A DNA stretch of 64,000 nucleotides from NCBI GenBank assembly GCA_021773835.1, contig JAJFJQ010000020.1, positions 1 to 64,000 of the forward strand, given 5' to 3'. The first letter of the stretch is position 1; each line of letters begins with the position of its first letter. A program made the translations under genes and the position numbers. This document shows, one piece after another, positions 1 through 64,000 of the stretch. This stretch comes from Gammaproteobacteria bacterium. Its GTDB lineage: Bacteria; Pseudomonadota; Gammaproteobacteria; Ga0077536. The notes below the pieces were generated by a model. It saw nothing but the letters and a program-made list of their open reading frames with translations. It searched no databases and had not been told where the DNA came from.

Positions 1-437
1 ACCGCACGGTGCGGTCCTACCATGCCGGCGACAGCGGCGCGTGTGTGATTGGCGGTCGCGGAAAGTGCAAAATGCAAACGGTTTTTCATTCACCGACCGG
101 TTACGCGATGGAGGCGGGGCTGCTCACTGAGATTCAAGCAATGCACGATGACGCACGGTATATCGTCTCAAATACGCTTGGTGCGATCGGTATGTCGCTG
201 GAGATCGGGCCACCTATCGAACTCGCGCCGCGTGATACGGTTGTCGTTGCCAGCGATGGTTTGTTCGATAATCTTCTGAGCAACGAAATTTCTAAACTCG
301 CGTGCCGCGGATCGATTGAGGAGGCTTGCGTCGCGCTCGTCGACACCGCTACGGCACGCATGCTTGATGCGGACAGCGGTAGACCAAGCAAACCCGACGA
401 TCTGACCGTATTGCTCTACCGGCCAAACCGGGTGTGA
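1..437 (+). CDS. PP2C-family protein phosphatase, C-terminal part (5' end outside window)
   Basis: The reading frame is open from the first base, so the gene starts upstream of the window; about 145 codons remain. It carries late motifs of the metal-dependent PP2C serine/threonine phosphatase fold: a GDSGA-like segment near the left edge, then the SDGLFDN motif whose Asp is a metal ligand in the family, and a closing PDDLTVLLYRP stretch that matches the D-D-x-T motif at the end of the fold. The protein would remove phosphate from Ser/Thr residues in the cytoplasm; the partner kinase or target is not visible. Upstream domains cannot be judged. It is followed by a 76-base gap and a convergent transporter gene. 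Confidence 0.8.
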   Translation, partial: RTVRSYHAGDSGACVIGGRGKCKMQTVFHSPTGYAMEAGLLTEIQAMHDDARYIVSNTLGAIGMSLEIGPPIELAPRDTVVVASDGLFDNLLSNEISKLACRGSIEEACVALVDTATARMLDADSGRPSKPDDLTVLLYRPNRV

Positions 438-513
438 TTGGTTAAAACAAGAAGCGACAAGGTCTCGCGTCCAATCGTTTCCGTGAGCGATGCGTGCCGC
501 GAACGTTTAGGAT

Positions 514-1749
514 TCAAGCAGTCGCATGGCGGAGGTTTAGCATCAGATCCCGACGCCATATTAAAAACACAACGATACCGATATTGACAAAGTTCCAACC
601 GATGCCGTTGATGAAGGCCGCCGAGTAAGACCGCGTCCAATCGTATATCGCACCAGACATCCAGGCGCCAAGTGCCATGCCCGTCAGCGTCCCCATGATG
701 ACTAGCCCGATGCGCGCACCGGCTTGTGATGGCTTGAAATACTCACGAATGATGAGTGCGTAACACGGCACGAGGCCGCCTTGAAATAATCCAAACATTG
801 CCGACACGAGATACAGCGGTACGAGGCCGCGCACCGGAAGGAAGAAAAATAGGGCAATACACTGCAGGCTTGATGCGAGTAGTAAGGCGTGTAGGCCACC
901 GAAGCGATCCATGATCATGCCGAAGCCGAGTCGACTGATCACGCCACAACCGAGCATCACTGCCAACATCTCGGCACCGACTGCGGGTCCAAAGCCAAGA
1001 CCTACACACATCGAAATCAGATGGACCTGCGGCATCGCCATGGCGACGCAACAGCTGACACCGGCGATACATAGTAGGACTTGCGCGCGGCTATCGCTCA
1101 TCCCCAACGAGAATTTAGGCCGATCGGCAAGTGCTTTTTGGGCTGCATTCATTACATGAACCGTGATGCGCCGGTGCATGATCAAGCTCAACGGCAACAT
1201 CGACACCACGCAAAAAATCCCGATCCCGATATACGTTTGCCGCCAACCGAACTGTTCAATGTAATGGTGCAGTACCGTTGGCCAGATCGCGCCCGCGGCG
1301 TACTGGCCAGTGGCGGCAAGCGCGATCGCTATTCCGCGGCGACGATCAAACCAGTGCGAGACATCGGCCATCAGCGGTGCGAACAATGAAGAGGTGCCGA
1401 GCATGCCGATCAAAAGCCCGTTGGTAGCCGCAAACGTCCATATGTTCGAGGTGTAGGCGGACAGTATGAACCCCGATCCAAATCCCACGATGCCGATGAA
1501 TATGGGGATCTGGATGCCGTAGCGGTCGAACAGCTTGCCCATCCAGAATGTGCCAATTGCCCAGCCGAGCATGATCATTGAGTAGGGAATTGCGGACTGT
1601 GAGCGGGTCGATCCAAATTCCACTTCTATCACGGGCATGGCAATTATCACGCCGTACATACCGACCGCGCCGATCGTGATCAACGCGAGGGACGTGCACA
1701 GGCGCAGCCACGCGTAGCGTGACTCGATGTCGTTATTCGAGGTCGGCAT
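514..1749 (-). CDS. MFS transporter
   Basis: A 411-residue, very hydrophobic protein with about 12 membrane spans, the usual size for the major facilitator superfamily. The loop after the second span reads GKLFDRYG, a version of the conserved G-x-L-a-D-r-x-G motif of the family, and a related GMIMDRFG loop opens the second half at around residue 275. The layout resembles the monocarboxylate/oxalate-formate type of MFS carrier, so an organic anion is the likely cargo (inference). It is the last gene of a same-strand run (permease, CoA transferase, FAD monooxygenase, NIPSNAP protein), which suggests uptake or export of a compound handled by those enzymes. No clear ribosome site was seen before the chosen ATG. 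Confidence 0.85.
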   Translation of the reverse strand: MPTSNNDIESRYAWLRLCTSLALITIGAVGMYGVIIAMPVIEVEFGSTRSQSAIPYSMIMLGWAIGTFWMGKLFDRYGIQIPIFIGIVGFGSGFILSAYTSNIWTFAATNGLLIGMLGTSSLFAPLMADVSHWFDRRRGIAIALAATGQYAAGAIWPTVLHHYIEQFGWRQTYIGIGIFCVVSMLPLSLIMHRRITVHVMNAAQKALADRPKFSLGMSDSRAQVLLCIAGVSCCVAMAMPQVHLISMCVGLGFGPAVGAEMLAVMLGCGVISRLGFGMIMDRFGGLHALLLASSLQCIALFFFLPVRGLVPLYLVSAMFGLFQGGLVPCYALIIREYFKPSQAGARIGLVIMGTLTGMALGAWMSGAIYDWTRSYSAAFINGIGWNFVNIGIVVFLIWRRDLMLNLRHATA

Positions 1750-1811
1750 AGATAGATGTGATCGGTAACAAGCGAAGCCAAATAAACTTGCTAAGACAGC
1801 GAGTTTTTAGT

Positions 1812-2135
1812 TTATGGTCTTGGCCCCCAAGGTGCCGATAGCATTAATTGCACTTCCTGCGACTGGATGAGCGGTCGAATTTTTGGTGCGAACTGCATAA
1901 ATTTGTCATCGGCGAATAAGCGTTTCCAAAAATCGCGGCGATCGCTGTCATCGTCGAAACGCCAGATGTGGATCAGCTGGTGCAATGGGCCGGTGTCACT
2001 GACGAAATAACCGACGAGTTTCTCACTAAAACCACCAGCCTCAAGCGCCGGCCACCCGTGCTCCGTGTAGAGTTGTAGCGCCTCCGCCATGCGCCCCACG
2101 GTTACGCAATAGGTACGTTTTTCATAGACACTCAT
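1812..2135 (-). CDS. NIPSNAP family protein
   Basis: A 107-residue soluble protein opening with YEKRTYCVTVGRM and containing HQLIHIWRFDDDSDRRDFWKRL, both typical of the NIPSNAP fold (a ferredoxin-like alpha/beta barrel). Family members are often found beside enzymes of aromatic or amine breakdown but have no agreed biochemical role. GGAGAG lies at good distance before the ATG. It sits 147 bases downstream of the FAD monooxygenase and 62 bases upstream of the MFS transporter on the same strand, so it is probably part of that catabolic unit. Confidence 0.8.
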   Translation of the reverse strand: MSVYEKRTYCVTVGRMAEALQLYTEHGWPALEAGGFSEKLVGYFVSDTGPLHQLIHIWRFDDDSDRRDFWKRLFADDKFMQFAPKIRPLIQSQEVQLMLSAPWGPRP

Positions 2136-2282
2136 AGCGTCTCTCCGCTTTCATAGATCTTGAACATTGTATACCGATCAACTGGCGGCTGATGAAAAGC
2201 ATTCCAACTGCATAGCCGACAGCACTACTCTATCCAGGAGATGTGATCGGTGATTCGGATAAAAGTAGCGGTGAAGTCCGAT

Positions 2283-3536
2283 TTATGGCGTCGCGGGCAA
2301 ATACTCGGTTGCGATTGTGACAACACCACTAAACCACTTCTCCATGCTCGGCTGATCCATCTTTGACCAATCCGGGATCTCTTTAACCAGGGCAATGCCT
2401 AGCTGATTGCCGAACTGCACGAGGCCATTGTTCGTGGCTGTACGCTCGGTATTCCATTCGCTCAATGCCTGATCCACAGAATCATGGGAACTCAGCGCCG
2501 CGGCCAGCGCGACACTGTCGTTGATTCCTTTCAGGGCACCGGCCGCGCTATGCGGTCGCGCGAATGCCCCGGCATCGCCGGCGAGGCAGATCCGTCCCAC
2601 GCGGTACGCCGGCACCTGACAGTCATAGATGGAATAGACAAATGTGTCGGGGCTTTTCTCGACGATATCGGCGTAATAGTCGGGGATTCGATCGCGGGCC
2701 TCATCCTTTAAGCGACGCTCGGTGGCCATTGGCATAGTGCCGGGCGACAGCGAGCCCTTGCGCGATATACCCTGCTTATCGGTTAAAAATTCCTCGATTT
2801 CCGTATCCGGGATGGTGATGTACATGGCCCAATTGACCAAGCGTTTGCCCGGTTCGACCGAGCCATCCGGTCCAGGTACGAAATAAAAAATACCGTGCCC
2901 GCCGGGATAGCCGAGACAGCGCACGCCATCGTCTAGGGGTTTGGGTTTATCAAGCTCATCTTCCATGATGAATCCGCGCCACAAAACGTATCCGGCGTAA
3001 TCGACGGTTACCTCGGGAAATAGGGTGTGTCGGCCCAGCGAAGTGTAGCCATCCGCACACACGACAAGATCAAACTCAGGCGCGGTGCCATCGGCTAGTT
3101 CAACGGCGACGTGCTCCGGGTCGGTTTGATGGAGTGCTAAGACGTTATGATTCGCGCGATAAATTGCGTCTGGAACGCGTGCACGGAGATTGCTATACAG
3201 TCCACCCCAGTTTAGCGCACCAAGTTGCGCGGGCTGGTCCCAGGCAACGTACCCGTGGTAGGAATCATCCGCCGAACGCCAGATGCGGGACATTTTATCC
3301 AAACGGAAATATGGAATGTCGTGATCAACTAAGTCGCGGTCGATAAAGGTTTCGACTACCGACGGCGGTACGCCGATACCGGCACCGCGATCCTTGAGTT
3401 CGTTTCCAGAACGCTCATACAGTGTGACATCGCAACCCGCACGGGACAGTTCAATGGCCGCCGCGCACCCCGCAATCGATCCACCAACGATCCCAACTTT
3501 TAGATCGTTCGCCTTACTTCCAGCGGTTCCCGACAT
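2283..3536 (-). CDS. FAD-dependent aromatic-ring monooxygenase (2,6-dihydroxypyridine hydroxylase-like)
   Basis: A 417-residue class A flavin monooxygenase. The N-terminus has the dinucleotide-binding loop GGSIAG (around residues 18-23) followed by YERSG, a mid-protein D-x-V-x-x-A-D-G segment (DLVVCADG), and the second FAD motif LAGDAGAFARPHSAAG near residue 320. The RPHSAAG version and the YAGYVLWRG stretch resemble 2,6-dihydroxypyridine 3-hydroxylase, an enzyme of nicotine breakdown, rather than salicylate or phenol hydroxylases. It would hydroxylate an aromatic or N-heterocyclic ring using NADH and oxygen. A strong GGGGGAG site precedes the ATG. The CoA transferase lies 96 bases upstream on the same strand. 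Family confidence is high; the substrate is a guess. Confidence 0.85.
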   Translation of the reverse strand: MSGTAGSKANDLKVGIVGGSIAGCAAAIELSRAGCDVTLYERSGNELKDRGAGIGVPPSVVETFIDRDLVDHDIPYFRLDKMSRIWRSADDSYHGYVAWDQPAQLGALNWGGLYSNLRARVPDAIYRANHNVLALHQTDPEHVAVELADGTAPEFDLVVCADGYTSLGRHTLFPEVTVDYAGYVLWRGFIMEDELDKPKPLDDGVRCLGYPGGHGIFYFVPGPDGSVEPGKRLVNWAMYITIPDTEIEEFLTDKQGISRKGSLSPGTMPMATERRLKDEARDRIPDYYADIVEKSPDTFVYSIYDCQVPAYRVGRICLAGDAGAFARPHSAAGALKGINDSVALAAALSSHDSVDQALSEWNTERTATNNGLVQFGNQLGIALVKEIPDWSKMDQPSMEKWFSGVVTIATEYLPATP

Positions 3537-3632
3537 GAATTACTCCCCCAATATTATCGGGTAGGTCAACGGTTGCTTGCTCCAGTCGATGATTCTAGCC
3601 GATGAATCACGCTCCTGGGTATCTGGAACGAT

Positions 3633-4832
3633 TCATTGGCGCCCGGACGACGCTAAGGCATCTGCGATCTCCCCAGCCGATAGCCCTGCTTCACGCAAAA
3701 GCGCTTGACCATGTTCACCCAACGTCGGTTGATGCTGGCGGATCGGTAGCGGCGCCCGGTCGAAACGAAGGCCAGTATCTAATACCTCTAAATCGCCTTC
3801 GCTCGGATGTTGGAAGCCCCGAAAAAAACCAACCTGTTGGAGATGCGGGTCGTCGTGCAGGTCGGAGAATGTATTTATCGGGCCGCAGGGGATCTCGGCC
3901 TTGGACAGTGCCTCGAGCCAATAGGCTGTTGGGTGCAGGCATATCACTTCGCTGGCGCGCTCATAGAGCGCGTCGATGTTGCGGGTCCGATCGGCCATCG
4001 TTAGAAATCGCGGGTCAGCGGCGACGTCAGGATCACCGGCAAGCGCCCAAAACGATCGCCATTGTTGGTCGGTGTAGGGAAGAGCACAGATGTAACCGTC
4101 TTGTGTTGAATACGGTTTCCGTTCGGCCGATATGACCCGGGTGTAACCGGCATCACCTTCTGGCGGCGAGAAGCTGATCCCGAACTGGTGTTCGACCAAG
4201 GTGTAGGCGGCCATGCTTTCGAACATACCGATCTCCATATATACCCCTTTGCCAGTGCGATTTCGCTGGAATAGCGCGGCCAGAAGTCCGTTGGCCGCGA
4301 TGAGACCGGCGCTTTTGTCCGCGATAACCGACGGCGCGTAGGCCGGTTTCCCGTCGCGGGCGAGAAATGCAGCAGCGATCCCGCTTTCGCCTTGAATAAC
4401 GTCATCGTAGGCCGGACGACCGGCATAGGGGCCTTCTTCCAGATAACCATGCAATGCCCCGTAAACGATGTCGGTCTTAGCGGCCATCACCGCATCCGGT
4501 GTGAATCCTAAGGCTGCAATTTTCTGCGGCCGAATGTTGTGTACGAACATATCGGCGCTAGCGATCAAACGCCATAACGCATCGCGCGCAGGTGCGCGTT
4601 TCAGATCCAATTGAACGCTGCGCTTATTGCGGTTGCAGCCGAGAAAACCTGCCGCCATACCGGTATGCCGAGCGGGACCGATACTGCGCGTGGGATCGCC
4701 ACCTGGCGCTTCGATCTTGATTACGTCGGCACCAAAGTCGCCGAGCATTTGAGTTGCGTAGGGACCAAACAATACGCTGGTGAGATCGATGATGCGGATG
4801 CCCGACAAGGGCGTCGCTGTTGAATTGCTCAT
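3633..4832 (-). CDS. CaiB/BaiF class III CoA transferase
   Basis: The open frame extends upstream to 5096, but the family's N-terminal pattern (SGIRIIDLTSVLFGPYATQM, then GADVIKIEAPGGD) begins right after the ATG at 4832, giving 399 residues, the usual length for class III CoA transferases. This start also overlaps the stop of the upstream permease by four bases (ATGA), a sign of translational coupling. The enzyme moves CoA between carboxylates through an aspartyl-CoA intermediate; IADKSAG is the likely place of the catalytic Asp. Cytoplasmic. With the downstream FAD monooxygenase it suggests activation of an acid substrate as a CoA ester. Confidence 0.88.
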   Translation of the reverse strand: MSNSTATPLSGIRIIDLTSVLFGPYATQMLGDFGADVIKIEAPGGDPTRSIGPARHTGMAAGFLGCNRNKRSVQLDLKRAPARDALWRLIASADMFVHNIRPQKIAALGFTPDAVMAAKTDIVYGALHGYLEEGPYAGRPAYDDVIQGESGIAAAFLARDGKPAYAPSVIADKSAGLIAANGLLAALFQRNRTGKGVYMEIGMFESMAAYTLVEHQFGISFSPPEGDAGYTRVISAERKPYSTQDGYICALPYTDQQWRSFWALAGDPDVAADPRFLTMADRTRNIDALYERASEVICLHPTAYWLEALSKAEIPCGPINTFSDLHDDPHLQQVGFFRGFQHPSEGDLEVLDTGLRFDRAPLPIRQHQPTLGEHGQALLREAGLSAGEIADALASSGRQ

Positions 4833-5554
4833 TTGGGCTCCGTTCGGTCCATAACCGTGTACGCGTGTAGTTTCAAATAAAGTCCCGCCGCGATCCCCGA
4901 TGCGCCAAACAACATGGTCATCACAACAATTTGGTATTTCGTCGCCACCACCGGTGAGACACCGCTTAGAATTTGTCCCGTCATTATGCCGGGCAGCGAA
5001 ACTAAACCGACCGCGAATAGTGAATTGATCGTTGGGATGAGAGAGGCATGGAATGCAATCCGCTGCGCTTCTGTTTCCACTACACCGCGGACACATTCAG
5101 CCTCAAAGCGCTCGGCCGCGAGACTGACGGTATTCATCGCAGCGGCAAAGATCATTCCAGCGAGGGGGACGATATAGCGGGCGCTAAACCAAGAATTGAG
5201 ATCGATAACGAATACGGTGACCAGCACTAGGATCGGAAGACTAGCGAGCGAGATGGCGAGCAAGGCACTCAAGTAGGAGCGTCGGCGTGTCTCGCCGAGT
5301 GGCCGAATGGCGATCCAGCTCGCCGCCAATAGCATGACCACAAGCACAGGAATGATAATGGCGAAATGATCGGATTCGAACAAAAACACCAAGACGTAGC
5401 CAATCAACAAGAGTTGGACCAGCATCCGCACCGTTGCATAGACCGCGATATGTGGCGCTGCGCGCCATCGAAACATGATCCCGATGACGACCAGCACCGG
5501 CAGGAATGCAATGATCAGGCCTTGGATTGAAATTTCTGGTACGGTCGTGCCCAT
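4829..5554 (-). CDS. fetB: FetB-like ABC permease (UPF0014 family)
   Basis: A 241-residue membrane protein with about seven spans. The conserved block SLIPTINSLFAVGLVSLPGI, followed by MTGQILSGVSPVVATKYQIVVM, is the hallmark of the FetB/YbbM family, and RGVVETEAQRIAF earlier in the protein also fits. In Escherichia coli FetB pairs with the ATPase FetA and is linked to iron export and oxidative-stress resistance. No ATPase gene lies nearby: the divergent neighbour is a RidA protein and the downstream gene is a CoA transferase joined by an ATGA overlap. Either FetA is encoded elsewhere or this copy serves another role. Family assignment is firm. Confidence 0.88.
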   Translation of the reverse strand: MGTTVPEISIQGLIIAFLPVLVVIGIMFRWRAAPHIAVYATVRMLVQLLLIGYVLVFLFESDHFAIIIPVLVVMLLAASWIAIRPLGETRRRSYLSALLAISLASLPILVLVTVFVIDLNSWFSARYIVPLAGMIFAAAMNTVSLAAERFEAECVRGVVETEAQRIAFHASLIPTINSLFAVGLVSLPGIMTGQILSGVSPVVATKYQIVVMTMLFGASGIAAGLYLKLHAYTVMDRTEPK

Positions 5555-5640
5555 GTGCGGTACAACTTCGTTGTCGATGACTTAAATAACAGACAACGGA
5601 TCTTCGCATATCCAATGACGATCCGAATGATTGAAATAAT

Positions 5641-6804
5641 ATGCCAGCTCAGCCTCGCATCAACGTTAGCTCGGGACGACCGCTAGAAGGCCTGGCACAC
5701 TACTCACGGGCCCTGCGTGTTGGTGAGATTGTGCTCCAATCAGGCACCACGGCGATCGACCGTGACGGTAATGTATTGGGTAAAGATGTTAGTGCGCAGA
5801 TCGATGCCATCCTAAATCTCGCTCGCGGCAGTATGGGTGCCGCGGATGGCGTTTTCGAGAACGTTGTCCGCGCGCGTTTGTATGTGACCGATAGCACCAT
5901 CGTCGATGAAGCGGGCCGCGCATTCGAGCGCGCATTCAGCGGAATCAATCCGGTAGTCACACTTGTTCCGATCTGCCAACTTGCACGGCCGGCGCAGTTG
6001 ATTGAGATCGAACTAGAAGCAATAGATGGCGCCACGGACACCGCCCAGCATATCGAAGCACCAGCGTTTGTAACACACGGATCTGCGGCGATCACGATCG
6101 ACGACAAGATCTTGATCGGTGGCATTGCCGCGAGCGGAGAAACGGTAGCCGCCAGTACGGCCTATGCACTCAATGCGGTTAAAGAACTGATTCAACGCGC
6201 GGGTGGCGTTGTCGAGGACTTGGTCGCGGTTAAATTCTTTGTCGTCGATATCTCTCAATCGGCCGAAATTGTTATGCACGCGGCGCGCGTGCTCGAGACG
6301 GTCAAACCAACGCTTACGATTATCGGTATCCCACCGTTGGCCGATGCGAATATTGGCCTCGTCGTCGAGGCAGAGGCCCTGCTCGGTGCCGACAATAATC
6401 GACGCGACACCCCGCACGGGCAATTTCCCGAGTTCTCAGAATCGGTCGAGGTCGATGACCAGATCTATTTGAGCAATTTCGCGCCCTTGGATCACGACGG
6501 CTTGGTCGTACACCGCGGAGATTGGGCGGCCCAGATCGACCACTGCATCGAAAACCTTGAGTCGGTTTTGACCAAACTTGGTGCGTCACTCGATGATGTG
6601 ATCGTGCGTCGCTTTTTTACCCGCGAGAATGCAGATATGAACCGTGTCTATGGCGAGGGCCCAGGGTGGTTTTCGGCGACCAGACCAACCGCACTTGGCT
6701 GTCGCATCATTAGCCACTTGGACAGTGCGTCATTAATCTCCGTTGAGGCCCACGCTGTTAAGGGTGCGGGCAATAACATTGATTGGCGAACGGTCGACCT
6801 GTAG
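5641..6804 (+). CDS. Triple RidA (YjgF/YER057c/UK114) domain protein
   Basis: A 387-residue protein, about three times the normal RidA length of 130. I read three consecutive RidA-like units: roughly residues 1-130, 134-252 and 262-377. Each has the internal helix pattern (QIDAILNLARGSMGAADG; TAYALNAVKELIQRAGGV; QIDHCIENLESVLTKLGAS) followed by V-x-x-x-x-F/L-x-x-D and a closing V-E-x-E/A-A strand. Only unit 1 keeps an Arg near the place of the substrate-binding Arg of RidA (LARPAQLIEIELEA); unit 2 reads PPLADANIGLVVEAEA. RidA hydrolyses reactive enamines and imines; canonical RidA is a homotrimer, so one chain could form a pseudo-trimer. Divergent from the permease/CoA transferase/FAD monooxygenase run. 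Confidence 0.8.
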   Translation: MPAQPRINVSSGRPLEGLAHYSRALRVGEIVLQSGTTAIDRDGNVLGKDVSAQIDAILNLARGSMGAADGVFENVVRARLYVTDSTIVDEAGRAFERAFSGINPVVTLVPICQLARPAQLIEIELEAIDGATDTAQHIEAPAFVTHGSAAITIDDKILIGGIAASGETVAASTAYALNAVKELIQRAGGVVEDLVAVKFFVVDISQSAEIVMHAARVLETVKPTLTIIGIPPLADANIGLVVEAEALLGADNNRRDTPHGQFPEFSESVEVDDQIYLSNFAPLDHDGLVVHRGDWAAQIDHCIENLESVLTKLGASLDDVIVRRFFTRENADMNRVYGEGPGWFSATRPTALGCRIISHLDSASLISVEAHAVKGAGNNIDWRTVDL

Positions 6805-6973
6805 CGTAGATCGCCACATCGGATTTCAAACGCGGTCTAGGAGCCGCGTGCAGTGCAGCAATCCGGTGTGACAATAGGAACGCAGGCCCATCCCACCTTC
6901 GCGTCACATTTGGCGTTAGAATCTGCGCTTTAAGACAAGATTCCAAATCGATAATTTTGAAGGTGACGCAGCA

Positions 6974-9076
6974 ATGACCAATCGCGCTCGTATTGCAGCC
7001 CTATTAAGTTTGATTGTTCTGACGAGTTATTCGACGCATGCAACAGAGTTCAATCCCGATGACCTCAACGATGAATCAAACGGTAAGAATTGGCTGACCC
7101 ACGGGCGCACGCATAGCGAGCAACGCTATTCTCCGCTCGATCAAATCAACGACGAAAACATCGCTAATTTAGGTCTGGCGTGGTCGCTAGAACTACCGGA
7201 CGCACGCCACTTAGTGTCAACCACGCTCGCCATCGACGGGATCCTCTACGTCACGGGTAGCTTTAGTATCGTCACGGCGATAGATGCGCGTACGCAGAAG
7301 GTGTTGTGGCAATACGATCCCAAGGTTACCGAACATGCAGGCGATACCTTACGAGTCCTGTGGGGAACTAGCCGTGGTGTTGGCTATTGGAATGGCAAGA
7401 TCTACGTTGGCGCAGGAGATGGAAGGTTGATCGCGGTCGACGCGAAAACCGGAAAAGAAGTTTGGAGCACTATGACCGTCGAGCCCGGTAGCTTCTATTA
7501 CATCACCGGTGCACCACGCGCGTTTAACGGCAAAATCATCATCGGTAATGGTGGTACGGAGATGGGCCCGGCGCGTGGTTATGTCACGGCCTACGATGCT
7601 GAGACTGGCGAGCAAGCATGGCGTTTCTATCTCGTTCCGGGAAATCCCGATGACGGGTTTGAGGACAATGCAATGCGCATGGCTGCCGCTACTTGGACTG
7701 GCGAGTGGTGGAGACACGGCGGTGGCGGTAATGCTTGGAACGCGATCACCTTCGATCCCGAGTACAACCACATCTATATCGGAACCGGTAACGGCTCTCC
7801 GTGGAATCGAACTATCCGTAGCCCCGGCGGTGGCGACAATTTGTTCTTGTGCTCCATCGTCGCGGTAGATGCGGATAGCGGCAAATATAAATGGCACTAT
7901 CAAACCGTGCCAGGTGAGACCTGGGACTTTAATTCCGCGATGGATATTGTGTCGGTCGATCTGAAGGTAAAAGACCGCACGATAAAGGCGTTGATGCATG
8001 CGCCGAAGAACGGTTTTTTCTACATCTTGAATCGACAAAATGGTCGATTGTTATCGGCTAAACCATTTGCAAAAGTTACCTGGGCGACGAAAGTCGATAT
8101 GAAAACGGGTAAGCCGATCGAGGTCGAGGGTTCGCGCTACGAAAGCGGGGAAGTTTTAATGTGGCCGGGCCCGCTGGGTGCGCATAATTGGCAGCCGATG
8201 TCTTGGAATCCTGAACATCAGCTTATGTACTTTACCGTGCATGACATCGCCGGCTATTACAACGACACCAAGATCCGTAAAGCAGACTATCAGGCGACCG
8301 GTCATAAATTCGAAGCTGGTGTTACTTATGGAGACAAGGATGTTCCTGAGGATAGTTCGATAAACAGTCTCGTTGCCTGGGATCCGCTAACTCAAAAGCC
8401 CGCATGGCAGGTGGATACGCCACCGGGATGGCATGCGGGGACGATGGCGACCGCCGGTAATTTGGTCTTTCAAGGTCTCGGCGACGGCCAATTCGTCGCC
8501 TATAAGGGCGATACGGGCGAGAAGCTGTGGGAATTTGATGCAAAACACGGCATCTCTGCGCCGCCGATTACCTTCGAATTGGATGGCAAACAACTGATTG
8601 CCTTACCAGTTGGTTGGGGTAGCGGAATGGCTATGCTCGGTGGCTCAATGGGCGCACAACACGGCTGGACCTATGGGTCACATCCGCGCCGTTTGTTGGT
8701 TTTCGCGCTCGACGGACAGGCGACCTTGCCGGCGACGCCGGGCCCGCTGTTTGTTACGCCCGTCGACGACCCGGACTTTGAGATTGATGCCGACTTAATC
8801 GAGACCGGTGAAGATCATTGGGCAAAAAACTGCACCTGGTGTCATGGACCGGCAGCGGTCGCCTCCGGCGGTGCACCTGATTTGCGTGCGTCAGGCATCG
8901 TCTTCGACTTTAAGGCTTTGAGCCAAATTGTATTGGAAGGACAGCGGATTGGACGCGGCATGCCAAAATTTCCGAACCTCAACGAGGACGATTTAAAGAC
9001 CCTACAGCATTACATTCGACACAAGGCGCGCGAGGCGGTCAATAAAAAGACGGATGTGGCGCAAGCGGGACAGTAA
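6974..9076 (+). CDS. PQQ-dependent alcohol dehydrogenase with C-terminal cytochrome c domain (quinohaemoprotein)
   Basis: A 700-residue periplasmic enzyme. A signal peptide covers about residues 1-23 (LSLIVLTSYSTHA). The middle is an eight-bladed propeller with repeated W-motif segments such as GRLIAVDAKTGKEVW and GYVTAYDAETGEQAWRFYLV. WDFNSAMD holds the probable catalytic Asp. At the C-terminus CTWCH (Cys620, Cys623, His624) binds haem c, with a Met in GRGMPKFPNL as likely sixth ligand. The enzyme oxidises primary alcohols or similar substrates and passes electrons through its own haem. Oddities: where relatives have an adjacent Cys-Cys pair this protein reads TLRVLWGTSRGVGYW, and the residue two after the catalytic Asp is Asn rather than the Asp that marks lanthanide-dependent types. 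GAAGGTGA lies upstream of the ATG. Confidence 0.9.
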   Translation: MTNRARIAALLSLIVLTSYSTHATEFNPDDLNDESNGKNWLTHGRTHSEQRYSPLDQINDENIANLGLAWSLELPDARHLVSTTLAIDGILYVTGSFSIVTAIDARTQKVLWQYDPKVTEHAGDTLRVLWGTSRGVGYWNGKIYVGAGDGRLIAVDAKTGKEVWSTMTVEPGSFYYITGAPRAFNGKIIIGNGGTEMGPARGYVTAYDAETGEQAWRFYLVPGNPDDGFEDNAMRMAAATWTGEWWRHGGGGNAWNAITFDPEYNHIYIGTGNGSPWNRTIRSPGGGDNLFLCSIVAVDADSGKYKWHYQTVPGETWDFNSAMDIVSVDLKVKDRTIKALMHAPKNGFFYILNRQNGRLLSAKPFAKVTWATKVDMKTGKPIEVEGSRYESGEVLMWPGPLGAHNWQPMSWNPEHQLMYFTVHDIAGYYNDTKIRKADYQATGHKFEAGVTYGDKDVPEDSSINSLVAWDPLTQKPAWQVDTPPGWHAGTMATAGNLVFQGLGDGQFVAYKGDTGEKLWEFDAKHGISAPPITFELDGKQLIALPVGWGSGMAMLGGSMGAQHGWTYGSHPRRLLVFALDGQATLPATPGPLFVTPVDDPDFEIDADLIETGEDHWAKNCTWCHGPAAVASGGAPDLRASGIVFDFKALSQIVLEGQRIGRGMPKFPNLNEDDLKTLQHYIRHKAREAVNKKTDVAQAGQ

Positions 9077-9082
9077 AAAAAA

Positions 9083-9102
9083 TGGGCCGCAAAAGCGGCC
9101 CA
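9083..9102 (-). terminator. Rho-independent terminator between convergent genes
   Basis: Perfect 8-bp stem TGGGCCGC / GCGGCCCA with a four-base loop. On the minus strand it is followed by eight T residues, a textbook intrinsic terminator for the small secreted protein gene at 9154-9657. On the plus strand it begins six bases after the stop of the PQQ dehydrogenase but is preceded, not followed, by the A-tract. Confidence 0.85.
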
Positions 9103-9153
9103 TCCCTCAACAGCACGAGTACTATCGCCAGTGATTAAAACTGGCGACTCACC

Positions 9154-9657
9154 TCAGTAAGACGCAACGATCGGGAAGCGGATCGCCGTGTGATCCCATC
9201 CATGGACTACGCGAGCGGGTGCATCGCTAAAGCCAACGCCGACAATAAAGGACGATGGGATAACCCGAGCGCGCGCTTTGCACTGTGCACTGCCAAGAAA
9301 GTCACGGCCATCGGAGAGATCCGATGCCCGTATAAATCGAACACCATTCGGTGGTACGACCGTGAATGCTCGTCCGAGCGCACGGCCGTTTGCGTTGTAG
9401 CCGATACAGGCGACGAGGGTGCGTCGCCCGCGTGGATTGTTAAACACCAACGCGGTATCGATGACATCGACATCGCGATCCATCTTCAACATATCCTTAA
9501 GTTCAGGTTCTAATCTGAGTACTTCTACCCCGACATCCTCGCCGTCGATCGCCACCGAATCGGCAATAAGCGCTTCATTGCCGGCGTAACTCGACGCTAC
9601 GAACAGCAGGCTACTAATGGCTACTGCGCTGGCCTTTGCTAGTTGATTCATCCTCAT
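9154..9657 (-). CDS. Small secreted protein, unknown function
   Basis: The chosen ATG at 9657 has GAGGAG eight bases upstream and starts directly at a signal peptide (MRMNQLAKASAVAISSLLFV, cleavage near SSYAG), giving 167 residues; longer starts add residues before the signal. The mature part has no domain I recognise: it is rich in Val and Arg, mentions VGVGFSDAPARVVHG near the end and has two Cys residues that could pair. It would be periplasmic or secreted. It ends at the bidirectional hairpin at 9083-9102 and shares its upstream region, which holds three GGGAA-N3-TTCCC palindromes, with the DUF6502 gene, so it may be under the same control. Confidence 0.75.
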   Translation of the reverse strand: MRMNQLAKASAVAISSLLFVASSYAGNEALIADSVAIDGEDVGVEVLRLEPELKDMLKMDRDVDVIDTALVFNNPRGRRTLVACIGYNANGRALGRAFTVVPPNGVRFIRASDLSDGRDFLGSAQCKARARVIPSSFIVGVGFSDAPARVVHGWDHTAIRFPIVASY

Positions 9658-9747
9658 TGTCAGCTCCTCAAATTGCACCGGGGCTTGGGTGAGCACCGGG
9701 CTGGTTTAAATCCACGAAAACAACAGATCGCAATTAATTATTAATAT

Positions 9748-9760
9748 GGGAAATATTCCC
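9748..9760. promoter_or_regulatory. Operator-like palindrome, copy 1
   Basis: GGGAAATATTCCC: 5-bp arms GGGAA/TTCCC around a three-base spacer. First of three copies between the divergent genes at 9657 and 9873; centre 31 bases from copy 2, about three helical turns. Confidence 0.65.
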
Positions 9761-9775
9761 ACGATTCGATAATAA

Positions 9776-9794
9776 CGTGGGAATAATTCCCACG
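9776..9794. promoter_or_regulatory. Operator-like palindrome, copy 2 (extended arms)
   Basis: CGTGGGAATAATTCCCACG: perfect 8-bp arms around TAA. It contains the same GGGAA-N3-TTCCC core as copies 1 and 3 and is the most symmetric, so it is likely the strongest site of the set. Confidence 0.7.
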
Positions 9795-9836
9795 CAATGA
9801 ATATTTCACAATGTAGACTGGTTCATGTGCAGAAAT

Positions 9837-9849
9837 GGGAAATATTCCC
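9837..9849. promoter_or_regulatory. Operator-like palindrome, copy 3
   Basis: GGGAAATATTCCC, identical to copy 1, 58 bases after copy 2. It lies 24 bases before the preferred ATG (9873) of the DUF6502 gene, so a bound protein would block transcription or translation start. This location also argues against the longer start at 9825, which would place the site inside the coding region. Confidence 0.65.
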
Positions 9850-9872
9850 GCAAAAATGCGAAAATCTACCGA

Positions 9873-10718
9873 ATGACGAACTCACCTGGAGAACCACCGG
9901 CAGCATTGATTGCCGCGTTGGTCAAAATCCTACGACCCTTGATCAGGCTCTTAATGAGCCATGGCATTACGTTGCCTTACCTTTCGAATCTGTTGAAGGC
10001 GATCTATGTCGACGTCGCAGCGCAGGACTTCCAGCTTCAGGATAAGGCCCAGACCGATAGTCGCATCAGTCTCATCACTGGTGTCCACCGTAAGGATGTT
10101 AGACGCCTGCGTTCAGAAACGAGATCGACGACCCCTACACCAAACGCCGTCTCAATGGGTGCGCAGGTCATCGCGACGTGGGTGAGCGATAAGAAATATG
10201 TCGATCCGAATGGGGTGCCGAGGCAATTGCCGATGCGCAGCAGTAGCGTCCGCAAACGCAGTTTCGAGCAACTTGTGGCTACGGTGTCGCGCCAGGACTT
10301 ACGGCCGAGGGTGGTGCTAGATGAACTATTACGCTTAGGTATTGTGAGCGTAACCGACGATGAGGTCGTTGTGCTCGAGGTTGATGCGTTCGTACCGGCG
10401 AGGGGTTTTGATGAAAAGGCGCATTATTTTGGCCAAAACCTTAGAGATCATATTGCAGCTGCGGTACATAATTTGGCGGACGAGCAGACAAGCTTCCTCG
10501 AACGTGCGGTTAGTTATCACGGCTTAAGCGACGCCGATGTTGCCAAGTTGAAACTGATGGCTGAAGAACAGGCGATGGATGCGCTTAAGGCAGTGAATAC
10601 GCGGGCGCGCCAGATGCAACGCCGCAACCAATCCAAGCCGGATGCGAATCATCGAATAAACTTTGGTGCCTATTTCTTCGCCGAGCGGAGCGTCGACGAG
10701 TCAGATAATCATGACTAG
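9873..10718 (+). CDS. DUF6502 family protein, probable DNA-binding regulator
   Basis: 281 residues from the ATG at 9873 (an upstream in-frame ATG at 9825 is less likely because it runs through an operator palindrome). The N-terminal half (residues about 10-85: LRPLIRLLMSHGITLPYLSNLLK, then SRISLITGVHRKDVRRLRSE) reads as a helix-turn-helix and matches what I know of the DUF6502 family. The C-terminal half is helical and ends in a basic stretch. The protein has no signal or membrane span. It overlaps the next gene, a DUF5666 lipoprotein, by eight bases, so the two are co-translated. The palindromes in its own promoter suggest autoregulation. Function of the family is not established to my knowledge. 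Confidence 0.75.
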   Translation: MTNSPGEPPAALIAALVKILRPLIRLLMSHGITLPYLSNLLKAIYVDVAAQDFQLQDKAQTDSRISLITGVHRKDVRRLRSETRSTTPTPNAVSMGAQVIATWVSDKKYVDPNGVPRQLPMRSSSVRKRSFEQLVATVSRQDLRPRVVLDELLRLGIVSVTDDEVVVLEVDAFVPARGFDEKAHYFGQNLRDHIAAAVHNLADEQTSFLERAVSYHGLSDADVAKLKLMAEEQAMDALKAVNTRARQMQRRNQSKPDANHRINFGAYFFAERSVDESDNHD

Positions 10719-12033
10719 CCCTCGTCGAGTAATTCTGCTGCTACTGAGCTTATGTTTGCTTGGTGCGTGTGTCCAATTCGAACAGGTGGCTACGCCTGGA
10801 CAGGACGATGGGATCGGCGGCACCGGGATCTTTGCCAACACTGACGGTATCGGTGGAACCGGCCATCGTGGCGATCCCGATACGGACGGGATTGGCGGTA
10901 CGGGTCTGTGGGCGAATATTGCCGGTTCTGGCGATGTGGCTTTGTATGGTGTGGTTACGGCCCTCGAGACATTAGTTGTTAATGGTCACGGTATGTACTT
11001 GCCTGAGGACTCAGAGTTTCTGCTCAATGGACAGCCTGAGAAGGTTGCCGCGCTGAGCATCGGTCAAGTGGTCGCGGTTCGTGCCGGATTGGTAAATGGG
11101 GTTATCACCGCGAAGGCCATCCACGCAGACGATACTGTGATTGGGCCAATTGAGTCGCTCGCCGTAGACGGTGCGTCGTTGCAAGTGCTCGGGCAGCGGG
11201 TTGCACTCGGGAGTCATACCAGAATTAACATTGACTCGGACGATGGCGGTCACACCGAGCTACGGGTTGGTGACGTGATTCGGATCAGTGGACTAAGACG
11301 GTTGGACGGTTCAATTGAAGCGAGCTTAGTACAGCTTGCTGCTCCCACGCAGAGCTATTCCGTAGCTGGTTGGGTTGTTCCAGCGGGAGAGAATGGCTTT
11401 GCCATCGGCGATCTAAAGTTACCGCGCGCGATGCTGTCCGTGTCTTCCGGTGCTGCTCAACGTCTCGTCGTAACCGGCGATATTCGCGGCGGCGAGTTCT
11501 CTGTCGAAAAGGTGTCAATGCGGCCAGCATTGCCGTTTGCGGGCGAGGTTGATTATTGGTCTATTCAAGGTTACGCGGTGCGTCAATTAAACACCCGCCA
11601 GATCCGGTTCTCTGGCTACCGTGGGACGCTCCGCGGCGGGCAGGACTTGGAATCGGGTTTTACGGATGAGCGGCGGGTCATCATGGGGATCCGAAGCGAT
11701 GGTACCGAGACGCCGGCGATAAACCGCGTGCGGCCCTCGCCACTTAGACATCCCGACTCCAGCATGACAATTCCGCATTATTCGCCAGGCCTGGTTCAAC
11801 CCGAGGTCGTGTTTGCGCCAACTGTGCGTGTACCGAAGCCAGATCCGGGATCCGACATCACTATCCCACAACAACGACCTGGTGTTGATCGCCAAACAAT
11901 TGGTGCGCCAAGACAACCACGGGTACTGACGGCGCGACCGTCGGTTCCAAGGCCCGTTCCGCCAGCTGTCGATATTAAGCCGCGTCCCACAACACTACCT
12001 CCAATTACGGATTCATTACCCTCGGGCGGTTAG
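10711..12033 (+). CDS. DUF5666 domain lipoprotein with GIGGTG repeats
   Basis: Start set at the ATG at 10711, which overlaps the previous stop (ATGACTAG) and leads straight into a lipoprotein signal with lipobox LGAC (Cys about residue 16); 440 residues. After the anchor come three DGIGGTG repeats (about residues 30-65), then small beta domains of the DUF5666 type (GVVTALETLVVNG..., IGPIESLAVDG..., each followed by V-G-x-V-V/I-R-I/V). The C-terminal third is Pro/Arg-rich and low complexity. Likely tethered to the outer membrane facing the periplasm. The pairing with DUF6502 is one I recall from other proteobacteria; the role is unknown. Confidence 0.8.
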   Translation: MTSPRRVILLLLSLCLLGACVQFEQVATPGQDDGIGGTGIFANTDGIGGTGHRGDPDTDGIGGTGLWANIAGSGDVALYGVVTALETLVVNGHGMYLPEDSEFLLNGQPEKVAALSIGQVVAVRAGLVNGVITAKAIHADDTVIGPIESLAVDGASLQVLGQRVALGSHTRINIDSDDGGHTELRVGDVIRISGLRRLDGSIEASLVQLAAPTQSYSVAGWVVPAGENGFAIGDLKLPRAMLSVSSGAAQRLVVTGDIRGGEFSVEKVSMRPALPFAGEVDYWSIQGYAVRQLNTRQIRFSGYRGTLRGGQDLESGFTDERRVIMGIRSDGTETPAINRVRPSPLRHPDSSMTIPHYSPGLVQPEVVFAPTVRVPKPDPGSDITIPQQRPGVDRQTIGAPRQPRVLTARPSVPRPVPPAVDIKPRPTTLPPITDSLPSGG

Positions 12034-12167
12034 TCTCGCGAAATTAACCAGCAGCTCTCCGCGATGTCGTAAGATGGGTCCCACGCTCGAGGGGACCGTA
12101 GCGCTCACCGGCAGCGCCAGTTGGATCACGTCGACTGATCCACCGCGGTTGGGTAGCAATTTGGAGT

Positions 12168-13532
12168 ATGAACATGGGACTACTCTGGAATAAAAAACCA
12201 AACATTTATCTGGGTGGCAATTTCTCCCCTGTAACCGAAGAAATCACCGCAGAAAACCTACCCGTTGTTGGCGAGCTGCCGCGCGAGCTCAATGGTCGCT
12301 ATGTTCGAAATGGCCCGAATCCGATCACACCACCCAACAACCGCACCTACCATTGGTTTATCGGTGACGGCATGGTGCACGGCATACGTCTCAAAGACGG
12401 ACGCGCCGAATGGTATCGAAATCGGTATGTCGGGTCGAAACAAGTGTCAAAGCATCGCGGGATTGCAGATATTACCGGCCCCAACTGGAACAATAGCCCG
12501 CACGGGCCGAACACGAACGTTGCGGGTTTCGCCGGCACCATATGGGCAACTGTTGAGGCCGGCGGTTGCCCAGTGGAATTGAACTATGAACTTGAAACGC
12601 TCGGTCGTAACGATTTTTTCGGTACGCTGCCAGGTGCGTTCAGTGCGCACCCTAAATACGATCCCAAAACCCAAGAACTTCACGCCATGGTCTACGCGTG
12701 GGCTGAATGGCGCGATCATATCCAATACGTCGTGGTCGGTGCAGATGGCAAAGTCCGCAGCACACTCGATATACCCCTACCGGGCATGAGCATGGTGCAC
12801 GATATGTCGTTGACGGATCGCTTTGCCGTTGTCTACGACCAACCGGTTACGGTCTCGCTCAAGCGTGCAGTCGCGCATCTTTTCCCATTCTGCTGGGATC
12901 CGGACTATGGTAACCGGGTTGGACTGTTGCCGCGGGATGGTGCCCCTGAAGACATCATCTGGATCGACGTCCCGCTCGGGTATAGCTACCACCCCATGAA
13001 TGCCTTCGACGATGCGAATGGTAATGTCGTGATCGATCTATGCGTGTATGAACGCATGTTTGATCAAGATAAGAACGGCCCGTTCGGCGATTCCCTCGCG
13101 CGACTCGAGCGTTGGACCTTGAACCCAACTACTGCGACCGTATCGATCCAGATTGTCGACGAGCGCCCAAACGAGTTCCCACGTCATCGAGATTCGATGT
13201 CAACCCGAGCTTACCGGTTCGGTTATACGGTTTCTCCGTCGCGTGATTTGGCCACTGGATGGCCGACAATTAAACACAATCTTGATACCGGTGAACGTTG
13301 GGGCTTCGACCATGGGCCCGGTCGCGCCGCTGGCGAGGCAGTGTTCGTGGAGAAGGAAGATGCGAGCGCCGAAGACGACGGTTGGTTGCTAACGTTTGTG
13401 CATGATCTCAAGGCGGAAAGTACGGAGTTCGTGGTGATGGACGCCGTTGATTTTGACCGCGGCTACGTTGCAAAAGTAGCGCTACCGCAACGTGTTCCAT
13501 TCGGTTTTCACGGCAATTGGATCGGGGACTAG
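12168..13532 (+). CDS. Carotenoid oxygenase family protein (apocarotenoid/lignostilbene cleavage type)
   Basis: 454 residues, the usual length of the carotenoid cleavage oxygenase (RPE65-like) family. The N-terminus has PRELNGRYVRNGPNP and the GDGMVHG motif. The four iron-binding His are in place: His161 (SAHPKYD), His211 (MVHDMSLT), His275 (YSYHPMNAFDD) and His448 (GFHGNW at the C-terminus). It would split a conjugated C=C bond in an apocarotenoid or a stilbene using non-haem iron and oxygen, in the cytoplasm. GGAG stands closer to normal spacing from the second ATG (12174), which may be the true start. Its 3' end overlaps the convergent TIR gene by four bases. Confidence 0.88.
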   Translation: MNMGLLWNKKPNIYLGGNFSPVTEEITAENLPVVGELPRELNGRYVRNGPNPITPPNNRTYHWFIGDGMVHGIRLKDGRAEWYRNRYVGSKQVSKHRGIADITGPNWNNSPHGPNTNVAGFAGTIWATVEAGGCPVELNYELETLGRNDFFGTLPGAFSAHPKYDPKTQELHAMVYAWAEWRDHIQYVVVGADGKVRSTLDIPLPGMSMVHDMSLTDRFAVVYDQPVTVSLKRAVAHLFPFCWDPDYGNRVGLLPRDGAPEDIIWIDVPLGYSYHPMNAFDDANGNVVIDLCVYERMFDQDKNGPFGDSLARLERWTLNPTTATVSIQIVDERPNEFPRHRDSMSTRAYRFGYTVSPSRDLATGWPTIKHNLDTGERWGFDHGPGRAAGEAVFVEKEDASAEDDGWLLTFVHDLKAESTEFVVMDAVDFDRGYVAKVALPQRVPFGFHGNWIGD

Positions 13533-16333
13533 GGCGCGTTCGTCAGTTTCAGTTTGTTGATATCGGCCTCGATCTCCGCGATCCACGGTACAAAGGCATC
13601 TTGCAAGGCGTTCGTGCTGTGCAAGCGGCGGAGAATTTCAAGCGCGCGGGAATTATAGTCAATTGCTTTGTCGCGCTCGTCTGGGAGTGCGGCGCCCTGG
13701 GCCAACACGCGTAGGCTCAGCGCATAATCGCTTTGCCAAACGCTATTGTCGGGATCGCGTTCGGCTAAACCCTTAACGATTGTAAACGCCTGTTCGTAGT
13801 GTTCGATAGCGGCAGCGGTATTTCCTTCAAGACTATAGCTTTGTCCAATACGGTTATGTGAAAACGCCGCTTGGCGTTCGTAACTCGGGCCGTCGTTGAC
13901 AGCGGCTGCGAGTTGCAGATTGAGTTCTAGCGCCTCCGAATAATACTCTCGTGCCAGCGGGTAAGCGCCTGCGTTCGAGTGAATATCGCCGAGGCCAAGC
14001 AAACTTTCTGCGACGTCACCACGCCATGAAGTGGTGCTCGGCGCCAGCGCGACGAGCCGACGCCGCAGCGCTAGTGAGGATTCGAAAGGCGCAAGTGCAG
14101 CTTGTGAATCGCCTTGTGCTCGAAAGTTTGCACCCAGCTGATAGGTACTGATAGCGAGATCGCGGATTGCCTCGGGATCTTCGGGTGCGGCGTCCAGTAG
14201 CGCTTCATCCAACTCAATCGCGCGTTGATAGAGCTTGCCGGCATGTTCATAGTTGGCGGTGGTGCGCTCTAGGTAGGCCAGTCGGCCGACAGCAATGGAT
14301 AGATTTCTTTGATGCGCTTTATTTTGTGGATCCTTAGATAACATGCCTTCCATTATCGAGACGGCGTTCTCAAGCGCGTTACGCGCCTCATCGTACTGGC
14401 CTAGCCATGTTGCCGTATCCCCGACCTTACCGAAGTAGGCCGCGTTGGCGCTGTCCCACCGCGAGGCTCCGTCGCTGTTAGCGACGAGCCAGCTGACGAT
14501 CTCTAAGGCGTTGCGGTAGGAGCTTAACGCTTCTGCAAACGAACCAAGCCCAGCATCGCTATCGCCTAACATCTCGTGGGCGATGGCCAGATCAAAATGC
14601 GACTCCAAATCGTCAGGACGCAGCTCAACTAATGTCTGGAACATTCCGATGGCTTCGACGTAGTCTGAGCGCGCTGCACTCAATTCACCGTTTAGATATT
14701 TGATCCGCGCTAAGTCCGAAAAACAATTCGCTCTCGAACGTGCCCAACGATTATTCGTTGGATCATGGACGACAAGCTCATTGAGGATCTGCCAGCGTTC
14801 CGTTTGCACGTCTCGGGCGCTATCGAGATCGCCGACATCGCGATGCAACTTACCGAGTCTTGCCAGGCTCTTGGCTAAGCGTTGGCGTAAGAGAAAGTCC
14901 TCAGGATGATCACGCACGAGTTTACGGTCGATCGGGATTGTCTCCTGCATCATCTCTAGTGCCGACGACTTGTCATTACGCGTCTGATATAGATTCGCCA
15001 ACCCATCGAGTACAACGCCAACGTCGACACCTGCCTGCTTGTCGTCGGGCAACACCAGTGCATTTGCCCGTACGAGCTCTAAGGCTCGTTTTAGATGTTG
15101 TTCCGATAGCTCGTGCGCACCGGAATCGGTAAACATATTGCCAAGTTTGACCAACACAACCGAAAGGTCGCGCCGGTACCTCAATGAATGTTGATCTTTA
15201 TTTAATAGATCTTGGGTTACAACGGTAATTGCTTCATACAACCGACGGGCTTGTTTGATCTGACCTAGTGCTGCATGTTGATCGGCGATGCGCATGGCGA
15301 TAACAGTCCACGCGCGTTGCGCCTCTACGTTATCGGGATCCGTCTCACGCAATTTCGTAAAGATGCGTTCGCTCTCATTAAACGCAACGCGCGCTTCTTT
15401 GTCGGCGCCCTGTAGGCGCAGTACATCGCCAACGTTCATCAAGGCGACACCACGGCGGCGTTCGGTCGTCGCAGAGCTATGTTCGGCCGGTAAGTTCAGG
15501 TAGTAATCGCGCACGACAACAGCGTTATCTTTCATCAGATCGAGCCGGCCGAGCGGTTCTAGTTTGTCGCGAAAATCGAACAACATTGTCGTGGCGATCG
15601 TCTCTGCCTGGTCGCGAGCATTCAGAGCGAGCGCTTCTTGCTGCTGTGCACGCTGCCATCCAAACCAAGCAGATAGGGCGAGCACGGTCATTACCCCAGC
15701 GATCACGGTCATGGCAGATGCAGCGATGACTAGACGGCGTTGTTGTCGGCGCAATTCGCGCCGCTTTAGATCATCGAAGCCAACGCCGAGCAAGCCAGCT
15801 AATAACTTGAGTTTGGCATCGTCCTTACCGTCGGCGTGTGGGCGCGCATCGGCCGCAATCGGCTCGGTGCGCTCGCTGGTAAGGTTTCCGTCGGTGTCGA
15901 CGCGGTAGCGTACAGCTTCGGGAAAACACTCGGCGAGTGCGCTATCTGGTTTCTCTGTTGCGTTCGGCTCGCCATCGACAATCAGGCAAAGGATCCGATC
16001 TTCGCGGCCCATTGCCTTGAACAGGCGTACTTCTTCGCCGACCCACTGCGATTGCGCGGCATTAGGCGAGCAAATGACGATCAAATAGCGTGACTGCGCG
16101 AGTGCCTCGCCGATATTCCGACCGAGGGCGGAAGACGTGGGTAGCTCTTCGCGGTCACGAAAAATAGGAAATACTCGCGCGGGTATCGGACCATCGCGCC
16201 CGTCGCGTCCAATCAATGGTTTCGGCACGCGATATATCTCAAGCGCCTTATGCAGCCAATCACCCCATTTGCGGTCATTGTGGCTATAGCTGATGAAAGC
16301 GAAGTATTTCGGATCTGTAGGAGCCGCTTGCAT
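13529..16333 (-). CDS. TIR domain - transmembrane - TPR protein
   Basis: 934 residues. Residues about 8-120 form a TIR domain (YFAFISYSHND at strand A; FRDREELPTS in the BB-loop region; LIVICSPNAAQSQWVGEEV). Glu101 in the W-V-x-x-E motif matches the catalytic Glu of NAD-cleaving TIR proteins such as SARM1. A basic linker (residues 189-200) leads to one membrane span (about 201-224), so the TIR domain should be cytoplasmic and the rest on the other side, or the span is a re-entrant anchor. Residues about 270-925 are TPR repeats with the L-G-x-x-x-x-x-x-G-x-x-x-x-A pattern. The gene lies 44 bases downstream of a nucleotidyl cyclase on the same strand. Likely an NADase-type effector or a sensor; no nucleotide-binding domain was recognised. 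Confidence 0.85.
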   Translation of the reverse strand: MQAAPTDPKYFAFISYSHNDRKWGDWLHKALEIYRVPKPLIGRDGRDGPIPARVFPIFRDREELPTSSALGRNIGEALAQSRYLIVICSPNAAQSQWVGEEVRLFKAMGREDRILCLIVDGEPNATEKPDSALAECFPEAVRYRVDTDGNLTSERTEPIAADARPHADGKDDAKLKLLAGLLGVGFDDLKRRELRRQQRRLVIAASAMTVIAGVMTVLALSAWFGWQRAQQQEALALNARDQAETIATTMLFDFRDKLEPLGRLDLMKDNAVVVRDYYLNLPAEHSSATTERRRGVALMNVGDVLRLQGADKEARVAFNESERIFTKLRETDPDNVEAQRAWTVIAMRIADQHAALGQIKQARRLYEAITVVTQDLLNKDQHSLRYRRDLSVVLVKLGNMFTDSGAHELSEQHLKRALELVRANALVLPDDKQAGVDVGVVLDGLANLYQTRNDKSSALEMMQETIPIDRKLVRDHPEDFLLRQRLAKSLARLGKLHRDVGDLDSARDVQTERWQILNELVVHDPTNNRWARSRANCFSDLARIKYLNGELSAARSDYVEAIGMFQTLVELRPDDLESHFDLAIAHEMLGDSDAGLGSFAEALSSYRNALEIVSWLVANSDGASRWDSANAAYFGKVGDTATWLGQYDEARNALENAVSIMEGMLSKDPQNKAHQRNLSIAVGRLAYLERTTANYEHAGKLYQRAIELDEALLDAAPEDPEAIRDLAISTYQLGANFRAQGDSQAALAPFESSLALRRRLVALAPSTTSWRGDVAESLLGLGDIHSNAGAYPLAREYYSEALELNLQLAAAVNDGPSYERQAAFSHNRIGQSYSLEGNTAAAIEHYEQAFTIVKGLAERDPDNSVWQSDYALSLRVLAQGAALPDERDKAIDYNSRALEILRRLHSTNALQDAFVPWIAEIEADINKLKLTNAP

Positions 16334-16377
16334 GACAATAACGCTACGCGGCGTTCATCGACGCGTTCCGGATCCGA

Positions 16378-18276
16378 CTAATCGATCTCATTACTACGTC
16401 GCAAACGATATAAGGAGCCACTACCAAATTTCTTGGCCAATGCCATTACTCCTAAATAATCACAGGCAAATGCGTCGATGCCCTGAGAGGCCAACAAACA
16501 TGCGGTCTGTTCGCTAACGAAAACGGAACCTGGTGTTGTCACCGGTTCTATACGAGCTGCTCGATTAACGTGCGCGCCAAAGTAGTTTGGTCTGTCGATA
16601 ATCGGATCATGTGCGCGGTAAACTGGACCCGCATGCAGCGCGATACGGATATTGGTATCTTCGGGTAGGCCGGATTTCTCCCAGTCATTTTGCAACACCA
16701 TATCGCGTAGGCGTAGCGAAAAGTCGGCAGCGGCAACAACAGAATCGAAGACAATGAATAATCCGTCGCCCCAGGTATTACATGATGCCGGTCCCGGATT
16801 ACTCGACTTGATAACCTTCGCAACCTGCCCTAGAAACTCCACAAAGAAAGACGGCGCGGCTTCTTCGCGTAATTTGCTAAACCCAACGACGTCGGCGAAC
16901 AGCATGGTGTGGATATTGCGATGTGATCTCGACCCTTGCCGCGATGATTGGGATTTTGTCGGTCGGCTGGGTTGGTGCGCGATGGCGTCGATATCTCGTC
17001 GAACTGCGGCGAGGTCGATGATTTCGACCGTATTGCCTATCGCTCGCCAGCGCGTGACGTTATCCTGCGTACCACCTTGCATCGCTGCACTGTCGGTCTC
17101 AAGTACAGCGAGAAGTACTGGTTCGGTCGCCATTTGGTCAGCACGCAACAGTGCCATGCCATTTACCAGGTCGCCCGTATATTGGAACAAAATATCGTCG
17201 CCGAGGTAGCCTTCGTTGGTCGCATAGGTCACTGCAGTAGCGTGTGACAGCACGTGCTCAAAGCGCGTAACCCAGTCGTCCCCAGCGAACTTGACACTCG
17301 TGTCAACGAACTCGTCGCGGCGAAAGGGCAGTGCAATATGGATTTCGCCGCCACGCGTCAACATTTCTTCAAGAAATATAATATCCCCGCCGCAGGCAGC
17401 TGAAGCATAGCCGAAGTCTGCGCCGAGGCGTTCTAAGGCCTCTCTGATCTGAGTGCGCACTAGCGCTTCGAGTTGCGGCGGGAATCGAGACGTATCGCTA
17501 TCTGGCCGATCAATCATATGGCCGGTAAAGGCGACTACCTTTGGAATATCGAGTGCTTGTTGAACGGCCCCATCGATCTCCAAGACTTCGCCGAGCAAAC
17601 GCACTTGTCGTCTCATACTCGCAATGTCGCCAACCCGGTTACCGGCGAGTTTAGTCGCGCACGCATACCACCTCGCGGCGTCGTCATTTTGTTTCAGGAG
17701 TAAATTGGCTTCGCCCAGGGTCGCGGCCAACCAGTAGTCATCTTTGCTTGGGCCCTCAGCTAATGCTAAGCAGGTCGCGAGTACTTCTTCAGCAATTGTA
17801 CGACCCTGCTCAAGTTCGCCTGCTAATACGCTCATGGTTGCGGCATTAATGCCGGGAAACCAATCGCGGGTCCGCTCAAACGCAGTGCGATAGCGTTGTG
17901 CACTTTCCTCGGCGGCGACTTTGCGTAATTTAGCGTCGGTTAACCGTTGGTAACAATCCTTCGCTAGTCGTCCGGCGAGACTAAGCGTGTCCTCAAAGAG
18001 ATCTTCATCTGGGGACAGTTCCTCAAGTAACGCCGCTACTCGTTCCGAGGCTGATCGAAATGACCCAGCCCGGGCCAAGGCCAATGCCGCACGGTAGGCA
18101 AGTGCGACATGCTGCGGGTGATAGCGCAGCGCGCAGTCGAGGATGTCGAAGGCAAGAGACGGATGCCCCAACTCGAGTGCCCGGGCGCCGAGATCGAGAT
18201 ACCAAGCGGCGTCGATTTCCTGTTCATCGCCGCGCGACTCCCACTGCTTGATAAGTTCATCCATTGTTTCTGACAT
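16378..18276 (-). CDS. Class III nucleotidyl cyclase with TPR-like N-terminus and Rossmann (SLOG-like) domain
   Basis: 632 residues from the ATG at 18276. Residues 1-235 are helical repeats of the TRAFs-binding/TPR type. Residues about 246-425 are a Rossmann-type domain (VVAFTGHMID; SAACGGDIIFLEEML; GGEIHIALPF) that resembles SLOG nucleotide-sensing folds. Residues about 455-628 are a class III cyclase domain: metal ligands Asp462 (FADVVGFSKL) and Asp504 (TWGDG), and Asn571/Arg575 of the catalytic VNRAAR motif are present. The two base-selecting positions are Asn500 and Asn564 instead of Lys/Asp (adenylate) or Glu/Cys (guanylate), so the substrate is uncertain. No membrane span. Likely co-transcribed with the downstream TIR gene. 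Confidence 0.85.
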   Translation of the reverse strand: MSETMDELIKQWESRGDEQEIDAAWYLDLGARALELGHPSLAFDILDCALRYHPQHVALAYRAALALARAGSFRSASERVAALLEELSPDEDLFEDTLSLAGRLAKDCYQRLTDAKLRKVAAEESAQRYRTAFERTRDWFPGINAATMSVLAGELEQGRTIAEEVLATCLALAEGPSKDDYWLAATLGEANLLLKQNDDAARWYACATKLAGNRVGDIASMRRQVRLLGEVLEIDGAVQQALDIPKVVAFTGHMIDRPDSDTSRFPPQLEALVRTQIREALERLGADFGYASAACGGDIIFLEEMLTRGGEIHIALPFRRDEFVDTSVKFAGDDWVTRFEHVLSHATAVTYATNEGYLGDDILFQYTGDLVNGMALLRADQMATEPVLLAVLETDSAAMQGGTQDNVTRWRAIGNTVEIIDLAAVRRDIDAIAHQPSRPTKSQSSRQGSRSHRNIHTMLFADVVGFSKLREEAAPSFFVEFLGQVAKVIKSSNPGPASCNTWGDGLFIVFDSVVAAADFSLRLRDMVLQNDWEKSGLPEDTNIRIALHAGPVYRAHDPIIDRPNYFGAHVNRAARIEPVTTPGSVFVSEQTACLLASQGIDAFACDYLGVMALAKKFGSGSLYRLRRSNEID

Positions 18277-18431
18277 GCGACTACCAATGTATCGAAACTG
18301 ATCGGAACCGGGCACGTGGCCACTGGAAATTGTAACAGGACGCCATTCGATTGCTGTCGCCTGATGGCGTTGTTTTTCGTGGCCTACTGAAGCGGGCTAT
18401 AGTAGGCACGTGCAAAACAGGTAGTAGACGA

Positions 18432-19301
18432 ATGAAATTTGGATTACGTTATTGTAATACCGGCCCCTACGTCGACCCGGCCATCGCGATTGAGCTTGTT
18501 CAGGCCGGCGAAGCCGCCGGTTTCGATTCGGCTTGGACGGTTGAGCATACTGTTATCCCTGCCGGATACGCCTCACCCTATCCATACGCCGCCAATGGCA
18601 AGATGGCCGGCGGAGTCGATGATATCGCGTTGCCCGATCCGTTGATTTGGATGGCGTATGTCGCGAGTTCAACCAGCACCATAAAACTCGCTACCGGCAT
18701 CGTGATCCTACCGCAGCATAACCCCGTCGTCGTCGCAAAGCAGGTCGCAACGTTAGACCACCTAACCGGTGGCCGCGTGTTGTTCGGCATTGGTGTCGGT
18801 TGGTTAAAGGAGGAATTTGAGGCCCTTGGAGTGCCGTTTGAGCGACGTGGTGAACGTACCGACGAGTATATCGAGGCGATACGAGCATTGTGGACGCAAG
18901 ATAAACCAAGCTATGCGGGTGAATTCGTCAATTTTGAGAATGCGTATTGCCGGCCGCAACCTTGTCAAAAATCGATTCCTATCATCGTTGGCGGCCAAAC
19001 TAAGGCAGCTGCGAGTCGCGCCGGACGATTGGCCGACGGGTTTTTTCCTGGGCGCGACATGCCTGCGGACTTAGTTGAGGTCGCGCGGGCCGCAGCTGTG
19101 GATAATGGACGCGATCCTAGTGCACTCGATATTACGGTATCCATGCCAAGTGATCCGGCAGTACTTGAAGACTATGCGCGCTTAGGTGTGACCCGAGTAT
19201 TGGTACCCGTGTCTGGGCTCACAGGCCTCGACATTGCGATTCAGAATCCAAGCGATGCGCTTAAGTGGAAGGATACTATTGCACGGTATGCCGATACTTG
19301 A
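18432..19301 (+). CDS. LLM class (luciferase-like) oxidoreductase, probable F420-dependent
   Basis: The open frame starts at 18351, but the family N-terminus (MKFGLRYCNTGPY) begins at the ATG at 18432, giving 289 residues. Motifs of the bacterial luciferase-like TIM barrel are clear: GFDSAWTVEHTVIP, LATGIVILPQHNPVVVAKQVATLD, GGRVLFGIGVGWLKEEF and IPIIVGGQTKAA. This is the short single-chain type often annotated as F420-dependent, though FMN cannot be excluded from sequence alone. Cytoplasmic. It is divergent from the cyclase/TIR pair and convergent with the carboxymuconolactone decarboxylase-like gene. Confidence 0.85.
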   Translation: MKFGLRYCNTGPYVDPAIAIELVQAGEAAGFDSAWTVEHTVIPAGYASPYPYAANGKMAGGVDDIALPDPLIWMAYVASSTSTIKLATGIVILPQHNPVVVAKQVATLDHLTGGRVLFGIGVGWLKEEFEALGVPFERRGERTDEYIEAIRALWTQDKPSYAGEFVNFENAYCRPQPCQKSIPIIVGGQTKAAASRAGRLADGFFPGRDMPADLVEVARAAAVDNGRDPSALDITVSMPSDPAVLEDYARLGVTRVLVPVSGLTGLDIAIQNPSDALKWKDTIARYADT

Positions 19302-19317
19302 ATGTCGGCCTGGCTAA

Positions 19318-19866
19318 CTAATGTGGCAAGGGAAACTCTCGAAGATAATGTTTGTAGTTCTCTTCCAAATCAATTTGTAACACACCAAGCACGCGGACCA
19401 CGGCACAGTAGAAGCTGATTGCGAGGACCAGGTCGATAATGCATTGTTCATCGAGGTGGTTGGACAGGATCGCAAATGTCTCATCGGAAATCTTTGGCTG
19501 GTCCACGATCTCACGCGCCGCCGACAGCACCGCTCGTTCAATCGTACCCAGACTGTTAGTCGCTCCGGCCGTTTCGAGTGCGACGGCGCGAATATCCTCA
19601 TCGGTAACGCCAACTCCCTGAGCAATCTCAATATGATGCGCATATTCATATTCCGTTTTGGTTACGTAGCCAATCTGCAAGATGGCGAGTTCTCGCAGGC
19701 GCGGATCGAGCGGACTGTCATGGCGAACGTATAGCGCCGGTGCCGCAAAAGCACGGGCCGCGTCGGGGCTGTGTACCAATTCGTGATACAGATTCAAATT
19801 GCGGGCTAAGAGGTCGCGATCGTCCGGCGCAAGGTCATCGGCGCTGAGGTAGGGAAGTCGTGCCAT
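19318..19866 (-). CDS. Carboxymuconolactone decarboxylase family protein
   Basis: 182 residues from the ATG at 19866, which has GAGGAG seven bases upstream; the longer frame to 19998 overlaps the upstream gene and has no ribosome site. The core RLRELAILQIGYVTKTEYEYAHHIEIAQ is the conserved helix pair of the AhpD/CMD fold, with the E-x-x-x-H-x-x-I-A signature. It lacks the CxxC pair of AhpD peroxidases, so it belongs with the decarboxylase-like or unassigned branch. It follows the serine hydrolase gene by 37 bases on the same strand, so both may act on a common ring-derived lactone or ester. Confidence 0.82.
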   Translation of the reverse strand: MARLPYLSADDLAPDDRDLLARNLNLYHELVHSPDAARAFAAPALYVRHDSPLDPRLRELAILQIGYVTKTEYEYAHHIEIAQGVGVTDEDIRAVALETAGATNSLGTIERAVLSAAREIVDQPKISDETFAILSNHLDEQCIIDLVLAISFYCAVVRVLGVLQIDLEENYKHYLREFPLPH

Positions 19867-19903
19867 TAAATCTCCTCGAGCGACGCGTACTGCTGCATCG
19901 CCC

Positions 19904-21082
19904 CTAAATTGATCGGTACACTGCCGATTCGAAATCGACAAAGCCAGGGTAAGAAGCGACGTCGTGAAACGGCAAGATTTGCGAGCTCCACATGCCACCG
20001 ATCCCTGAGAGACGATCGATCCAGTAGTAGCTGTTGGCGAGTCCGGCCCACCCTAGCTGGCCGGCCGGCCGCCCGGTTGGTGCCGGCTCGTCATTGACTT
20101 GAAAGGTGTAAGCCCAAGATTTCGTGAGCCCGGGGAAAAACTCACCAGAATTGGTAAGGCCAGGTTGGGAGCTTACCCAGCCGCCACTTTTTAAATCGCC
20201 GAGATGGTTTTGCGCCATCAACGCGACGGTCTCCGGTTTTAGTACGCGCCCATTCGAACCCTCGCCGTCATTCAGCATCATGCGGATAAATTTCATGTAG
20301 TCACCGAGGGTGGCATAAAGGCCATGGCCGCCCATATCCATTTCCGGGGGTTGTGGTAAGACGAGTTCCGGTTGTGGTTCGAGCTGACCATCGGGGTTGC
20401 GCTGGTGGATCGTGACTAAGCGATCACGCATTGAGTCCGTCAGTGTGAACGCACTGTCATGCATCTCTAGCGGCGCGAACACGTATTCGGCCAGGATTTC
20501 GCCGAGCCGCTTACCACGGATGGCTTCGCAGATGCGGCCGAGCCAATCGATGCCGCAGCCATAGGTCCAAGCCTCACCAGGATCGTGCAGCAGCACGTCG
20601 CGTACGGCCGCGAAGGTCGACGTCAAAATAGACGGGATCTCGTTTGCGGTGCGGTAACGGAGGAGATCTTCGCTGAAAAAATCGTAGCCGAATCCGGAAG
20701 TATGCAAAAGCAATTGCTCTACGGTGATATCACTTTTAGGTTTGCGTAAGCGCGCTTCGCCGTCGGGATTAAAGCCGTCCAGCACCTGAATATCGGCGAT
20801 CTCCGGAGTGAATTCACGCGCTGGGTCATCGAGCGAGACCAAGCCTTCTTCAACTCCTTGCATCAAGGCCACACCGACCAGTGCCTTCGTGCACGAAGCG
20901 AGTAACATCACCGAATCGGTCGTCATCGCTTCGCTTTTGCCGAGCTCGCGCACCCCGGCTGCGCCCTCGTAGAAATTGCCCGATCTATCGGTGGCCATGG
21001 CGACAACCCCGGGTGCGCCACCCGCACGATTGACGGTATAGGAGAGAATATTGTCGGCGGCGGCGGTAATCGATTGGCTCAT
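19904..21082 (-). CDS. Serine hydrolase, class C beta-lactamase/esterase family
   Basis: 392 residues, with the S-x-x-K nucleophile motif at Ser63-Lys66 (LASCTKALVG) and a YGCGIDWLG segment at the place of the second active-site Tyr; GGHGLYATLGDYMKF and WAGLANSYYWID are other features of this penicillin-binding-like family. No signal peptide is visible, so it is probably a cytoplasmic esterase (EstB-like) rather than an exported lactamase. AAAGGAAC precedes the ATG. It is probably co-transcribed with the downstream carboxymuconolactone decarboxylase-like gene. Substrate unknown. Confidence 0.85.
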   Translation of the reverse strand: MSQSITAAADNILSYTVNRAGGAPGVVAMATDRSGNFYEGAAGVRELGKSEAMTTDSVMLLASCTKALVGVALMQGVEEGLVSLDDPAREFTPEIADIQVLDGFNPDGEARLRKPKSDITVEQLLLHTSGFGYDFFSEDLLRYRTANEIPSILTSTFAAVRDVLLHDPGEAWTYGCGIDWLGRICEAIRGKRLGEILAEYVFAPLEMHDSAFTLTDSMRDRLVTIHQRNPDGQLEPQPELVLPQPPEMDMGGHGLYATLGDYMKFIRMMLNDGEGSNGRVLKPETVALMAQNHLGDLKSGGWVSSQPGLTNSGEFFPGLTKSWAYTFQVNDEPAPTGRPAGQLGWAGLANSYYWIDRLSGIGGMWSSQILPFHDVASYPGFVDFESAVYRSI

Positions 21083-21232
21083 GTCAACGGTTCCTTTACT
21101 TTGGTCCCAGAATCATAGCCCGACGACGGTGCGCTGGACCAGCGCCAGAGAAAACCCGATGCGGACGTGAAGGAATGTCATTTTTCATCGACCCCTCTTA
21201 TCATTGGGGAACAATCAACAAGGGGAACCAAG

Positions 21233-21973
21233 ATGGGACGGTTGAACAACAAAGTCGCGATCATTACCGGCGCATCGCGCGGACAGGGGGAGGCAGAAGC
21301 ACGTCTGTTCGTCGAGGAGGGGGCAAAGGTCGTTCTAACCGACGTCTTGGATGAGCTAGGCGAGAAGGTTGCGACTGAAATAGGCGCGACCTATCAGCAC
21401 TTAGATGTACGCGACGAAGGGGCATGGCAAAAGGTTACCGAAGCCGCTATCGAGCAGTACGGTCGAGTCGATGTTCTGGTGAACAACGCCGGCATCTTTC
21501 ATTCGGCATCCTTGCTGGACACGACCGTAACGGACTATCAACGGGTCATTGAGGTCAATCAAGTTGGTGTATTTTTGGGGATGAAAACGATCGCTGCATC
21601 AATGAAACAGATCGGTAATGCGGGTTCCATCGTCAATATATCGTCGCTCGCGGGTATCGAGGGCACCCGCAATTGCACCGCTTACGGTGCAAGTAAATGG
21701 GCGGTTCGGGGCATGACGAAAGTCGCCGCCAACGAACTCGGGAGATTCAATATCCGGGTCAACTCGATCCATCCGGGACTCATCGATACCGATATGATGC
21801 AGGAGATCCCGTATATCCAGGCCGGTAAATTGGAGCAGGTGAATAACAACATTCCGCTTGGGCGTCCGGCGCGTGCGGACGAGGTTGCGCAGCTTGCGCT
21901 ATTCCTTGCCACCGACGAAAGTTCCTACTGTACCGGCAGTGAATTTATCGTAGATGGTGGCATTAACGCTTGA
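21233..21973 (+). CDS. Short-chain dehydrogenase/reductase (SDR)
   Basis: 246 residues from the ATG at 21233, preceded by AGGGGAACC; the frame upstream to 21167 has no family match. Classical SDR features: TGASRGQG (12-19) for cofactor binding, an acidic residue after strand 2 (VVLTDVLDE) pointing to NAD(H), NNAG (84-87), Ser138, Tyr151 and Lys155 of the active site, and a substrate-loop HPGLIDTDM typical of 3-alpha/20-beta-hydroxysteroid dehydrogenase-like members. It likely oxidises a secondary alcohol or reduces a ketone. First gene of a plus-strand run with the VOC protein and CoA transferase. Confidence 0.88.
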   Translation: MGRLNNKVAIITGASRGQGEAEARLFVEEGAKVVLTDVLDELGEKVATEIGATYQHLDVRDEGAWQKVTEAAIEQYGRVDVLVNNAGIFHSASLLDTTVTDYQRVIEVNQVGVFLGMKTIAASMKQIGNAGSIVNISSLAGIEGTRNCTAYGASKWAVRGMTKVAANELGRFNIRVNSIHPGLIDTDMMQEIPYIQAGKLEQVNNNIPLGRPARADEVAQLALFLATDESSYCTGSEFIVDGGINA

Positions 21974-22056
21974 TCGAGGTTCAACAATTATGAAGTTGAT
22001 TTGGTGTAGAGAACAGGAGGTTGCCCGATCGCGCATCCGACAATGCGGAACTCCCA

Positions 22057-22557
22057 ATGGTTGTTAGAAAATTACATCACGTTGCTTATCGCTGCATAGA
22101 TGCCAAGGAAACCGTAGATTTCTATACCAAGGTATTGGGACTTAAATTCTCCCATGCGGTGCGCAACGACAATGTCCCGTCGACAGGTGAGTTTTATCCC
22201 CATCTCCATATCTTTTTCGAAATGGATGATGGTAGTTTTGTGGCCTTCTTCGAAACGCCAACCGAAGCGGCCATGGGCTTCGATCCTAATACGCCGCAAT
22301 GGGTGCAACACCTAGCCTTGGAGATCGACAACAAAGACACGCAACAGGCCTTCCTTAAACGCTTCGACGACATGGGGATCGACTACATCGGACCGACCGA
22401 CCATGGCTTTATACAATCGATCTATTTTTTTGATCCGAACGGTCACCGTCTGGAGCTAACCTACCGATCCCCGTCGTCTGGAGACCTCGAACGAGCCGAA
22501 CGCGAGGCGCCACAACTGCTAGAAAAATGGTTAAGCGATCGCAAGCGGTGGTGCTAG
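22057..22557 (+). CDS. VOC (glyoxalase/extradiol dioxygenase) family protein
   Basis: 166 residues from the ATG at 22057. An AGGAGG at 22015-22020 touches an in-frame TTG at 22021, too close to serve it, so the exact start is unsure. LHHVAYRC at the N-terminus, QHLALEI in the middle and HRLELTY at the end supply the His-His-Glu pattern of a metal site in the vicinal-oxygen-chelate fold; DTQQAFLKRFDDMGI is the linking helix. It has the length of a one-domain-pair VOC enzyme. Substrate not predictable. It lies between an SDR and a CoA transferase on the same strand, suggesting a shared catabolic task. Confidence 0.8.
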   Translation: MVVRKLHHVAYRCIDAKETVDFYTKVLGLKFSHAVRNDNVPSTGEFYPHLHIFFEMDDGSFVAFFETPTEAAMGFDPNTPQWVQHLALEIDNKDTQQAFLKRFDDMGIDYIGPTDHGFIQSIYFFDPNGHRLELTYRSPSSGDLERAEREAPQLLEKWLSDRKRWC

Positions 22558-22657
22558 CACGAGAACGATTTGGGTTGATTACAACGAACGGCACTAAACG
22601 GCTCTATGGGCGTGTCGCCTGATAACGAAAATCGATTCACGCCCGAGGAACACCTAC

Positions 22658-23878
22658 ATGACGGAAAATGACGATCTCGCCCTATCCGACCTGCGGATCC
22701 TTGATTTAACCCGTGCAGTCGCGGGTCCAACTTGTACTCGCATGCTGGCGGAGATGGGCGCAGATGTGATCAAGGTCGAACCAACGCCGGGTGGCGATCT
22801 CACCCGCGCGATCTCTGTATTTCGCAACGACCGCAGCCTCTACTTCGTACAGCAGAATCGGGGTAAGCAGAGTTTCTGCGTCAACCTTAGAGACCCACGC
22901 GGACTCGCCTTGATCGCTGAGCTCGTCGGTCAGGTGGATGCAGTAGTGGAAAATTTTAGGCCCGGCGTGATGGAGGCTATGGGCTTAGGTTACGAACGTC
23001 TGCGTGTACTAAAAAGCGACATCATACTGTGTTCGATATCGTCGTTCGGCCAGACCGGTCCGTTGGCGCACAGCCCGGGCTACGATTTTATCGCGCAGGC
23101 CTACTCCGGGATCACCTCAATGATCGGAGAGCCTGATAGGCCGCCCAATATGGTCGGCGCGGCGATTGGCGACGCGAGTACCGGGGTGCACGCGGCATTT
23201 GCGCTGGTAAGCGCAATCCATCGTCGTAATCGCACCGGTAAGGGCGATCATCTAGACGTCGCTATCTTGGACGCCTATTACAACTATCATGACTCCAACG
23301 TGCATGTGTACAGTGGGACCGACGGTGCTGTGAGTCCGACGCGTTCTGGGTCACATTTCGCCGTTGTGTGCCCCGCTGGCATCTTTCAAGCCACTGGTGG
23401 CTACGTTGTGGTCATGGGTTTCCTCCATCATTGGCCGGATCTTTGTCACGCATTGGGTCGCGAAGATCTGATCGACCATCCGGATTATTTCAATGACACC
23501 GCGCGCATTGCCCGGCGCGACGAAATCACGGTGATGATTGAAAAATGGTTGGCGGGCTTTAACGATGTTAACAGCGCATTAGAGGCGTTGACGAAATCCG
23601 ACATACCCTGCGCACCGGTATTGAGCGTGGCGGAGACGATGCAAGACCCACATCTGCGTGAGCGTGGAACCGTTCGTACCGTCGATGATCCTTTGCATGG
23701 TCCATTCGATATTCCAGGAATGCCGATCCGTTGGAAGGACCATCCAAACAATATCCCATTGGTGGCGCCCACACTGGGTCAACATAACGAGCAGGTTATG
23801 CTCAAACGCTTAGGGCGTACTCAACAAGAGCTAGACGAGTTGCGCGCTGCCGGGGTGCTCATCGAAAAGCAAATCTAA
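22658..23878 (+). CDS. CaiB/BaiF class III CoA transferase
   Basis: 406 residues. LSDLRILDLTRAVAGPTCTR and GADVIKVEPTPGGD open the protein, followed by QNRGKQSFCVNLRDP, VENFRPGVMEAMGLGY and the probable catalytic Asp in AIGDASTG. A GAGGAA site precedes the ATG. This is the second class III CoA transferase in the window and is clearly different in sequence from the one at 3633-4832. It would shift CoA from a donor thioester onto a carboxylic acid. Its stop overlaps that of the convergent hydrolase by four bases. Confidence 0.9.
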   Translation: MTENDDLALSDLRILDLTRAVAGPTCTRMLAEMGADVIKVEPTPGGDLTRAISVFRNDRSLYFVQQNRGKQSFCVNLRDPRGLALIAELVGQVDAVVENFRPGVMEAMGLGYERLRVLKSDIILCSISSFGQTGPLAHSPGYDFIAQAYSGITSMIGEPDRPPNMVGAAIGDASTGVHAAFALVSAIHRRNRTGKGDHLDVAILDAYYNYHDSNVHVYSGTDGAVSPTRSGSHFAVVCPAGIFQATGGYVVVMGFLHHWPDLCHALGREDLIDHPDYFNDTARIARRDEITVMIEKWLAGFNDVNSALEALTKSDIPCAPVLSVAETMQDPHLRERGTVRTVDDPLHGPFDIPGMPIRWKDHPNNIPLVAPTLGQHNEQVMLKRLGRTQQELDELRAAGVLIEKQI

Positions 23879-25053
23879 AGTAAGCCCTTACGTCGCGACC
23901 AATCGGCAACGGTTTCAATACATTGCTTCAGGTGTTCTGGTTGGCCGGCGTAGTAATGCGTCGCGCCATCAATACTGACAAATTCTTTATCCGCAGTTGC
24001 GAGTGCCGAGTGGATCAATGGGTTATGCGTCGATGGTACCGCGTCGTCGGCTTGGTTCTCGATCTGTAGTACGGGAGTCTTATGTATACGCCTGGCGCTA
24101 TCGACGCCTTTGACTTGCGATTTGTCGTAGGACCATTGTGACAACCATGAGCGTAGCGATGAGTAACGTCCAAGCCCGGACGGAGCTGCGTTTGCGACGC
24201 GTGGGTCACCGAGAAAAGTCCAGTTTGGTTTTCGCCCGTTGGGATCAATGCCTGAATCGATCCAACGCACATCGCACATGGTTCGATGAACGACGAACGC
24301 ACGCTCGACCTCGCCGTCGTGGCGATGACGAAAGGTTTCCAGCAGGTCTTCAACCCATTTTGTGATGCGGCGATTGCGCGCGACTTGTGCCGTGCGAAAT
24401 TCGTCGACGAAATCTCGAGTGAATGGCGGTTGGTGCGGACACTCTGGGTGATAGATATCGAGCTCACGGTCGCGTTGGTCGGGATTGAGTTCGTCGATCA
24501 CGGAAGGATCGAGCCATTCGGTCAAAGTTTCCGAACGACTCAGGTGAGCAGCGATGAAGATGACGCCATCGGCGATGGGGAGGTCCGCTTTGGTTAAATC
24601 GTACTCATCACCGGCTGGCGTATGCGTGATAGACGGCGACTCGGCCTGACTTTGATAGAACAAAGACAGCGAGCCACCGCCTGACCAACCGACCAGCACT
24701 ACTTTTGCGTAGCCGAGGTCTTCACGTGCATGACGGACGTATTGTCCAAGATCGACCGCAACCTTTTCCATAATGAGCGCGCTGTCGTTTTTCGGATAAC
24801 GGCTGCCGGCACAAATCACATGTAATCCGGTGTCGGCCAGTGCCTGGGGCATTGGTAGCAGCTGTAAGGTCGATGCGGGGTGCATAAAAATAAACACCGT
24901 CTCGGACGGTGATTCAGGGAGGAAGTGTTGACCTTCGAGTGTGACCATTCCCTGCGATCCGGCAAAGCCGTAGGTCTCGGTAAACTTCGCGGTCTCGGCA
25001 AATCGAATGACGATCGGACGGCGCTGCCACGCTATCTTGGTGTCGTTAGTCAT
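23875..25053 (-). CDS. Alpha/beta hydrolase
   Basis: 392 residues from the ATG at 25053; the frame continues to 25254 but that part lies over the upstream LLM gene. The chosen start overlaps the LLM stop as ATGA, so translation is coupled. VFIFMHPAST is the oxyanion-side strand, VLVGWSGGGSLSLFY the nucleophile elbow (G-x-S-x-G), and GATHYYAGQPEH carries the likely catalytic His. It probably hydrolyses an ester or C-C bond of the product made by the flavin-dependent partner. Longer than the usual 270-300 residues, with an inserted lid region between about residues 190 and 310. Confidence 0.83.
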   Translation of the reverse strand: MTNDTKIAWQRRPIVIRFAETAKFTETYGFAGSQGMVTLEGQHFLPESPSETVFIFMHPASTLQLLPMPQALADTGLHVICAGSRYPKNDSALIMEKVAVDLGQYVRHAREDLGYAKVVLVGWSGGGSLSLFYQSQAESPSITHTPAGDEYDLTKADLPIADGVIFIAAHLSRSETLTEWLDPSVIDELNPDQRDRELDIYHPECPHQPPFTRDFVDEFRTAQVARNRRITKWVEDLLETFRHRHDGEVERAFVVHRTMCDVRWIDSGIDPNGRKPNWTFLGDPRVANAAPSGLGRYSSLRSWLSQWSYDKSQVKGVDSARRIHKTPVLQIENQADDAVPSTHNPLIHSALATADKEFVSIDGATHYYAGQPEHLKQCIETVADWSRRKGLL

Positions 25054-26141
25054 GTTGGCAGCGCGATCGGTGCCGCGGATCCGAGTGCGTCGTTGACGGC
25101 CGGAATAACCGCATCTGCAAATAACTCGACCGAGTCCAGAACCGCAGGACCACTCATTCCGCCGCAGTCGACGTAGCAGATCAGCCTGTCGATGCCGCCA
25201 AGGTCGTGATGTGCCTGTAGGATCCGTGTCGCTACCTCGTCTGGGTCGCCGCATAGATCGGCCTCACGCGCGATATAGCGTTCCTTCGCAATGCGTCTAC
25301 TAACCTCAAGAACCCCGGCAGTTAACCCCTTATTCTCAGTTAGTGCTTTGGTGAATGCCCGATAGTTATCCCGATACGGATACCACGTATTCCGCGCGGC
25401 GTCGCCCGACGATTGGACGTAAACGTAGGCGACGGCGGAGACACTCATACCGGCCGGGTTGTGGCCACTGGCGCGGTAGGCTTCGCGATACACATCGGCA
25501 AGGCCGCGCATGTCCGCGAACTTCCCAACAACGGTCATTAGCATCAGCTTATAGCCGTTCTCGCCTGCATGACGAGCGTTGGCTTCATTCGATGCAGTGG
25601 CAATATTGATCGGTATGGAGCGACCGGAATAGGTCCGCGGTTGAAGCGCGGATTGTTTAATCGGTGCGCGGAAACGTCCCGCCCAGTCGATGTCGCCCTC
25701 ATCCCAAAGCGTCCGCAATAGTGCTAGATTTTCGGCTGATAGCGCTACCACGTCGTCCATATCTTGGCCGAAGAGATCGAAGGTGTGAGCGGTGTAGCCG
25801 CTGCCAAAACCAATTTCGGCGCGTCCCTTGCTCAATAAATCGAGGACAGCAAAATCTTCTGCTAGGCGTACAGGATCGTGATTGGGCAGGAGTGTCACGG
25901 CAGTGCCAAGCCGGATCTTCTCGGTACGCATCGCAATTGCAGCGAGTACCATTTGCGGTGATGAGCCGATGTAGTCACTGCAGTGATGTTCTCCAAGCCA
26001 CATCGCGCTGTATCCGTACTTCTCGGCGTGCGCGCCAAGCTCCACCCAAAAATGGTAGCGCTCGGCCTGTGTTTCGTTGTAATGACCGCTATGGGGATCC
26101 GGCAGGTGATCGCCGAGCGAGACAATGTCGAAGTGCATCAA
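25050..26141 (-). CDS. LLM class flavin-dependent oxidoreductase
   Basis: 363 residues, the length of luciferase alpha-like monooxygenases. YGYSAMWLGEHHCSDYIGSS, RLGTAVTLLPNHDPVRLAEDFAVLD, GRAEIGFGSGY and the C-terminal block match FMNH2-using members of the family. It would need reduced flavin from a separate reductase, which is not seen nearby. It is joined to the alpha/beta hydrolase by a four-base ATGA overlap, a pairing that suggests monooxygenation (possibly Baeyer-Villiger type) followed by ester hydrolysis; this is inference. Confidence 0.88.
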   Translation of the reverse strand: MMHFDIVSLGDHLPDPHSGHYNETQAERYHFWVELGAHAEKYGYSAMWLGEHHCSDYIGSSPQMVLAAIAMRTEKIRLGTAVTLLPNHDPVRLAEDFAVLDLLSKGRAEIGFGSGYTAHTFDLFGQDMDDVVALSAENLALLRTLWDEGDIDWAGRFRAPIKQSALQPRTYSGRSIPINIATASNEANARHAGENGYKLMLMTVVGKFADMRGLADVYREAYRASGHNPAGMSVSAVAYVYVQSSGDAARNTWYPYRDNYRAFTKALTENKGLTAGVLEVSRRIAKERYIAREADLCGDPDEVATRILQAHHDLGGIDRLICYVDCGGMSGPAVLDSVELFADAVIPAVNDALGSAAPIALPT

Positions 26142-26194
26142 ATGGATCCTATAGTTCTAATTATTCGAATCTTGATCGTAAGGTGGGAATGCTA

Positions 26195-26965
26195 CTAGTA
26201 CTGGACCCGTCGCGTAAAACCGCCATCTACAACAAGATTAGCACCGGTAATAAAGCTAGCCGCCGGGCTAGCGATAAACACAACCGCATTGGCAACTTCG
26301 GCTGGCGTGCCCATCCGCCCGAGCGGATTAAGCGCCAGCGCCTTGTCATAGATATCGGGTTGTTCACGTCTACGATCGCCCCACACGCCGCTATCAAAAT
26401 AGACCGTTCCCGGTGAAATTGTATTAGCTCGAACCTGTTTTGGCGCGGAAACGGTTGCAATATTCGAGATGTAATTTATTACAGCGGCCTTTATCGCGTT
26501 GTACGGTCGCGGTCCGCTAAAGGCCTCAAGCGCAGCGGTAGACGACACGGCAACAATCGACCCGCATTCCGAATTCTCAAGATGTGGCATCGCGGCCTCA
26601 ACCGTGCGCACAGTACCGAGCATGTCGATCTCCATACCGAGGCGCCAGCTGTCTTCGTCCGGCGCGCCGCTCAAGGCACTGACGTTGGCAATGGTGATAT
26701 CGAGTCCACCGAAATCGTCTGCGACGCTATTGATCCAGCTGCCTATTAGCGCTGTATTAGCGACATCGACCGCGGCACCAGTGACGCTCGTCCCGGCAGG
26801 ACTCAGCTTCTGCAAAGCTGCTACCCGCTCGGCGACTTCGTCCGCGTTGCGCGCGCACAGCGCCACCGAGCAGCCTTCGGTGACCAGTTGTTCCGTTATC
26901 GCGCGCCCGATCCCACGCGTTCCACCGGTGACGATGGCGCGCTTTCCAGTTAGTCCTAAATCCAC
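26195..26965 (-). CDS. Short-chain dehydrogenase/reductase (SDR)
   Basis: 256 residues with a GTG start at 26965; AAGGAG nine bases upstream decides it. TGGTRGIG is the cofactor loop, ALCARN after strand 2 suggests NADP(H), and the active-site Ser/Tyr/Lys lie in VAVSSTAAL and PYNAIKAAV (the Tyr is in GPRPYNAIK). The C-terminal FITGANLVVDGGFTRRVQY is typical of FabG-like members. It is 53 bases from the LLM gene on the same strand, likely in one operon with it and the hydrolase. Confidence 0.88.
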   Translation of the reverse strand: MDLGLTGKRAIVTGGTRGIGRAITEQLVTEGCSVALCARNADEVAERVAALQKLSPAGTSVTGAAVDVANTALIGSWINSVADDFGGLDITIANVSALSGAPDEDSWRLGMEIDMLGTVRTVEAAMPHLENSECGSIVAVSSTAALEAFSGPRPYNAIKAAVINYISNIATVSAPKQVRANTISPGTVYFDSGVWGDRRREQPDIYDKALALNPLGRMGTPAEVANAVVFIASPAASFITGANLVVDGGFTRRVQY

Positions 26966-27074
26966 GGCAATGTTCTCCTTTCAGAAATGAGCTTACGAAG
27001 TCTAAACATCTAGAGTTGCGGCTTGCGTGCCGTCCGTCGGCTGTCGAATCGGGTCGACGGATCCGAGATGATTA

Positions 27075-27542
27075 TCAGCTGGAGTTCTCAACTACCATAT
27101 CATCGAGTAAATTCAAGAACTCCTCTGTATGGCTTAGTCCTCCCGGAGACGTCCTCCAGGCAGCGAACACCGGTAAGTTCACCAGTTGAGGCAATACTGA
27201 TCGACGGGCCTCCCAGTTACCATGCTCGAGGTATCCCGCCTGATATTGATGATATCGACTTTCACTTTCGGTCATCACGATGTTGTAGAGTATGATCCCT
27301 TTACGGGCTTCCGCGCCGCTGCTAAACGGCGCTCCGGTTAAGACGTTATTCCAGGTTTCTGCATGAGTAGCAAAGTCGGCTGCCAATGCAATCTCAGTGT
27401 TCATCGCTGTCTGCAACGTTGCTGCGCGCGCTTCGCGGTTGCTCGATGAGATCTGAACGCCAACAAAAATCAAAGAAGCTACGATTGCAAACATCCCGAC
27501 TATCTCGGACATCATTGCGATATTTGCCAAGTTCCACTCCAT
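27075..27542 (-). CDS. Small membrane-anchored protein, unknown function
   Basis: 155 residues: one N-terminal membrane span (about residues 8-30, MSEIVGMFAIVASLIFVGVQI), then a soluble helical domain beginning with S-S-S-N-R-E-A. This N-terminal pattern, E-x-x-G-x-x-x-V-x-x-x-F/Y-x-x-x-Q-I, recurs in the partial gene at 63570, so the window has two members of one family. GGAG lies nine bases before the ATG. I do not know a function; family members are common and often misread as transporters' parts. Gap to the SDR is 109 bases. Confidence 0.65.
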   Translation of the reverse strand: MEWNLANIAMMSEIVGMFAIVASLIFVGVQISSSNREARAATLQTAMNTEIALAADFATHAETWNNVLTGAPFSSGAEARKGIILYNIVMTESESRYHQYQAGYLEHGNWEARRSVLPQLVNLPVFAAWRTSPGGLSHTEEFLNLLDDMVVENSS

Positions 27543-27621
27543 AGTATTCTCCGCTAACGCTGGTTTCAGCGTACTATGCGCAGTTCAATCGTGGCGAACA
27601 AGTCTGAAATACGGAGTTGTT

Positions 27622-28233
27622 TTGAAGTATTTATTCTCAATTCTAGTTATCGGGGTTGGTTCACTGTTGCCGGACCACACGTTTGGTGACACACACCCCT
27701 TGATCGATCTTCGCGGGTTTTGGGTGATCGATGAAGCGCAATCAGAGACGTTCGAAGAGCACCTTAGTAAATTCGGCAGGCGACCCGGAGCGACAATCAA
27801 ATATAGTGTTAGCGGCCGAAGTTCCGGCATACGCGGCAGAGGACCGGCACCTCCCCCATACAAACGCAGTGCCGACGAAAGATTCGCCGGGATCGAACAG
27901 ATCCTGAGGGCCAGGGCCTTACACATCGATGGCTACGGCGATGTCGCGCTAACCTACGACGGGAAACTCACTCGCTTCCTCGCCCCAAATCCCGCCGGGC
28001 GAGTATTTTCTTCTAGCGGTAAAGAGCTTGTCGGCGATGAATTCGGACGCTCGCTCAGTTACTGGGACGAGACCGTACTGGTCGTTGAAACCACCACCGC
28101 ATGGGGACTGGAATTGGTCGAGCGGTTTCGCCAGACGAACGAGGCAAATTCGTTGGTGGTGTCGGTCTCCGTCGGTCTTCCCGGTCGCGATGCCGTGGAA
28201 TGGGTCCGCGTGTACGACCGAAGTCGGAATTGA
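27622..28233 (+). CDS. Secreted protein, unknown function (TTG start)
   Basis: 203 residues starting with TTG at 27622, supported by CGGAG five bases upstream and a signal peptide that begins at once (KYLFSILVIGVGSLL, cleavage near TFG-D). The mature protein has DLRGFWVIDEAQSETFEEHL, a Gly/Pro/Arg-rich stretch (about residues 65-80), and repeated beta-like segments (GYGDVALTYDGKLTRFL; WDETVLVVETTTAWG). The VLVVETT...ERFR pattern recalls small secreted proteins found near alcohol or fatty acid catabolic genes, but I cannot name a function. Ends four bases before the stop of the convergent SDR. Confidence 0.65.
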   Translation: MKYLFSILVIGVGSLLPDHTFGDTHPLIDLRGFWVIDEAQSETFEEHLSKFGRRPGATIKYSVSGRSSGIRGRGPAPPPYKRSADERFAGIEQILRARALHIDGYGDVALTYDGKLTRFLAPNPAGRVFSSSGKELVGDEFGRSLSYWDETVLVVETTTAWGLELVERFRQTNEANSLVVSVSVGLPGRDAVEWVRVYDRSRN

Positions 28234-28237
28234 TTAA

Positions 28238-28999
28238 TCATCTCGCCGTATAGCCGCCATCGATCGTCAGCGTGTGACCGTTCGTAAATGATGATCGATC
28301 GGAGAAAAGCCACACCACCGCTTCGGCGATCTCCTCTGCCTGCCCGAAGCGTCCTTGCGGGTGTTTGCGTAATAAGCGTTCGCGGAGGCCGCCGGTATCT
28401 TGTTGGAGTACAGCCGCCATTGGTGTCTCGATCACCCCGGGGCACACGGCATTGACGCGAATATTGTGTCGCGCATACTCGAGCGCCGCGGACTTGGTCA
28501 GTCCGACTACCGCGTGTTTCGTCGCCGAGTAAGCGGCACCGCCACGCCAGCCGACTAGACCGGCGACTGAAGCTGTATTGACAATCGTGCCGCCACCGCG
28601 GGGTAGCATCTCCTGAATTTCTCGCCGCAGGCAAGACCACACCCCGGTGAGATTGATACCGATAATTTTCTCCCACTCCGCATCTGTCGTATCGGCAATG
28701 AAACGATCATCGCCGGCGACACCGGCATTGTTGAACGCACAATTGATTCGCCCGTAGCGTGCGATGACCGCGTCAATGCCCGCGTTAACCGAATCGACAG
28801 CGGCGACGTCCATTGCGCAAAACATCGCATCTCCGTCCCGCGATGTGATCTCATCGACTACCCTCGTGCCGGCTTCCTCGTTACGGTCGCAAACCGCCAC
28901 GCTCGCACCTTCTTCTACTAAGGCGAATGCACAGGCGCGACCGATGCCGCTCGCACCGCCGGTCACTAGCGCGATCTTATTGTTTAGAAGTTTTTCCAT
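28238..28999 (-). CDS. Short-chain dehydrogenase/reductase (SDR)
   Basis: 253 residues from the ATG at 28999, with GGAGACG upstream; seven extra residues in the longer frame lack family match. TGGASGIG cofactor loop, VCDRNEE (Asp after strand 2, so NAD-preferring), NNAG, Ser in VNTASVAG, and YSATKHAV for the Tyr/Lys pair. GHTLTIDGGYTAR at the end. Likely a 2-oxo/hydroxyacyl dehydrogenase-type SDR. It stands alone between the small secreted protein and the repair genes. Confidence 0.88.
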   Translation of the reverse strand: MEKLLNNKIALVTGGASGIGRACAFALVEEGASVAVCDRNEEAGTRVVDEITSRDGDAMFCAMDVAAVDSVNAGIDAVIARYGRINCAFNNAGVAGDDRFIADTTDAEWEKIIGINLTGVWSCLRREIQEMLPRGGGTIVNTASVAGLVGWRGGAAYSATKHAVVGLTKSAALEYARHNIRVNAVCPGVIETPMAAVLQQDTGGLRERLLRKHPQGRFGQAEEIAEAVVWLFSDRSSFTNGHTLTIDGGYTAR

Positions 29000-29047
29000 C
29001 GATATCGTCTCCGTTGGCATTTTGTTTTGGATTTGATGGCTTAGTCT

Positions 29048-29662
29048 TTAGGGGACGCCGTCGATGATTTGCCACATGTAATAGGCAAGGTACGATCGAT
29101 TTGGCGAAAAGCGCATAACGATATCGTCCATTTTTCGCACTTGTCTTGCGTTTAGGTAGCTGCGGAAGGTACGGGCAACAGCGAGGTCCCCGACTGGCCA
29201 AATATCCGGGTCACCAAAATAAAACATCAACGCAATGTCGACCGTCCATTGTCCGACACCGTGTAAGTCGAGCAGCATCGCCGAGCGAGTGTCGAAATCC
29301 ATTTTCCGTAGTCGAGCCGGCGCTAATAGGCCTTGTTTATGGGCTTCATTTATTGCCAATAGTGCCTTGGTTTTGTTACCTGAGGCGCCACAAGCGCGAA
29401 GCGCGTCCGCGTTCTGTGGACAAAAATATTGTGGAATACGCTGATCTGCTTGTCTGGCGGCGGCTTTAATCCGCGACCAAATAGTGTGTGCTGCTTTGGT
29501 CGAGAGCTGCTGCCCGATGATAACTCGAGCTAAAAAATGCGGGAGACCTAGATGTTTGCGGCTTGGGATCTCGAGCGGACCGAGTCGCCGCATGTGCAAT
29601 TGCAGATCGGGTGAGAAATCGCCGGCCAATTTAAGAAATTCTCGATGGAGTTTTGGTGTCAT
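29048..29662 (-). CDS. DNA-3-methyladenine glycosylase, AlkA-like HhH-GPD protein
   Basis: 204 residues, the length of the short AlkA-type glycosylases that lack the N-terminal domain. The helix-hairpin-helix LHGVGQWTVDIALMF and the catalytic Asp in WPVGDLAVARTF are clear; LARVIIGQQLSTKAAHTIW is the preceding helix motif. It would remove alkylated purines from DNA, starting base excision repair. Its ATG overlaps the stop of dinB by four bases (ATGA), so the two are translated together. Confidence 0.9.
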   Translation of the reverse strand: MTPKLHREFLKLAGDFSPDLQLHMRRLGPLEIPSRKHLGLPHFLARVIIGQQLSTKAAHTIWSRIKAAARQADQRIPQYFCPQNADALRACGASGNKTKALLAINEAHKQGLLAPARLRKMDFDTRSAMLLDLHGVGQWTVDIALMFYFGDPDIWPVGDLAVARTFRSYLNARQVRKMDDIVMRFSPNRSYLAYYMWQIIDGVP

Positions 29663-30738
29663 AAGTCGTCAAACAGTTCCGGTTGGATGGACCCTTCATC
29701 AGCATCGACGAAGTTCGACAGCCCAACGCCTACCAATCGATAGCGGGTCGTGGCGGGTAAGTCTATTCGCTCGAGTAGTTGCAATGCCAAGGTACTTAGG
29801 TCCTCTAGTGAGCTTGGATGGACTGTTGGAGTATGGCTACGGGTAATGTTTTGAAAATCGCTGGTCTTTAACTTTAGCACCACCGTGCGTCCGATGCGGT
29901 CGGACTTAGTCGCATGGATCCAAGTTCGTTCGGCCGCTGATTGCGTTGGTACAGTAAGTTCACTCAAGCTCAAATCGGTTTCGAAGGTCTGCTCGGAGGA
30001 AATAGATTTTCGTGGCCGATCCGGCCGAACCTCGTTGTTATCGATACCTCGTGCGAGGTTGTATAGGCGGGTGCCGAAACGACCGAATTGCGCTTCGAGC
30101 TCGCGTATATCGAATTGCAGCAGATCACTAACAGCAGCCACGCCCATGCCGCTCAGCGTCGATTGGGTCGCTTTCCCGACCCCTGGAAGTTTCTTGACCG
30201 GTAGGTCCTTGAGAAATGCCTCAATCTGATGTGGGCGGACCACAAAAATCCCATTTGGTTTGCGCCAATCGGACGCTATCTTGGCGAGAAATTTGTTTGG
30301 TGCAACCCCGGCCGATGCGGTCAGTGCGGTACGTTCATGGATCTGTGTTCTGATAGTCTCAGCAACCTCCGTCGCACTGGCCAGACCTGTTTTGTTCGTC
30401 GTGACATCGAGATAGGCTTCATCGAGCGATAATGGTTCGACAAGGTCGGTGTGGGACACAAATATCTCGCGGATCTGATTCGATACCGCGCGGTAGCGGG
30501 TAAAGTCGGGTGGCAAAAAGATCGCATCAGGGCACATTTTCTCTGCGCGTAGGGCCGGCATCGCCGATCGGATCCCGTAGCGGCGAGCCTCATAGGAGGC
30601 GGCACAGACGACCGAGCGTTGGCCGCGCCACGCGACCACGACGGGCTTGCCCTTTAGCTCCGGCTGGTCGCGTTGCTCGACCGATGCGTAGAACGCATCC
30701 ATGTCGATGTGCACTATCTTTCGTATGACTGGTTCCAC
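29659..30738 (-). CDS. dinB: DNA polymerase IV (Y family)
   Basis: 359 residues with a GTG start at 30738. RKIVHIDMDAFYASVEQRDQ is the N-terminal palm motif with the metal Asp; SLDEAYLDVT carries the second acidic pair; GVAPNKFLAKIASDWRKPNG and LPGVGKATQ (helix-hairpin-helix) follow, then the little-finger domain. Performs error-prone lesion bypass in the cytoplasm. A QxxLF-like clamp-binding end (IQPELFDDL) is present at the C-terminus. No SOS box was identified in the short space upstream. Operon with the AlkA-like gene. Confidence 0.95.
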   Translation of the reverse strand: MEPVIRKIVHIDMDAFYASVEQRDQPELKGKPVVVAWRGQRSVVCAASYEARRYGIRSAMPALRAEKMCPDAIFLPPDFTRYRAVSNQIREIFVSHTDLVEPLSLDEAYLDVTTNKTGLASATEVAETIRTQIHERTALTASAGVAPNKFLAKIASDWRKPNGIFVVRPHQIEAFLKDLPVKKLPGVGKATQSTLSGMGVAAVSDLLQFDIRELEAQFGRFGTRLYNLARGIDNNEVRPDRPRKSISSEQTFETDLSLSELTVPTQSAAERTWIHATKSDRIGRTVVLKLKTSDFQNITRSHTPTVHPSSLEDLSTLALQLLERIDLPATTRYRLVGVGLSNFVDADEGSIQPELFDDL

Positions 30739-30831
30739 GGCGTGTTATCCACGGTGTCTTGGTCGGAGCGGCACAATCCCTGCATTTATTGCTATGATAA
30801 ATTCATCATCATAAGCGGAAGGACCGCCCCC

Positions 30832-31713
30832 ATGTCTAAAGTTACAGGCTTAGGTTACCTCGGCGCTACCGTCACCGATCCCGAATCCTGGCACCAACTG
30901 CTGTGTACGCTATACGGCCTAGAGCGGCGTGGCGACTCACCAGATGGCATGCACCAGTACCGCCTGGACGAGCAGCATCATCGCCTTACCTTATACGAAG
31001 GCGCGGAAGATAAACTCGCGCACGTCGGTTGGGAAGTCGATACACGCGAAGACCTGAGAATGATGGCCGCACACCTGTCGGAAAATGGTATCGAGGTCGA
31101 GGCCGGTGAGCCTGCGCTTTGCGAAGAGCGGGCAGTAATGGAAATGATCATATGCAATGCCCCGGATGGCGTGCGTACGGAAATATTTTTCGGTCCGAAA
31201 CAGGACGCCATGCCGTTTACCCCAGCCCACGGCATGGACGGTTACAACACAGGCGATCTCGGGCTTGGCCATATCGTATTGGCGAGCGATGACCCCGATA
31301 CAACGGTTAAATGGTACCGCGAGATGCTCGGGTTTAGTCTCTCCGACTACATTTTCTGGGACGATATTGAAGCGACGTTTCTACACTGTAACCCGAGACA
31401 TCACAGTCTCGCCTTTACCAACCCCATCGGCCCGTTAAAGGGCGGCGATCTGAATCACCTCATGCTCGAGTCTAAGTCGATGGATGACGTCGGGCGCGGT
31501 TACGATATCGCGCTAGCAAATAATGTCCCGCTTGCGATGACTCTGGGGCGACATACCAACGACCTAACAACGTCGTTCTACGTCTACACGCCATCAGGGT
31601 GGTGGATCGAATACGGTTATGGCGGCGCGCTAATTGATGACGCAACCTGGGAGCCGAAGTTTTATAACGCGCCGAAACTGTGGGGCCATGAAATGCAGCC
31701 GCCACCAGAGTAG
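30832..31713 (+). CDS. Type I extradiol dioxygenase (biphenyl-2,3-diol 1,2-dioxygenase-like)
   Basis: 293 residues from the ATG at 30832 (the frame upstream to 30673 covers the dinB start). Two vicinal-oxygen-chelate modules: residues 1-130 and 140-285. The iron ligands of BphC-type enzymes are conserved in the second module: His in LGHIVLAS, His in LNHLMLES and Glu in WWIEYGYG. LGYLGATVTD at the N-terminus is also typical. It would cleave a catechol-type ring next to the hydroxyls. GGAAGGACC precedes the ATG. Convergent with, and separated by repeat units from, the aminophenol-type dioxygenase genes. Confidence 0.88.
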   Translation: MSKVTGLGYLGATVTDPESWHQLLCTLYGLERRGDSPDGMHQYRLDEQHHRLTLYEGAEDKLAHVGWEVDTREDLRMMAAHLSENGIEVEAGEPALCEERAVMEMIICNAPDGVRTEIFFGPKQDAMPFTPAHGMDGYNTGDLGLGHIVLASDDPDTTVKWYREMLGFSLSDYIFWDDIEATFLHCNPRHHSLAFTNPIGPLKGGDLNHLMLESKSMDDVGRGYDIALANNVPLAMTLGRHTNDLTTSFYVYTPSGWWIEYGYGGALIDDATWEPKFYNAPKLWGHEMQPPPE

Positions 31714-31727
31714 ATCAAGGGCTGCCC

Positions 31728-31792
31728 GTCATTCGGCCGTATTTTTCGGTCGTGTCGCCGCAATAGATACCGGATAAAGTCCGGTATGACGA
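31728..31792. repeat. REP-like intergenic unit A
   Basis: Starts GTCATTC and ends with an 8-bp hairpin, ATACCGGA / TCCGGTAT (31767-31787), then GACGA. Its last 27 bases match unit B at 24 of 27 positions. Lies between convergent genes; such hairpin repeats are common intergenic elements in proteobacteria. Confidence 0.6.
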
Positions 31793-31811
31793 GAGTTATA
31801 CAAACATCGTC

Positions 31812-31898
31812 GTCATTGCCGCGAACGCCGCAATCCATTGGGCCATTAATCTGGCTTGTGCAAAGTGAGTGGATACCAGATCAAGTCCGGCATGACGA
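31812..31898. repeat. REP-like intergenic unit B
   Basis: Starts GTCATTG and ends with a degenerate copy (31872-31898) of the hairpin of unit A, with three substitutions that weaken the stem. Also contains a GCCGCAAT segment shared with unit A. Confidence 0.55.
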
Positions 31899-31906
31899 AG
31901 TGCTGA

Positions 31907-32722
31907 CTATTTAAGTTGAAACTCCACCACCGCACCGCCAGCACCGTAAAGCGGCCCGTAATGATGCACCGTTGCACCGGCGAATTCGCCACCGATCCCG
32001 CCCAAAATAAACGCAAAGTGTTTAAAACCCATATCGGCTCGCGCTTGCGCTGCATAATCAGGGCAGGACTGACTCAAGGAATCAATATCTCCAACTTCCA
32101 TCAGTCCTAGGATGCGTTTGTTCCATTCGTCTTCAGCTGAATTCGCGAGATGGTCATCTGCGATATCGATCACGTGGCGGAAAAATGACCCGGACAGTCC
32201 GCCGATCCCTACTATCGCAACGCGACGGCCGAGCTCATCGGCTTGTTCGCGCACGACTCGTCCGAGATTCTCCGTAATACCCCAATCGTGGTAGAGATTA
32301 TTGGCCGTGACGACAGATTTGAACTTCTTTTCCGGGTCGAGAAAATTCGAACCCACGATGGTGCCCGTATCCACCGGAAACTGATCATAATCCACACCCT
32401 TCGAGCGGATCCCATATCCGTCGGTTGCCGCAATCGCCGCCTCGGTCAGTTCGATGTCAGTTCGCATGTCGAACGGTAGTTCGCCATACTCGTGCCAATT
32501 CTCATCGACGTGTAAGCCGACGGGATTCGGTCGCATCTGCCAGAGTTGATCGAGTACTGCGATCCACTGCGTCGAATAGATGGCGATTGTGTCAGGTTTT
32601 GATGCGGCGAGCGCCGTGCCCGCCTGCTTTAGCGCCGCCGCCATCGCTCCCCACGGTGGATTGTCGGATTGCACGTAGGGAAGAGGTGATCCCGGAATGA
32701 GAAATGCAGATACTACCGTCAT
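31907..32722 (-). CDS. Aminophenol 1,6-dioxygenase-type alpha subunit (non-catalytic LigB-like)
   Basis: 271 residues of the class III extradiol dioxygenase (LigB) fold. The start (VVSAFLIPGSPLPYV) and the segment AIYSTQWIAVLDQLW, WHEYGELPFDM resemble the alpha subunit of 2-aminophenol or 2-amino-5-chlorophenol 1,6-dioxygenase. Where the catalytic subunit has metal His (HPPH; SPHW), this protein has SPLP and STQW (residues 50-53), so it should not bind iron and serves as partner of the subunit encoded just upstream (12-base gap). AGGACG precedes the ATG. Last gene of a six-gene operon. Confidence 0.82.
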   Translation of the reverse strand: MTVVSAFLIPGSPLPYVQSDNPPWGAMAAALKQAGTALAASKPDTIAIYSTQWIAVLDQLWQMRPNPVGLHVDENWHEYGELPFDMRTDIELTEAAIAATDGYGIRSKGVDYDQFPVDTGTIVGSNFLDPEKKFKSVVTANNLYHDWGITENLGRVVREQADELGRRVAIVGIGGLSGSFFRHVIDIADDHLANSAEDEWNKRILGLMEVGDIDSLSQSCPDYAAQARADMGFKHFAFILGGIGGEFAGATVHHYGPLYGAGGAVVEFQLK

Positions 32723-32734
32723 CTGATTCGCGTC

Positions 32735-33652
<918 letters not shown>

Positions 33653-33704
33653 TCACAATACCTGGTTACCACCATTGTAGCCGACGTATTCTTCCGTCGC
33701 GCCA

Positions 33705-34691
33705 CTATCTGATCGCGAAGGGCCGCACCGGCGACCCAGTTGCGCCTTTGAGCGGTATCGTGCTGACGACAAACGCGAATGCGTAGACCTTGGCATCGAT
33801 GAGACGATCAAAATCCAGATTCTCAATAATGTAGATCCCGTTTTCGACGAGGAATTTTTGATGATTTGGGGCAAACAGCTTTGGATCCGGCCCTGGGATC
33901 GCTTCTACCGACCAGTTGTCAGTGCCGACCAACAACACGTGTTGCGCGACCACCCAATCCCCAGCCGCATCCGACAGACCCGGCGCGCAACTATTGAATT
34001 TGTCATTATCGACTTTCCAGTATCGACCCCAACCGGTGTGATAGAACAACGCGTCGCCCGCTTCGATAACGTTCTCTGTTAGCCCTTGGCGCTTGAGTGC
34101 GGCCACTAGATCGTCGACCGAAATCTCCTCGCCGCAGTTCAAAGTGCGACCGCGCAGCGCAGCGATATCGATCAAGATCCCGCGGGTGAAGATGGGCGTC
34201 ACTTTTTCAACGCCGAGCTTGCTAAATCCTCGGCCGCTTCCGATCGCTGCGTGGGTGTGGCCGTTGTAATAACGGATCTTGTTAAGGTCGCCTCCGGGTC
34301 CAAGATCCGTTCCCATATGGCTTAAGGCATCGAACTGGGTGCCGTCTTGGGTCAGATGACCGGACACATAGTCTTCATTCCAGAGTAATTTGTTTTCACC
34401 CAATGGTCCCCACGATGGTGCCCCCGGCACCGACAAGGTGTATTTGCGCGGCTTCGGGGTAAGACTAAACAAGGGCATTTCTTCTTCGAACACCCGGCCC
34501 ATGTCATAAATGACACCGGTCTTGATCAGCGATGCTGCGGCAAGTGTCTTTGCAGGGCTAAGGTGGTTTAAGGCGCCGCGTTCATCGTCCGCACCCCACT
34601 TCGATGGCCACCATTTCGATGGCAAATAGTCGTTGGCCTCAGCGGCGTTTAGACAGAGAACGAACAGTAGTGGCAGCGATCGATACGACAT
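33705..34691 (-). CDS. Cyclase family hydrolase, exported
   Basis: 328 residues with a short signal peptide (YRSLPLLFVLCLNAAEA). The metal-site motif of the cyclase/kynurenine formamidase superfamily is present as a variant, DGTQFDALSHMG, in place of HTGTHxDxPxH. DERGALNHLSPAKTLAAASL and YHTGWGRYW are also typical of the larger secreted or periplasmic members. It hydrolyses an amide or lactone by analogy. AAGGACAC precedes the ATG. Sits between the alcohol dehydrogenase and the dioxygenase genes. Confidence 0.82.
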   Translation of the reverse strand: MSYRSLPLLFVLCLNAAEANDYLPSKWWPSKWGADDERGALNHLSPAKTLAAASLIKTGVIYDMGRVFEEEMPLFSLTPKPRKYTLSVPGAPSWGPLGENKLLWNEDYVSGHLTQDGTQFDALSHMGTDLGPGGDLNKIRYYNGHTHAAIGSGRGFSKLGVEKVTPIFTRGILIDIAALRGRTLNCGEEISVDDLVAALKRQGLTENVIEAGDALFYHTGWGRYWKVDNDKFNSCAPGLSDAAGDWVVAQHVLLVGTDNWSVEAIPGPDPKLFAPNHQKFLVENGIYIIENLDFDRLIDAKVYAFAFVVSTIPLKGATGSPVRPFAIR

Positions 34692-34762
34692 TTGACGGTG
34701 TCCTTGTGATTGGATTGCTCAGACGCGTCCGATATTGTTTCATCCCTACCGCGCGATGGCAC

Positions 34763-35935
34763 CTATTGGGTGAGGTCGCCTTTCAATGCTTTGTTGAACA
34801 CACGTTCCAAGTCTTCGGCGCTACAGGGTTTTGGGTTTGTCGCTAGCGATGGATCAGCATTCGCCATCGGCACCAGTTGGGGGATCAGTTTGGCATCTAG
34901 TATCCCGGTAAAAGAGTGCGGTAGCTCGACACGTTTGCGTAGCTCTAATACCCAGTGCAGGACATCGTCGAAGTGTTCCCCGGGCAAGCCGAGGTAACGC
35001 GCGAGTCGTGGCATCCGGTCTGCGATAACGTCGCGATTGTGCACCATGACGTAGGGATGGAGGATTGCGTTCGCCGTGCCATGGTGGCACCCCGTCAGTC
35101 CGCCAACTGGATGTGACAGCGCGTGGATCAGTCCAAGACCTTTTTGAAAGGCGGTCGCGCCCATTGCCGCGGCCATAAGTAAGTGTGTTCGCGCATCGAG
35201 GTTATTGCCGTTGTCGAAGGCCGCGACGAGATTCTCGGCGATCAAGCGCATGCCTTCCAAGGCGATCCCATCGGCCATTGGATGGTAGCTTGGTACGCAG
35301 TACGCCTCAAAACAATGCGCAAACGCGTCCATACCGGTCGCCGCGGTGAGGTTCGGTGATAATCCAACGGTAAGTTCCGGATCGGCGAGCACGAGATCCG
35401 GTTGCATCTGCGGATGGAAGATGATTTTTTTTGATTGGTCCCGCGGGTCTAGGATCACCGCCGCGCGTCCGACTTCCGAACCGGTACCGGCCGTCGTTGG
35501 GACCGCGATACACGGTGGAATGCGGGCACCATCGGCGCGTTTCCAATTGTCACCGACATCTTCGTAATCGAAAACCGTGCCCGGATTATCTACCAGCAGT
35601 GCGATGCACTTTCCCGTATCCATTGCCGAGCCGCCGCCGAGCACGATACACCCATCGGCTTGGTGAGCCTTGAATGCCGCGATTCCGGCGAGCAAGTGAT
35701 CGCTGGATGGATTTGGCCCGATGTCGCTAAAGACCCGTGCCTTCACCGCGTCGCGGTTTAGGTCTTTAACGATGGTCTCAAACCACCGAAGAGATGCGAC
35801 CCCGGTATCGGTCACGATCAGCGGGCGCGAGATCCCTAGTTCCGCACACGCTGGCGACAATCCCCGGACGCTGCCTGCACCGATCCGATAGTCGGCTGGG
35901 TAGTTGAAGCGCCCGGTGATCGACGTATCGCTCAA
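34763..35935 (-). CDS. Iron-containing alcohol dehydrogenase (maleylacetate reductase-like)
   Basis: 390 residues with a TTG start at 35935. GGGSAMDTGKCIALL is the NAD-binding signature, VPTTAGTGSEVGRAAVI the loop after it, and the metal His residues lie in DAFAHCFEAY and GLIHALSHPVGGLTGCHHG. The family includes butanol and lactaldehyde dehydrogenases and maleylacetate reductase. Position in the ring-cleavage operon favours reduction or oxidation of a pathway intermediate. Cytoplasmic. Confidence 0.9.
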   Translation of the reverse strand: MSDTSITGRFNYPADYRIGAGSVRGLSPACAELGISRPLIVTDTGVASLRWFETIVKDLNRDAVKARVFSDIGPNPSSDHLLAGIAAFKAHQADGCIVLGGGSAMDTGKCIALLVDNPGTVFDYEDVGDNWKRADGARIPPCIAVPTTAGTGSEVGRAAVILDPRDQSKKIIFHPQMQPDLVLADPELTVGLSPNLTAATGMDAFAHCFEAYCVPSYHPMADGIALEGMRLIAENLVAAFDNGNNLDARTHLLMAAAMGATAFQKGLGLIHALSHPVGGLTGCHHGTANAILHPYVMVHNRDVIADRMPRLARYLGLPGEHFDDVLHWVLELRKRVELPHSFTGILDAKLIPQLVPMANADPSLATNPKPCSAEDLERVFNKALKGDLTQ

Positions 35936-35975
35936 AGTATCGAGTGTCTCGGCTATTCCTACCGCGACGCGATAG

Positions 35976-36842
35976 TTACTTCAACAAATAGTCAATGTGT
36001 ACCCGGTTAAATTCCTCGGGTTCTTCCCATTGCGGCCAATGCGCGCTGTTCTCAAGGACGACGAGTTCCGAATTTGGGATCAAGGCAGCACCTTGCTCTG
36101 CGAGTGGTACGAGTTGTCCCGGGTTGTAGCGGGTCCATAAGACTAGGGTCGGGCATGGGAGCTTGGTAAGCAGTTCAGGATTATTCCATTTCTCGGCGAT
36201 CTCGGGGTCGAGTAAAGCACCAATACTTTGTTCTGCAATCTGCTTGATCACCGCCGCACGCCCAGGTTGGTCGTAGATTTGTTTGCGCGCGGTGACAAGC
36301 TCCTCGGTGACACTGTGGTCTTCGTGGACGAGCCAGCGCAGGCGCGCATGAATTGCGTCGCGATCAGGGGTACCGGCGGCCTTGCGGCTGCGCTCTAGCA
36401 GGTCTTCGAGGTCTTTCTTTCCTTCCGCATCCGGCGGCAACAGCATGCCAGTATTCATGACAATTTTGTTCACCCGATCCGGATGTTGCAACGCGAACCA
36501 CGCTGCGACTTGCGCGCCAAGCGACTCCCCAGAAATAGAAACTTTGTCGGCGCCGATGGCATCAACAAAGGCAAGCATATGGTCGACATAATCTTGTGGG
36601 CCATAATCGATACCGGGCATGTCGCTGTAGCCATGTCCGACCATGTCGATTGCATGTACGCAGAAATGTTTTGCGTGCGCTTCGATATTACGCAAATAGG
36701 CCTCGGCGTGGCCACCAGTCCCATGCAGAAAGATCAATACTGGTCCGCTACCGGCTGTGATCGTGCGTGTCCGGATGCCGCCGGCGTCGATGAAGTCTTG
36801 CTTGAAGGCAACGCCTTGCAGCGTATTCCAAATACTGCTCAT
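35976..36842 (-). CDS. Alpha/beta hydrolase, meta-cleavage product hydrolase-like
   Basis: 288 residues, the usual size of 2-hydroxymuconate semialdehyde hydrolases. LIFLHGTGGHAEAY is the oxyanion strand, VSISGESLGAQVAAWFAL the nucleophile elbow, VLWTRYNPGQLVPLAE the acid region and ENSAHWPQWEEPEEF the catalytic His. It would split the C-C bond of a ring-opened product. AAGGAGCAG precedes the ATG. Between the symporter and the alcohol dehydrogenase on the same strand, gaps 24 and 40 bases. Confidence 0.88.
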   Translation of the reverse strand: MSSIWNTLQGVAFKQDFIDAGGIRTRTITAGSGPVLIFLHGTGGHAEAYLRNIEAHAKHFCVHAIDMVGHGYSDMPGIDYGPQDYVDHMLAFVDAIGADKVSISGESLGAQVAAWFALQHPDRVNKIVMNTGMLLPPDAEGKKDLEDLLERSRKAAGTPDRDAIHARLRWLVHEDHSVTEELVTARKQIYDQPGRAAVIKQIAEQSIGALLDPEIAEKWNNPELLTKLPCPTLVLWTRYNPGQLVPLAEQGAALIPNSELVVLENSAHWPQWEEPEEFNRVHIDYLLK

Positions 36843-36866
36843 TTACGTCTGCTCCTTACTGTAGTC

Positions 36867-38435
36867 CTAGGTCCCAAACACGCGCTTTAGGTGTTCATCT
36901 GATGGTGGTTCGGTCATCAACGAGACAACGATCATCGCGGTGATCGAGGCGAACGCACCTAAGGTCGCACAGGCAAATGGGTTACTTGCTTGACTGGCGA
37001 TCCATACACCGGGTACTTCAAGTGCGCCGCCAATAAACCACTCGGCCTTGATCGAGGCCGAATGAAGTAGGCTAAACGCAACGCCCCCAACGATGAACCC
37101 GGTTATCGAACCTGCACGTGTTGCCCGCCGCCACAGTACGCCAAGAAACATTGGTGACGCCGAGGCCGCCATCATGCCGCCGATGCCAATCCATACCAGC
37201 AGTGCGACATTTTTCTCACGTGTGTTCCAGGCAAGCGCGACGGCGCCGACCAAGACGATAACCGTCGCGATCCGGCTGATCATTAGCGCGACTCGGTCAA
37301 CATGCTTGTCATCTTTACCTTCGCCTAAGCGTGGCGCGATGCTCCGGCGATAGATGTCGTTGGCAAATATTTGTGCGGTGGACACAACTAGACCGTCGGC
37401 AGTGGACATCACCGCCGCGAGCACACCAGCACCAATGAGTGCCGCCGCCCAACTCGGCAGCGTCGCGATAAATAGCTCCGGTATCGCCTGATTAGGGTTC
37501 ATACCCTCGGCAAACAGAGAATCCCCGAGTAGCACCCGAGCTAGGATCCCGCCACATGTAATAGCCGGCAATAGCATCCCAAAAGCGAATGAATAGCTGA
37601 TGAATTTGACTTGGTCTCGATTATTCTTGAGTGCCCATAGCTTATTACCAATGTGGGGCAACAGGCCGAGCGGCAAATGCGAAGCGAAAATCGCGAAGAT
37701 ATCCCATTTCGAATCAAACAACGGGTGCGTAGGGTGTAGCGTTTGGGTTAGGTCCGGATCAATTCCCTCGAGTTGGTCCAGCATTCCTGAGAATCCGCCT
37801 TCGAGACCGAATCCAGTGAGAAACATCCATAACACGAGCGCCGCGAGTGCCAACATTAATGCGCCCTGCACCCCGTCGGTCAATATGTCCGCGTGCGCGC
37901 CGCCGAGCGCGATATAAATCATCAACACCGTCGCGGTAACACATAATGCCGGAAACGTGTCGAGTCCGAGCATGCTGGTAAACATCACCGCGCCCGCCAA
38001 CAGCTGGCCGGCCAAATAGAACAACAACGCCATCGAGAACAACGCGGCGATGATACGCAAGGCATCGGAATCAAAGCGGTCGCCTAAGTACTCCGGCATT
38101 GAGCGACTGCCGAAACTGTCGCCTGCCCGCCGGATAGCATGGAGGCAGATAAGAACGCCGCTGTAGACCCCAAGCGGATAGACAAAGGCGTACCACAGAA
38201 CCGACATACCGGACTTATAAGCGAGGCCCGGTAAGCCAAGAAAGGTCGCGCCGCTTGCCGTTGTGGCAGTCATTGCGAAGGCGAGAAACAACGGACCGTA
38301 GCTACCGCGCGCGGTAGCAAAATCGTCACTCCCTTCTACTCGGCGCATGCCGACGAAGCCGAAAGTCAGCATTAGCCCGATGTAGAGCACCAAAAATGTC
38401 CAGCCCCAAAAAATCAGGGGTTCATATCCAAACAT
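36867..38435 (-). CDS. Sodium:solute symporter (SSS family)
   Basis: 522 residues with about 13 membrane spans. GLPGLAYKSGMSVLWYAFVYPLG, RSMPEYLGDRF and AAVMSTADGLVVSTAQIFANDIYRR are signatures of the SSS family (PutP/PanF-like). It would bring in an organic anion or zwitterion with sodium. First gene of the six-gene minus-strand operon, so it is probably the uptake system for the aromatic substrate. GAGGTAATTC precedes the ATG. The upstream gap contains the 18-bp palindrome at 38590. Confidence 0.92.
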   Translation of the reverse strand: MFGYEPLIFWGWTFLVLYIGLMLTFGFVGMRRVEGSDDFATARGSYGPLFLAFAMTATTASGATFLGLPGLAYKSGMSVLWYAFVYPLGVYSGVLICLHAIRRAGDSFGSRSMPEYLGDRFDSDALRIIAALFSMALLFYLAGQLLAGAVMFTSMLGLDTFPALCVTATVLMIYIALGGAHADILTDGVQGALMLALAALVLWMFLTGFGLEGGFSGMLDQLEGIDPDLTQTLHPTHPLFDSKWDIFAIFASHLPLGLLPHIGNKLWALKNNRDQVKFISYSFAFGMLLPAITCGGILARVLLGDSLFAEGMNPNQAIPELFIATLPSWAAALIGAGVLAAVMSTADGLVVSTAQIFANDIYRRSIAPRLGEGKDDKHVDRVALMISRIATVIVLVGAVALAWNTREKNVALLVWIGIGGMMAASASPMFLGVLWRRATRAGSITGFIVGGVAFSLLHSASIKAEWFIGGALEVPGVWIASQASNPFACATLGAFASITAMIVVSLMTEPPSDEHLKRVFGT

Positions 38436-38741
38436 GCGTGAATTACCTCGGAGGTCTAGTTTGCCGTACTAAATTGCGGCCATCATTCACCACTGTCGCC
38501 GGCATATATTTCGAAGCGGTTCGAAACAGCTTATTGCCCGGCCGGCGAAAACCGGGCCAAGGGTAGCAACTCACTGCTGGATGTGAAAGTCGCAAGCTAG
38601 CTTGCGATAGCCTTTGCCTCGGCGGAACCGGGCCAAACCCTGCCCGGAAAACACCTTATACTTAAACTCGTCATTCTCGTTTGGCACTATTAGACGACGC
38701 GGTAGGCCGTTTCTTAATGAATCATAGAAATGAGGTAGTTC
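38436..38741. promoter_or_regulatory. Divergent control region, 306 bases without a gene
   Basis: Holds the promoters of two divergent units. Apart from the 18-bp palindrome at 38590-38607, two copies of ACCGGGCCAA lie at about 38548 and 38625 on the same strand and there is a GCCCGG / CCGGGC stem near 38537-38557. I see no clear sigma-70 hexamers. Confidence 0.5.
38590..38607. promoter_or_regulatory. 18-bp perfect palindrome, operator candidate
   Basis: TCGCAAGCTAGCTTGCGA has no spacer and full dyad symmetry. It is 155 bases from the symporter start and 134 bases from the Tat-protein start, fitting a shared operator of a dimeric regulator. Confidence 0.55.
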
Positions 38742-39311
38742 ATGACGCCTGACGACATCAATCGACGTAAGTTTGTCCGCAATACGGGACTTGGCGCCCT
38801 GGCCTTTAACATTGGCGGGGTGTCGACCTTACTAACGCCCCGTGAAGCGTATGCCGATGGCGTGAAGTTCACCAGTTTGGCGGCCGAGGATGCAGCGCTC
38901 CTAGCGGCCTTTGCCGATCATCTTCTGCCCGGCGCGGGGGCTGCAGGCATCGCACACTTTGTTGATCACCAATTGGGGGTCGATCCGCAAGAATGCCTGT
39001 TGATGTGCAAGTATTTTCCAGAAATTAAGGCACCGTTTGACGTCTTCTACAACGGTGGTATCGGTGCCTTACGCGACGTCGTCACTCACCAGTACAAAAA
39101 ACCTTTCGGCGCATTAGCAGCGGCGGAAAAAGACGCGATTACGAATGATCTCTGGCAGGGCAGCATCGAAAACTGGTCGGGTCCGCCACCACCGCTCTTC
39201 TATATGATGGTACGCAGCGATGCGGTCGACGTCGTCTACGGCACCAAGGATGGCTTCGATGAACTCAATATTCCCTATATGGCGCACATCATGCCTAAGG
39301 AGAAATGGTAG
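38742..39311 (+). CDS. Tat-exported small subunit, gluconate 2-dehydrogenase subunit 3-like
   Basis: 189 residues. The N-terminus NRRKFVRNTGLGALAFNIGG is a twin-arginine signal, and the mature part (LAAEDAALLAAFADHLLPG..., FYNGGIGALRDVVTHQY, YMMVRSDAVDVVYG) matches the gluconate 2-dehydrogenase subunit 3 family, a helper subunit that carries the flavin subunit through the Tat pathway. GAGGTAGTTC precedes the ATG. It overlaps the GMC oxidoreductase gene by seven bases. Confidence 0.85.
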   Translation: MTPDDINRRKFVRNTGLGALAFNIGGVSTLLTPREAYADGVKFTSLAAEDAALLAAFADHLLPGAGAAGIAHFVDHQLGVDPQECLLMCKYFPEIKAPFDVFYNGGIGALRDVVTHQYKKPFGALAAAEKDAITNDLWQGSIENWSGPPPPLFYMMVRSDAVDVVYGTKDGFDELNIPYMAHIMPKEKW

Positions 39312-40876
39312 TGGGCGATAAAGTCGATGTCGTCGTTGCCGGTTCGGGTGCGGCAGGTAGTGTGTTCGCGGCCACCTTAGCCGAGGCGGGACGGAGTGTC
39401 TTAGTCCTCGAAGGTGGTAAATCGCGCACTTTAGACGACCTGTATAGCTCGCAGATATGGGCCCGCAGATTGAAGTGGGGCGCACCGACGGTCGAAGAAA
39501 CGGGCAAGCATCCGATTTGGTATAACTTTAACGCCGGCCATGGTTACGGTGGCGCTGCAATGCACCACTACGGTGTATGGCCACGCTATCATCCGGAAGA
39601 TATGCGCTCGCGTACGCTCTATGGCCGCGCGCTCGACTGGCCGTTTGAATACGACGTGTTGCGGCCCTTCTATGACCAAGTACAGGAAGATGTCGGTATT
39701 GCAGGGGACGCTGAAGCGGAGATCTGGCGTCCACCGGGTGCACCGTATCCGCTGCCACCGATATTGGTCAACGAACATGGGATGGCGTTTGCGAAGGGCT
39801 TCGAGGCAAAGGGCCTACACACGAGCCCGATCCCCATTGCAGTTTTGTCGCGGGACTACAAAGGTCGTCCAGCGTGTATTTGGGATGGCTGGTGCGATGC
39901 CGGCTGTCCAACCGGCGCCCTGGCCAACCCGCTCGCAGTTTATATCCCGCGAGCTGTCGCCGCCGGCGCGATGCTGCAAGCTGAAAGCCAAGTTACCCGG
40001 GTCATGATGAATAAACGCGGCGACCGCGCCATCGGCGTTGAGTACTACACCCCCGATGGCTTGCGTCACATGCAAGAAGCGGAGACGGTGGTACTCGCCG
40101 CGTTTACCGTTGAAAACCCGCGGATTTTATTGAATTCTGCCGATAGTTCCGCACCGAGTGGTCTCGCGAATTCCAGCGGATTGGTTGGTCGTTATCTTCT
40201 AAGTCATGCGGCCGTAATGGTTTACGGGATGTTCCCGCAAGCAACCAATAGTTTCTTCGGCACTACTGGCGGACAACTATTTAACCAGGATGCGTTCGAC
40301 AAGCAGTCGGATGCGGGCGCCTACGGGTCTCGCCAATGGGAGATCGGGCTCGCGACCAAGCCTAACGATCTCCTCGGGATCGCAATGAGTCGCCCGGACA
40401 TCTATGGCCAGTCCTTACACAAATTCATGCACGACGGCGCGCGCCATATCGGAGCCATGGTCGGCGTGTGTGAAGATCAACCAAACATCGACAACCGGGT
40501 GGAGTTGTCTACCACCAAAGATCGCTATGGCATGCCCCAAGCTCGCACGGTGTATCAATATTCCGATGACGCGTTAAAGCTGTGGGAGATCGCAGGCAAG
40601 GAGGGCGTGGCGATCACCAAGGCAGCCGGTGCCACCGATGCGTGGCACGGACCATTGGGTGGTCAGCACATCATGGGCGGTACTATCATGGGTTCGGATC
40701 CGGCCCGCTCGGTCGTCAACCAATTTTCGCAAACGCATGATGTTGCCAATTTATTTATTGGCGGCGGCGGTGTGTTTCCAACCAGCTCGTGTGTTAACTC
40801 GACGTTTACCCTGCATGCGACATCGCTGATGTCGGCTCAGCACCTACGGGATCATTGGGCGGCAATCGCTGCGTAG
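39305..40876 (+). CDS. GMC-family FAD oxidoreductase (large dehydrogenase subunit)
   Basis: 523 residues with the FAD-binding VVVAGSGAAGSVFAATLAEAG and VLEGG at the start and the GMC C-terminal block LGGQHIMGGTIMGSDPARS... VFPTSSCVNSTFTLHATSL, where His and Asn act in catalysis. No signal of its own, consistent with hitchhiking on the Tat signal of the small subunit. It would oxidise a sugar or alcohol in the periplasm and pass electrons to a cytochrome; no cytochrome subunit is adjacent, unlike in classical gluconate 2-dehydrogenase. Confidence 0.88.
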   Translation: MVVGDKVDVVVAGSGAAGSVFAATLAEAGRSVLVLEGGKSRTLDDLYSSQIWARRLKWGAPTVEETGKHPIWYNFNAGHGYGGAAMHHYGVWPRYHPEDMRSRTLYGRALDWPFEYDVLRPFYDQVQEDVGIAGDAEAEIWRPPGAPYPLPPILVNEHGMAFAKGFEAKGLHTSPIPIAVLSRDYKGRPACIWDGWCDAGCPTGALANPLAVYIPRAVAAGAMLQAESQVTRVMMNKRGDRAIGVEYYTPDGLRHMQEAETVVLAAFTVENPRILLNSADSSAPSGLANSSGLVGRYLLSHAAVMVYGMFPQATNSFFGTTGGQLFNQDAFDKQSDAGAYGSRQWEIGLATKPNDLLGIAMSRPDIYGQSLHKFMHDGARHIGAMVGVCEDQPNIDNRVELSTTKDRYGMPQARTVYQYSDDALKLWEIAGKEGVAITKAAGATDAWHGPLGGQHIMGGTIMGSDPARSVVNQFSQTHDVANLFIGGGGVFPTSSCVNSTFTLHATSLMSAQHLRDHWAAIAA

Positions 40877-40889
40877 TCGGGCCAGACCA

Positions 40890-40923
40890 AGAACCGTCGA
40901 TCCCTACGGAGTTCGGCGGTTCT
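40890..40923. terminator. Possible stem-loop between convergent genes
   Basis: AGAACCG pairs with CGGTTCT across a 20-base loop, 13 bases after the GMC stop. No T-tract follows on either strand, so it is a weak candidate. Confidence 0.3.
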
Positions 40924-40996
40924 GGCGGCGGAAGTAAGCTCGATACGTAAATCAAGCCTTACCCCCGCCGTGACCAGTTCGAAAAGGCTCTAATCC

Positions 40997-41653
40997 TTAG
41001 GCGGACTTCTTTTGCTCCATGAACGCATCCATTGCAGCCTGCATGGCGGTGTTGACAGTTTGCGTCGTTTCGCGTGAGCCGATGAGTTCCATCGTGGCGC
41101 CGAGTCCTGGCACTTCGGCGACGATATCCCATTCATACACCGCTTGCGTCAGCATGTTCGCGAGGCCAAACGTATAAAATCCGAAGATGTCGGCGTAGCT
41201 GAAGTCGCCACCGCAGAAGTAGGGATCAAAACTGCCGAGTTGTTTGACGGCGGCGAGGCCTTTTTCAATCAGCGGGCGAACTTCTTCGGTTGCCTCGGCG
41301 CTGCGCGGGGCGCCGAAAAACACGGAGCCCAAGTGGCGACGCGCAGCCAACTCGATGTACAGCTCCAGAACTTTGTTCATTTCACGGACTTTAGCTCGCG
41401 CATAGGCATCGGTCGGCAATAGCGGTTTAGCCGGGTGCGTCTCCTCAAGGTATTCCATGATGGCGCTGGATTCCGACAAAAATCCGTCGCTTGTCTCAAT
41501 GCACGGGACCTTCCCCATCGGGCTTTTCGCGAGATAATCGGCCTCTTGATTCGGCGGGCTCATCACTTCTTCAAAGTCGATGCCTTTTTCAAGTAAGGAT
41601 AATTTAATCGTATTGTAGTAATTGCTCAGGGGCACACCATACAGTTTGATCAT
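40997..41653 (-). CDS. Glutathione S-transferase family protein
   Basis: 218 residues from the ATG at 41653, set by GAGGAG nine bases upstream and by the thioredoxin-fold opening IKLYGVPLSNYYNTIKLSLLEK. MGKVPCIETSDGFLSESSAIMEYLEE is the glutathione-binding cis-Pro and S-E-S segment. The C-terminal helical domain (residues about 85-210) follows. Likely conjugates or isomerises an electrophilic intermediate, or acts in stress defence. A possible -10 element (TATAAT on the minus strand, 41869-41874) lies far upstream. Confidence 0.87.
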   Translation of the reverse strand: MIKLYGVPLSNYYNTIKLSLLEKGIDFEEVMSPPNQEADYLAKSPMGKVPCIETSDGFLSESSAIMEYLEETHPAKPLLPTDAYARAKVREMNKVLELYIELAARRHLGSVFFGAPRSAEATEEVRPLIEKGLAAVKQLGSFDPYFCGGDFSYADIFGFYTFGLANMLTQAVYEWDIVAEVPGLGATMELIGSRETTQTVNTAMQAAMDAFMEQKKSA

Positions 41654-41991
41654 GGTCTTATTCTCCTCAATGGTCTTCGGCATTTTCCCGAAGTCTCGTT
41701 ATTGATGGGCGATAGATTCTTTTACGTGAAGTGGCGCTCGGACAGTTCAATCACCGTTGATTTTCGTCCGATCGTCCTAATCGCGCGGAATCAGGAAATC
41801 GTTAAAACTCGAACTTCAGTCCGTCTGTCTGGTCAAGGTCCATCCTTGATTGTTAGCCAGGCCCGGCGATTATAGCGTGAGGCATTGGGCAAAGTACTCG
41901 AAATGTGGCGGACGGCACCTGGATTTCGTCCAGTCGGTAAACCGTTCGGCCCCGATACGCACTAACGGCGTAAATACATAGGATTAACCGA
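41654..41991. promoter_or_regulatory. 338-base gap between divergent GST and sigma factor genes
   Basis: No gene could be supported. A TATAAT lies on the minus strand at 41869-41874 without a good -35 element at 17 bases. A 13-codon reading frame on the minus strand at 41802-41843 lacks a spaced ribosome site and was not called. Confidence 0.4.
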
Positions 41992-42540
41992 TTGCAATCG
42001 GACACGGATGCGGCGCTAGCACGGCGCATACAGAATGGCGATGAGGCGGCATTTGCATTGCTAGTTGAGCGCTACCAGGACCGTATATTCCGTCTAGCCA
42101 AAGGCATGTTGTATAACGCTGGCGGTGCGGAAGATGCGGCCCAGGAGGTGTTTCTGCGCGCCTATACGGGTCTCGGCCGGTTTCGCTTCGGCTCGAGTGT
42201 CTACACCTGGTTGTTCTCGACGCTGCGCAATGTATGCCGTGAATGCAACCGCCGCGACGCGCGGGCGCCGCTCGCCCTCGACCGCGAGCCCAGTGACGAT
42301 CTCGCCGATCCGAGCCGTCACGCCATCGCGAGCGAACGTTTAGAGCAAGTGATGCAGCGCGTACGCGAATTGCCGGCTCGCCAGCGTGATGTGGTCCTGC
42401 TTCGGATCTTTGAGGGCTTGTCCGTATCCGAGACCGCAAAAGTGTTGCGCTGTCGGGAAGGCACCGTAAAAGTACACTTGCATCGTGCAATGAAGGTCCT
42501 GAAATCGCTTGGCGATGCTGAAGCAGTGGAGATCACATGA
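41992..42540 (+). CDS. ECF-type RNA polymerase sigma factor (TTG start)
   Basis: 182 residues starting with TTG at 41992, eight bases after AGGA. Region 2 is clear (ALLVERYQDRIFRLAKGML, AEDAAQEVFLRAYTGL, STWLFSTLRNVC-type segment) and region 4 ends with the helix-turn-helix RVRELPARQRDVVLLRIFEGLSVSETAKVLRCREGTVKVHLHRAM. It would direct RNA polymerase to a small regulon, probably in response to an envelope or stress signal held by an anti-sigma factor. The next gene begins five bases after its stop. Confidence 0.92.
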   Translation: MQSDTDAALARRIQNGDEAAFALLVERYQDRIFRLAKGMLYNAGGAEDAAQEVFLRAYTGLGRFRFGSSVYTWLFSTLRNVCRECNRRDARAPLALDREPSDDLADPSRHAIASERLEQVMQRVRELPARQRDVVLLRIFEGLSVSETAKVLRCREGTVKVHLHRAMKVLKSLGDAEAVEIT

Positions 42541-42544
42541 CCTT

Positions 42545-42955
42545 ATGACAACTCAAGACCCAATTGATCAAGATTTAATTGATGCCTATCGAAGCGATGC
42601 TGCACCAGCTGGTTTCGCAGCGCGCCTGACGCGCGCTGCGGTAGCGCAGGCGCAAGCCCGCTCGAATCCGCTTAAGTGGGCCTTGCCTGCGATTGCATCA
42701 ATTGCGCTGGTCGTTGCCGTTGTTTGGAATTACCCGAATGACGCTACCCGGCAGCAATTGCCACGAATGGAGGTCTCGTTCTCGGCGCTGCCGTCCGCGC
42801 TGCCGACCTTATCAAGTTCCAAAACCTTAGCCGTCCCATCAATTGCGGCGCTGGCGACAATTCCAAGCATTCCGACGCTCGATCTCACGATGCCCGAGTA
42901 CGGGCGCATCAAGTCGCAGGCAAACCAACTCAGAACACCCAAATTACCAAATTAA
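42545..42955 (+). CDS. Small single-span membrane protein, probable anti-sigma-like partner
   Basis: 136 residues from the ATG at 42545; the longer frame from 42509 lies in the sigma gene. Residues about 1-38 are soluble and acidic to basic, one membrane span lies at about 39-58 (KWALPAIASIALVVAVVW), and the outer part is Ser/Pro/Leu-rich (residues 65-136). The size, topology and place right after an ECF sigma gene are what an anti-sigma factor or its accessory would show, but there is no zinc-finger His-x-x-x-C-x-x-C motif. Function is inferred from context only. Confidence 0.6.
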   Translation: MTTQDPIDQDLIDAYRSDAAPAGFAARLTRAAVAQAQARSNPLKWALPAIASIALVVAVVWNYPNDATRQQLPRMEVSFSALPSALPTLSSSKTLAVPSIAALATIPSIPTLDLTMPEYGRIKSQANQLRTPKLPN

Positions 42956-42979
42956 TTTAGTCAGCAAGGAGTACCAACA

Positions 42980-43417
42980 ATGATCTATACAAAGCAAAAG
43001 CAACCCGCGACGCGAAAAAGATCCAACGTAGTAATTGCAATGGCATTTCTGATCAGTGTCGCCGGCATTCCGGTGGCGGCCGCGGCTGAAGATATCGATC
43101 AGATGTCTCAGTTCGTGGGATTGATGCAAAACTTTTTTACCTTGATGGATTCGATGTACACAGCGGCGAGCAATCCGGAACATGCGGCCTTACTGCAGAT
43201 GAATTCACTCGAAGATTTGTATAAAGCATCTGGAAATCTACGCGAAATGGTCGTTGTCTATCGGGACATTATTGAGAAAAGTACCAACCCAACGGTACGG
43301 CGCCTAGCACGGATGCGGCTCGCCGATGCCTTAAAGGAAACGGGGCAAATGACTGAAGCGATCGAGGTTTTGAAGCACGCGATCAATGAGACCATTGCGG
43401 AGTCGAATCGGCAATGA
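42980..43417 (+). CDS. Secreted helical protein with TPR-like segment
   Basis: 145 residues with a long signal region (residues about 18-37, VVIAMAFLISVAGIPVAAAA). The mature part is all helix and contains one TPR-like pair (NLREMVVVYRDIIEKS; RLARMRLADALKETGQMTEAIEVLKHAIN). Likely periplasmic. AAGGAG lies before the ATG. Twenty-four bases separate it from the preceding membrane protein, so it forms a three-gene operon with the sigma factor. I do not recognise a named family. Confidence 0.65.
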   Translation: MIYTKQKQPATRKRSNVVIAMAFLISVAGIPVAAAAEDIDQMSQFVGLMQNFFTLMDSMYTAASNPEHAALLQMNSLEDLYKASGNLREMVVVYRDIIEKSTNPTVRRLARMRLADALKETGQMTEAIEVLKHAINETIAESNRQ

Positions 43418-43497
43418 TGGATCGCGAGTCGCGTCACGGCCTCACCATAGAAGGTGAAGTCCGGAGCCGCACACGGCGCCTCCGGCGATCCGATGGT

Positions 43498-44286
43498 TCA
43501 GACCGCAGCTGTGCGCCGCGCCGTGGCACCGAACAAGCCTATCGCCCCTAGCATTAAAGGGAATGCCGCGGGCACCGGAACGGGTGCTGCGAGCGCGCTG
43601 GCAGCGCTTGATGAAAACGCCAGTGCGCCAACAGCGCTAGATGTAGCAGATCCGACAAGACCTAAATGCCCAAATTCGCCGACGTCGAAGAAAAATGACA
43701 GCGCAAGATAGCCGGTATCGCTCGACAAACCAGCCCGATCTGCCCGATGAACGGCGGCACCGTCATACAACAGACCATCGACAAATCCGTCGTCCAACTC
43801 GCTAAGGTCTAGACCGAAATGAACGTTAGCGCTGGCAGCGCCGACAACGGGCAACGGTGTGCCAATATCCGCCGCGATAGCGTAGCCAACCGTTATCAAT
43901 GCTGTGCCCGAACCGAAGGCCGCAAAGTTTATCGCGGCGGTTGATTCGGCCGCGGACGAACCAACCAGCGCGTTCGCCGCGGTGGAGCTCGCCGCATCGG
44001 CGAACCCAGCGCCACTGCCTGTCGGCCCATACAAAGGATGCCCGGCGAAGGCCGGCGCAAACAAACTGTGTTGTGCGGACAATGGGACGAGGTCCTCATT
44101 GGTCATTACTGCATGATTGGCAATGAATGGATCGTCCACTGCGACCAGGCCGCCGTCGCCCACGACGCTGACCTCCAAACTGCTCCAGTCGATTACCGCA
44201 TAAGCGGAATTGGGCGCGGCGCCGGCATTACTGCACAGCACCACTGGGACGGCAGCAAAAACGAGCCAATTGAATAAATATCGCAT
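43498..44286 (-). CDS. Exported protein with VPxPA-type C-terminal sorting signal
   Basis: 262 residues. Signal peptide at residues 1-23 (FNWLVFAAVPVVLCSNAGA). The body is Ala/Gly/Ser-rich and beta-predicted. The last 27 residues, VPVPAAFPLMLGAIGLFG followed by ATARR, form a Pro-containing motif, a hydrophobic span and a basic tail: the layout of PEP-CTERM/VPxPA-CTERM proteins that are processed by an exosortase in Gram-negative bacteria. GAAAGGGAG precedes the ATG. No exosortase gene is in the window. Convergent with the sigma operon. Confidence 0.75.
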   Translation of the reverse strand: MRYLFNWLVFAAVPVVLCSNAGAAPNSAYAVIDWSSLEVSVVGDGGLVAVDDPFIANHAVMTNEDLVPLSAQHSLFAPAFAGHPLYGPTGSGAGFADAASSTAANALVGSSAAESTAAINFAAFGSGTALITVGYAIAADIGTPLPVVGAASANVHFGLDLSELDDGFVDGLLYDGAAVHRADRAGLSSDTGYLALSFFFDVGEFGHLGLVGSATSSAVGALAFSSSAASALAAPVPVPAAFPLMLGAIGLFGATARRTAAV

Positions 44287-44385
44287 GATAAATCTCCCTT
44301 TCGATTAAATAATCAGCCACTGGCCGAATGCCAGTGCGGGAGTTAGTGACGCGGAGTCGTATTCGGTTTACCGGTGCGCGGAAGA

Positions 44386-45537
44386 TCAGCTTAGTAGCTG
44401 TCGCGCAATTATCAGCTTTTGAACCTCAGAAGCTCCTTCGTAGATACGCAGTGCGCGGATCTCGCGATAAAGTTGTTCTACCTTGACCCCAGATTTGACG
44501 CCCATGCCGCCGAACAGTTGTACAGCTTTGTCGATCACCGATTGCGCGGCCTCAGTTGCATAAAGTTTTGCCATCGCAGCTTCACGCGTGATCCGATCGG
44601 CGGCGCAGTCTTTGGTCCATGCCGCGCGATAGATCAACAGGGCACTTGCATCGATGTCGAGCGCCATTTCCGCAAGTCGCTCTTGGGTAATGTCGAGATC
44701 CGCCAAGGTGCCTCCGAACATCGCGCGCGACTGCGAATAAGCAACGGCCTCATCGAGCGCGCGGCGAGCAAAACCGAGTGCGGCGGCGCCGACGGTCGAG
44801 CGAAAGATATCTAAAGTTGCCATCGCCACTTTAAAACCAGATCCGGGATCACCAATGAGGCTACTTGTGGGTAGGCGGCAATTTTTAAAAACCAGCGTTG
44901 CCAGCGGATGTGGCGCGATGACTTCAATGCGCTCTGCGATCTCGAGGCCGGGCGTATCCGCATCGACAAGCAAGGCTGAGATCCCACGCGCACCAGGTGC
45001 TTCATCAGTACGTGCGAACACGACGTAGAAATCTGCAATGCCACCGTTCGAGATCCACGTTTTCGTACCGTTTATCACAAATTCGTCACCGTCTCTGGTG
45101 GCCGTTGTGGTCATCGCGGCGACATCGGAGCCGGCGTCAGGCTCGGACAATGCAAACGCGGCAATCTTTTTCCCGGAGCGTACCGCCGATAGATACGATC
45201 GTTGCGCTTCATTGCCAAATAACGAGATGGCACCTGAGCCTAAGCCCTGCATCGCAAAGGCAAAATCGGCGAGACCATCATGTCGCGCCAGCGTTTCCCG
45301 GATCAGGCACAGTGCGCGCACATCGAGACGTGCATCCGTGTCAGCGTCGGCGGCAAGCGCCGCATATTCGAGCCACCCGTTGTTGGCAAGGCTTTGGACC
45401 AGCTCCCGGCACAGGGCGTCGACATCGCTATGGTCAAGGCTACATAACGCTGTCGATGCCCAAGTGTCGAGATCGCGTGCCAACACCTGATGATGGTCAT
45501 CAAAGAACGGCCACGCGAGAAAGGATTGGTCTGCCAT
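44386..45537 (-). CDS. Acyl-CoA dehydrogenase
   Basis: 383 residues from the ATG at 45537, preceded by GAGGTTAGCG; the frame upstream to 45609 covers the hydratase end. [19 protein letters not shown] and [16 protein letters not shown] are the two FAD/substrate-loop signatures, and the catalytic Glu is in [14 protein letters not shown] near the C-terminus. It would introduce an alpha-beta double bond into an acyl-CoA, with electrons going to ETF. Last gene of a four-gene operon (SDR, MarR, hydratase, this one), so its substrate is probably a ring-derived CoA ester. Confidence 0.92.
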
Positions 45538-45556
45538 TTCGCTAACCTCGCTGCTG

Positions 45557-46366
45557 CTAGTCGCCTTCGAATACCGGGTTCTCTTTCGCCACGAAGGCGT
45601 GGTAGGCACGGTGAAAATCCTGCGTTTGCATGCAGATCGCTTGCGCCTGTGCCTCCGCTTCGATCGCTTGATCGATCGACATATTCCATTCTTGATTCAT
45701 CATGTTCTTGGTCATCCCGTTGGCAAATGTTGGGCCGCTGGCGAGACGTTTGGCCATCGTCTGTGCCTCCTCAACAACGGTTTGTGGTGCGCACAGACGG
45801 TTGAAAAAGCCCCAACGTTCGCCCTCTGAGGCACTCATCGCGCGCCCCGTGAGCAGGATCTCTGCTGCGCGACCTTGCCCAATTATTCGCGGCAGTATGG
45901 CGCAGGCACCCATGTCGCAGCCGGCGAGTCCGACCCGGGCAAAGAGAAAAGCTGTCTTGCAATTTTCCGTACCAAAACGCATGTCGGCGCCCATCGCCAA
46001 GATGGCACCGGCGCCGGCGCAGATCCCGTCCACCGCAGCGATGATCGGCTGCGGGCACGCGCGCATGGCTTTGATCACATCACCGGTCATGCGGGTAAAT
46101 TCCATTAACCCTTTCATGTCCTTTTCGGTCAGTGGACCGATGATGTCGTGGACGTCGCCACCCGATGAAAAGTTGCCTTCAGCCCCGGTTATCACGACGG
46201 CATGGATGTCTTCGGCGTAGTTTAAATCGCGAAAGGTGTCGCGCAATTCGGCGTAAGACTGGAACGTCAGAGGGTTCTTTCGTTCTGGTCTGTTTAGGGT
46301 GATCGTCGCCACGGTGTCATCGCAATGCCACTGAAAATGCTTCGGTTTTAAGTCGGACAGCTTCAT
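45557..46366 (-). CDS. Enoyl-CoA hydratase/isomerase family protein
   Basis: 269 residues of the crotonase fold. [20 protein letters not shown] opens it, [10 protein letters not shown] is the first oxyanion loop, and [23 protein letters not shown] is the second. [29 protein letters not shown] contains the active-site loop, with Asp rather than a Glu at the usual place, so hydration, isomerisation or ring cleavage are all open. TTGGAGAC precedes the ATG. It follows the MarR gene by 82 bases. Confidence 0.9.
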
Positions 46367-46448
46367 TTAATTGTCTCCAAATATTTGAGTGGCGGTTTTT
46401 TGAAAGGGCCGTCGGCGTGGACGCATCGCGGATTTGTTAATGAGATAT

Positions 46449-46943
46449 TCAGCGCTTTGACGTGATGGAGTCCTTGGCCTTGCTTAGGCCGGCAATCAGG
46501 GTTTTGATCTCACTGGCGGTCAAGTCCGAGAACAGATCCGTGATCCATTGTTCATGCACCTCGGCCATCTGCCGGAATGCATTGATGCCATGATCAGTAA
46601 GCTCAATGTATTGCACCCGTCGATCGGTTGGCGACGCGGCGCGTCGAACATAACCATCACGCTCAAGTCGATCAACGACCCCCGTTACGTTGCCGTTCGA
46701 TACCATGAGATTTTCCGACAATTGCGACATGGTTAATGCATCGCCGGCATGCTCCAGTTCGGATAAGACATCGAATTGTGGCAAAGTGATGTCGAAAGTC
46801 GTGCGCAGGCGCGTACGCACGGTCTGTTCGACGAGACCTTCGCAAGCTAATAAGCGCAACCATAATCTGAGCGATTGTTTCGGTCGTCCTTTGTGCGTTG
46901 AGCGCGCGACCTTGTCCGATGATTCGGACGTACCGGCGCTCAC
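46449..46943 (-). CDS. MarR-family transcriptional regulator (GTG start)
   Basis: 164 residues starting with GTG at 46943, overlapping the SDR stop by four bases (GTGA), with GGAG eight bases upstream; the longer frame to 47006 would run into the SDR gene. The winged helix reads TLPQFDVLSELEHAGDALTMSQLSENL, then MVSNGNVTGVVDRLERDGYV with the wing RRAASPTDRRVQYIELT. As in other MarR members of CoA-dependent aromatic pathways it probably senses a CoA ester and releases the operator at 47772-47810. Located inside the operon it would regulate. Confidence 0.9.
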   Translation of the reverse strand: MSAGTSESSDKVARSTHKGRPKQSLRLWLRLLACEGLVEQTVRTRLRTTFDITLPQFDVLSELEHAGDALTMSQLSENLMVSNGNVTGVVDRLERDGYVRRAASPTDRRVQYIELTDHGINAFRQMAEVHEQWITDLFSDLTASEIKTLIAGLSKAKDSITSKR

Positions 46944-47725
46944 ATTACTTCTCCACCCGCAACTGCGATCGATTGGCCATTGATGCTGTCCGAGCCGGCG
47001 GAACATAACCAGGCGACAGTTGATGCGATTTCGTTGGGTTGAATGAATCGGCGCTGCGGGTTTACGGCCTTCAAGGACTTCTTAGCTTCTTCGCGGCTGC
47101 GTCCGGTGGTGTCCATGATGTTTTGAATTGAGTCTTCGAGTAGATCGGTCTCCGTGAACCCTGGGCATACGGCATTGACGGTGATGCCTTCGCGGGCAAC
47201 TTCCAGTGCCACCGCACGCGTGAGGCCAATCGCGCCATGTTTTGCTGCGCAATACGCGGCCACATAGGCATAGCCGATCAGGCCTGCGGTGCTAACCACG
47301 TTGACGATACGGCCCCAGCGTGCGGCGCGCATTGCTTCGATCACTTGCTGCTGGCAGAGAAACATCCCGGTTAGATTCACCGCGATCATGTGATCCCATA
47401 ACGCGTGGCTCGTTTTAGCGAACGGCGCACTGTGGGCCGCGCCGGCGTTATTGATTAAAACTTCGACGGCACCGAAATTCTCGCTCGCTGCCTCAAACGC
47501 GGTACCAACCGATACCTGATCGGTAACGTCGGCGACTTGGTAAGCGCTACCTTCAAGGGTGTCGCAAGCGGCCGCGAGCGCGGCCTGATCACGCCCCATG
47601 ATGGTGACTTTTGCACCCATGGCGTGCAGTCGATGTGCGATTGCGGCGCCGATGCCACGAGCGCCACCGGTCACCACGGCATGCTTGCCGCTAACGAGTG
47701 ATGCCTTCCCGGCGAATTCATTCAT
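46940..47725 (-). CDS. Short-chain dehydrogenase/reductase (3-hydroxyacyl/hydroxybutyrate type)
   Basis: 261 residues. TGGARGIG is the cofactor loop; NNAG in EVLINNAGAAHS; Ser in VNVVSTAGLIG; Tyr/Lys in YVAAYCAAKHGAI. GFTETDLLEDSIQNIMDTTG in the substrate loop resembles 3-hydroxybutyrate and 3-hydroxyacyl-CoA dehydrogenases. It would do the NAD-linked oxidation step after the hydratase in a beta-oxidation-like sequence. First gene of the operon behind the 39-bp inverted repeat, divergent from the RidA gene. Confidence 0.9.
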   Translation of the reverse strand: MNEFAGKASLVSGKHAVVTGGARGIGAAIAHRLHAMGAKVTIMGRDQAALAAACDTLEGSAYQVADVTDQVSVGTAFEAASENFGAVEVLINNAGAAHSAPFAKTSHALWDHMIAVNLTGMFLCQQQVIEAMRAARWGRIVNVVSTAGLIGYAYVAAYCAAKHGAIGLTRAVALEVAREGITVNAVCPGFTETDLLEDSIQNIMDTTGRSREEAKKSLKAVNPQRRFIQPNEIASTVAWLCSAGSDSINGQSIAVAGGEVM

Positions 47726-47771
47726 AGTTATGGTCTCTTAAGCACTTGCCGAAATGCGGTCATATTAGATG

Positions 47772-47810
47772 AATTATTTTAATCTTGAAACAATTCAAGT
47801 TAAAATAATT
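47772..47810. promoter_or_regulatory. 39-bp inverted repeat, MarR operator candidate
   Basis: Outer arms AATTATTTTAA / TTAAAATAATT (11 bp, perfect) enclose inner arms CTTGAA / TTCAAG (6 bp, perfect) around ACAA, with one extra T (47783) on the left. It is 46 bases from the SDR start and 77 bases from the RidA start, the normal place for a MarR-type regulator to control both directions. Confidence 0.7.
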
Positions 47811-47887
47811 TTTCCCAAATGAGAATGTGAAAATCGCCCACTATGGGCTGACCAACAAGACCAATCAAAGACGAAGGAACATTGACC

Positions 47888-48316
47888 ATGGCCGAATCAC
47901 GCAACCCAGGGAACGCGCACCTACAGTTTTTACAGCCGCCCGGCTGGCCGGAACCGAAGGGCTACGCGAACGGAATCGCGGCGACAGGTCGTCAAGTATT
48001 CGTCGGCGGTACGATCGGTTGGAACGAGCAGTTAGTATTCGAGAGTGACGAGCTTGCCGAACAAGCTCACCAGGCGTTGAAGAACATCGTCGCGGTGTTG
48101 GCCGAAGCGGGCGCGGGTCCCGAGCATGTGGTACGTATGACCTGGTATGTCACCGATAAGCACGAGTATCTAGCCAATGCGAAGGCGCTCGGCGCGGCCT
48201 ATCGTGCGGTCATGGGTTATCATTTTCCGGCGATGGCCTTGGTGCAAGTCGTGGCCTTGGTTGAGGATCGTGCAAAAGTTGAAATTGAGACAACGGCTGT
48301 TATCCCGGTTCTGTGA
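47888..48316 (+). CDS. RidA family protein (enamine/imine deaminase type)
   Basis: 142 residues from the ATG at 47888, nine bases after GAAGGA (a TTG two codons earlier is too close to that site). FLQPPGWPEPKGYANGIAATGRQVFVGGTIGW opens the fold; QAHQALKNIVAVLAEAGAGPEHVVRMTWYVTD is the central helix and strand; the end reads ALVQVVALVEDRAKVEIETTAVIPV, with no Arg at the RidA active-site place but VVALVEDRAKVE instead. RidA-like proteins occur in the 2-aminobenzoyl-CoA gene clusters I recall, where removal of an amino group from an enamine is needed. Pairs with the thioesterase, 10 bases apart. Confidence 0.88.
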   Translation: MAESRNPGNAHLQFLQPPGWPEPKGYANGIAATGRQVFVGGTIGWNEQLVFESDELAEQAHQALKNIVAVLAEAGAGPEHVVRMTWYVTDKHEYLANAKALGAAYRAVMGYHFPAMALVQVVALVEDRAKVEIETTAVIPVL

Positions 48317-48326
48317 GACCTAAACG

Positions 48327-48794
48327 ATGATCATGTATTGGCGCGAATTGACGGTAAATTGGGGTGAATCCGATCCCTTTGGTTTGGTCTATTACCCCCG
48401 CATGCTGTCATGGTTTAACGACACCGAGCATGAGTTGTTTCGTCGCATCGGCTATCCCATTGACGTCATGATCAGCAATGACCGGACGACCTTTGTGATG
48501 GGTGAAGTGCATTTCCGCTTTATCGGACCCGCAGCATACGGGGAATCGGTGCTAAGCATCATCAAGCTACAAAAGATGGGAGCCAGCACGCTGCATTGGA
48601 AAACGCGATGTGTGAATGCGGTTACCGGTGCAGCAGTTTGCGAGGGCTTGGGTACCCGGGTTTATGCGCGGATCAACGAGGATGGCACGCTTAAATCCGC
48701 GACTATTCCACCGGAAATGCGCGATGCCTTGAGCACTCTGGACGATTTTCAGAAGCTCAAACCATCTAATTTTGAGGAAGCTTTCAACCTGTAA
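48327..48794 (+). CDS. Acyl-CoA thioesterase (4-hydroxybenzoyl-CoA thioesterase/YbgC type)
   Basis: 155 residues of the hotdog fold. The catalytic Asp is in GESDPFGLVYYPRMLSWFND, a good match to the W-G-x-x-D-x-x-G-I-V-x-Y-P-R motif of the family. Cytoplasmic; it would release CoA from an aromatic or short acyl thioester, preventing CoA from being trapped. Starts with ATG ATC ATG; either ATG (48327 or 48333) is possible. Downstream of the RidA gene in a two-gene unit divergent from the SDR/MarR operon. Confidence 0.88.
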   Translation: MIMYWRELTVNWGESDPFGLVYYPRMLSWFNDTEHELFRRIGYPIDVMISNDRTTFVMGEVHFRFIGPAAYGESVLSIIKLQKMGASTLHWKTRCVNAVTGAAVCEGLGTRVYARINEDGTLKSATIPPEMRDALSTLDDFQKLKPSNFEEAFNL

Positions 48795-49018
48795 AGTTTC
48801 CGGTGTCAATCCGCCGACACAGCTCCCTCTTTGACAATTCGTTAAGCGCCAGAAACTTGCCGTTCGGTACGTCAATGTCGCTTTTTCAATAAATTGCGGA
48901 ATTTGCCGCTACATCCTGAATGGACATCTACCGAATTGTGATGCGATCCACCTGTATTGAGCGGCCAATACCCTGTGGGAGCGGCCGGGTTCCGCGTAGT
49001 TGATGAGGCGTCACTAGC

Positions 49019-50551
49019 ATGACTGCGCTTCAAAACAGTGAGAACGTCGACCGGCTGGTTGTCGACAACGCGGTGATCGGCATTGCGTTGAGTGGCCGCG
49101 ACGGAAAGTGGATCCGCGTTAATCGGGCCCTAGGCGCAATGTTGGGCTACACCGAAGCGGAGTTACTGGAACTTAACTTCACGAAAATTACTCAGGCCGA
49201 TGATGTTGTAATCGATCAAGAATCTCTACAAAAATTACGCGCGGGAGAAGTAACTAGTTTCACGCACGAGAAACGCTACATACACAAGGACGGGCACTTA
49301 TTTTGGGTGCGCGTACACGTCGCCGGTGTCTATGATAGCGACGGCGTCCTAACCCACCATTCGACACAGGTAGTCGACATTTCTCGGACCTATGAGCTGG
49401 AGCAAGAGGCTCGTTTGTACAGCGAACGCTTACATAACGTGATCGAGGGGACCGACGCCGGAACGTGGGAGTGGGATTGTGTCACCGGTGATATCGTCAT
49501 TAACGATCGATGGGCCGAGATCGTCGGCTATACGCGCGACGAACTCGAACCGACCACGGTGGAAACTTGGAAGCGTCTGATCCATCCAGATGATCTTATC
49601 CACGCAATGGAATTGCTTGACCGGCATTTTGACGGCGACCTACACGCCTACGACCTAGAAGTCCGTATGCAGCATAAAGAGGGTCACTGGGTTTGGGTGC
49701 ACAATCGCGGAAAGCTATTCGAGCGATCAGATCAGGGGCGACCCTTACGAGTTGCCGGTACACATATCGATATCACGCAACGGAAACGCGATGAAGCCGC
49801 GTTGCTCGCGGCTAACAACGCGCTAGTTAAATCGAATCGCGATCTCGAACAATTTGCCTACGTCGCTTCACATGATCTGCAAGAACCATTGCGTATGGTC
49901 GCGAGTTTTACGAAATTACTCTCAAGAAATTACGCTGATGAACTTGATGACAAGGCACGCGAGTATATTAATTTCGCGGCGGATGGCGCACAGCGCATGC
50001 AGCAGCTGATCAAAGATCTATTGTCCTATTCGCGCATTGGACAAGGTTACGTGGATGACGAAGCGGTTGATCTAAACTTGGTTCAAGAACGCGTGGTCCG
50101 ATCACTGCAGCTATCGAATGGCAACGCTGCAGCAGAGATCTATTGTGGGCCGCTTCCCGTAGTTCATGGAGATCCAGGTCAGCTACAACAATTGCTGCAT
50201 AATCTCGTTGCCAATGCGATCAAGTATCGTGGCGACAAACCCATTGAGGTAACAATTGGCACCGATCAGCGAAATGCAGAAATGGTATTTTTCGTGCGCG
50301 ACAATGGGATCGGTATTGACCCTGAAAATTTCGAACGGATTTTTGAAATTTTTCAACGCCTGCACGCGCGCAGCGAATATGCTGGGACAGGGATCGGCCT
50401 GGCGATTTGTAAACGTATTGTCGAGCGACACGGGGGACGTATCTGGGTAGAGTCGGCGCTCGGAGAGGGCGCGACATTTTTCTTCACCTTACATCCCGAT
50501 CGATTCGGCACCCTAGAATCGACATCTAGTGACGATCGCTCGGCGGCTTAG
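49019..50551 (+). CDS. PAS-domain sensor histidine kinase, cytoplasmic
   Basis: 510 residues and no membrane span. Two PAS/PAC modules (about residues 8-125 and 138-256, the second a PAS_3 type with GYTRDELEP...HPDD and W-V-H-N-R), a dimerisation box with phospho-acceptor His285 (YVASHDLQEPLRM), and a HATPase domain (N-box HNLVANAIKYRG, DNGIGID, GTGIGLAI). The ASHDLQEPLR box is typical of phytochrome-like and Bacteriophytochrome-type orphan kinases. No response regulator is adjacent. GAGGCG precedes the ATG. It separates two parts of the catabolic block and overlaps the convergent IorB-like stop by four bases. Confidence 0.9.
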   Translation: MTALQNSENVDRLVVDNAVIGIALSGRDGKWIRVNRALGAMLGYTEAELLELNFTKITQADDVVIDQESLQKLRAGEVTSFTHEKRYIHKDGHLFWVRVHVAGVYDSDGVLTHHSTQVVDISRTYELEQEARLYSERLHNVIEGTDAGTWEWDCVTGDIVINDRWAEIVGYTRDELEPTTVETWKRLIHPDDLIHAMELLDRHFDGDLHAYDLEVRMQHKEGHWVWVHNRGKLFERSDQGRPLRVAGTHIDITQRKRDEAALLAANNALVKSNRDLEQFAYVASHDLQEPLRMVASFTKLLSRNYADELDDKAREYINFAADGAQRMQQLIKDLLSYSRIGQGYVDDEAVDLNLVQERVVRSLQLSNGNAAAEIYCGPLPVVHGDPGQLQQLLHNLVANAIKYRGDKPIEVTIGTDQRNAEMVFFVRDNGIGIDPENFERIFEIFQRLHARSEYAGTGIGLAICKRIVERHGGRIWVESALGEGATFFFTLHPDRFGTLESTSSDDRSAA

Positions 50552-52062
50552 GCGACCTGCCTCAAACTCGCTTCCAGCTTAGCCCCATCCTCATCGGCTA
50601 GCGCCGCAATCCTTTGATTGGCAAGCTGCGCGGCGGTTTGCGGGGTGATGGGATGCTCATCTAGTGCCTCCATGATACGAGTAAAATTACCAACGCCACG
50701 TGCGTGGGTATCGCCATATCCCTTAATCAGGTTTTGACAGCGAGCGACCTCAAGCGCAACGTCGTAGTGTTGTTCCGCGAGCGCTTCAATCCGCGACAAC
50801 CAACTATTTATGCGATTCTGCTCGATCATGAAACGGTACGTCGAGCGTCGAAAACGTTGTAGTGAAGATATTCCGTAGAGCAATAGGAAACCGCTAACTT
50901 TCGAGGTGCGGATTTTACGTTCGCGCAATATAAACCGCTGCAGAAAGGTTTGTGCCCACGGCGTCGCGAGTAGCCAGCTACCGAGACGATGTGGCAAGGT
51001 GTCCGCAACCTCTTCAACCCGGGGGTGCATGTACTCCGTGAGGTAGACCAGTTCGTTCCCGCCCGCTTGGACGTCGGTGCGGCAACGGTCGAAGCGTTCG
51101 CGTCGGATCTTAATATCGGCGACGCGAATCGTATCCTCGTAGCTCATCCACAAGGCAAGATGTCGCGCTACCGCGTCGGTTAAACGTGCCCCTTGGTCAT
51201 TTTCCGGATCCACTCTTTGAATCGACATTAGGCGATCGAGATATCGGTTCGCGTATGCCGGATCTTGGTAATCGAGGAGCCGACGTACGCCAGCCAATGC
51301 AGTTTGCCGAGCTGGAGTGCACAGTTCGTGGTCAACGCGTTTGAGGAGTTCGGCGACATCGGGATCAATTACGCTTGGCGTTGGCGCCGCAGCGGAAGGT
51401 GTTTCGAGCGTTGGCGTCTCACCGCGTGCCAATCTAGCGGCCGCGGAAAACGCGGCCAAGTTGCTGGCTACGGATTTACCCGTTCCAGTAATAGCCGACT
51501 CGAATTGTTCAGTTGAAAATGGCAGGGCCTTACTACCGGCAAGCGCGCCAAATAATGTCGCACTGATCACCGTATTGTGTGTCTCCGCAAGTGTCTGCAT
51601 ATCAAAGCAAACGATCGATTTCGCCGCCGCTTCGATCGCTTTTTTGATATCCGATGAGCGAATGCGGCCGTCTCCCATGGCGCTTTTTTCGGCTATGGCA
51701 TACGCGCGGTGGTCGGAGGCGATCAAGCAGGTGCGGTCCGGGGTGACGATCCCGCGTTGTACGGCGCGCCCCGCTTCGACCAACTCGGCGGCAATCACCA
51801 CATCGACGTCGCCTGGAACAGGCATCAGGGCTAGGACCGGGGCCTGCGCAGCCGCACCCTCGGGAAATAATTCTAGGTAGTAAATCGTCGCGCCGGTGCG
51901 TTGCGCTACGCCAGGAACGGAGGTGACCTGTACGTAGTAGCCGGCCGTCTCCCCCATCGCTAGGATCCAATCGGCGAGCACGCCACCGCCTTGGCCGCCC
52001 ATAGCGGCGATCGCAATTGTGATGCGTTGTCGAGCTGTTGCTGACACGACAGTGTTCAACAC
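50548..52062 (-). CDS. Indolepyruvate oxidoreductase subunit beta family protein (with C-terminal DUF6537-like part)
   Basis: 504 residues. Residues about 10-200 are the gamma/beta type domain of 2-oxoacid:ferredoxin oxidoreductases (IAAMGGQGGGVLADWILAMG; SVPGVAQRTGATIYYLEL). The remaining 300 residues are a helical extension seen in the long version of this family. The start is GTG at 52062 (or TTG at 52059) and overlaps the alpha subunit gene by up to seven bases, so the two are coupled. With the alpha subunit it would oxidise an aryl-2-oxoacid to an aryl-acetyl-CoA. Confidence 0.88.
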   Translation of the reverse strand: MLNTVVSATARQRITIAIAAMGGQGGGVLADWILAMGETAGYYVQVTSVPGVAQRTGATIYYLELFPEGAAAQAPVLALMPVPGDVDVVIAAELVEAGRAVQRGIVTPDRTCLIASDHRAYAIAEKSAMGDGRIRSSDIKKAIEAAAKSIVCFDMQTLAETHNTVISATLFGALAGSKALPFSTEQFESAITGTGKSVASNLAAFSAAARLARGETPTLETPSAAAPTPSVIDPDVAELLKRVDHELCTPARQTALAGVRRLLDYQDPAYANRYLDRLMSIQRVDPENDQGARLTDAVARHLALWMSYEDTIRVADIKIRRERFDRCRTDVQAGGNELVYLTEYMHPRVEEVADTLPHRLGSWLLATPWAQTFLQRFILRERKIRTSKVSGFLLLYGISSLQRFRRSTYRFMIEQNRINSWLSRIEALAEQHYDVALEVARCQNLIKGYGDTHARGVGNFTRIMEALDEHPITPQTAAQLANQRIAALADEDGAKLEASLRQVA

Positions 52063-54218
52063 GCGTAGCGCGCGAGCTGGCGCGCGCGCCGGTCTTGCAA
52101 ATAACCAATGACTTTAGCGCGTGCACGATCGATATATTTATCCCAGCGTGATGGGTTGTAGATCACTTCGGCCTTGTAGAACGACGGGCACAGCACTGCC
52201 GCGTGAGCGATCTCGCCGCAGACACCACAGCCAACACACGAATTGTCGACGTGTGCGATAGGATCGGTGCGTAATGGATCGGGGTTATCAGCAATCGTCA
52301 GTGACGGACACCCCGACAGGCGGATGCAGGAATGATCACCGGTACAGGTTTCGGGGTCGACGCCGAAGCGGTCACGTACGACCCGCTGACCCGCTTGCTG
52401 TTTACTTTTAAAGATTGGTTTTTCGCGGCGCTGTTTGTTTAGCATGCATTCCGAGCGTGCGACGATCACCTTCGGGCCTTTGGCTGTGGACGTCATCGCA
52501 TTGCGTAAGGTTCGTGTCATCTTCGCCAGATCGTAGGTGTTAACGGTTTTGACCCATTTAACGCCAACGCCTTTTACGGCCTTCGCAATCAAGTTATTGG
52601 TGCTGCGAAGTGGATTGTCGGCGAGGGAAGACAGAATATCTTGGCCGCCGGTGGCCGCCGCATAGCCGTTATCGACAATGACGACGACGTTGTCGTTCTC
52701 ATTAAACACCGCATTTCCGATCCCGCTGGTAAGACCGTTATGCCAGAATCCGCCGTCGCCCATTACGCTGACCATGCGCTGATTCGATTTGACATTAAAC
52801 GCGGCGCCGCCGGCGGCGCCGAGTCCGTAGCCCATGGTGGTGTTGCCAATATTGAACGGCGGCAATATCGAAAAGAGATGACAGCCAATGTCGCATGACA
52901 CGTGAAAATCGCCGATATCCCGTTGAATAAGTTTCATTGCGGTAAATACTGGTCGTTCCGGACAACCGGTACAAAAACCGGGCGGACGCGCAGGAACGGA
53001 TTGAGCTAGGTCTTGGGCAACTTTTTGATTTGTTGCGCGCGCCGCATTGGCGGCATCCGACGACTTTGGCAGTAGGTGTGGCGCCTCGGACTCGAAAAAT
53101 CCTTGGATCCCTTTTTGCAGCACCTCACCGGTATATTCGCCTGCCTTCGGCAGCATACTTTTGCCGTGGATGCGGGTGTTTATATCGGCATGTCGCAATA
53201 TCGTATTTAATGCCTGCTCAATGTAGTCGGGTTGGCCTTCTTCGATTAAGAGGACGGCTTTTTTACCGGTACAGAACTGGACCAACTCGTCGTCGATCAG
53301 TGGATAGGTCACGTTCATAACATAGATTGGCAGCCGGCTATGGCCGAAGCTGTCGGCGAGACCTAGGATCTCTAATGCACGGTTGGTGGTATTAAACAAT
53401 CCACCTTGAAGAATGATCCCAATGTCATCTTTGTCCCTGTCGCCTTCGAATACTTCGTTTAGGCGATGCGATTTGATGTATTCGACCGCCGCCGGCCAGC
53501 GCTGATCAACCTTCTCATGTTCATGCGCAAAGCTTGCCGGTGGCAAGACTATGCGACTGGTATCGCGCACCGGTTGTTCCATTGCGTCGCGTAGCGTTGT
53601 CGCCGGTCGTCGATTTGCTTTGCTCTTAAAGCGGCCGTGTAGATGACAAGCACGTACTCTGAGTTCTAACATCACCGGCGTTTGACTCGCCTCGGACATC
53701 GCAAAGCCATGTTCAACCATGGCGACAATACTTTCGAGGTTTGGTCGCGGATCTAGCAACCACATCTGCGATTTCATGGCGAAGGCGTGCGTGCGCTCCT
53801 GCATGATCGACGATCCCTCACCGTAGTCTTCACCCACAATGACCATCGCGCCACCGGTAACCCCACCGGATGCAAGGTTTGCAAGCGCGTCTGACGCCAC
53901 ATTGGTACCTACCGTCGATTTCCAAGCCACTGCGCCGCGCAACGGATAATTCACCGATGCAGCCAACATTGCGGCGGCTGCGGCTTCCGATGCGCTCGAT
54001 TCGAAATGCACTCCAAGTTCGTCGAGGATCCCTTGTTGTTGGGCGTCGCCGAGGACATCCATCAAATGCGAAATCGGCGCGCCTTGATAACCGCCAACAT
54101 AGGCAACACCGGATTGGAGCAAAGCCTTGGTCACCGCGAGGATGCCTTCGCCACGGAATTCGTCGCCCAGGCTCAAGCGGAGTTTTTTGACTTCTTCAGT
54201 AAACGAACGTTCGGCCAT
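52056..54218 (-). CDS. iorA: Indolepyruvate:ferredoxin oxidoreductase subunit alpha
   Basis: 720 residues. Residues about 1-200 form the pyruvate:ferredoxin oxidoreductase N-terminal domain (GVAYVGGYQGAPISHLMDVL), then the central domain, then a thiamine diphosphate site (MGDGGFWHNGLTSGIGNAVF...VIVDNGYAAATGG). The C-terminus carries iron-sulfur ligands: CTGDHSCIRLSGC and CVGCGVCGEIAH...CP. It converts an aryl pyruvate plus CoA to aryl acetyl-CoA, CO2 and reduced ferredoxin in the cytoplasm; indolepyruvate is the family's best-known substrate. GAGACATAAGTC precedes the ATG. The cyclase-family gene is 21 bases upstream. Confidence 0.88.
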   Translation of the reverse strand: MAERSFTEEVKKLRLSLGDEFRGEGILAVTKALLQSGVAYVGGYQGAPISHLMDVLGDAQQQGILDELGVHFESSASEAAAAAMLAASVNYPLRGAVAWKSTVGTNVASDALANLASGGVTGGAMVIVGEDYGEGSSIMQERTHAFAMKSQMWLLDPRPNLESIVAMVEHGFAMSEASQTPVMLELRVRACHLHGRFKSKANRRPATTLRDAMEQPVRDTSRIVLPPASFAHEHEKVDQRWPAAVEYIKSHRLNEVFEGDRDKDDIGIILQGGLFNTTNRALEILGLADSFGHSRLPIYVMNVTYPLIDDELVQFCTGKKAVLLIEEGQPDYIEQALNTILRHADINTRIHGKSMLPKAGEYTGEVLQKGIQGFFESEAPHLLPKSSDAANAARATNQKVAQDLAQSVPARPPGFCTGCPERPVFTAMKLIQRDIGDFHVSCDIGCHLFSILPPFNIGNTTMGYGLGAAGGAAFNVKSNQRMVSVMGDGGFWHNGLTSGIGNAVFNENDNVVVIVDNGYAAATGGQDILSSLADNPLRSTNNLIAKAVKGVGVKWVKTVNTYDLAKMTRTLRNAMTSTAKGPKVIVARSECMLNKQRREKPIFKSKQQAGQRVVRDRFGVDPETCTGDHSCIRLSGCPSLTIADNPDPLRTDPIAHVDNSCVGCGVCGEIAHAAVLCPSFYKAEVIYNPSRWDKYIDRARAKVIGYLQDRRARQLARYAC

Positions 54219-54239
54219 GACTTATGTCTCTATTGCGGA

Positions 54240-55022
54240 TCAGGCTGGGACTAACGCGAAGGCGCGACACGGACTACCCGATCCATTCTCAATCTTTAAC
54301 GGCGCCGCAATCACGACCGCACCAGTGGCGGGTAGTTGATCAAGATTACATAGTGCTGCCAGGCCGTACTTATTCGCACCGTGCATGAGGTTATGACAGG
54401 GAAATTGTGGGTCTTGTATGAAGCTCTGTCCGGCATCAGTGCCAACGGTCTCGACCCCCGCACCTTTCACATTCCGCTCGTCGGCCAGGAAACGGATCGC
54501 ATCGGGCTCCCAACCCGGCGTGTGCCCGCCGTCTTCTCGATTGTTGAGAAATTCATCTGAATCATATTTCTTGGACCAGTCGGTTCGAAACAGCACCCAC
54601 GCACCTGCCGGGATGGTGCCGTTTTTACTTTCCCATTGCATAAGGTAATCGCGGCTTACTAGAAAATCTGGATTGGCTTGGCAGTCAGCGACCGCATCGA
54701 TCACGCAGGCAGCGCCAATAAATGCCTCATTCGGAACCGTATCGGTGGCATTTTTTTCATGGTCTTTGCCCGAGACCCAATGGATCGGAACATCAAAATG
54801 GGTGCCGGTGTGCTCGCCGCAGGAAAAATTATTCCAATACCAACCCGGTCCGCGGTCGTCGTACTTTGAGATTTCTTCGATCTTAAACGGCCATGATTGA
54901 CCGAACTCCGGCGGGATCGAGAGCAGCGGGGTATGCTCGTGCAGCGGCTGCGTCAGATCGACGATACGGATGGCTCCGGCGCTGATACCGGTGACTAAAT
55001 TTATTAGCGTTTGGGCAGACAT
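54240..55022 (-). CDS. Cyclase family protein (kynurenine formamidase/isatin hydrolase type)
   Basis: 260 residues, no signal peptide. The metal-site motif EHTGTHFDVPIHW is intact, and IRIVDLTQPLHEHTPLL opens the fold; AGVETVGTDAGQ and HNLMHGANKYGLAAL are further conserved parts. In this superfamily kynurenine formamidase and isatin hydrolase both yield 2-aminophenyl compounds on the way to anthranilate, which would fit the neighbouring indolepyruvate oxidoreductase and the aminobenzoyl-CoA-type monooxygenase; the exact substrate is inference. AGAGGTTCC precedes the ATG. Confidence 0.85.
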   Translation of the reverse strand: MSAQTLINLVTGISAGAIRIVDLTQPLHEHTPLLSIPPEFGQSWPFKIEEISKYDDRGPGWYWNNFSCGEHTGTHFDVPIHWVSGKDHEKNATDTVPNEAFIGAACVIDAVADCQANPDFLVSRDYLMQWESKNGTIPAGAWVLFRTDWSKKYDSDEFLNNREDGGHTPGWEPDAIRFLADERNVKGAGVETVGTDAGQSFIQDPQFPCHNLMHGANKYGLAALCNLDQLPATGAVVIAAPLKIENGSGSPCRAFALVPA

Positions 55023-55110
55023 CGGGAACCTCTTTCATTGTTATCGATTGATCGGAAGTATAAGGCGTAGCACCGGATGGTTCACCCGGCCATATAATTA
55101 GAGCTGTCGT

Positions 55111-57429
55111 TTAATCGTCACTGATCTTATGGCTTGGCGGCTTGAGTGCAATTTGCATATCGCGCTGTTCTTCCGCTTCGCGCTCACCAATTAGATAGGC
55201 TTGGAATCGGCCGGCCATGTACGGGTTTGGCCATTGCTGCCCTTGATAACCGTAGCGCGCGGCGGCGTCGAGCATGAATTGCGGGTTGGTCAAGTGCGGG
55301 CGCGCTAGCGCTACCAAATCCGCGCGCCCAGACAGGATGATGGTGTTGACCTGATCGGCATTCGTGATGTTGCCGGCGACAATGACCGGAATGTCGACGC
55401 GATGCTTGACTTTGTCGGCGAAGGGCACCTGAAACATGCGGCCATAGACTGGCTTCTCATCGCTTACGGTTTGTCCAGTGGAGACATTGATCACATCGAC
55501 CCCAGCCTCTTTCAGGAGTTGGCAGGCGCGGATCAGTTCATCCTCACCCAGACCGCCGATCGACCAATCAGACGCCGACAGTCGAACCGACATGGGCTTG
55601 TCCGCGGGGAAGACTGCGCGCATCGCCGTGAAGACCTCAAGGGGGTAACGCATCCGGGCGTCGATATCGCCGCCGTATTCGTCGTCGCGTAAATTCGTCA
55701 GCGGCGAGATAAAGCTTGCGATCAGATACCCATGTGCCGCGTGCAGCTCGACCATGTCGAAGCCAGCCTGCTCGGCATATTCAACCGAAGCCACAAATTG
55801 CGCCTTGATCTCGTCCATGCGTGCTCGATCGAGTGCAATCGGGGTTGCGCTTTCTACCCGATAGGGTACCGCCGACGCCGCGAAAATTGGCCAGTTACCG
55901 TCATCGAGTGGTAGGTCCATTCCGTCCCAGGCCAGCCGGGTTGAACCCTTACGCCCGGCATGGCCGATTTGCATACACATTTTCGCGGCGGCGTTGGCGT
56001 GAACAAAATCGACAATACGGCGCCACTGGTCGCGCTGCGCTGCATTCCATAATCCTGTGCAACCCGGCGTAATGCGTGCATCCGGCGACGGGCAGGTCAT
56101 TTCTGTATAGATCAAACCGGCGCCGCCGATACCACGGCTACCATAGTGGACCAAGTGCCAATCGTTCGGTAGGCCATCAATAGCGGAGTACTGCGCCATC
56201 GGCGACATCACCACTCGATTATCCAGCTGCATATTGCGCAGACGGAACGGTGCGAACATCGGTGGGGTACCGTGCGGAAAATCGTAGCCGGAGGCGTGTT
56301 GAGCAGCGGTAAAACCTTGTTCAACCTTGGCGACGAATTCTGCATCACGCAGGCGTAGATTCTCATAAGTGATCTGCTTGGAGCGAGACATCACCTGAAA
56401 CGCGAACTTTTCGGGTTCGACATCCCAATGTTCATCCATCGTTTCAAACCACGCCAGCGACACGTCAGCGGCGTGTTGCGTGATCTCTACGTCGGTCCGA
56501 CGGTCGACATCAAATGCGGCAAGTGCGGTGGGTAGATCGTCGTGGGCTTTGAGTGATTCATACAAGGCAATCGAACTTTCCATTGCGAGCTTGGTTCCGG
56601 ATCCGATGGAGTAATGCGCGGTATGCTGGGAATCGCCTATTAAGACAATATTGTCTTTGACCCAGGTTTTGTTTTTCACTTCCGGAAATTGACGCCACAG
56701 TGAACGATTAATGATCAACTCATGGCCGTCGAGTTCCTCTACAAAGAGTTGCTGAAGCTTCTCGGCATATTCGGTTTCCTGCATATTGCCAAAGCCGAAC
56801 CCTTCCCACGTACTCGGCTGCATTTCGCACACCCAGGTACTCATCCCCCGTTCGTACTGGTAGGCATGCATGACGATGATGCCGTGTTCGGTCTCGCGAA
56901 AAAAATATTTAAATGCATCGAGTTCCCTGGTTGATCCCAGCCAGCAAAAGTAATTTCGTCGGACCACGACTTCCGTACCGAAACTGTCCGAATATTTATC
57001 CCGGACCAGGCTCGCTATACCATCGGCAGCAATGATTAGATCGCTATCCGCGAATTCTTGTTCGTCGCTTACCTCATGTTCGAAGTGCAGTGCTACCCCA
57101 AGTGATGACGCGCGTTCGTGTAATAGTTGTAAGAGCTTTAACCGCGAACATCCACAGAAGCCGTTGCCAGCGCAGCGCAAAACCTGTCCCTTGTAATGGA
57201 TGTCGACGTCGTCCCAATAGGCGAAGGAGCGACGGATCGATTCGTAGGAAGGATTGTCATATTGATCGAGAAATCCGAGCGTTTGGTCAGAAAAAACCAC
57301 ACCGAAGCCGAAGGTATCATCCGGCCGATTCCGCTCGAACACGTCGATTTGCCAATCGGGCCATTGTTTCTTCGCCAGGATGGCGAAATACAATCCGCCG
57401 GGTCCGCCGCCAACTACAGATATTTTCAT
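55111..57429 (-). CDS. Fused FAD monooxygenase - old yellow enzyme (2-aminobenzoyl-CoA monooxygenase/reductase or salicylyl-CoA 5-hydroxylase type)
   Basis: 772 residues with two enzymes in one chain. Residues 1-385 are a class A flavin monooxygenase (VVGGGPGGLYFAILAKKQWP; GFGVVFSDQTLGFL; IVLIGDSQHTAHYSIGSGTKLA). Residues about 388-760 are an FMN old yellow enzyme (FAPFRLRNMQLDNRVVMSPM; ELHAAHGYLIASFISPLTN). This exact fusion is known from 2-aminobenzoyl-CoA monooxygenase/reductase of anthranilate-degrading Azoarcus and relatives, which hydroxylates and then reduces the ring of the CoA ester; databases often call it bifunctional salicylyl-CoA 5-hydroxylase. The start has no strong ribosome site. 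Confidence 0.9.
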   Translation of the reverse strand: MKISVVGGGPGGLYFAILAKKQWPDWQIDVFERNRPDDTFGFGVVFSDQTLGFLDQYDNPSYESIRRSFAYWDDVDIHYKGQVLRCAGNGFCGCSRLKLLQLLHERASSLGVALHFEHEVSDEQEFADSDLIIAADGIASLVRDKYSDSFGTEVVVRRNYFCWLGSTRELDAFKYFFRETEHGIIVMHAYQYERGMSTWVCEMQPSTWEGFGFGNMQETEYAEKLQQLFVEELDGHELIINRSLWRQFPEVKNKTWVKDNIVLIGDSQHTAHYSIGSGTKLAMESSIALYESLKAHDDLPTALAAFDVDRRTDVEITQHAADVSLAWFETMDEHWDVEPEKFAFQVMSRSKQITYENLRLRDAEFVAKVEQGFTAAQHASGYDFPHGTPPMFAPFRLRNMQLDNRVVMSPMAQYSAIDGLPNDWHLVHYGSRGIGGAGLIYTEMTCPSPDARITPGCTGLWNAAQRDQWRRIVDFVHANAAAKMCMQIGHAGRKGSTRLAWDGMDLPLDDGNWPIFAASAVPYRVESATPIALDRARMDEIKAQFVASVEYAEQAGFDMVELHAAHGYLIASFISPLTNLRDDEYGGDIDARMRYPLEVFTAMRAVFPADKPMSVRLSASDWSIGGLGEDELIRACQLLKEAGVDVINVSTGQTVSDEKPVYGRMFQVPFADKVKHRVDIPVIVAGNITNADQVNTIILSGRADLVALARPHLTNPQFMLDAAARYGYQGQQWPNPYMAGRFQAYLIGEREAEEQRDMQIALKPPSHKISDD

Positions 57430-57505
57430 TGCTATGTGCCGCCCGTCTAGGTGAAATTCTGAATCGTCAAATGGCGATCATCGAAAAATACTTTAAGTAC
57501 GAAAT

Positions 57506-57520
57506 ATTTTAGCTTAAAAT
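57506..57520. promoter_or_regulatory. Inverted repeat in divergent promoter, possible MarR site
   Basis: ATTTTA-GCT-TAAAAT, AT-rich dyad 77 bases from the start of the fused monooxygenase. It shares TATTTTA and TTAAAAT with the larger repeat at 47772-47810 but is shorter and lacks the inner CTTGAA/TTCAAG arms. Confidence 0.4.
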
Positions 57521-57651
57521 TTATCCGGCGTCAGCATTTGAGACATTTATGCTACTAAGTGGTGATCGCGCCTCCTCGGGCCTGGCCGGACGGTGGCCAT
57601 CGCGCTGCGATCGGTTTTGCGCTTAAATTGACGGACGGTCCCTAATCGCCG

Positions 57652-59106
57652 ATGTGGAAGCCAGCACAACGTATTCGTTTTCAAGCACAACCCGGCCGAT
57701 GGCCAACCCGGGAGGAGGCCACGCGAGCGCGTCTGTTCCAAGGTATAGCACTCGGGCCGACCTGGCTTGAGGAACGCACTTGGGTGCCGGCGATGGTGCC
57801 ATGGCGAGCCACGGATACCGGTTTTGTAACAGATGATGTCCTCGACTGGTATCGTCGTTTTGCCGAAGGCCGACCGGGCGCCATCGTAGTCGAAGCGACC
57901 GGCGTGCGTGATGTCGCCTCGGGGCCGCTACTACGAATTGGCGATGACCGGTTTCTTGATGGCCTCAAACGCCTGGTCGACACGGTGCAAAAGGCGAGTG
58001 GCGGGCGTACGCGGCTATTCATTCAGCTAATCGACTTCCTCGCCATTCGGCGGCGTCCGCAGCGTGAGAAGTATTTTCGTCGTTTTCTCGCAATCACACC
58101 AAAACACCGCGAATGGCTCGGCATGCCGGACGCTCCAGAAGAGAGCGTGCGCGCTAAATTAATGGACCTACCGGACGACGACCTAGCAGGGGTTTTAACG
58201 CGGCGCGAATTGGACGACTTGAACATCGGCTTTCGTGAGCGCGTTACCGATGTACACGCGCAACATATTGCTGAGCTGCCGCAGACGTTGCCGGCGATCT
58301 TTGCGGACGCTGCCGGCCGGGCCGAATTTGCCGGATTCGACGGCGTTGAGTTGCACTATGCACACGCCTATACGATGGCGTCGTTTCTGTCGGCCTTGAA
58401 TACTCGATCCGATGGTTACGGCGGTTCACCTGCACAGCGAGTTCGACTGCCGCTGGCAGTTTATCAATCCGTACGATCAGCAGTGGGACAGAAATTTGCT
58501 GTCGGCTGCCGTTTCCTGACCGAGGACTGCATCTCCGGCGGCAGCAACGTCGATGATGCGGTCTATTTCGCTTTACAATTTGCGCGTGCCGGAATGGATT
58601 TTCTCTCGTTGTCTCGCGGTGGAAAATTCGAAGATGCTAAGCAACCTCGAGTCGGTGAAGCGGCATACCCTTATACTGGACCCAGCGGCTACGAATGCAT
58701 GCCGCAGTATTTATCCGATGAGCTCGGACCGTTTGGTCGCAATGTTGAACCCGTTGCACGGATCCGAGCGGCGGTGCGCAACGGGGGTTTTGCGACACCG
58801 GTGGTGGTGGCGGGCGGGATCCATGGGTTTCAGCAGGCAGAGCGGATCCTTGATGACGGAAAGGCTGACATTATCGGCTTCGCACGCCAGGCGCTGGCCG
58901 ATCCAGATTGGTTCGCTAAGGTGAGGGAAGGCCGGGGCGACGCCGTCCGGGTTTGCGAATATACGAATTACTGCGAAGGGCTCGATCAGAAACATAAGCA
59001 GGTAACCTGCCAATTGTGGGACCGCGAGGCGCGCGATGAACGTGGTGTCGCGCTATCGAAGGATGGTCGCCGCCGTTTGGTGGCGCCAGCCTGGGATCGA
59101 CGCTAA
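57652..59106 (+). CDS. NADH:flavin oxidoreductase, old yellow enzyme family
   Basis: 484 residues. GFDGVELHYAHAYTMASFLSA and RSDGYGGSPAQRVRLPLAV are the barrel signatures, and VVVAGGIHGFQQAERILDDGKADIIGFARQALADPDW is the phosphate-binding part. Near the end CEYTNYC, followed by eleven residues and Cys, resembles the iron-sulfur motif of 2,4-dienoyl-CoA reductase-type members but has only three of the four Cys, so cluster binding is doubtful. No second FAD domain. It would reduce an activated C=C bond. Divergent from the fused monooxygenase and probably part of the same pathway. No clear ribosome site at the chosen ATG. Confidence 0.85.
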   Translation: MWKPAQRIRFQAQPGRWPTREEATRARLFQGIALGPTWLEERTWVPAMVPWRATDTGFVTDDVLDWYRRFAEGRPGAIVVEATGVRDVASGPLLRIGDDRFLDGLKRLVDTVQKASGGRTRLFIQLIDFLAIRRRPQREKYFRRFLAITPKHREWLGMPDAPEESVRAKLMDLPDDDLAGVLTRRELDDLNIGFRERVTDVHAQHIAELPQTLPAIFADAAGRAEFAGFDGVELHYAHAYTMASFLSALNTRSDGYGGSPAQRVRLPLAVYQSVRSAVGQKFAVGCRFLTEDCISGGSNVDDAVYFALQFARAGMDFLSLSRGGKFEDAKQPRVGEAAYPYTGPSGYECMPQYLSDELGPFGRNVEPVARIRAAVRNGGFATPVVVAGGIHGFQQAERILDDGKADIIGFARQALADPDWFAKVREGRGDAVRVCEYTNYCEGLDQKHKQVTCQLWDREARDERGVALSKDGRRRLVAPAWDRR

Positions 59107-59140
59107 CCGTTGCCATTATCAGCTTGAGCGATCCACATAG

Positions 59141-59167
59141 ACCCTAGTATTGCCCGCCCACTAGGGT
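59141..59167 (+). terminator. Probable intrinsic terminator after the old yellow enzyme gene
   Basis: ACCCTAGT / ACTAGGGT, an 8-bp perfect stem with an 11-base loop, 34 bases after the stop and followed by a short AATTT run. Confidence 0.5.
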
Positions 59168-59209
59168 TAATTTGAACGCATCATTCGACACCACGGGGGA
59201 CGATGAATC

Positions 59210-59647
59210 GTGACCCAAATTCTATGGATCTTTGTCGTCGCATTAGTAGCCATACAGACGCCTGCTAGCGCTTATGACGGTCGTCTGTACCGTCCCTACG
59301 CTGGACCGTATCGCAGTTACGGATTTCCCTATCGTGACCCACGAACAGACCTCGAAATTTCACGACTCAGGCGGGATATACGCGAGCAACGCCTGCACGA
59401 CGGTGCGGACCGACGGCGCCATGAACAGGAGATTAGCTTATTGCGCCAGCAAACTATGGTGAGCCACCAAGTTAGCGCACAACAGGCCTGCTACTATCGG
59501 TCGACTGGGGGATTTGAGCTGTGTGCGGATCTTTTTAGCGATGATGAGGCCAAACGAACACAGTGCGATGCGCTGGTCGTGCAGCGAAATCCGAGTTGTA
59601 ATGAAACGCCAATATCCGACGCGCGGGAGAGACTCAGTCTACCCTGA
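59210..59647 (+). CDS. Small secreted protein, unknown function (GTG start)
   Basis: 145 residues with a GTG start at 59210. Signal peptide at about residues 1-21 (ILWIFVVALVAIQTPASA). The mature part opens with a Tyr/Arg/Pro-rich stretch (RLYRPYAGPYRSYGFPYRDP), then a charged coiled-coil-like helix (residues about 47-78, ISRLRRDIREQR...EQEISLLRQQ), then four Cys residues likely to form disulfides. No family recognised. It ends three bases before the next gene, so the two are likely expressed together. Confidence 0.65.
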   Translation: MTQILWIFVVALVAIQTPASAYDGRLYRPYAGPYRSYGFPYRDPRTDLEISRLRRDIREQRLHDGADRRRHEQEISLLRQQTMVSHQVSAQQACYYRSTGGFELCADLFSDDEAKRTQCDALVVQRNPSCNETPISDARERLSLP

Positions 59648-59650
59648 TGT

Positions 59651-60103
59651 ATGAATATCGTCTGCTATCTTTTCGTTGCCTTGATGATCCCGTCTCTCAC
59701 TTACGGGGCCGATATCCATAAATGGCGAGACGCCGATGGAAAAACGCATTTTGGTGATAAGCCGCCAGCCGATACCGAAACCGAACAAGTCCTGGTCCGG
59801 CCGAATGTCTACACGAGTCCTAGCATCGAAGGGCTGTCCGAAATATTTAGCCGCGAGACGGGACGCCATGAAGAGAAAGTAGTGATGTATAGCACGACAT
59901 GGTGTGGTTATTGTAAGAAAGCGCGGCGCTACTTCGGCGCAAACAAGATCCGCTATAAAGAGTATGACGTCGAAAATAGTGCGAAGGGCAAACGCGACTA
60001 TAAAAAGCTCGGTGCAAAAGGCATTCCGGTGATTCTCGTCGGGAAAAAGCGGCTTAATGGATTTTCTGAAGCCGCGTTTGAGCGGATCTACGCGCCCAAA
60101 TAG
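59651..60103 (+). CDS. DUF4124 - glutaredoxin fusion, periplasmic
   Basis: 150 residues. Signal peptide at about 1-18 (CYLFVALMIPSLTYG). Residues about 20-40 are the DUF4124 motif (DIHKWRDADGKTHFGDKPP). Residues about 75-148 are a glutaredoxin domain with the active-site pair CGYC (YSTTWCGYCKKARRYF) and GIPVILVGKKRLNGFSEAAF containing the cis-Pro. It would exchange disulfides on envelope proteins, since the signal places it outside the cytoplasm where glutathione is scarce. The fusion of these two domains is known in gamma- and betaproteobacteria. Confidence 0.87.
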   Translation: MNIVCYLFVALMIPSLTYGADIHKWRDADGKTHFGDKPPADTETEQVLVRPNVYTSPSIEGLSEIFSRETGRHEEKVVMYSTTWCGYCKKARRYFGANKIRYKEYDVENSAKGKRDYKKLGAKGIPVILVGKKRLNGFSEAAFERIYAPK

Positions 60104-60136
60104 ACCCACATAGATTTCATTTCGAATATCTTTAGC

Positions 60137-61264
60137 ATGAGCGCGCGACTGTCTGCATATGCGAATAGCAGGGACAACAACTTTAACCTAGTTCGTTTTG
60201 TCGCAGCGGCTTTAGTTCTTTATAGCCATGGCTTTGCCATTGCGCTCGGTTCAGGAGATGCAGAGCCACTGCGTAATACGGTCGGCATGACGTGGGGACT
60301 AATTGCCGTTGACGTGTTCTTTGTGACTAGTGGTTTCCTAATTACGAGCAGCTACTTCGCACGAAATAATTTAACTGTATTCGCGTGGGCGAGGATCATG
60401 CGTATCTATCCCGCATTGCTTGTCGCGGTGCTATTTTGCGTGTTCGTCGTTGGTTTATCGTTTACCGCGCTTTCTGCATCGGAATATCTAAGCACTGCGC
60501 AAACCTATAAGTTTCTATTCAAAAATTCACTACTGTTTTTTGGCCTCGAATATGATCTACCAGGCGTATTCGATAATAATCCGTGGAAGCATGCGGTGAA
60601 CGGATCGCTGTGGACCTTACCTTATGAGGTAAGAATGTATGCCATGCTCGCGGCAATTCTATTTGCGATTGGCTATCTTCAAAATCGGCTCAGCGTTATT
60701 CGTTCGCCAAAGATTATCTTATTATTTATCGCGATTTCGGCGGTGGCCGCAAATATTGCAAACCATTTCCATCCGTACGCATCAGTACATTTTGTACATT
60801 TATTTACCATGTTTTTCGTCGGCGCTGCCTACTACGCGTGGCGAGAACATGTGCGCCTGTCATTGGGGTTATTCGCAGTTGCGTTTGCATCGGTATTAAT
60901 CGGCTCGCTTAACGCGGATGTTTTTTTTGTTTTATATGTTATCAGCGTGCCGTATTTGACGTTGTTCATTGCATATGTTCCGTCAGGTCGAATACGGAAT
61001 TTCAATAAGGTCGGAGATTATTCCTATGGTGTGTATATCTATGCGTTCCCAGTTCAGCAATCGATCGCAGCATTAGGTCCGGGAATATCCGTCGCGTCGA
61101 TGATACTGACGTCCTTTAGTGTGACCTTATTTCTGTCAGTATTGTCGTGGCATTTAATCGAAAAACGCTGTTTGAAATTGAAAAATTCAAGAGCTGCCAT
61201 CGATCGTTTTGTCAGAAGTCTGCGTCTAGGGTCGAGAATTAACTGGATCAAGCGCGGTACCTGA
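60137..61264 (+). CDS. Acyltransferase family 3 membrane protein (OafA/YrhL-like)
   Basis: 375 residues with about ten membrane spans. FNLVRFVAAALVLYSHGFAIALG contains the Arg and the catalytic His of the family; FVTSGFLITSSYF is the F-x-x-S-G-F/Y-L motif, and YEVRMYAMLAAILF follows. It would transfer an acetyl or other acyl group to a sugar of a surface polysaccharide or lipid. The gene looks richer in A and T than its neighbours by eye (long TTTATT-type runs), which may mean separate ancestry; this was not computed. No polysaccharide genes are adjacent. Confidence 0.87.
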   Translation: MSARLSAYANSRDNNFNLVRFVAAALVLYSHGFAIALGSGDAEPLRNTVGMTWGLIAVDVFFVTSGFLITSSYFARNNLTVFAWARIMRIYPALLVAVLFCVFVVGLSFTALSASEYLSTAQTYKFLFKNSLLFFGLEYDLPGVFDNNPWKHAVNGSLWTLPYEVRMYAMLAAILFAIGYLQNRLSVIRSPKIILLFIAISAVAANIANHFHPYASVHFVHLFTMFFVGAAYYAWREHVRLSLGLFAVAFASVLIGSLNADVFFVLYVISVPYLTLFIAYVPSGRIRNFNKVGDYSYGVYIYAFPVQQSIAALGPGISVASMILTSFSVTLFLSVLSWHLIEKRCLKLKNSRAAIDRFVRSLRLGSRINWIKRGT

Positions 61265-61402
61265 GTCTAGTGTCAATTTATCCTTTTAAAGTAGAACAAT
61301 CAGTCGCCAGATCCTGATTTAGAAAGCGCCACGCCTAGATCGGTAACCCGATGCAATCAACTGCAACGAGTGAATTCCCGACATTTGTTGGCAGGGCGAC
61401 GC

Positions 61403-61433
61403 GACCCTCCGACTAGCAAGGGGTCGGAGGGTC
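61403..61433. terminator. Strong hairpin between convergent genes
   Basis: GACCCTCCGAC / GTCGGAGGGTC, an 11-bp perfect stem with a nine-base loop, 12 bases after the stop of the SnoaL-like gene on the minus strand. No T-tract follows, so it may act as a bidirectional transcript-end hairpin. Confidence 0.5.
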
Positions 61434-61445
61434 ATGCGGCCTAGT

Positions 61446-61880
61446 CTATCGATCGGCCGTCATGCGCAGTGCAACACGTAGATGTTGGTACTTCCATTCG
61501 CCGTTTATTTTCACGTAATCGTCGTCATAACGCAGGGCCATCCACGTCTCTTTGTTACCTTCGATCAACGTCCACGGGCCCATGATGTACCAAATACCGG
61601 TGGCGCGATCGCCGTTGACTTCGATTATTGGGTTCATCATGTTGTGCTGAGAAAAGGAAAACATATCCTTAAAGCCCTGAAACAATTCGCGGATCGCCTG
61701 GTGCCCCACGGCCTTGCCAAAGTCTGCGCTTTCCCAAATACCATCTTCCGCGAACACCGAGGCGATGGTGTCAGGGTTATGCATGTCGTCGCAAATGTGG
61801 CTGTAGCGGGCTTTGAGTTGTTTAATCGCTTCAATATCTTCCAGCCGGGTGATCCGCTGTTCGAGTGCGGTCATGTCCAT
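61446..61880 (-). CDS. SnoaL-like/nuclear transport factor 2 family protein, copy 1
   Basis: 144 residues of the NTF2-like cone fold. It opens with a helix (LEQRITRLEDIEAIKQLKARYSHICDD), then the IASVFAEDGIWES segment, then ATGIWYIMGPWTL. GGAGGAGAG precedes the ATG. Members are isomerases, dehydratases or binding proteins for small hydrophobic ligands; the active site cannot be fixed from sequence. By my count 116 of 144 residues are identical to the protein at 62856-63290, so these are recent tandem duplicates with a lipase gene between them. Confidence 0.87.
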   Translation of the reverse strand: MDMTALEQRITRLEDIEAIKQLKARYSHICDDMHNPDTIASVFAEDGIWESADFGKAVGHQAIRELFQGFKDMFSFSQHNMMNPIIEVNGDRATGIWYIMGPWTLIEGNKETWMALRYDDDYVKINGEWKYQHLRVALRMTADR

Positions 61881-62085
61881 CGTGAGCTCTCCTCCAAGTT
61901 GGGTTTTTCTAATTCGTTGTCACAATCTAAGTGGCGAAACTAACATAATACAGGCGCTTGTGTGCCGGCTCGAACAACATGAGTTGTGCGGCGCTTGGTC
62001 GCTCACCATGACCGTCAAGCGACCACAATAATACTTGGACAGCACAGGACAAGCCGGTCCGCAGCGTGCCCGGTTACGCACGTGC

Positions 62086-62829
62086 TTATGGCGGATGAGA
62101 TGAAAACTCGCCGGTTTTAATGAAGTTAAGTACTTGTTCTATAACGGCGTCATCTTTCATGATGAATGGGTGCGATACGTTAACAGCTCTAAAGTCCGCC
62201 ATTCCCTCTACCTTTGTCCGCTCGACCGAGACCTTCCCATCATCTGGATTCGGTAGAAATTGCGATAGCATGGGGTTAAACGTTTTCGTGCCGGCGATAA
62301 TACCGACGGAGTAGTCCACCGGTCCCAGTTGCAACGGGACACTGTTCTCGCCGGTTCCGAGCTGCAGGCCAGCCGGTCCATTCACCAAGGCAAATCCTGG
62401 GACCTCGGCAAGATTATCGACTACCTCACTGCCCTGGTTTGGCGGCGCGATCATGACAACATGACCAAGATTCTCCAGTTTGTTATTTTTAAGGTAGTGA
62501 CGAACTAATATTCCGCCCATCGAGTGCGTGACGAAATGAACAGCGTCATTCGACTCGGGTCCGCACATGCCAAGCCCAGTGCCAACGGCTAGCGGTGCCA
62601 ATGCTTCGATGGTTTTCTCACGCGACGGATAATCGACATTTGCAACTCGATAGCCGCGCGCGTCCAATGCCGATTCCAACTTTGTCATGGACCCCGCGGT
62701 GCGGGCCAAGCCGTGAAGCAAGATCACGCACTCGGCGTTGACCGACCCGGGGAAAATAACGCAAAAAACAACAATGAGCTTGAAGCTGCGAAACCCTTCC
62801 ACAATGCGGTTCAAAAAGCGCTTACGCAC
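62086..62829 (-). CDS. Exported lipase/alpha-beta hydrolase
   Basis: 247 residues. The N-terminal 32 residues are a basic then hydrophobic signal peptide (FKLIVVFCVIFPGSVNAE). VILLHGLARTAGSM is the oxyanion region and HFVTHSMGGILVRHYL the nucleophile elbow; the catalytic His is probably in VNVSHPFIM. This is the PGAP1/lipase-type fold of about 230 residues, exported to the periplasm. It lies between two nearly identical SnoaL-like genes on the same strand, 26 bases downstream of copy 2. Confidence 0.83.
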   Translation of the reverse strand: MRKRFLNRIVEGFRSFKLIVVFCVIFPGSVNAECVILLHGLARTAGSMTKLESALDARGYRVANVDYPSREKTIEALAPLAVGTGLGMCGPESNDAVHFVTHSMGGILVRHYLKNNKLENLGHVVMIAPPNQGSEVVDNLAEVPGFALVNGPAGLQLGTGENSVPLQLGPVDYSVGIIAGTKTFNPMLSQFLPNPDDGKVSVERTKVEGMADFRAVNVSHPFIMKDDAVIEQVLNFIKTGEFSSHPP

Positions 62830-62855
62830 CTGGCGTAGGTCTCTGCATATTAATC

Positions 62856-63290
62856 CTATCGATCAATATTCATGCGCAAGTCGACCCGCAGATGTTGATA
62901 TTTCCATTCACCATCAACTTTCACATAGTCGTCGTCATAGCGTGCGGCCATCCATATTTCTTTATTATTTTCCGTCAGCGTCCACGGGCCCATGATGTAC
63001 CAGATACCCGTCGCGAGATTGCCGTTCACTTCGATGACTGGGTTACTAATATTGTGTTGAGAAAACGTGAACATTTTTCGAAATCCGGAAAATAACTCAC
63101 GTATATCCTTATGGCCCTGTGCTTGACCGAAATCCTCACTCTCCCAGATCCCATCTTCGGCAAACACCGATGCGATGGTGTCCGGGTTGTGCGTATCGTC
63201 ACAGATATGGCAATAACGGGCTTTAAGCTGCTTGATGGCCTCGATGTCTTCTAGACGCGTGATTCTTTTCTCAAGTTCCGCCATATCCAT
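62856..63290 (-). CDS. SnoaL-like/nuclear transport factor 2 family protein, copy 2
   Basis: 144 residues, same length as copy 1 and with the same opening helix and IASVFAEDGIWESEDFG segment. The differences cluster in surface-type positions (residues 52-75 and 105-126), while the core IWYIMGPWTL and YDDDYVK segments are unchanged. ACAGGAGAACC precedes the ATG. Upstream member of the duplicated pair. The intervening hydrolase may use or supply the same ligand. Confidence 0.87.
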   Translation of the reverse strand: MDMAELEKRITRLEDIEAIKQLKARYCHICDDTHNPDTIASVFAEDGIWESEDFGQAQGHKDIRELFSGFRKMFTFSQHNISNPVIEVNGNLATGIWYIMGPWTLTENNKEIWMAARYDDDYVKVDGEWKYQHLRVDLRMNIDR

Positions 63291-63569
63291 CGTCGGTTCT
63301 CCTGTTACGGTTATTTAATCGATACCCATATTATCGCGACGAAAATGATTGACGCCATAGTTGTCACCGAAATCGTACAAAGCAATCATTAGTTCTCGTC
63401 GCTCCCACAGGCGCGATTCGATCGAGTAAATCGCTCAATTGCATAATCCTACGAGGTTTTCTACCGGCTTGTTGTGAATCGAACTGATTTTGCGGTACAA
63501 ATTTTTGCTTGAGTTTGCATCAAGCATCCGTCCATTATCCGCGTAGTTAATTGTATCGGGAAATAAACC

Positions 63570-64000
63570 ATGAATTGGGAAGCGATAGGGGTTCTCGCGG
63601 AGGTTATCGGGGCTCTCGGAGTGATCATAACGCGGTTCTATTTGGCCTATCAGATCCGGCAGAACACAAACCAACTTCAAGGGGATGCGATAGCAACGAT
63701 AAATGAAGCAGAGGTAACGTTGCTAAGAGACTTTAGAGATGATCTCGACCTGATTTCTGACTATGTCAATGTTTCTTCCGATTGGGATTCGGGGACGCCG
63801 CAGCAACAAGCGCGAGCACACGCTCACTTTGTGGCCTGGTTCAGAAATCGTGAAACGGCATACAACCTTTGGCAATCGAAGGCATTACCAGAAGCGATTT
63901 ATGAAACGCGCGAAAAGTTTGCCGTTTCGATAATTAGTGCGTCGGGTAGTCGGAAATGGTGGGACCGGCATCATCCGATGTTTGAGCCGAAATTTGTAAC
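63570..64000 (+). CDS. Small membrane-anchored protein, unknown function (3' end outside window)
   Basis: The frame runs open from the ATG at 63570 past the last base, 143 codons so far. GGGA lies nine bases upstream. One N-terminal membrane span (residues about 4-28, EAIGVLAEVIGALGVIITRFYLAY), then QIRQNTNQLQGDA and a helical soluble domain rich in Trp and Arg (FVAWFRNRETAYNLWQ; RKWWDRHHP). The opening E-V-I-G-x-x-x-V pattern links it to the gene at 27075-27542. No function known to me. Confidence 0.7.
   Translation, partial: MNWEAIGVLAEVIGALGVIITRFYLAYQIRQNTNQLQGDAIATINEAEVTLLRDFRDDLDLISDYVNVSSDWDSGTPQQQARAHAHFVAWFRNRETAYNLWQSKALPEAIYETREKFAVSIISASGSRKWWDRHHPMFEPKFV

Follow-up and report, generated by a model that had tools for sequence, protein, structure and literature searches.

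How coenzyme A could enter an aminobenzoyl-type breakdown pathway that has no ligase to attach it is the question raised by positions 44386-59106 of the gammaproteobacterial DNA analysed here, a stretch of 64,000 nucleotides referred to as the window. No aryl-CoA ligase was found in this span, as the first-pass annotation had said. We propose, with a probability of roughly 0.7, that the genes of the span form one regulon for the breakdown of isatin (indole-2,3-dione) or of a compound that gives rise to it, in which CoA would enter through a 2-oxoacid:ferredoxin oxidoreductase pair (IOR) and no ligase would take part. The grounds that the sequences supply are the identities of the genes, the catalytic residues in a hydrolase, the recurrent linkage of the genes and the lack of a detected ligase orthologue.

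Genes of the cluster

The gene set listed in the first-pass annotation was recovered in profile searches, every named gene lying in the span at the coordinates given for it and matching its own family (Table 1). The beta-oxidation set and the MarR regulator occupy 44386-47725 on the minus strand, and RidA and the thioesterase 47882-48794 on the plus strand.

Table 1. Features of the span, in window coordinates
Feature	Position	Strand	Basis
Acyl-CoA dehydrogenase	44386..45609	-	PF00441, 159 bits
Crotonase-family protein, proposed hydratase or ring-opening hydrolase	45557..46366	-	NF006107, 486 bits (cut-off 330)
MarR regulator	46449..47006	-	PF01047
Short-chain dehydrogenase (SDR)	46940..47725	-	PF00106, 193 bits
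Operator-like site, SDR/RidA divergent promoter	47775..47809	.	TATTTTAAGCTTAAAATA with 3 mismatches at 47775-47792; inverted repeats
RidA-family enamine/imine deaminase	47882..48316	+	PF01042, 82 bits
4HBT_2 thioesterase	48327..48794	+	PF13279
PAS histidine kinase	49019-50551		inside span
IOR beta, 2-oxoacid:ferredoxin oxidoreductase, IadB-like (POR domain + DUF6537)	50548..52062	-	PF01558, PF20169; NF006179, 663 bits (cut-off 348)
IOR alpha, 2-oxoacid:ferredoxin oxidoreductase, IadA-like	52056..54218	-	TPP_enzyme_C, conserved cysteines
Predicted isatin hydrolase (cyclase-family protein)	54240..55022	-	PF04199; near full-length PDB matches
Fused 2-aminobenzoyl-CoA monooxygenase/reductase (ACMR)	55111..57429	-	FAD_binding_3 + Oxidored_FMN; NF006101, 1078.8 bits (cut-off 1078)
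Operator-like site, ACMR/OYE divergent promoter	57503..57520	.	TATTTTAGCTTAAAAT at 57505-57520, shorter-spacer variant
Second old yellow enzyme (OYE), proposed enone reductase	57652..59106	+	PF00724, 132 bits, residues 216-429 only

The acyl-CoA dehydrogenase shares 54-71% identity with its counterparts in related clusters, and 63% with that of the Aromatoleum (Azoarcus) evansii cluster L244. The crotonase homologue of A. evansii is also matched by NF006107, and the SDR repeatedly adjoins ACMR across the related loci and in A. evansii. A MarR of the same family was found in 12 of 22 compared loci and the second OYE in 5 of them, the window included, with homologues of 63-66% identity in clusters L024, L025, L128 and L190; 4HBT_2 proteins also occur in clusters L131 and L134. 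The start of the acyl-CoA dehydrogenase gene is a GTG that overlaps the upstream gene, and the true start may be further in; the start of the MarR gene, which overlaps the SDR gene, is likewise uncertain. The histidine kinase was rejected as a member of the system, as a search at a threshold of 40% identity across half of the protein gave no relative in any of 80 related loci.

In ACMR an FAD monooxygenase (residues 3-295) is fused to an OYE reductase (residues 391-720). The protein shares 48% identity with each of the two A. evansii ACMRs and falls elsewhere than these in a tree that was built with the A. evansii copies and without a characterised salicylyl-CoA hydroxylase. The NCBI model that it matches, NF006101, carries the name 'salicylyl-CoA 5-hydroxylase', and this name would suit an oxygen analogue of the pathway, in which a lactone is opened to 2-hydroxyphenylglyoxylate, IOR converts this to salicylyl-CoA and 5-hydroxylation follows; genes of Caballeronia SBC1 suggest a gentisate-like fate after that step. 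However, the model name fails to separate ACMR from salicylyl-CoA hydroxylase, since both A. evansii ACMRs score higher than the window protein (1386 and 1397 bits). RidA, which acts on enamines, recurs in 18 of the 22 compared loci, no gene for a gentisate dioxygenase could be recognised among those of the span and the hydrolase resembles proven isatin hydrolases, all of which makes the oxygen analogue very unlikely in our judgement. The aminobenzoyl-CoA chemistry and the indole-derived substrate suggested by the first-pass annotation are in turn supported by the sequence.

The hydrolase, the oxidoreductase pair and the proposed route

The cyclase-family protein is a predicted isatin hydrolase whose catalytic residues are complete. 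Its four best solved relatives, 5nmp (E 2.2e-101), 5nna, 5nnb and 4j0n, are all isatin hydrolases, and its alignment with those of Labrenzia (Roseibium) aggregata and Ralstonia solanacearum is nearly full-length, with all catalytic residues in common. It was found by alignment mapping that H71, H75, D77, H81, H210 and D196 correspond to H69, H73, D75, H79, H207 and D193 of LaIHA; with these conserved residues the metal ligands (His/His/Asp) and the proton shuttle (His/His/Asp) are all present. Ala222 aligns with Gln219 of LaIHA, a position which is Ala in LaIHB and Glu in KynB; the window hydrolase is like the B form in this respect and has no Glu at the kynurenine formamidase position. A reading as kynurenine formamidase was rejected, as the arylformamidase model gave 36 bits against a cut-off of 223. 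Where the first-pass annotation had spoken of a formamidase/isatin hydrolase-type enzyme, the PDB matches and the residues point to isatin hydrolase.

IOR alpha contains both the TPP motif (GDG at residue 487, DNG at 516) and the Fe-S cysteines of a 2-oxoacid:ferredoxin oxidoreductase, 11 cysteines being invariant across the 65 aligned rows and a twelfth present in 64 of them, with the window protein counted twice. No PDB sequence matched it at E 0.001. It should be noted that the label 'indolepyruvate' is an inherited family name. In the IOR tree six rows split from all others with 100% support, five of them from hydrolase-free genomes and one a second copy, and the window IOR alpha sits in the clade that travels with isatin hydrolase. 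Because of this company, and because isatinate is a 2-oxo acid that fits both neighbours, we read isatinate as the substrate and propose that the pair is a CoA-acylating isatinate:ferredoxin oxidoreductase. The family names, and the general IOR kind of the alpha and beta subunits, would also agree with a real indolepyruvate (arylpyruvate):ferredoxin oxidoreductase, which would turn tryptophan-derived indolepyruvate into indoleacetyl-CoA and, by its place beside isatin hydrolase and ACMR, serve a longer indolepyruvate route. This is improbable, as the IOR rows from hydrolase-free genomes, except L055, form a separate clade, IOR and isatin hydrolase occur together far above expectation, no aminotransferase is present among the annotated genes of the span and none of the neighbours would be expected to act on indoleacetyl-CoA. 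The start at indolepyruvate in the first-pass annotation is thus not supported, while its suggestion that CoA enters through the oxidoreductase is retained by inference, with isatinate as the substrate.

In the isatin route that we favour, isatin hydrolase would open the isatin ring to isatinate (2-aminophenylglyoxylate), and IOR alpha/beta (50548-54218) would convert isatinate and CoA to 2-aminobenzoyl-CoA and CO2. As IOR would make the CoA ester directly from isatinate, no ATP-using ligase would be needed. By analogy the window IOR may be likened to phenylglyoxylate and other 2-oxoacid:acceptor oxidoreductases, since turning an arylglyoxylate into an aryl-CoA with oxidative loss of CO2 would be the same chemistry. 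ACMR, RidA, the crotonase and the dehydrogenases would then act as in the Azoarcus 2-aminobenzoate pathway, with RidA hydrolysing the enamine of the ACMR product, with SDR, the second OYE, the crotonase and the acyl-CoA dehydrogenase responsible for reduction, opening and beta-oxidation of the ring, and with the thioesterase as a release valve. We infer every substrate in this scheme, the order of the late steps and, more than anything else, the reaction of IOR. A conversion of isatinate to 2-aminobenzoyl-CoA is not stated in the open-access papers searched, including accessible portions of PMC9613470, PMC12633357, PMC6117287, PMC10374108, PMC11630574, PMC6221969, PMC3534580, PMC12538310, PMC8383072, PMC11676955 and PMC4539516.

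Recurrence, ligases and palindromes

Among 398 genomes of the phylum, IOR alpha was found in 29 and isatin hydrolase in 25, and 23 had both against 1.8 expected (Fisher p 1e-29 by genome and 1.5e-15 by genus, 14 genera having both, of 20 and 16). ACMR occurs in 71 of the 398, among them all 23 with both IOR and hydrolase. Of 80 isatin hydrolase loci, 50 have IOR genes, and among the 56 that exceed 20 kb the number is 42; on the opposing side, none of the marker genes was found in 19 of the 80 (7 of the 56 long ones). Like gene sets were observed in Robiginitomaculum L131, Gammaproteobacteria L190, G725 L099 and G256 L024; since the same kind of set recurs in other genomes, the gene combination is not due to chance. 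A GMC oxidoreductase pair at 38742-40876 is a possible candidate for the upstream step, and homologues, at 48-53% for the GMC protein, lie near isatin hydrolase in L132, L160 and L195. No isatin-forming gene was recognised in the window's own genome; for an Iad-type upper pathway the best IadD match was 33%, and a StyA-like query, run without a positive control, gave no match.

No anthranilate-CoA ligase orthologue was found in the own genome. The best match (35%) is a benzoate-CoA ligase, with 723 bits to TIGR02262 and 55% identity to the A. evansii benzoate-CoA ligase, and its identity to three anthranilate-CoA ligases is 34-36%, these three being 57-92% identical to each other. An orthologue was also absent in 15 of 17 other genomes queried, although 14 of the 17 are, by their titles, metagenome-assembled and these absences are weak; the search recovered all three carriers chosen as a positive control. 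It could be that isatinate goes to free anthranilate by another route, that the benzoate-CoA ligase or some other ligase then forms 2-aminobenzoyl-CoA, and that IOR serves something else. The own benzoate-CoA ligase might accept anthranilate, Variovorax forms anthranilic acid without iadAB (accessible text of PMC12633357), and 18 of the 23 genomes that combine IOR and hydrolase also have a ligase orthologue, which means that IOR is not generally a ligase replacement. Set against this are the low identity of the own ligase match to anthranilate-CoA ligases, the arrangement of IOR, isatin hydrolase and ACMR in what appears to be one operon, and the 11 of 17 queried genomes without a ligase match even at E 1e-60, and a passage through free anthranilate is therefore considered unlikely.

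The palindrome motif used was derived from relatives and not from the window's own gaps. The TATTTTAAGCTTAAAATA match at 47775-47792 was the only one in 64 kb (0.01 expected); within the 64 kb TATTTTAGCTTAAAAT alone fitted the variable-spacer pattern exactly (0.00 expected, the spacer range having been picked after the site was seen), and the two-mismatch half-site form gave one match against 0.08 expected. Promoters of the same genes carry the palindrome in L125-L127, L130, L132, L133, L160, L174 and L026, and it was absent in 15 of 28 sources scanned, including L131, L134, L190, L024 and L099 with like gene sets. A first motif, built from the two gaps of the window itself, had 2 matches against 0.11 expected and was discarded as circular; in a mononucleotide shuffle the two gaps shared an equally similar 16-base stretch in 30% of trials. 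The putative target of MarR, through which it would repress, is both palindromes. Co-regulation of the units, presupposed by the first-pass annotation, gains from the matches in both the SDR/RidA and the ACMR/OYE gaps and is tempered by the diverged SDR/RidA site and the relatives without the palindrome; linking the units in this way is support for co-regulation and not proof of it.

Comparison with known systems

The iad locus governs the destruction of auxin, a plant hormone, by some soil bacteria. In Variovorax, Achromobacter and Bradyrhizobium it degrades indole-3-acetic acid via isatin and isatinic acid, with anthranilic acid as the reported end product, and the accessible text of the two sources (PMC9613470, PMC12633357) gives no reaction for IadAB. 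According to PMC9613470, iadA and iadB serve as markers of iad-type loci, and both are present in the window. The likeness extends to a cyclase-family hydrolase (iadI, there annotated as kynurenine formamidase) and to MarR control. Unlike in the iad locus, IOR and hydrolase are joined in the window to ACMR and a beta-oxidation set; no iadC-G gene, including the iadCDE oxygenase and iadF, was recognised in the span, and the own genome is without an IadD orthologue. Against the proposed route, Roseibium aggregatum has, inside an iad operon, a gene almost identical to that for the verified isatin hydrolase A, and within 14 kb of it no IOR gene is annotated.

A compound of formula C8H7NO3, which is that of isatinic acid, builds up strongly in Variovorax only when iadC-K2 is overexpressed, and judging from the gene order this region does not include iadA or iadB (available parts of PMC12633357 and PMC9613470). 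This build-up fits consumption of isatinic acid by IadAB; overexpression alone could explain it too. As iadC-K2 restored anthranilic acid without iadAB (PMC12633357, in the part available), another way from isatinate exists in Variovorax. On balance we lean to the view that the IadAB clade is an isatinate:ferredoxin oxidoreductase forming 2-aminobenzoyl-CoA directly, so that bacteria with IadAB would degrade isatin, indole and auxin to a CoA ester and not to free anthranilate. The window type would be a stand-alone ligase-free module that occurs in Gamma- and Alphaproteobacteria, and Acidobacteriota have related IOR/hydrolase pairs. If this is true, the exit is a CoA ester, from which carbon can pass on to reduction and beta-oxidation of the ring with no ATP spent on activation; free anthranilate may then be a by-product, and an enzyme pair now named after indolepyruvate gains a function. 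A review of indole degradation lists, in its accessible part, the involvement of isatin and its genes as open (PMC6221969).

The anaerobic iaa pathway for indoleacetate in Aromatoleum also ends in 2-aminobenzoyl-CoA, and its genes are highly divergent from the iac and iad genes (accessible text of PMC9613470). The 2-aminobenzoate cluster L244 of A. evansii, which lies near the iad locus of that organism, apparently on the same contig, shares ACMR, SDR, crotonase, acyl-CoA dehydrogenase, RidA and MarR with the window. Both A. evansii clusters, L243 and L244, contain the ligase, whereas in the window IOR and isatin hydrolase stand where the ligase would be.

Layout of the cluster and identity of the hydrolase

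The window makes up the leading 64,000 bases of contig C12 (178,856 bases) in a genome of 6.1 Mb, and the genes under study, 44386-59106, fall into three groups (table). A PAS histidine kinase sits between groups B and C. It was left out of the system because none of the loci compared (the best 80 of 557 hydrolase relatives) gave an above-threshold relative of it.

Coordinates of the features discussed
Source	Feature	Coordinates	Strand
Window	Group A: SDR, MarR, crotonase, acyl-CoA dehydrogenase		minus
Window	Group B: RidA, thioesterase		plus
Window	Group C: ACMR, isatin hydrolase, IOR alpha, IOR beta; second OYE divergent from ACMR		minus
Window	2-Oxoacid:ferredoxin oxidoreductase pair (IOR alpha, IOR beta)	50548-54218	minus
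Window	Isatin hydrolase	54240-55022	minus
Window	Fused 2-aminobenzoyl-CoA monooxygenase/reductase (ACMR)	55111-57429	minus
Window	Second old yellow enzyme (OYE)	57652-59106	plus
Window	Separate aromatic ring-cleavage group	31907-38435	
Window	Gluconate_2-dh3 protein and GMC oxidoreductase	38742-40876	
Window	Stretch of lower G+C	60001-64000	
Window	Multi-pass acyltransferase-like ORF	60137-61264	
L195	Aminotransferase class V protein	8577-9791	
L248 (Caballeronia SBC1 plasmid)	IOR/ACMR gene set	1-10771	
L101 (genome G645)	Similar gene set	851-11270	
L102 (genome G645)	SDR, FAD monooxygenase, isatin hydrolase	7129-10605	
L132	Luciferase-like/MaoC-type pair	7733-9455	
L160	Luciferase-like/MaoC-type pair	7657-9468	
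L127	Luciferase-like/MaoC-type pair	7646-9400	
L126	Luciferase-like/MaoC-type pair	163-1893	
C264 (A. evansii)	ACMR of 2-aminobenzoate cluster	121505-123781	
C264 (A. evansii)	Ligase of 2-aminobenzoate cluster	115726-117333	
L175 (A. evansii)	iad locus	129247-150023	

The four closest solved structures to the hydrolase are the isatin hydrolases 5nmp, 5nna, 5nnb and 4j0n (E 2.2e-101 to 1.8e-77), and the fifth-ranked is an unnamed cyclase-family protein (E 1.3e-26). The catalytic residues of LaIHA, as given in excerpts of the report (PMC6117287), map to H71, H75, D77, H81, D196 and H210, which are invariant across 14 aligned sequences. According to the same excerpts (PMC6117287), kynurenine formamidase carries Glu, and LaIHA Gln (Gln219), at the site corresponding to Ala222; LaIHB is reported to have Ala there, as does the window hydrolase.

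The separate ring-cleavage group includes two LigB-type dioxygenase proteins, a second cyclase-family protein, an Fe-dependent alcohol dehydrogenase, an alpha/beta hydrolase and a sodium:solute symporter. The GMC pair lies about 4 kb from the cluster, and its homologues occur near isatin hydrolase in L132, L160 and L195 (GMC protein 48-53%, partner 35-40%). At the end of the window G+C falls to 0.48 as against about 0.55, and the acyltransferase-like ORF there was judged by eye only.

A candidate ligase-free route to 2-aminobenzoyl-CoA

The IOR family of enzymes turns 2-oxo acids into CoA esters, and isatinate (2-aminophenylglyoxylate) is such an acid. Since ACMR needs 2-aminobenzoyl-CoA, we infer that IOR converts isatinate into this ester, and a single IOR step would thus bridge the product of the hydrolase and the substrate of ACMR. 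No claim of this step was found in the open-access literature searched, subscription papers being largely outside that search. How the steps that follow ACMR are ordered, and what the second OYE does, is conjecture.

Co-occurrence was assessed in a sample of 398 genomes of the phylum. The counts were 29 genomes for IOR alpha (E 1e-150 or better), 25 for isatin hydrolase (E 1e-60) and 71 for ACMR (E 1e-120); IOR and hydrolase occurred together in 23, all 23 of which also carry ACMR. The IOR-hydrolase association has p 1e-29 by genome and 1.5e-15 when collapsed to genera, with between-genus kinship still in the latter value. Two genomes have the hydrolase without IOR (G587, G676) and six have IOR without the hydrolase. 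In the IOR tree (64 rows, sequences below 550 aligned residues left out) six rows form one clade with 100% support, five of them from hydrolase-less genomes and one a second copy. Outside this clade 23 of 24 phylum-sample rows come from hydrolase-bearing genomes, the exception being L055; a partial match in a hydrolase-less genome (G107:C3, 68%) is absent from the tree. The named rows were retrieved via the hydrolase and are therefore not independent support.

The first-pass annotation had stated that no aryl-CoA ligase is present. None lies in the span, and no anthranilate-CoA ligase orthologue was found in the genome. With the ligase of a 2-aminobenzoate-type cluster (L027) as query, the best of 37 matches reached only 35%. 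This best match scores 723 bits against TIGR02262 and is a benzoate-CoA ligase, with 55% identity to the benzoate-CoA ligase of Aromatoleum evansii vs 35-36% to its two anthranilate ligases. At E 1e-110 the ligase was detected in 26 of the 36 genomes searched. It occurs in 18 of the 23 genomes that carry IOR and hydrolase, the five in which it was not found at this threshold being G000, G645, G412, G698 and G725. Twenty named genomes were also tested, three of them picked as known carriers, and all three were positive. In 16 of the remaining 17 the hydrolase has IOR in its vicinity; the other, L126, is a short contig that bears RidA alone. The ligase was present in two of these 17 (L148, L194), four others gave matches of only 33-36%, and 11 had no match at E 1e-60. 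Fourteen of them are labelled as metagenome assemblies, which may have gaps. The genomes in which the ligase was not found include two that bear no such label, Haliea sp. E1-2-M8 (L130, with a compact cluster) and Shimwellia pseudoproteus DSM 3038.

A profile search of genome contigs with the hydrolase alignment gave 557 relatives, the best 80 of which were retained. At the thresholds chosen, 50 of these 80 stretches have IOR genes; 56 of the 80 exceed 20 kb, and 42 of those have them. In 13 of the 80, IadD and ligase are both missing and IOR is accompanied either by ACMR or by two or more of the set crotonase, dehydrogenase, SDR and RidA; three have the ligase with such lower-pathway genes and no IOR, two have both ligase and IOR, and no marker was seen in 19. 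L190 carries most of the window genes in one run (OYE, RidA, dehydrogenase, crotonase, MarR, SDR and ACMR, the last reading as two ORFs), divergent from hydrolase, IOR alpha and IOR beta; the thioesterase was not seen in this run. In L131, RidA, thioesterase, dehydrogenase, crotonase, MarR and SDR are divergent from IOR alpha, IOR beta and hydrolase; the second OYE and ACMR were not found in this stretch, though the genome does have an ACMR. L125 retains the window order ACMR, hydrolase, IOR alpha, IOR beta, with identities of 80% (ACMR), 87% (hydrolase) and 83% (IOR alpha).

Some loci have other neighbours. In L195 an aminotransferase class V protein with a weak kynureninase C-terminal match adjoins isatin hydrolase and IOR. 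On the Caballeronia SBC1 plasmid, the genes for IOR, thioesterase and ACMR precede those for a cupin-domain protein, fumarylacetoacetate hydrolase, carbon-nitrogen hydrolase and Asp/Glu racemase, and a set in G645 resembles this one by eye. Judged from gene content, the SBC1-type set suggests a second lower route, in which hydroxylated 2-aminobenzoyl-CoA would have a gentisate-like fate.

The monooxygenase, isatin formation and a shared palindrome

Two ACMRs of A. evansii KB740 are 48% identical to the window ACMR and outscore it on the NCBI 'salicylyl-CoA 5-hydroxylase' model, so this label is non-discriminating. Of the 62 rows in the ACMR tree, 39 lack a context label and none is a characterised salicylyl-CoA hydroxylase; fragments such as those from L190 and L177 were left out. 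On this tree the IOR-/hydrolase-linked label needs three changes, each possibly a gain or a loss. The side on which the window ACMR falls, separate from A. evansii, includes copies adjoining anthranilate ligase (L023 and L116 clusters). NF006101, 'bifunctional salicylyl-CoA 5-hydroxylase/oxidoreductase', also covers the A. evansii ACMRs and plasmid relatives (loci concerned: L208, L213), and its name may mislabel enzymes of the anthranilate pathway.

For the formation of isatin, no IadD orthologue was found in the genome (best 33%), and a StyA-like monooxygenase query, run with no positive control, gave no match. Four loci (table) encode a luciferase-like flavin monooxygenase and a MaoC-type protein close to isatin hydrolase, with the palindrome described below (1-4 mismatches) between the two; the pair is a candidate for the upstream step in Halieaceae and relatives. 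In G645 an SDR, an FAD monooxygenase and isatin hydrolase lie in a row; the monooxygenase is, by eye, presumably of the styrene/indole type, and an 81% homologue adjoins isatin hydrolase in a Providencia MAG (L177). These three genes could possibly constitute an indole-to-isatin module.

The palindrome TATTTTAAGCTTAAAATA occurs with 0-2 mismatches in the RidA/hydrolase gap of L126, L127, L130, L132, L133, L160 and L174, ahead of a dehydrogenase gene in L132 and L160, and in L125 ahead of ACMR. Copies with 2-4 mismatches lie near ACMR in L130, L174 and L026, and one with 3 mismatches lies in the A. evansii ACMR promoter (L244). When as many as 4 mismatches were allowed, a match was seen in 13 of the 28 sources scanned, those of L177 and L199 being unplaced and one of L026 lying away from the cluster; none was found in the other 15 (L022, L023, L024, L025, L099, L128, L131, L134, L140, L148, L175, L182, L190, L194, L195). 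The window has a single 3-mismatch match in 64 kb, located in the SDR/RidA gap (0.01 expected), and two 20-kb stretches farther along the contig have none. A shorter-spacer variant lies in the ACMR/OYE gap, its spacer range having been picked after the site was seen. The placement of these sites supports, and does not prove, a single regulon.

Relation to the iad and A. evansii systems

According to parts of the published accounts (PMC9613470, PMC12633357), the auxin (indole-3-acetic acid) degradation locus, iad, has counterparts of IOR and the hydrolase in iadA, iadB and iadI, and the gene order of the Roseibium iad operon agrees with this. The hydrolase gene of that operon is nearly identical to isatin hydrolase A, and no IOR is annotated within 14 kb of it; this speaks against a universal pairing of IOR and hydrolase. 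In A. evansii, one 2-aminobenzoate cluster lies a few kb from the iad locus if C264 is the L175 contig, as their equal length (166,738) suggests, and has the same orientation. In PMC12633357, iadC-K2, which by gene order excludes iadAB, is reported to yield anthranilic acid, a result that speaks against a strict need for IadAB. The same paper (PMC12633357) describes strong accumulation of C8H7NO3 only in strains overexpressing iadC-K2, and an excerpt concerning another strain (PMC8383072) gives this compound as isatinic acid; the accumulation fits consumption of isatinic acid by IadAB.
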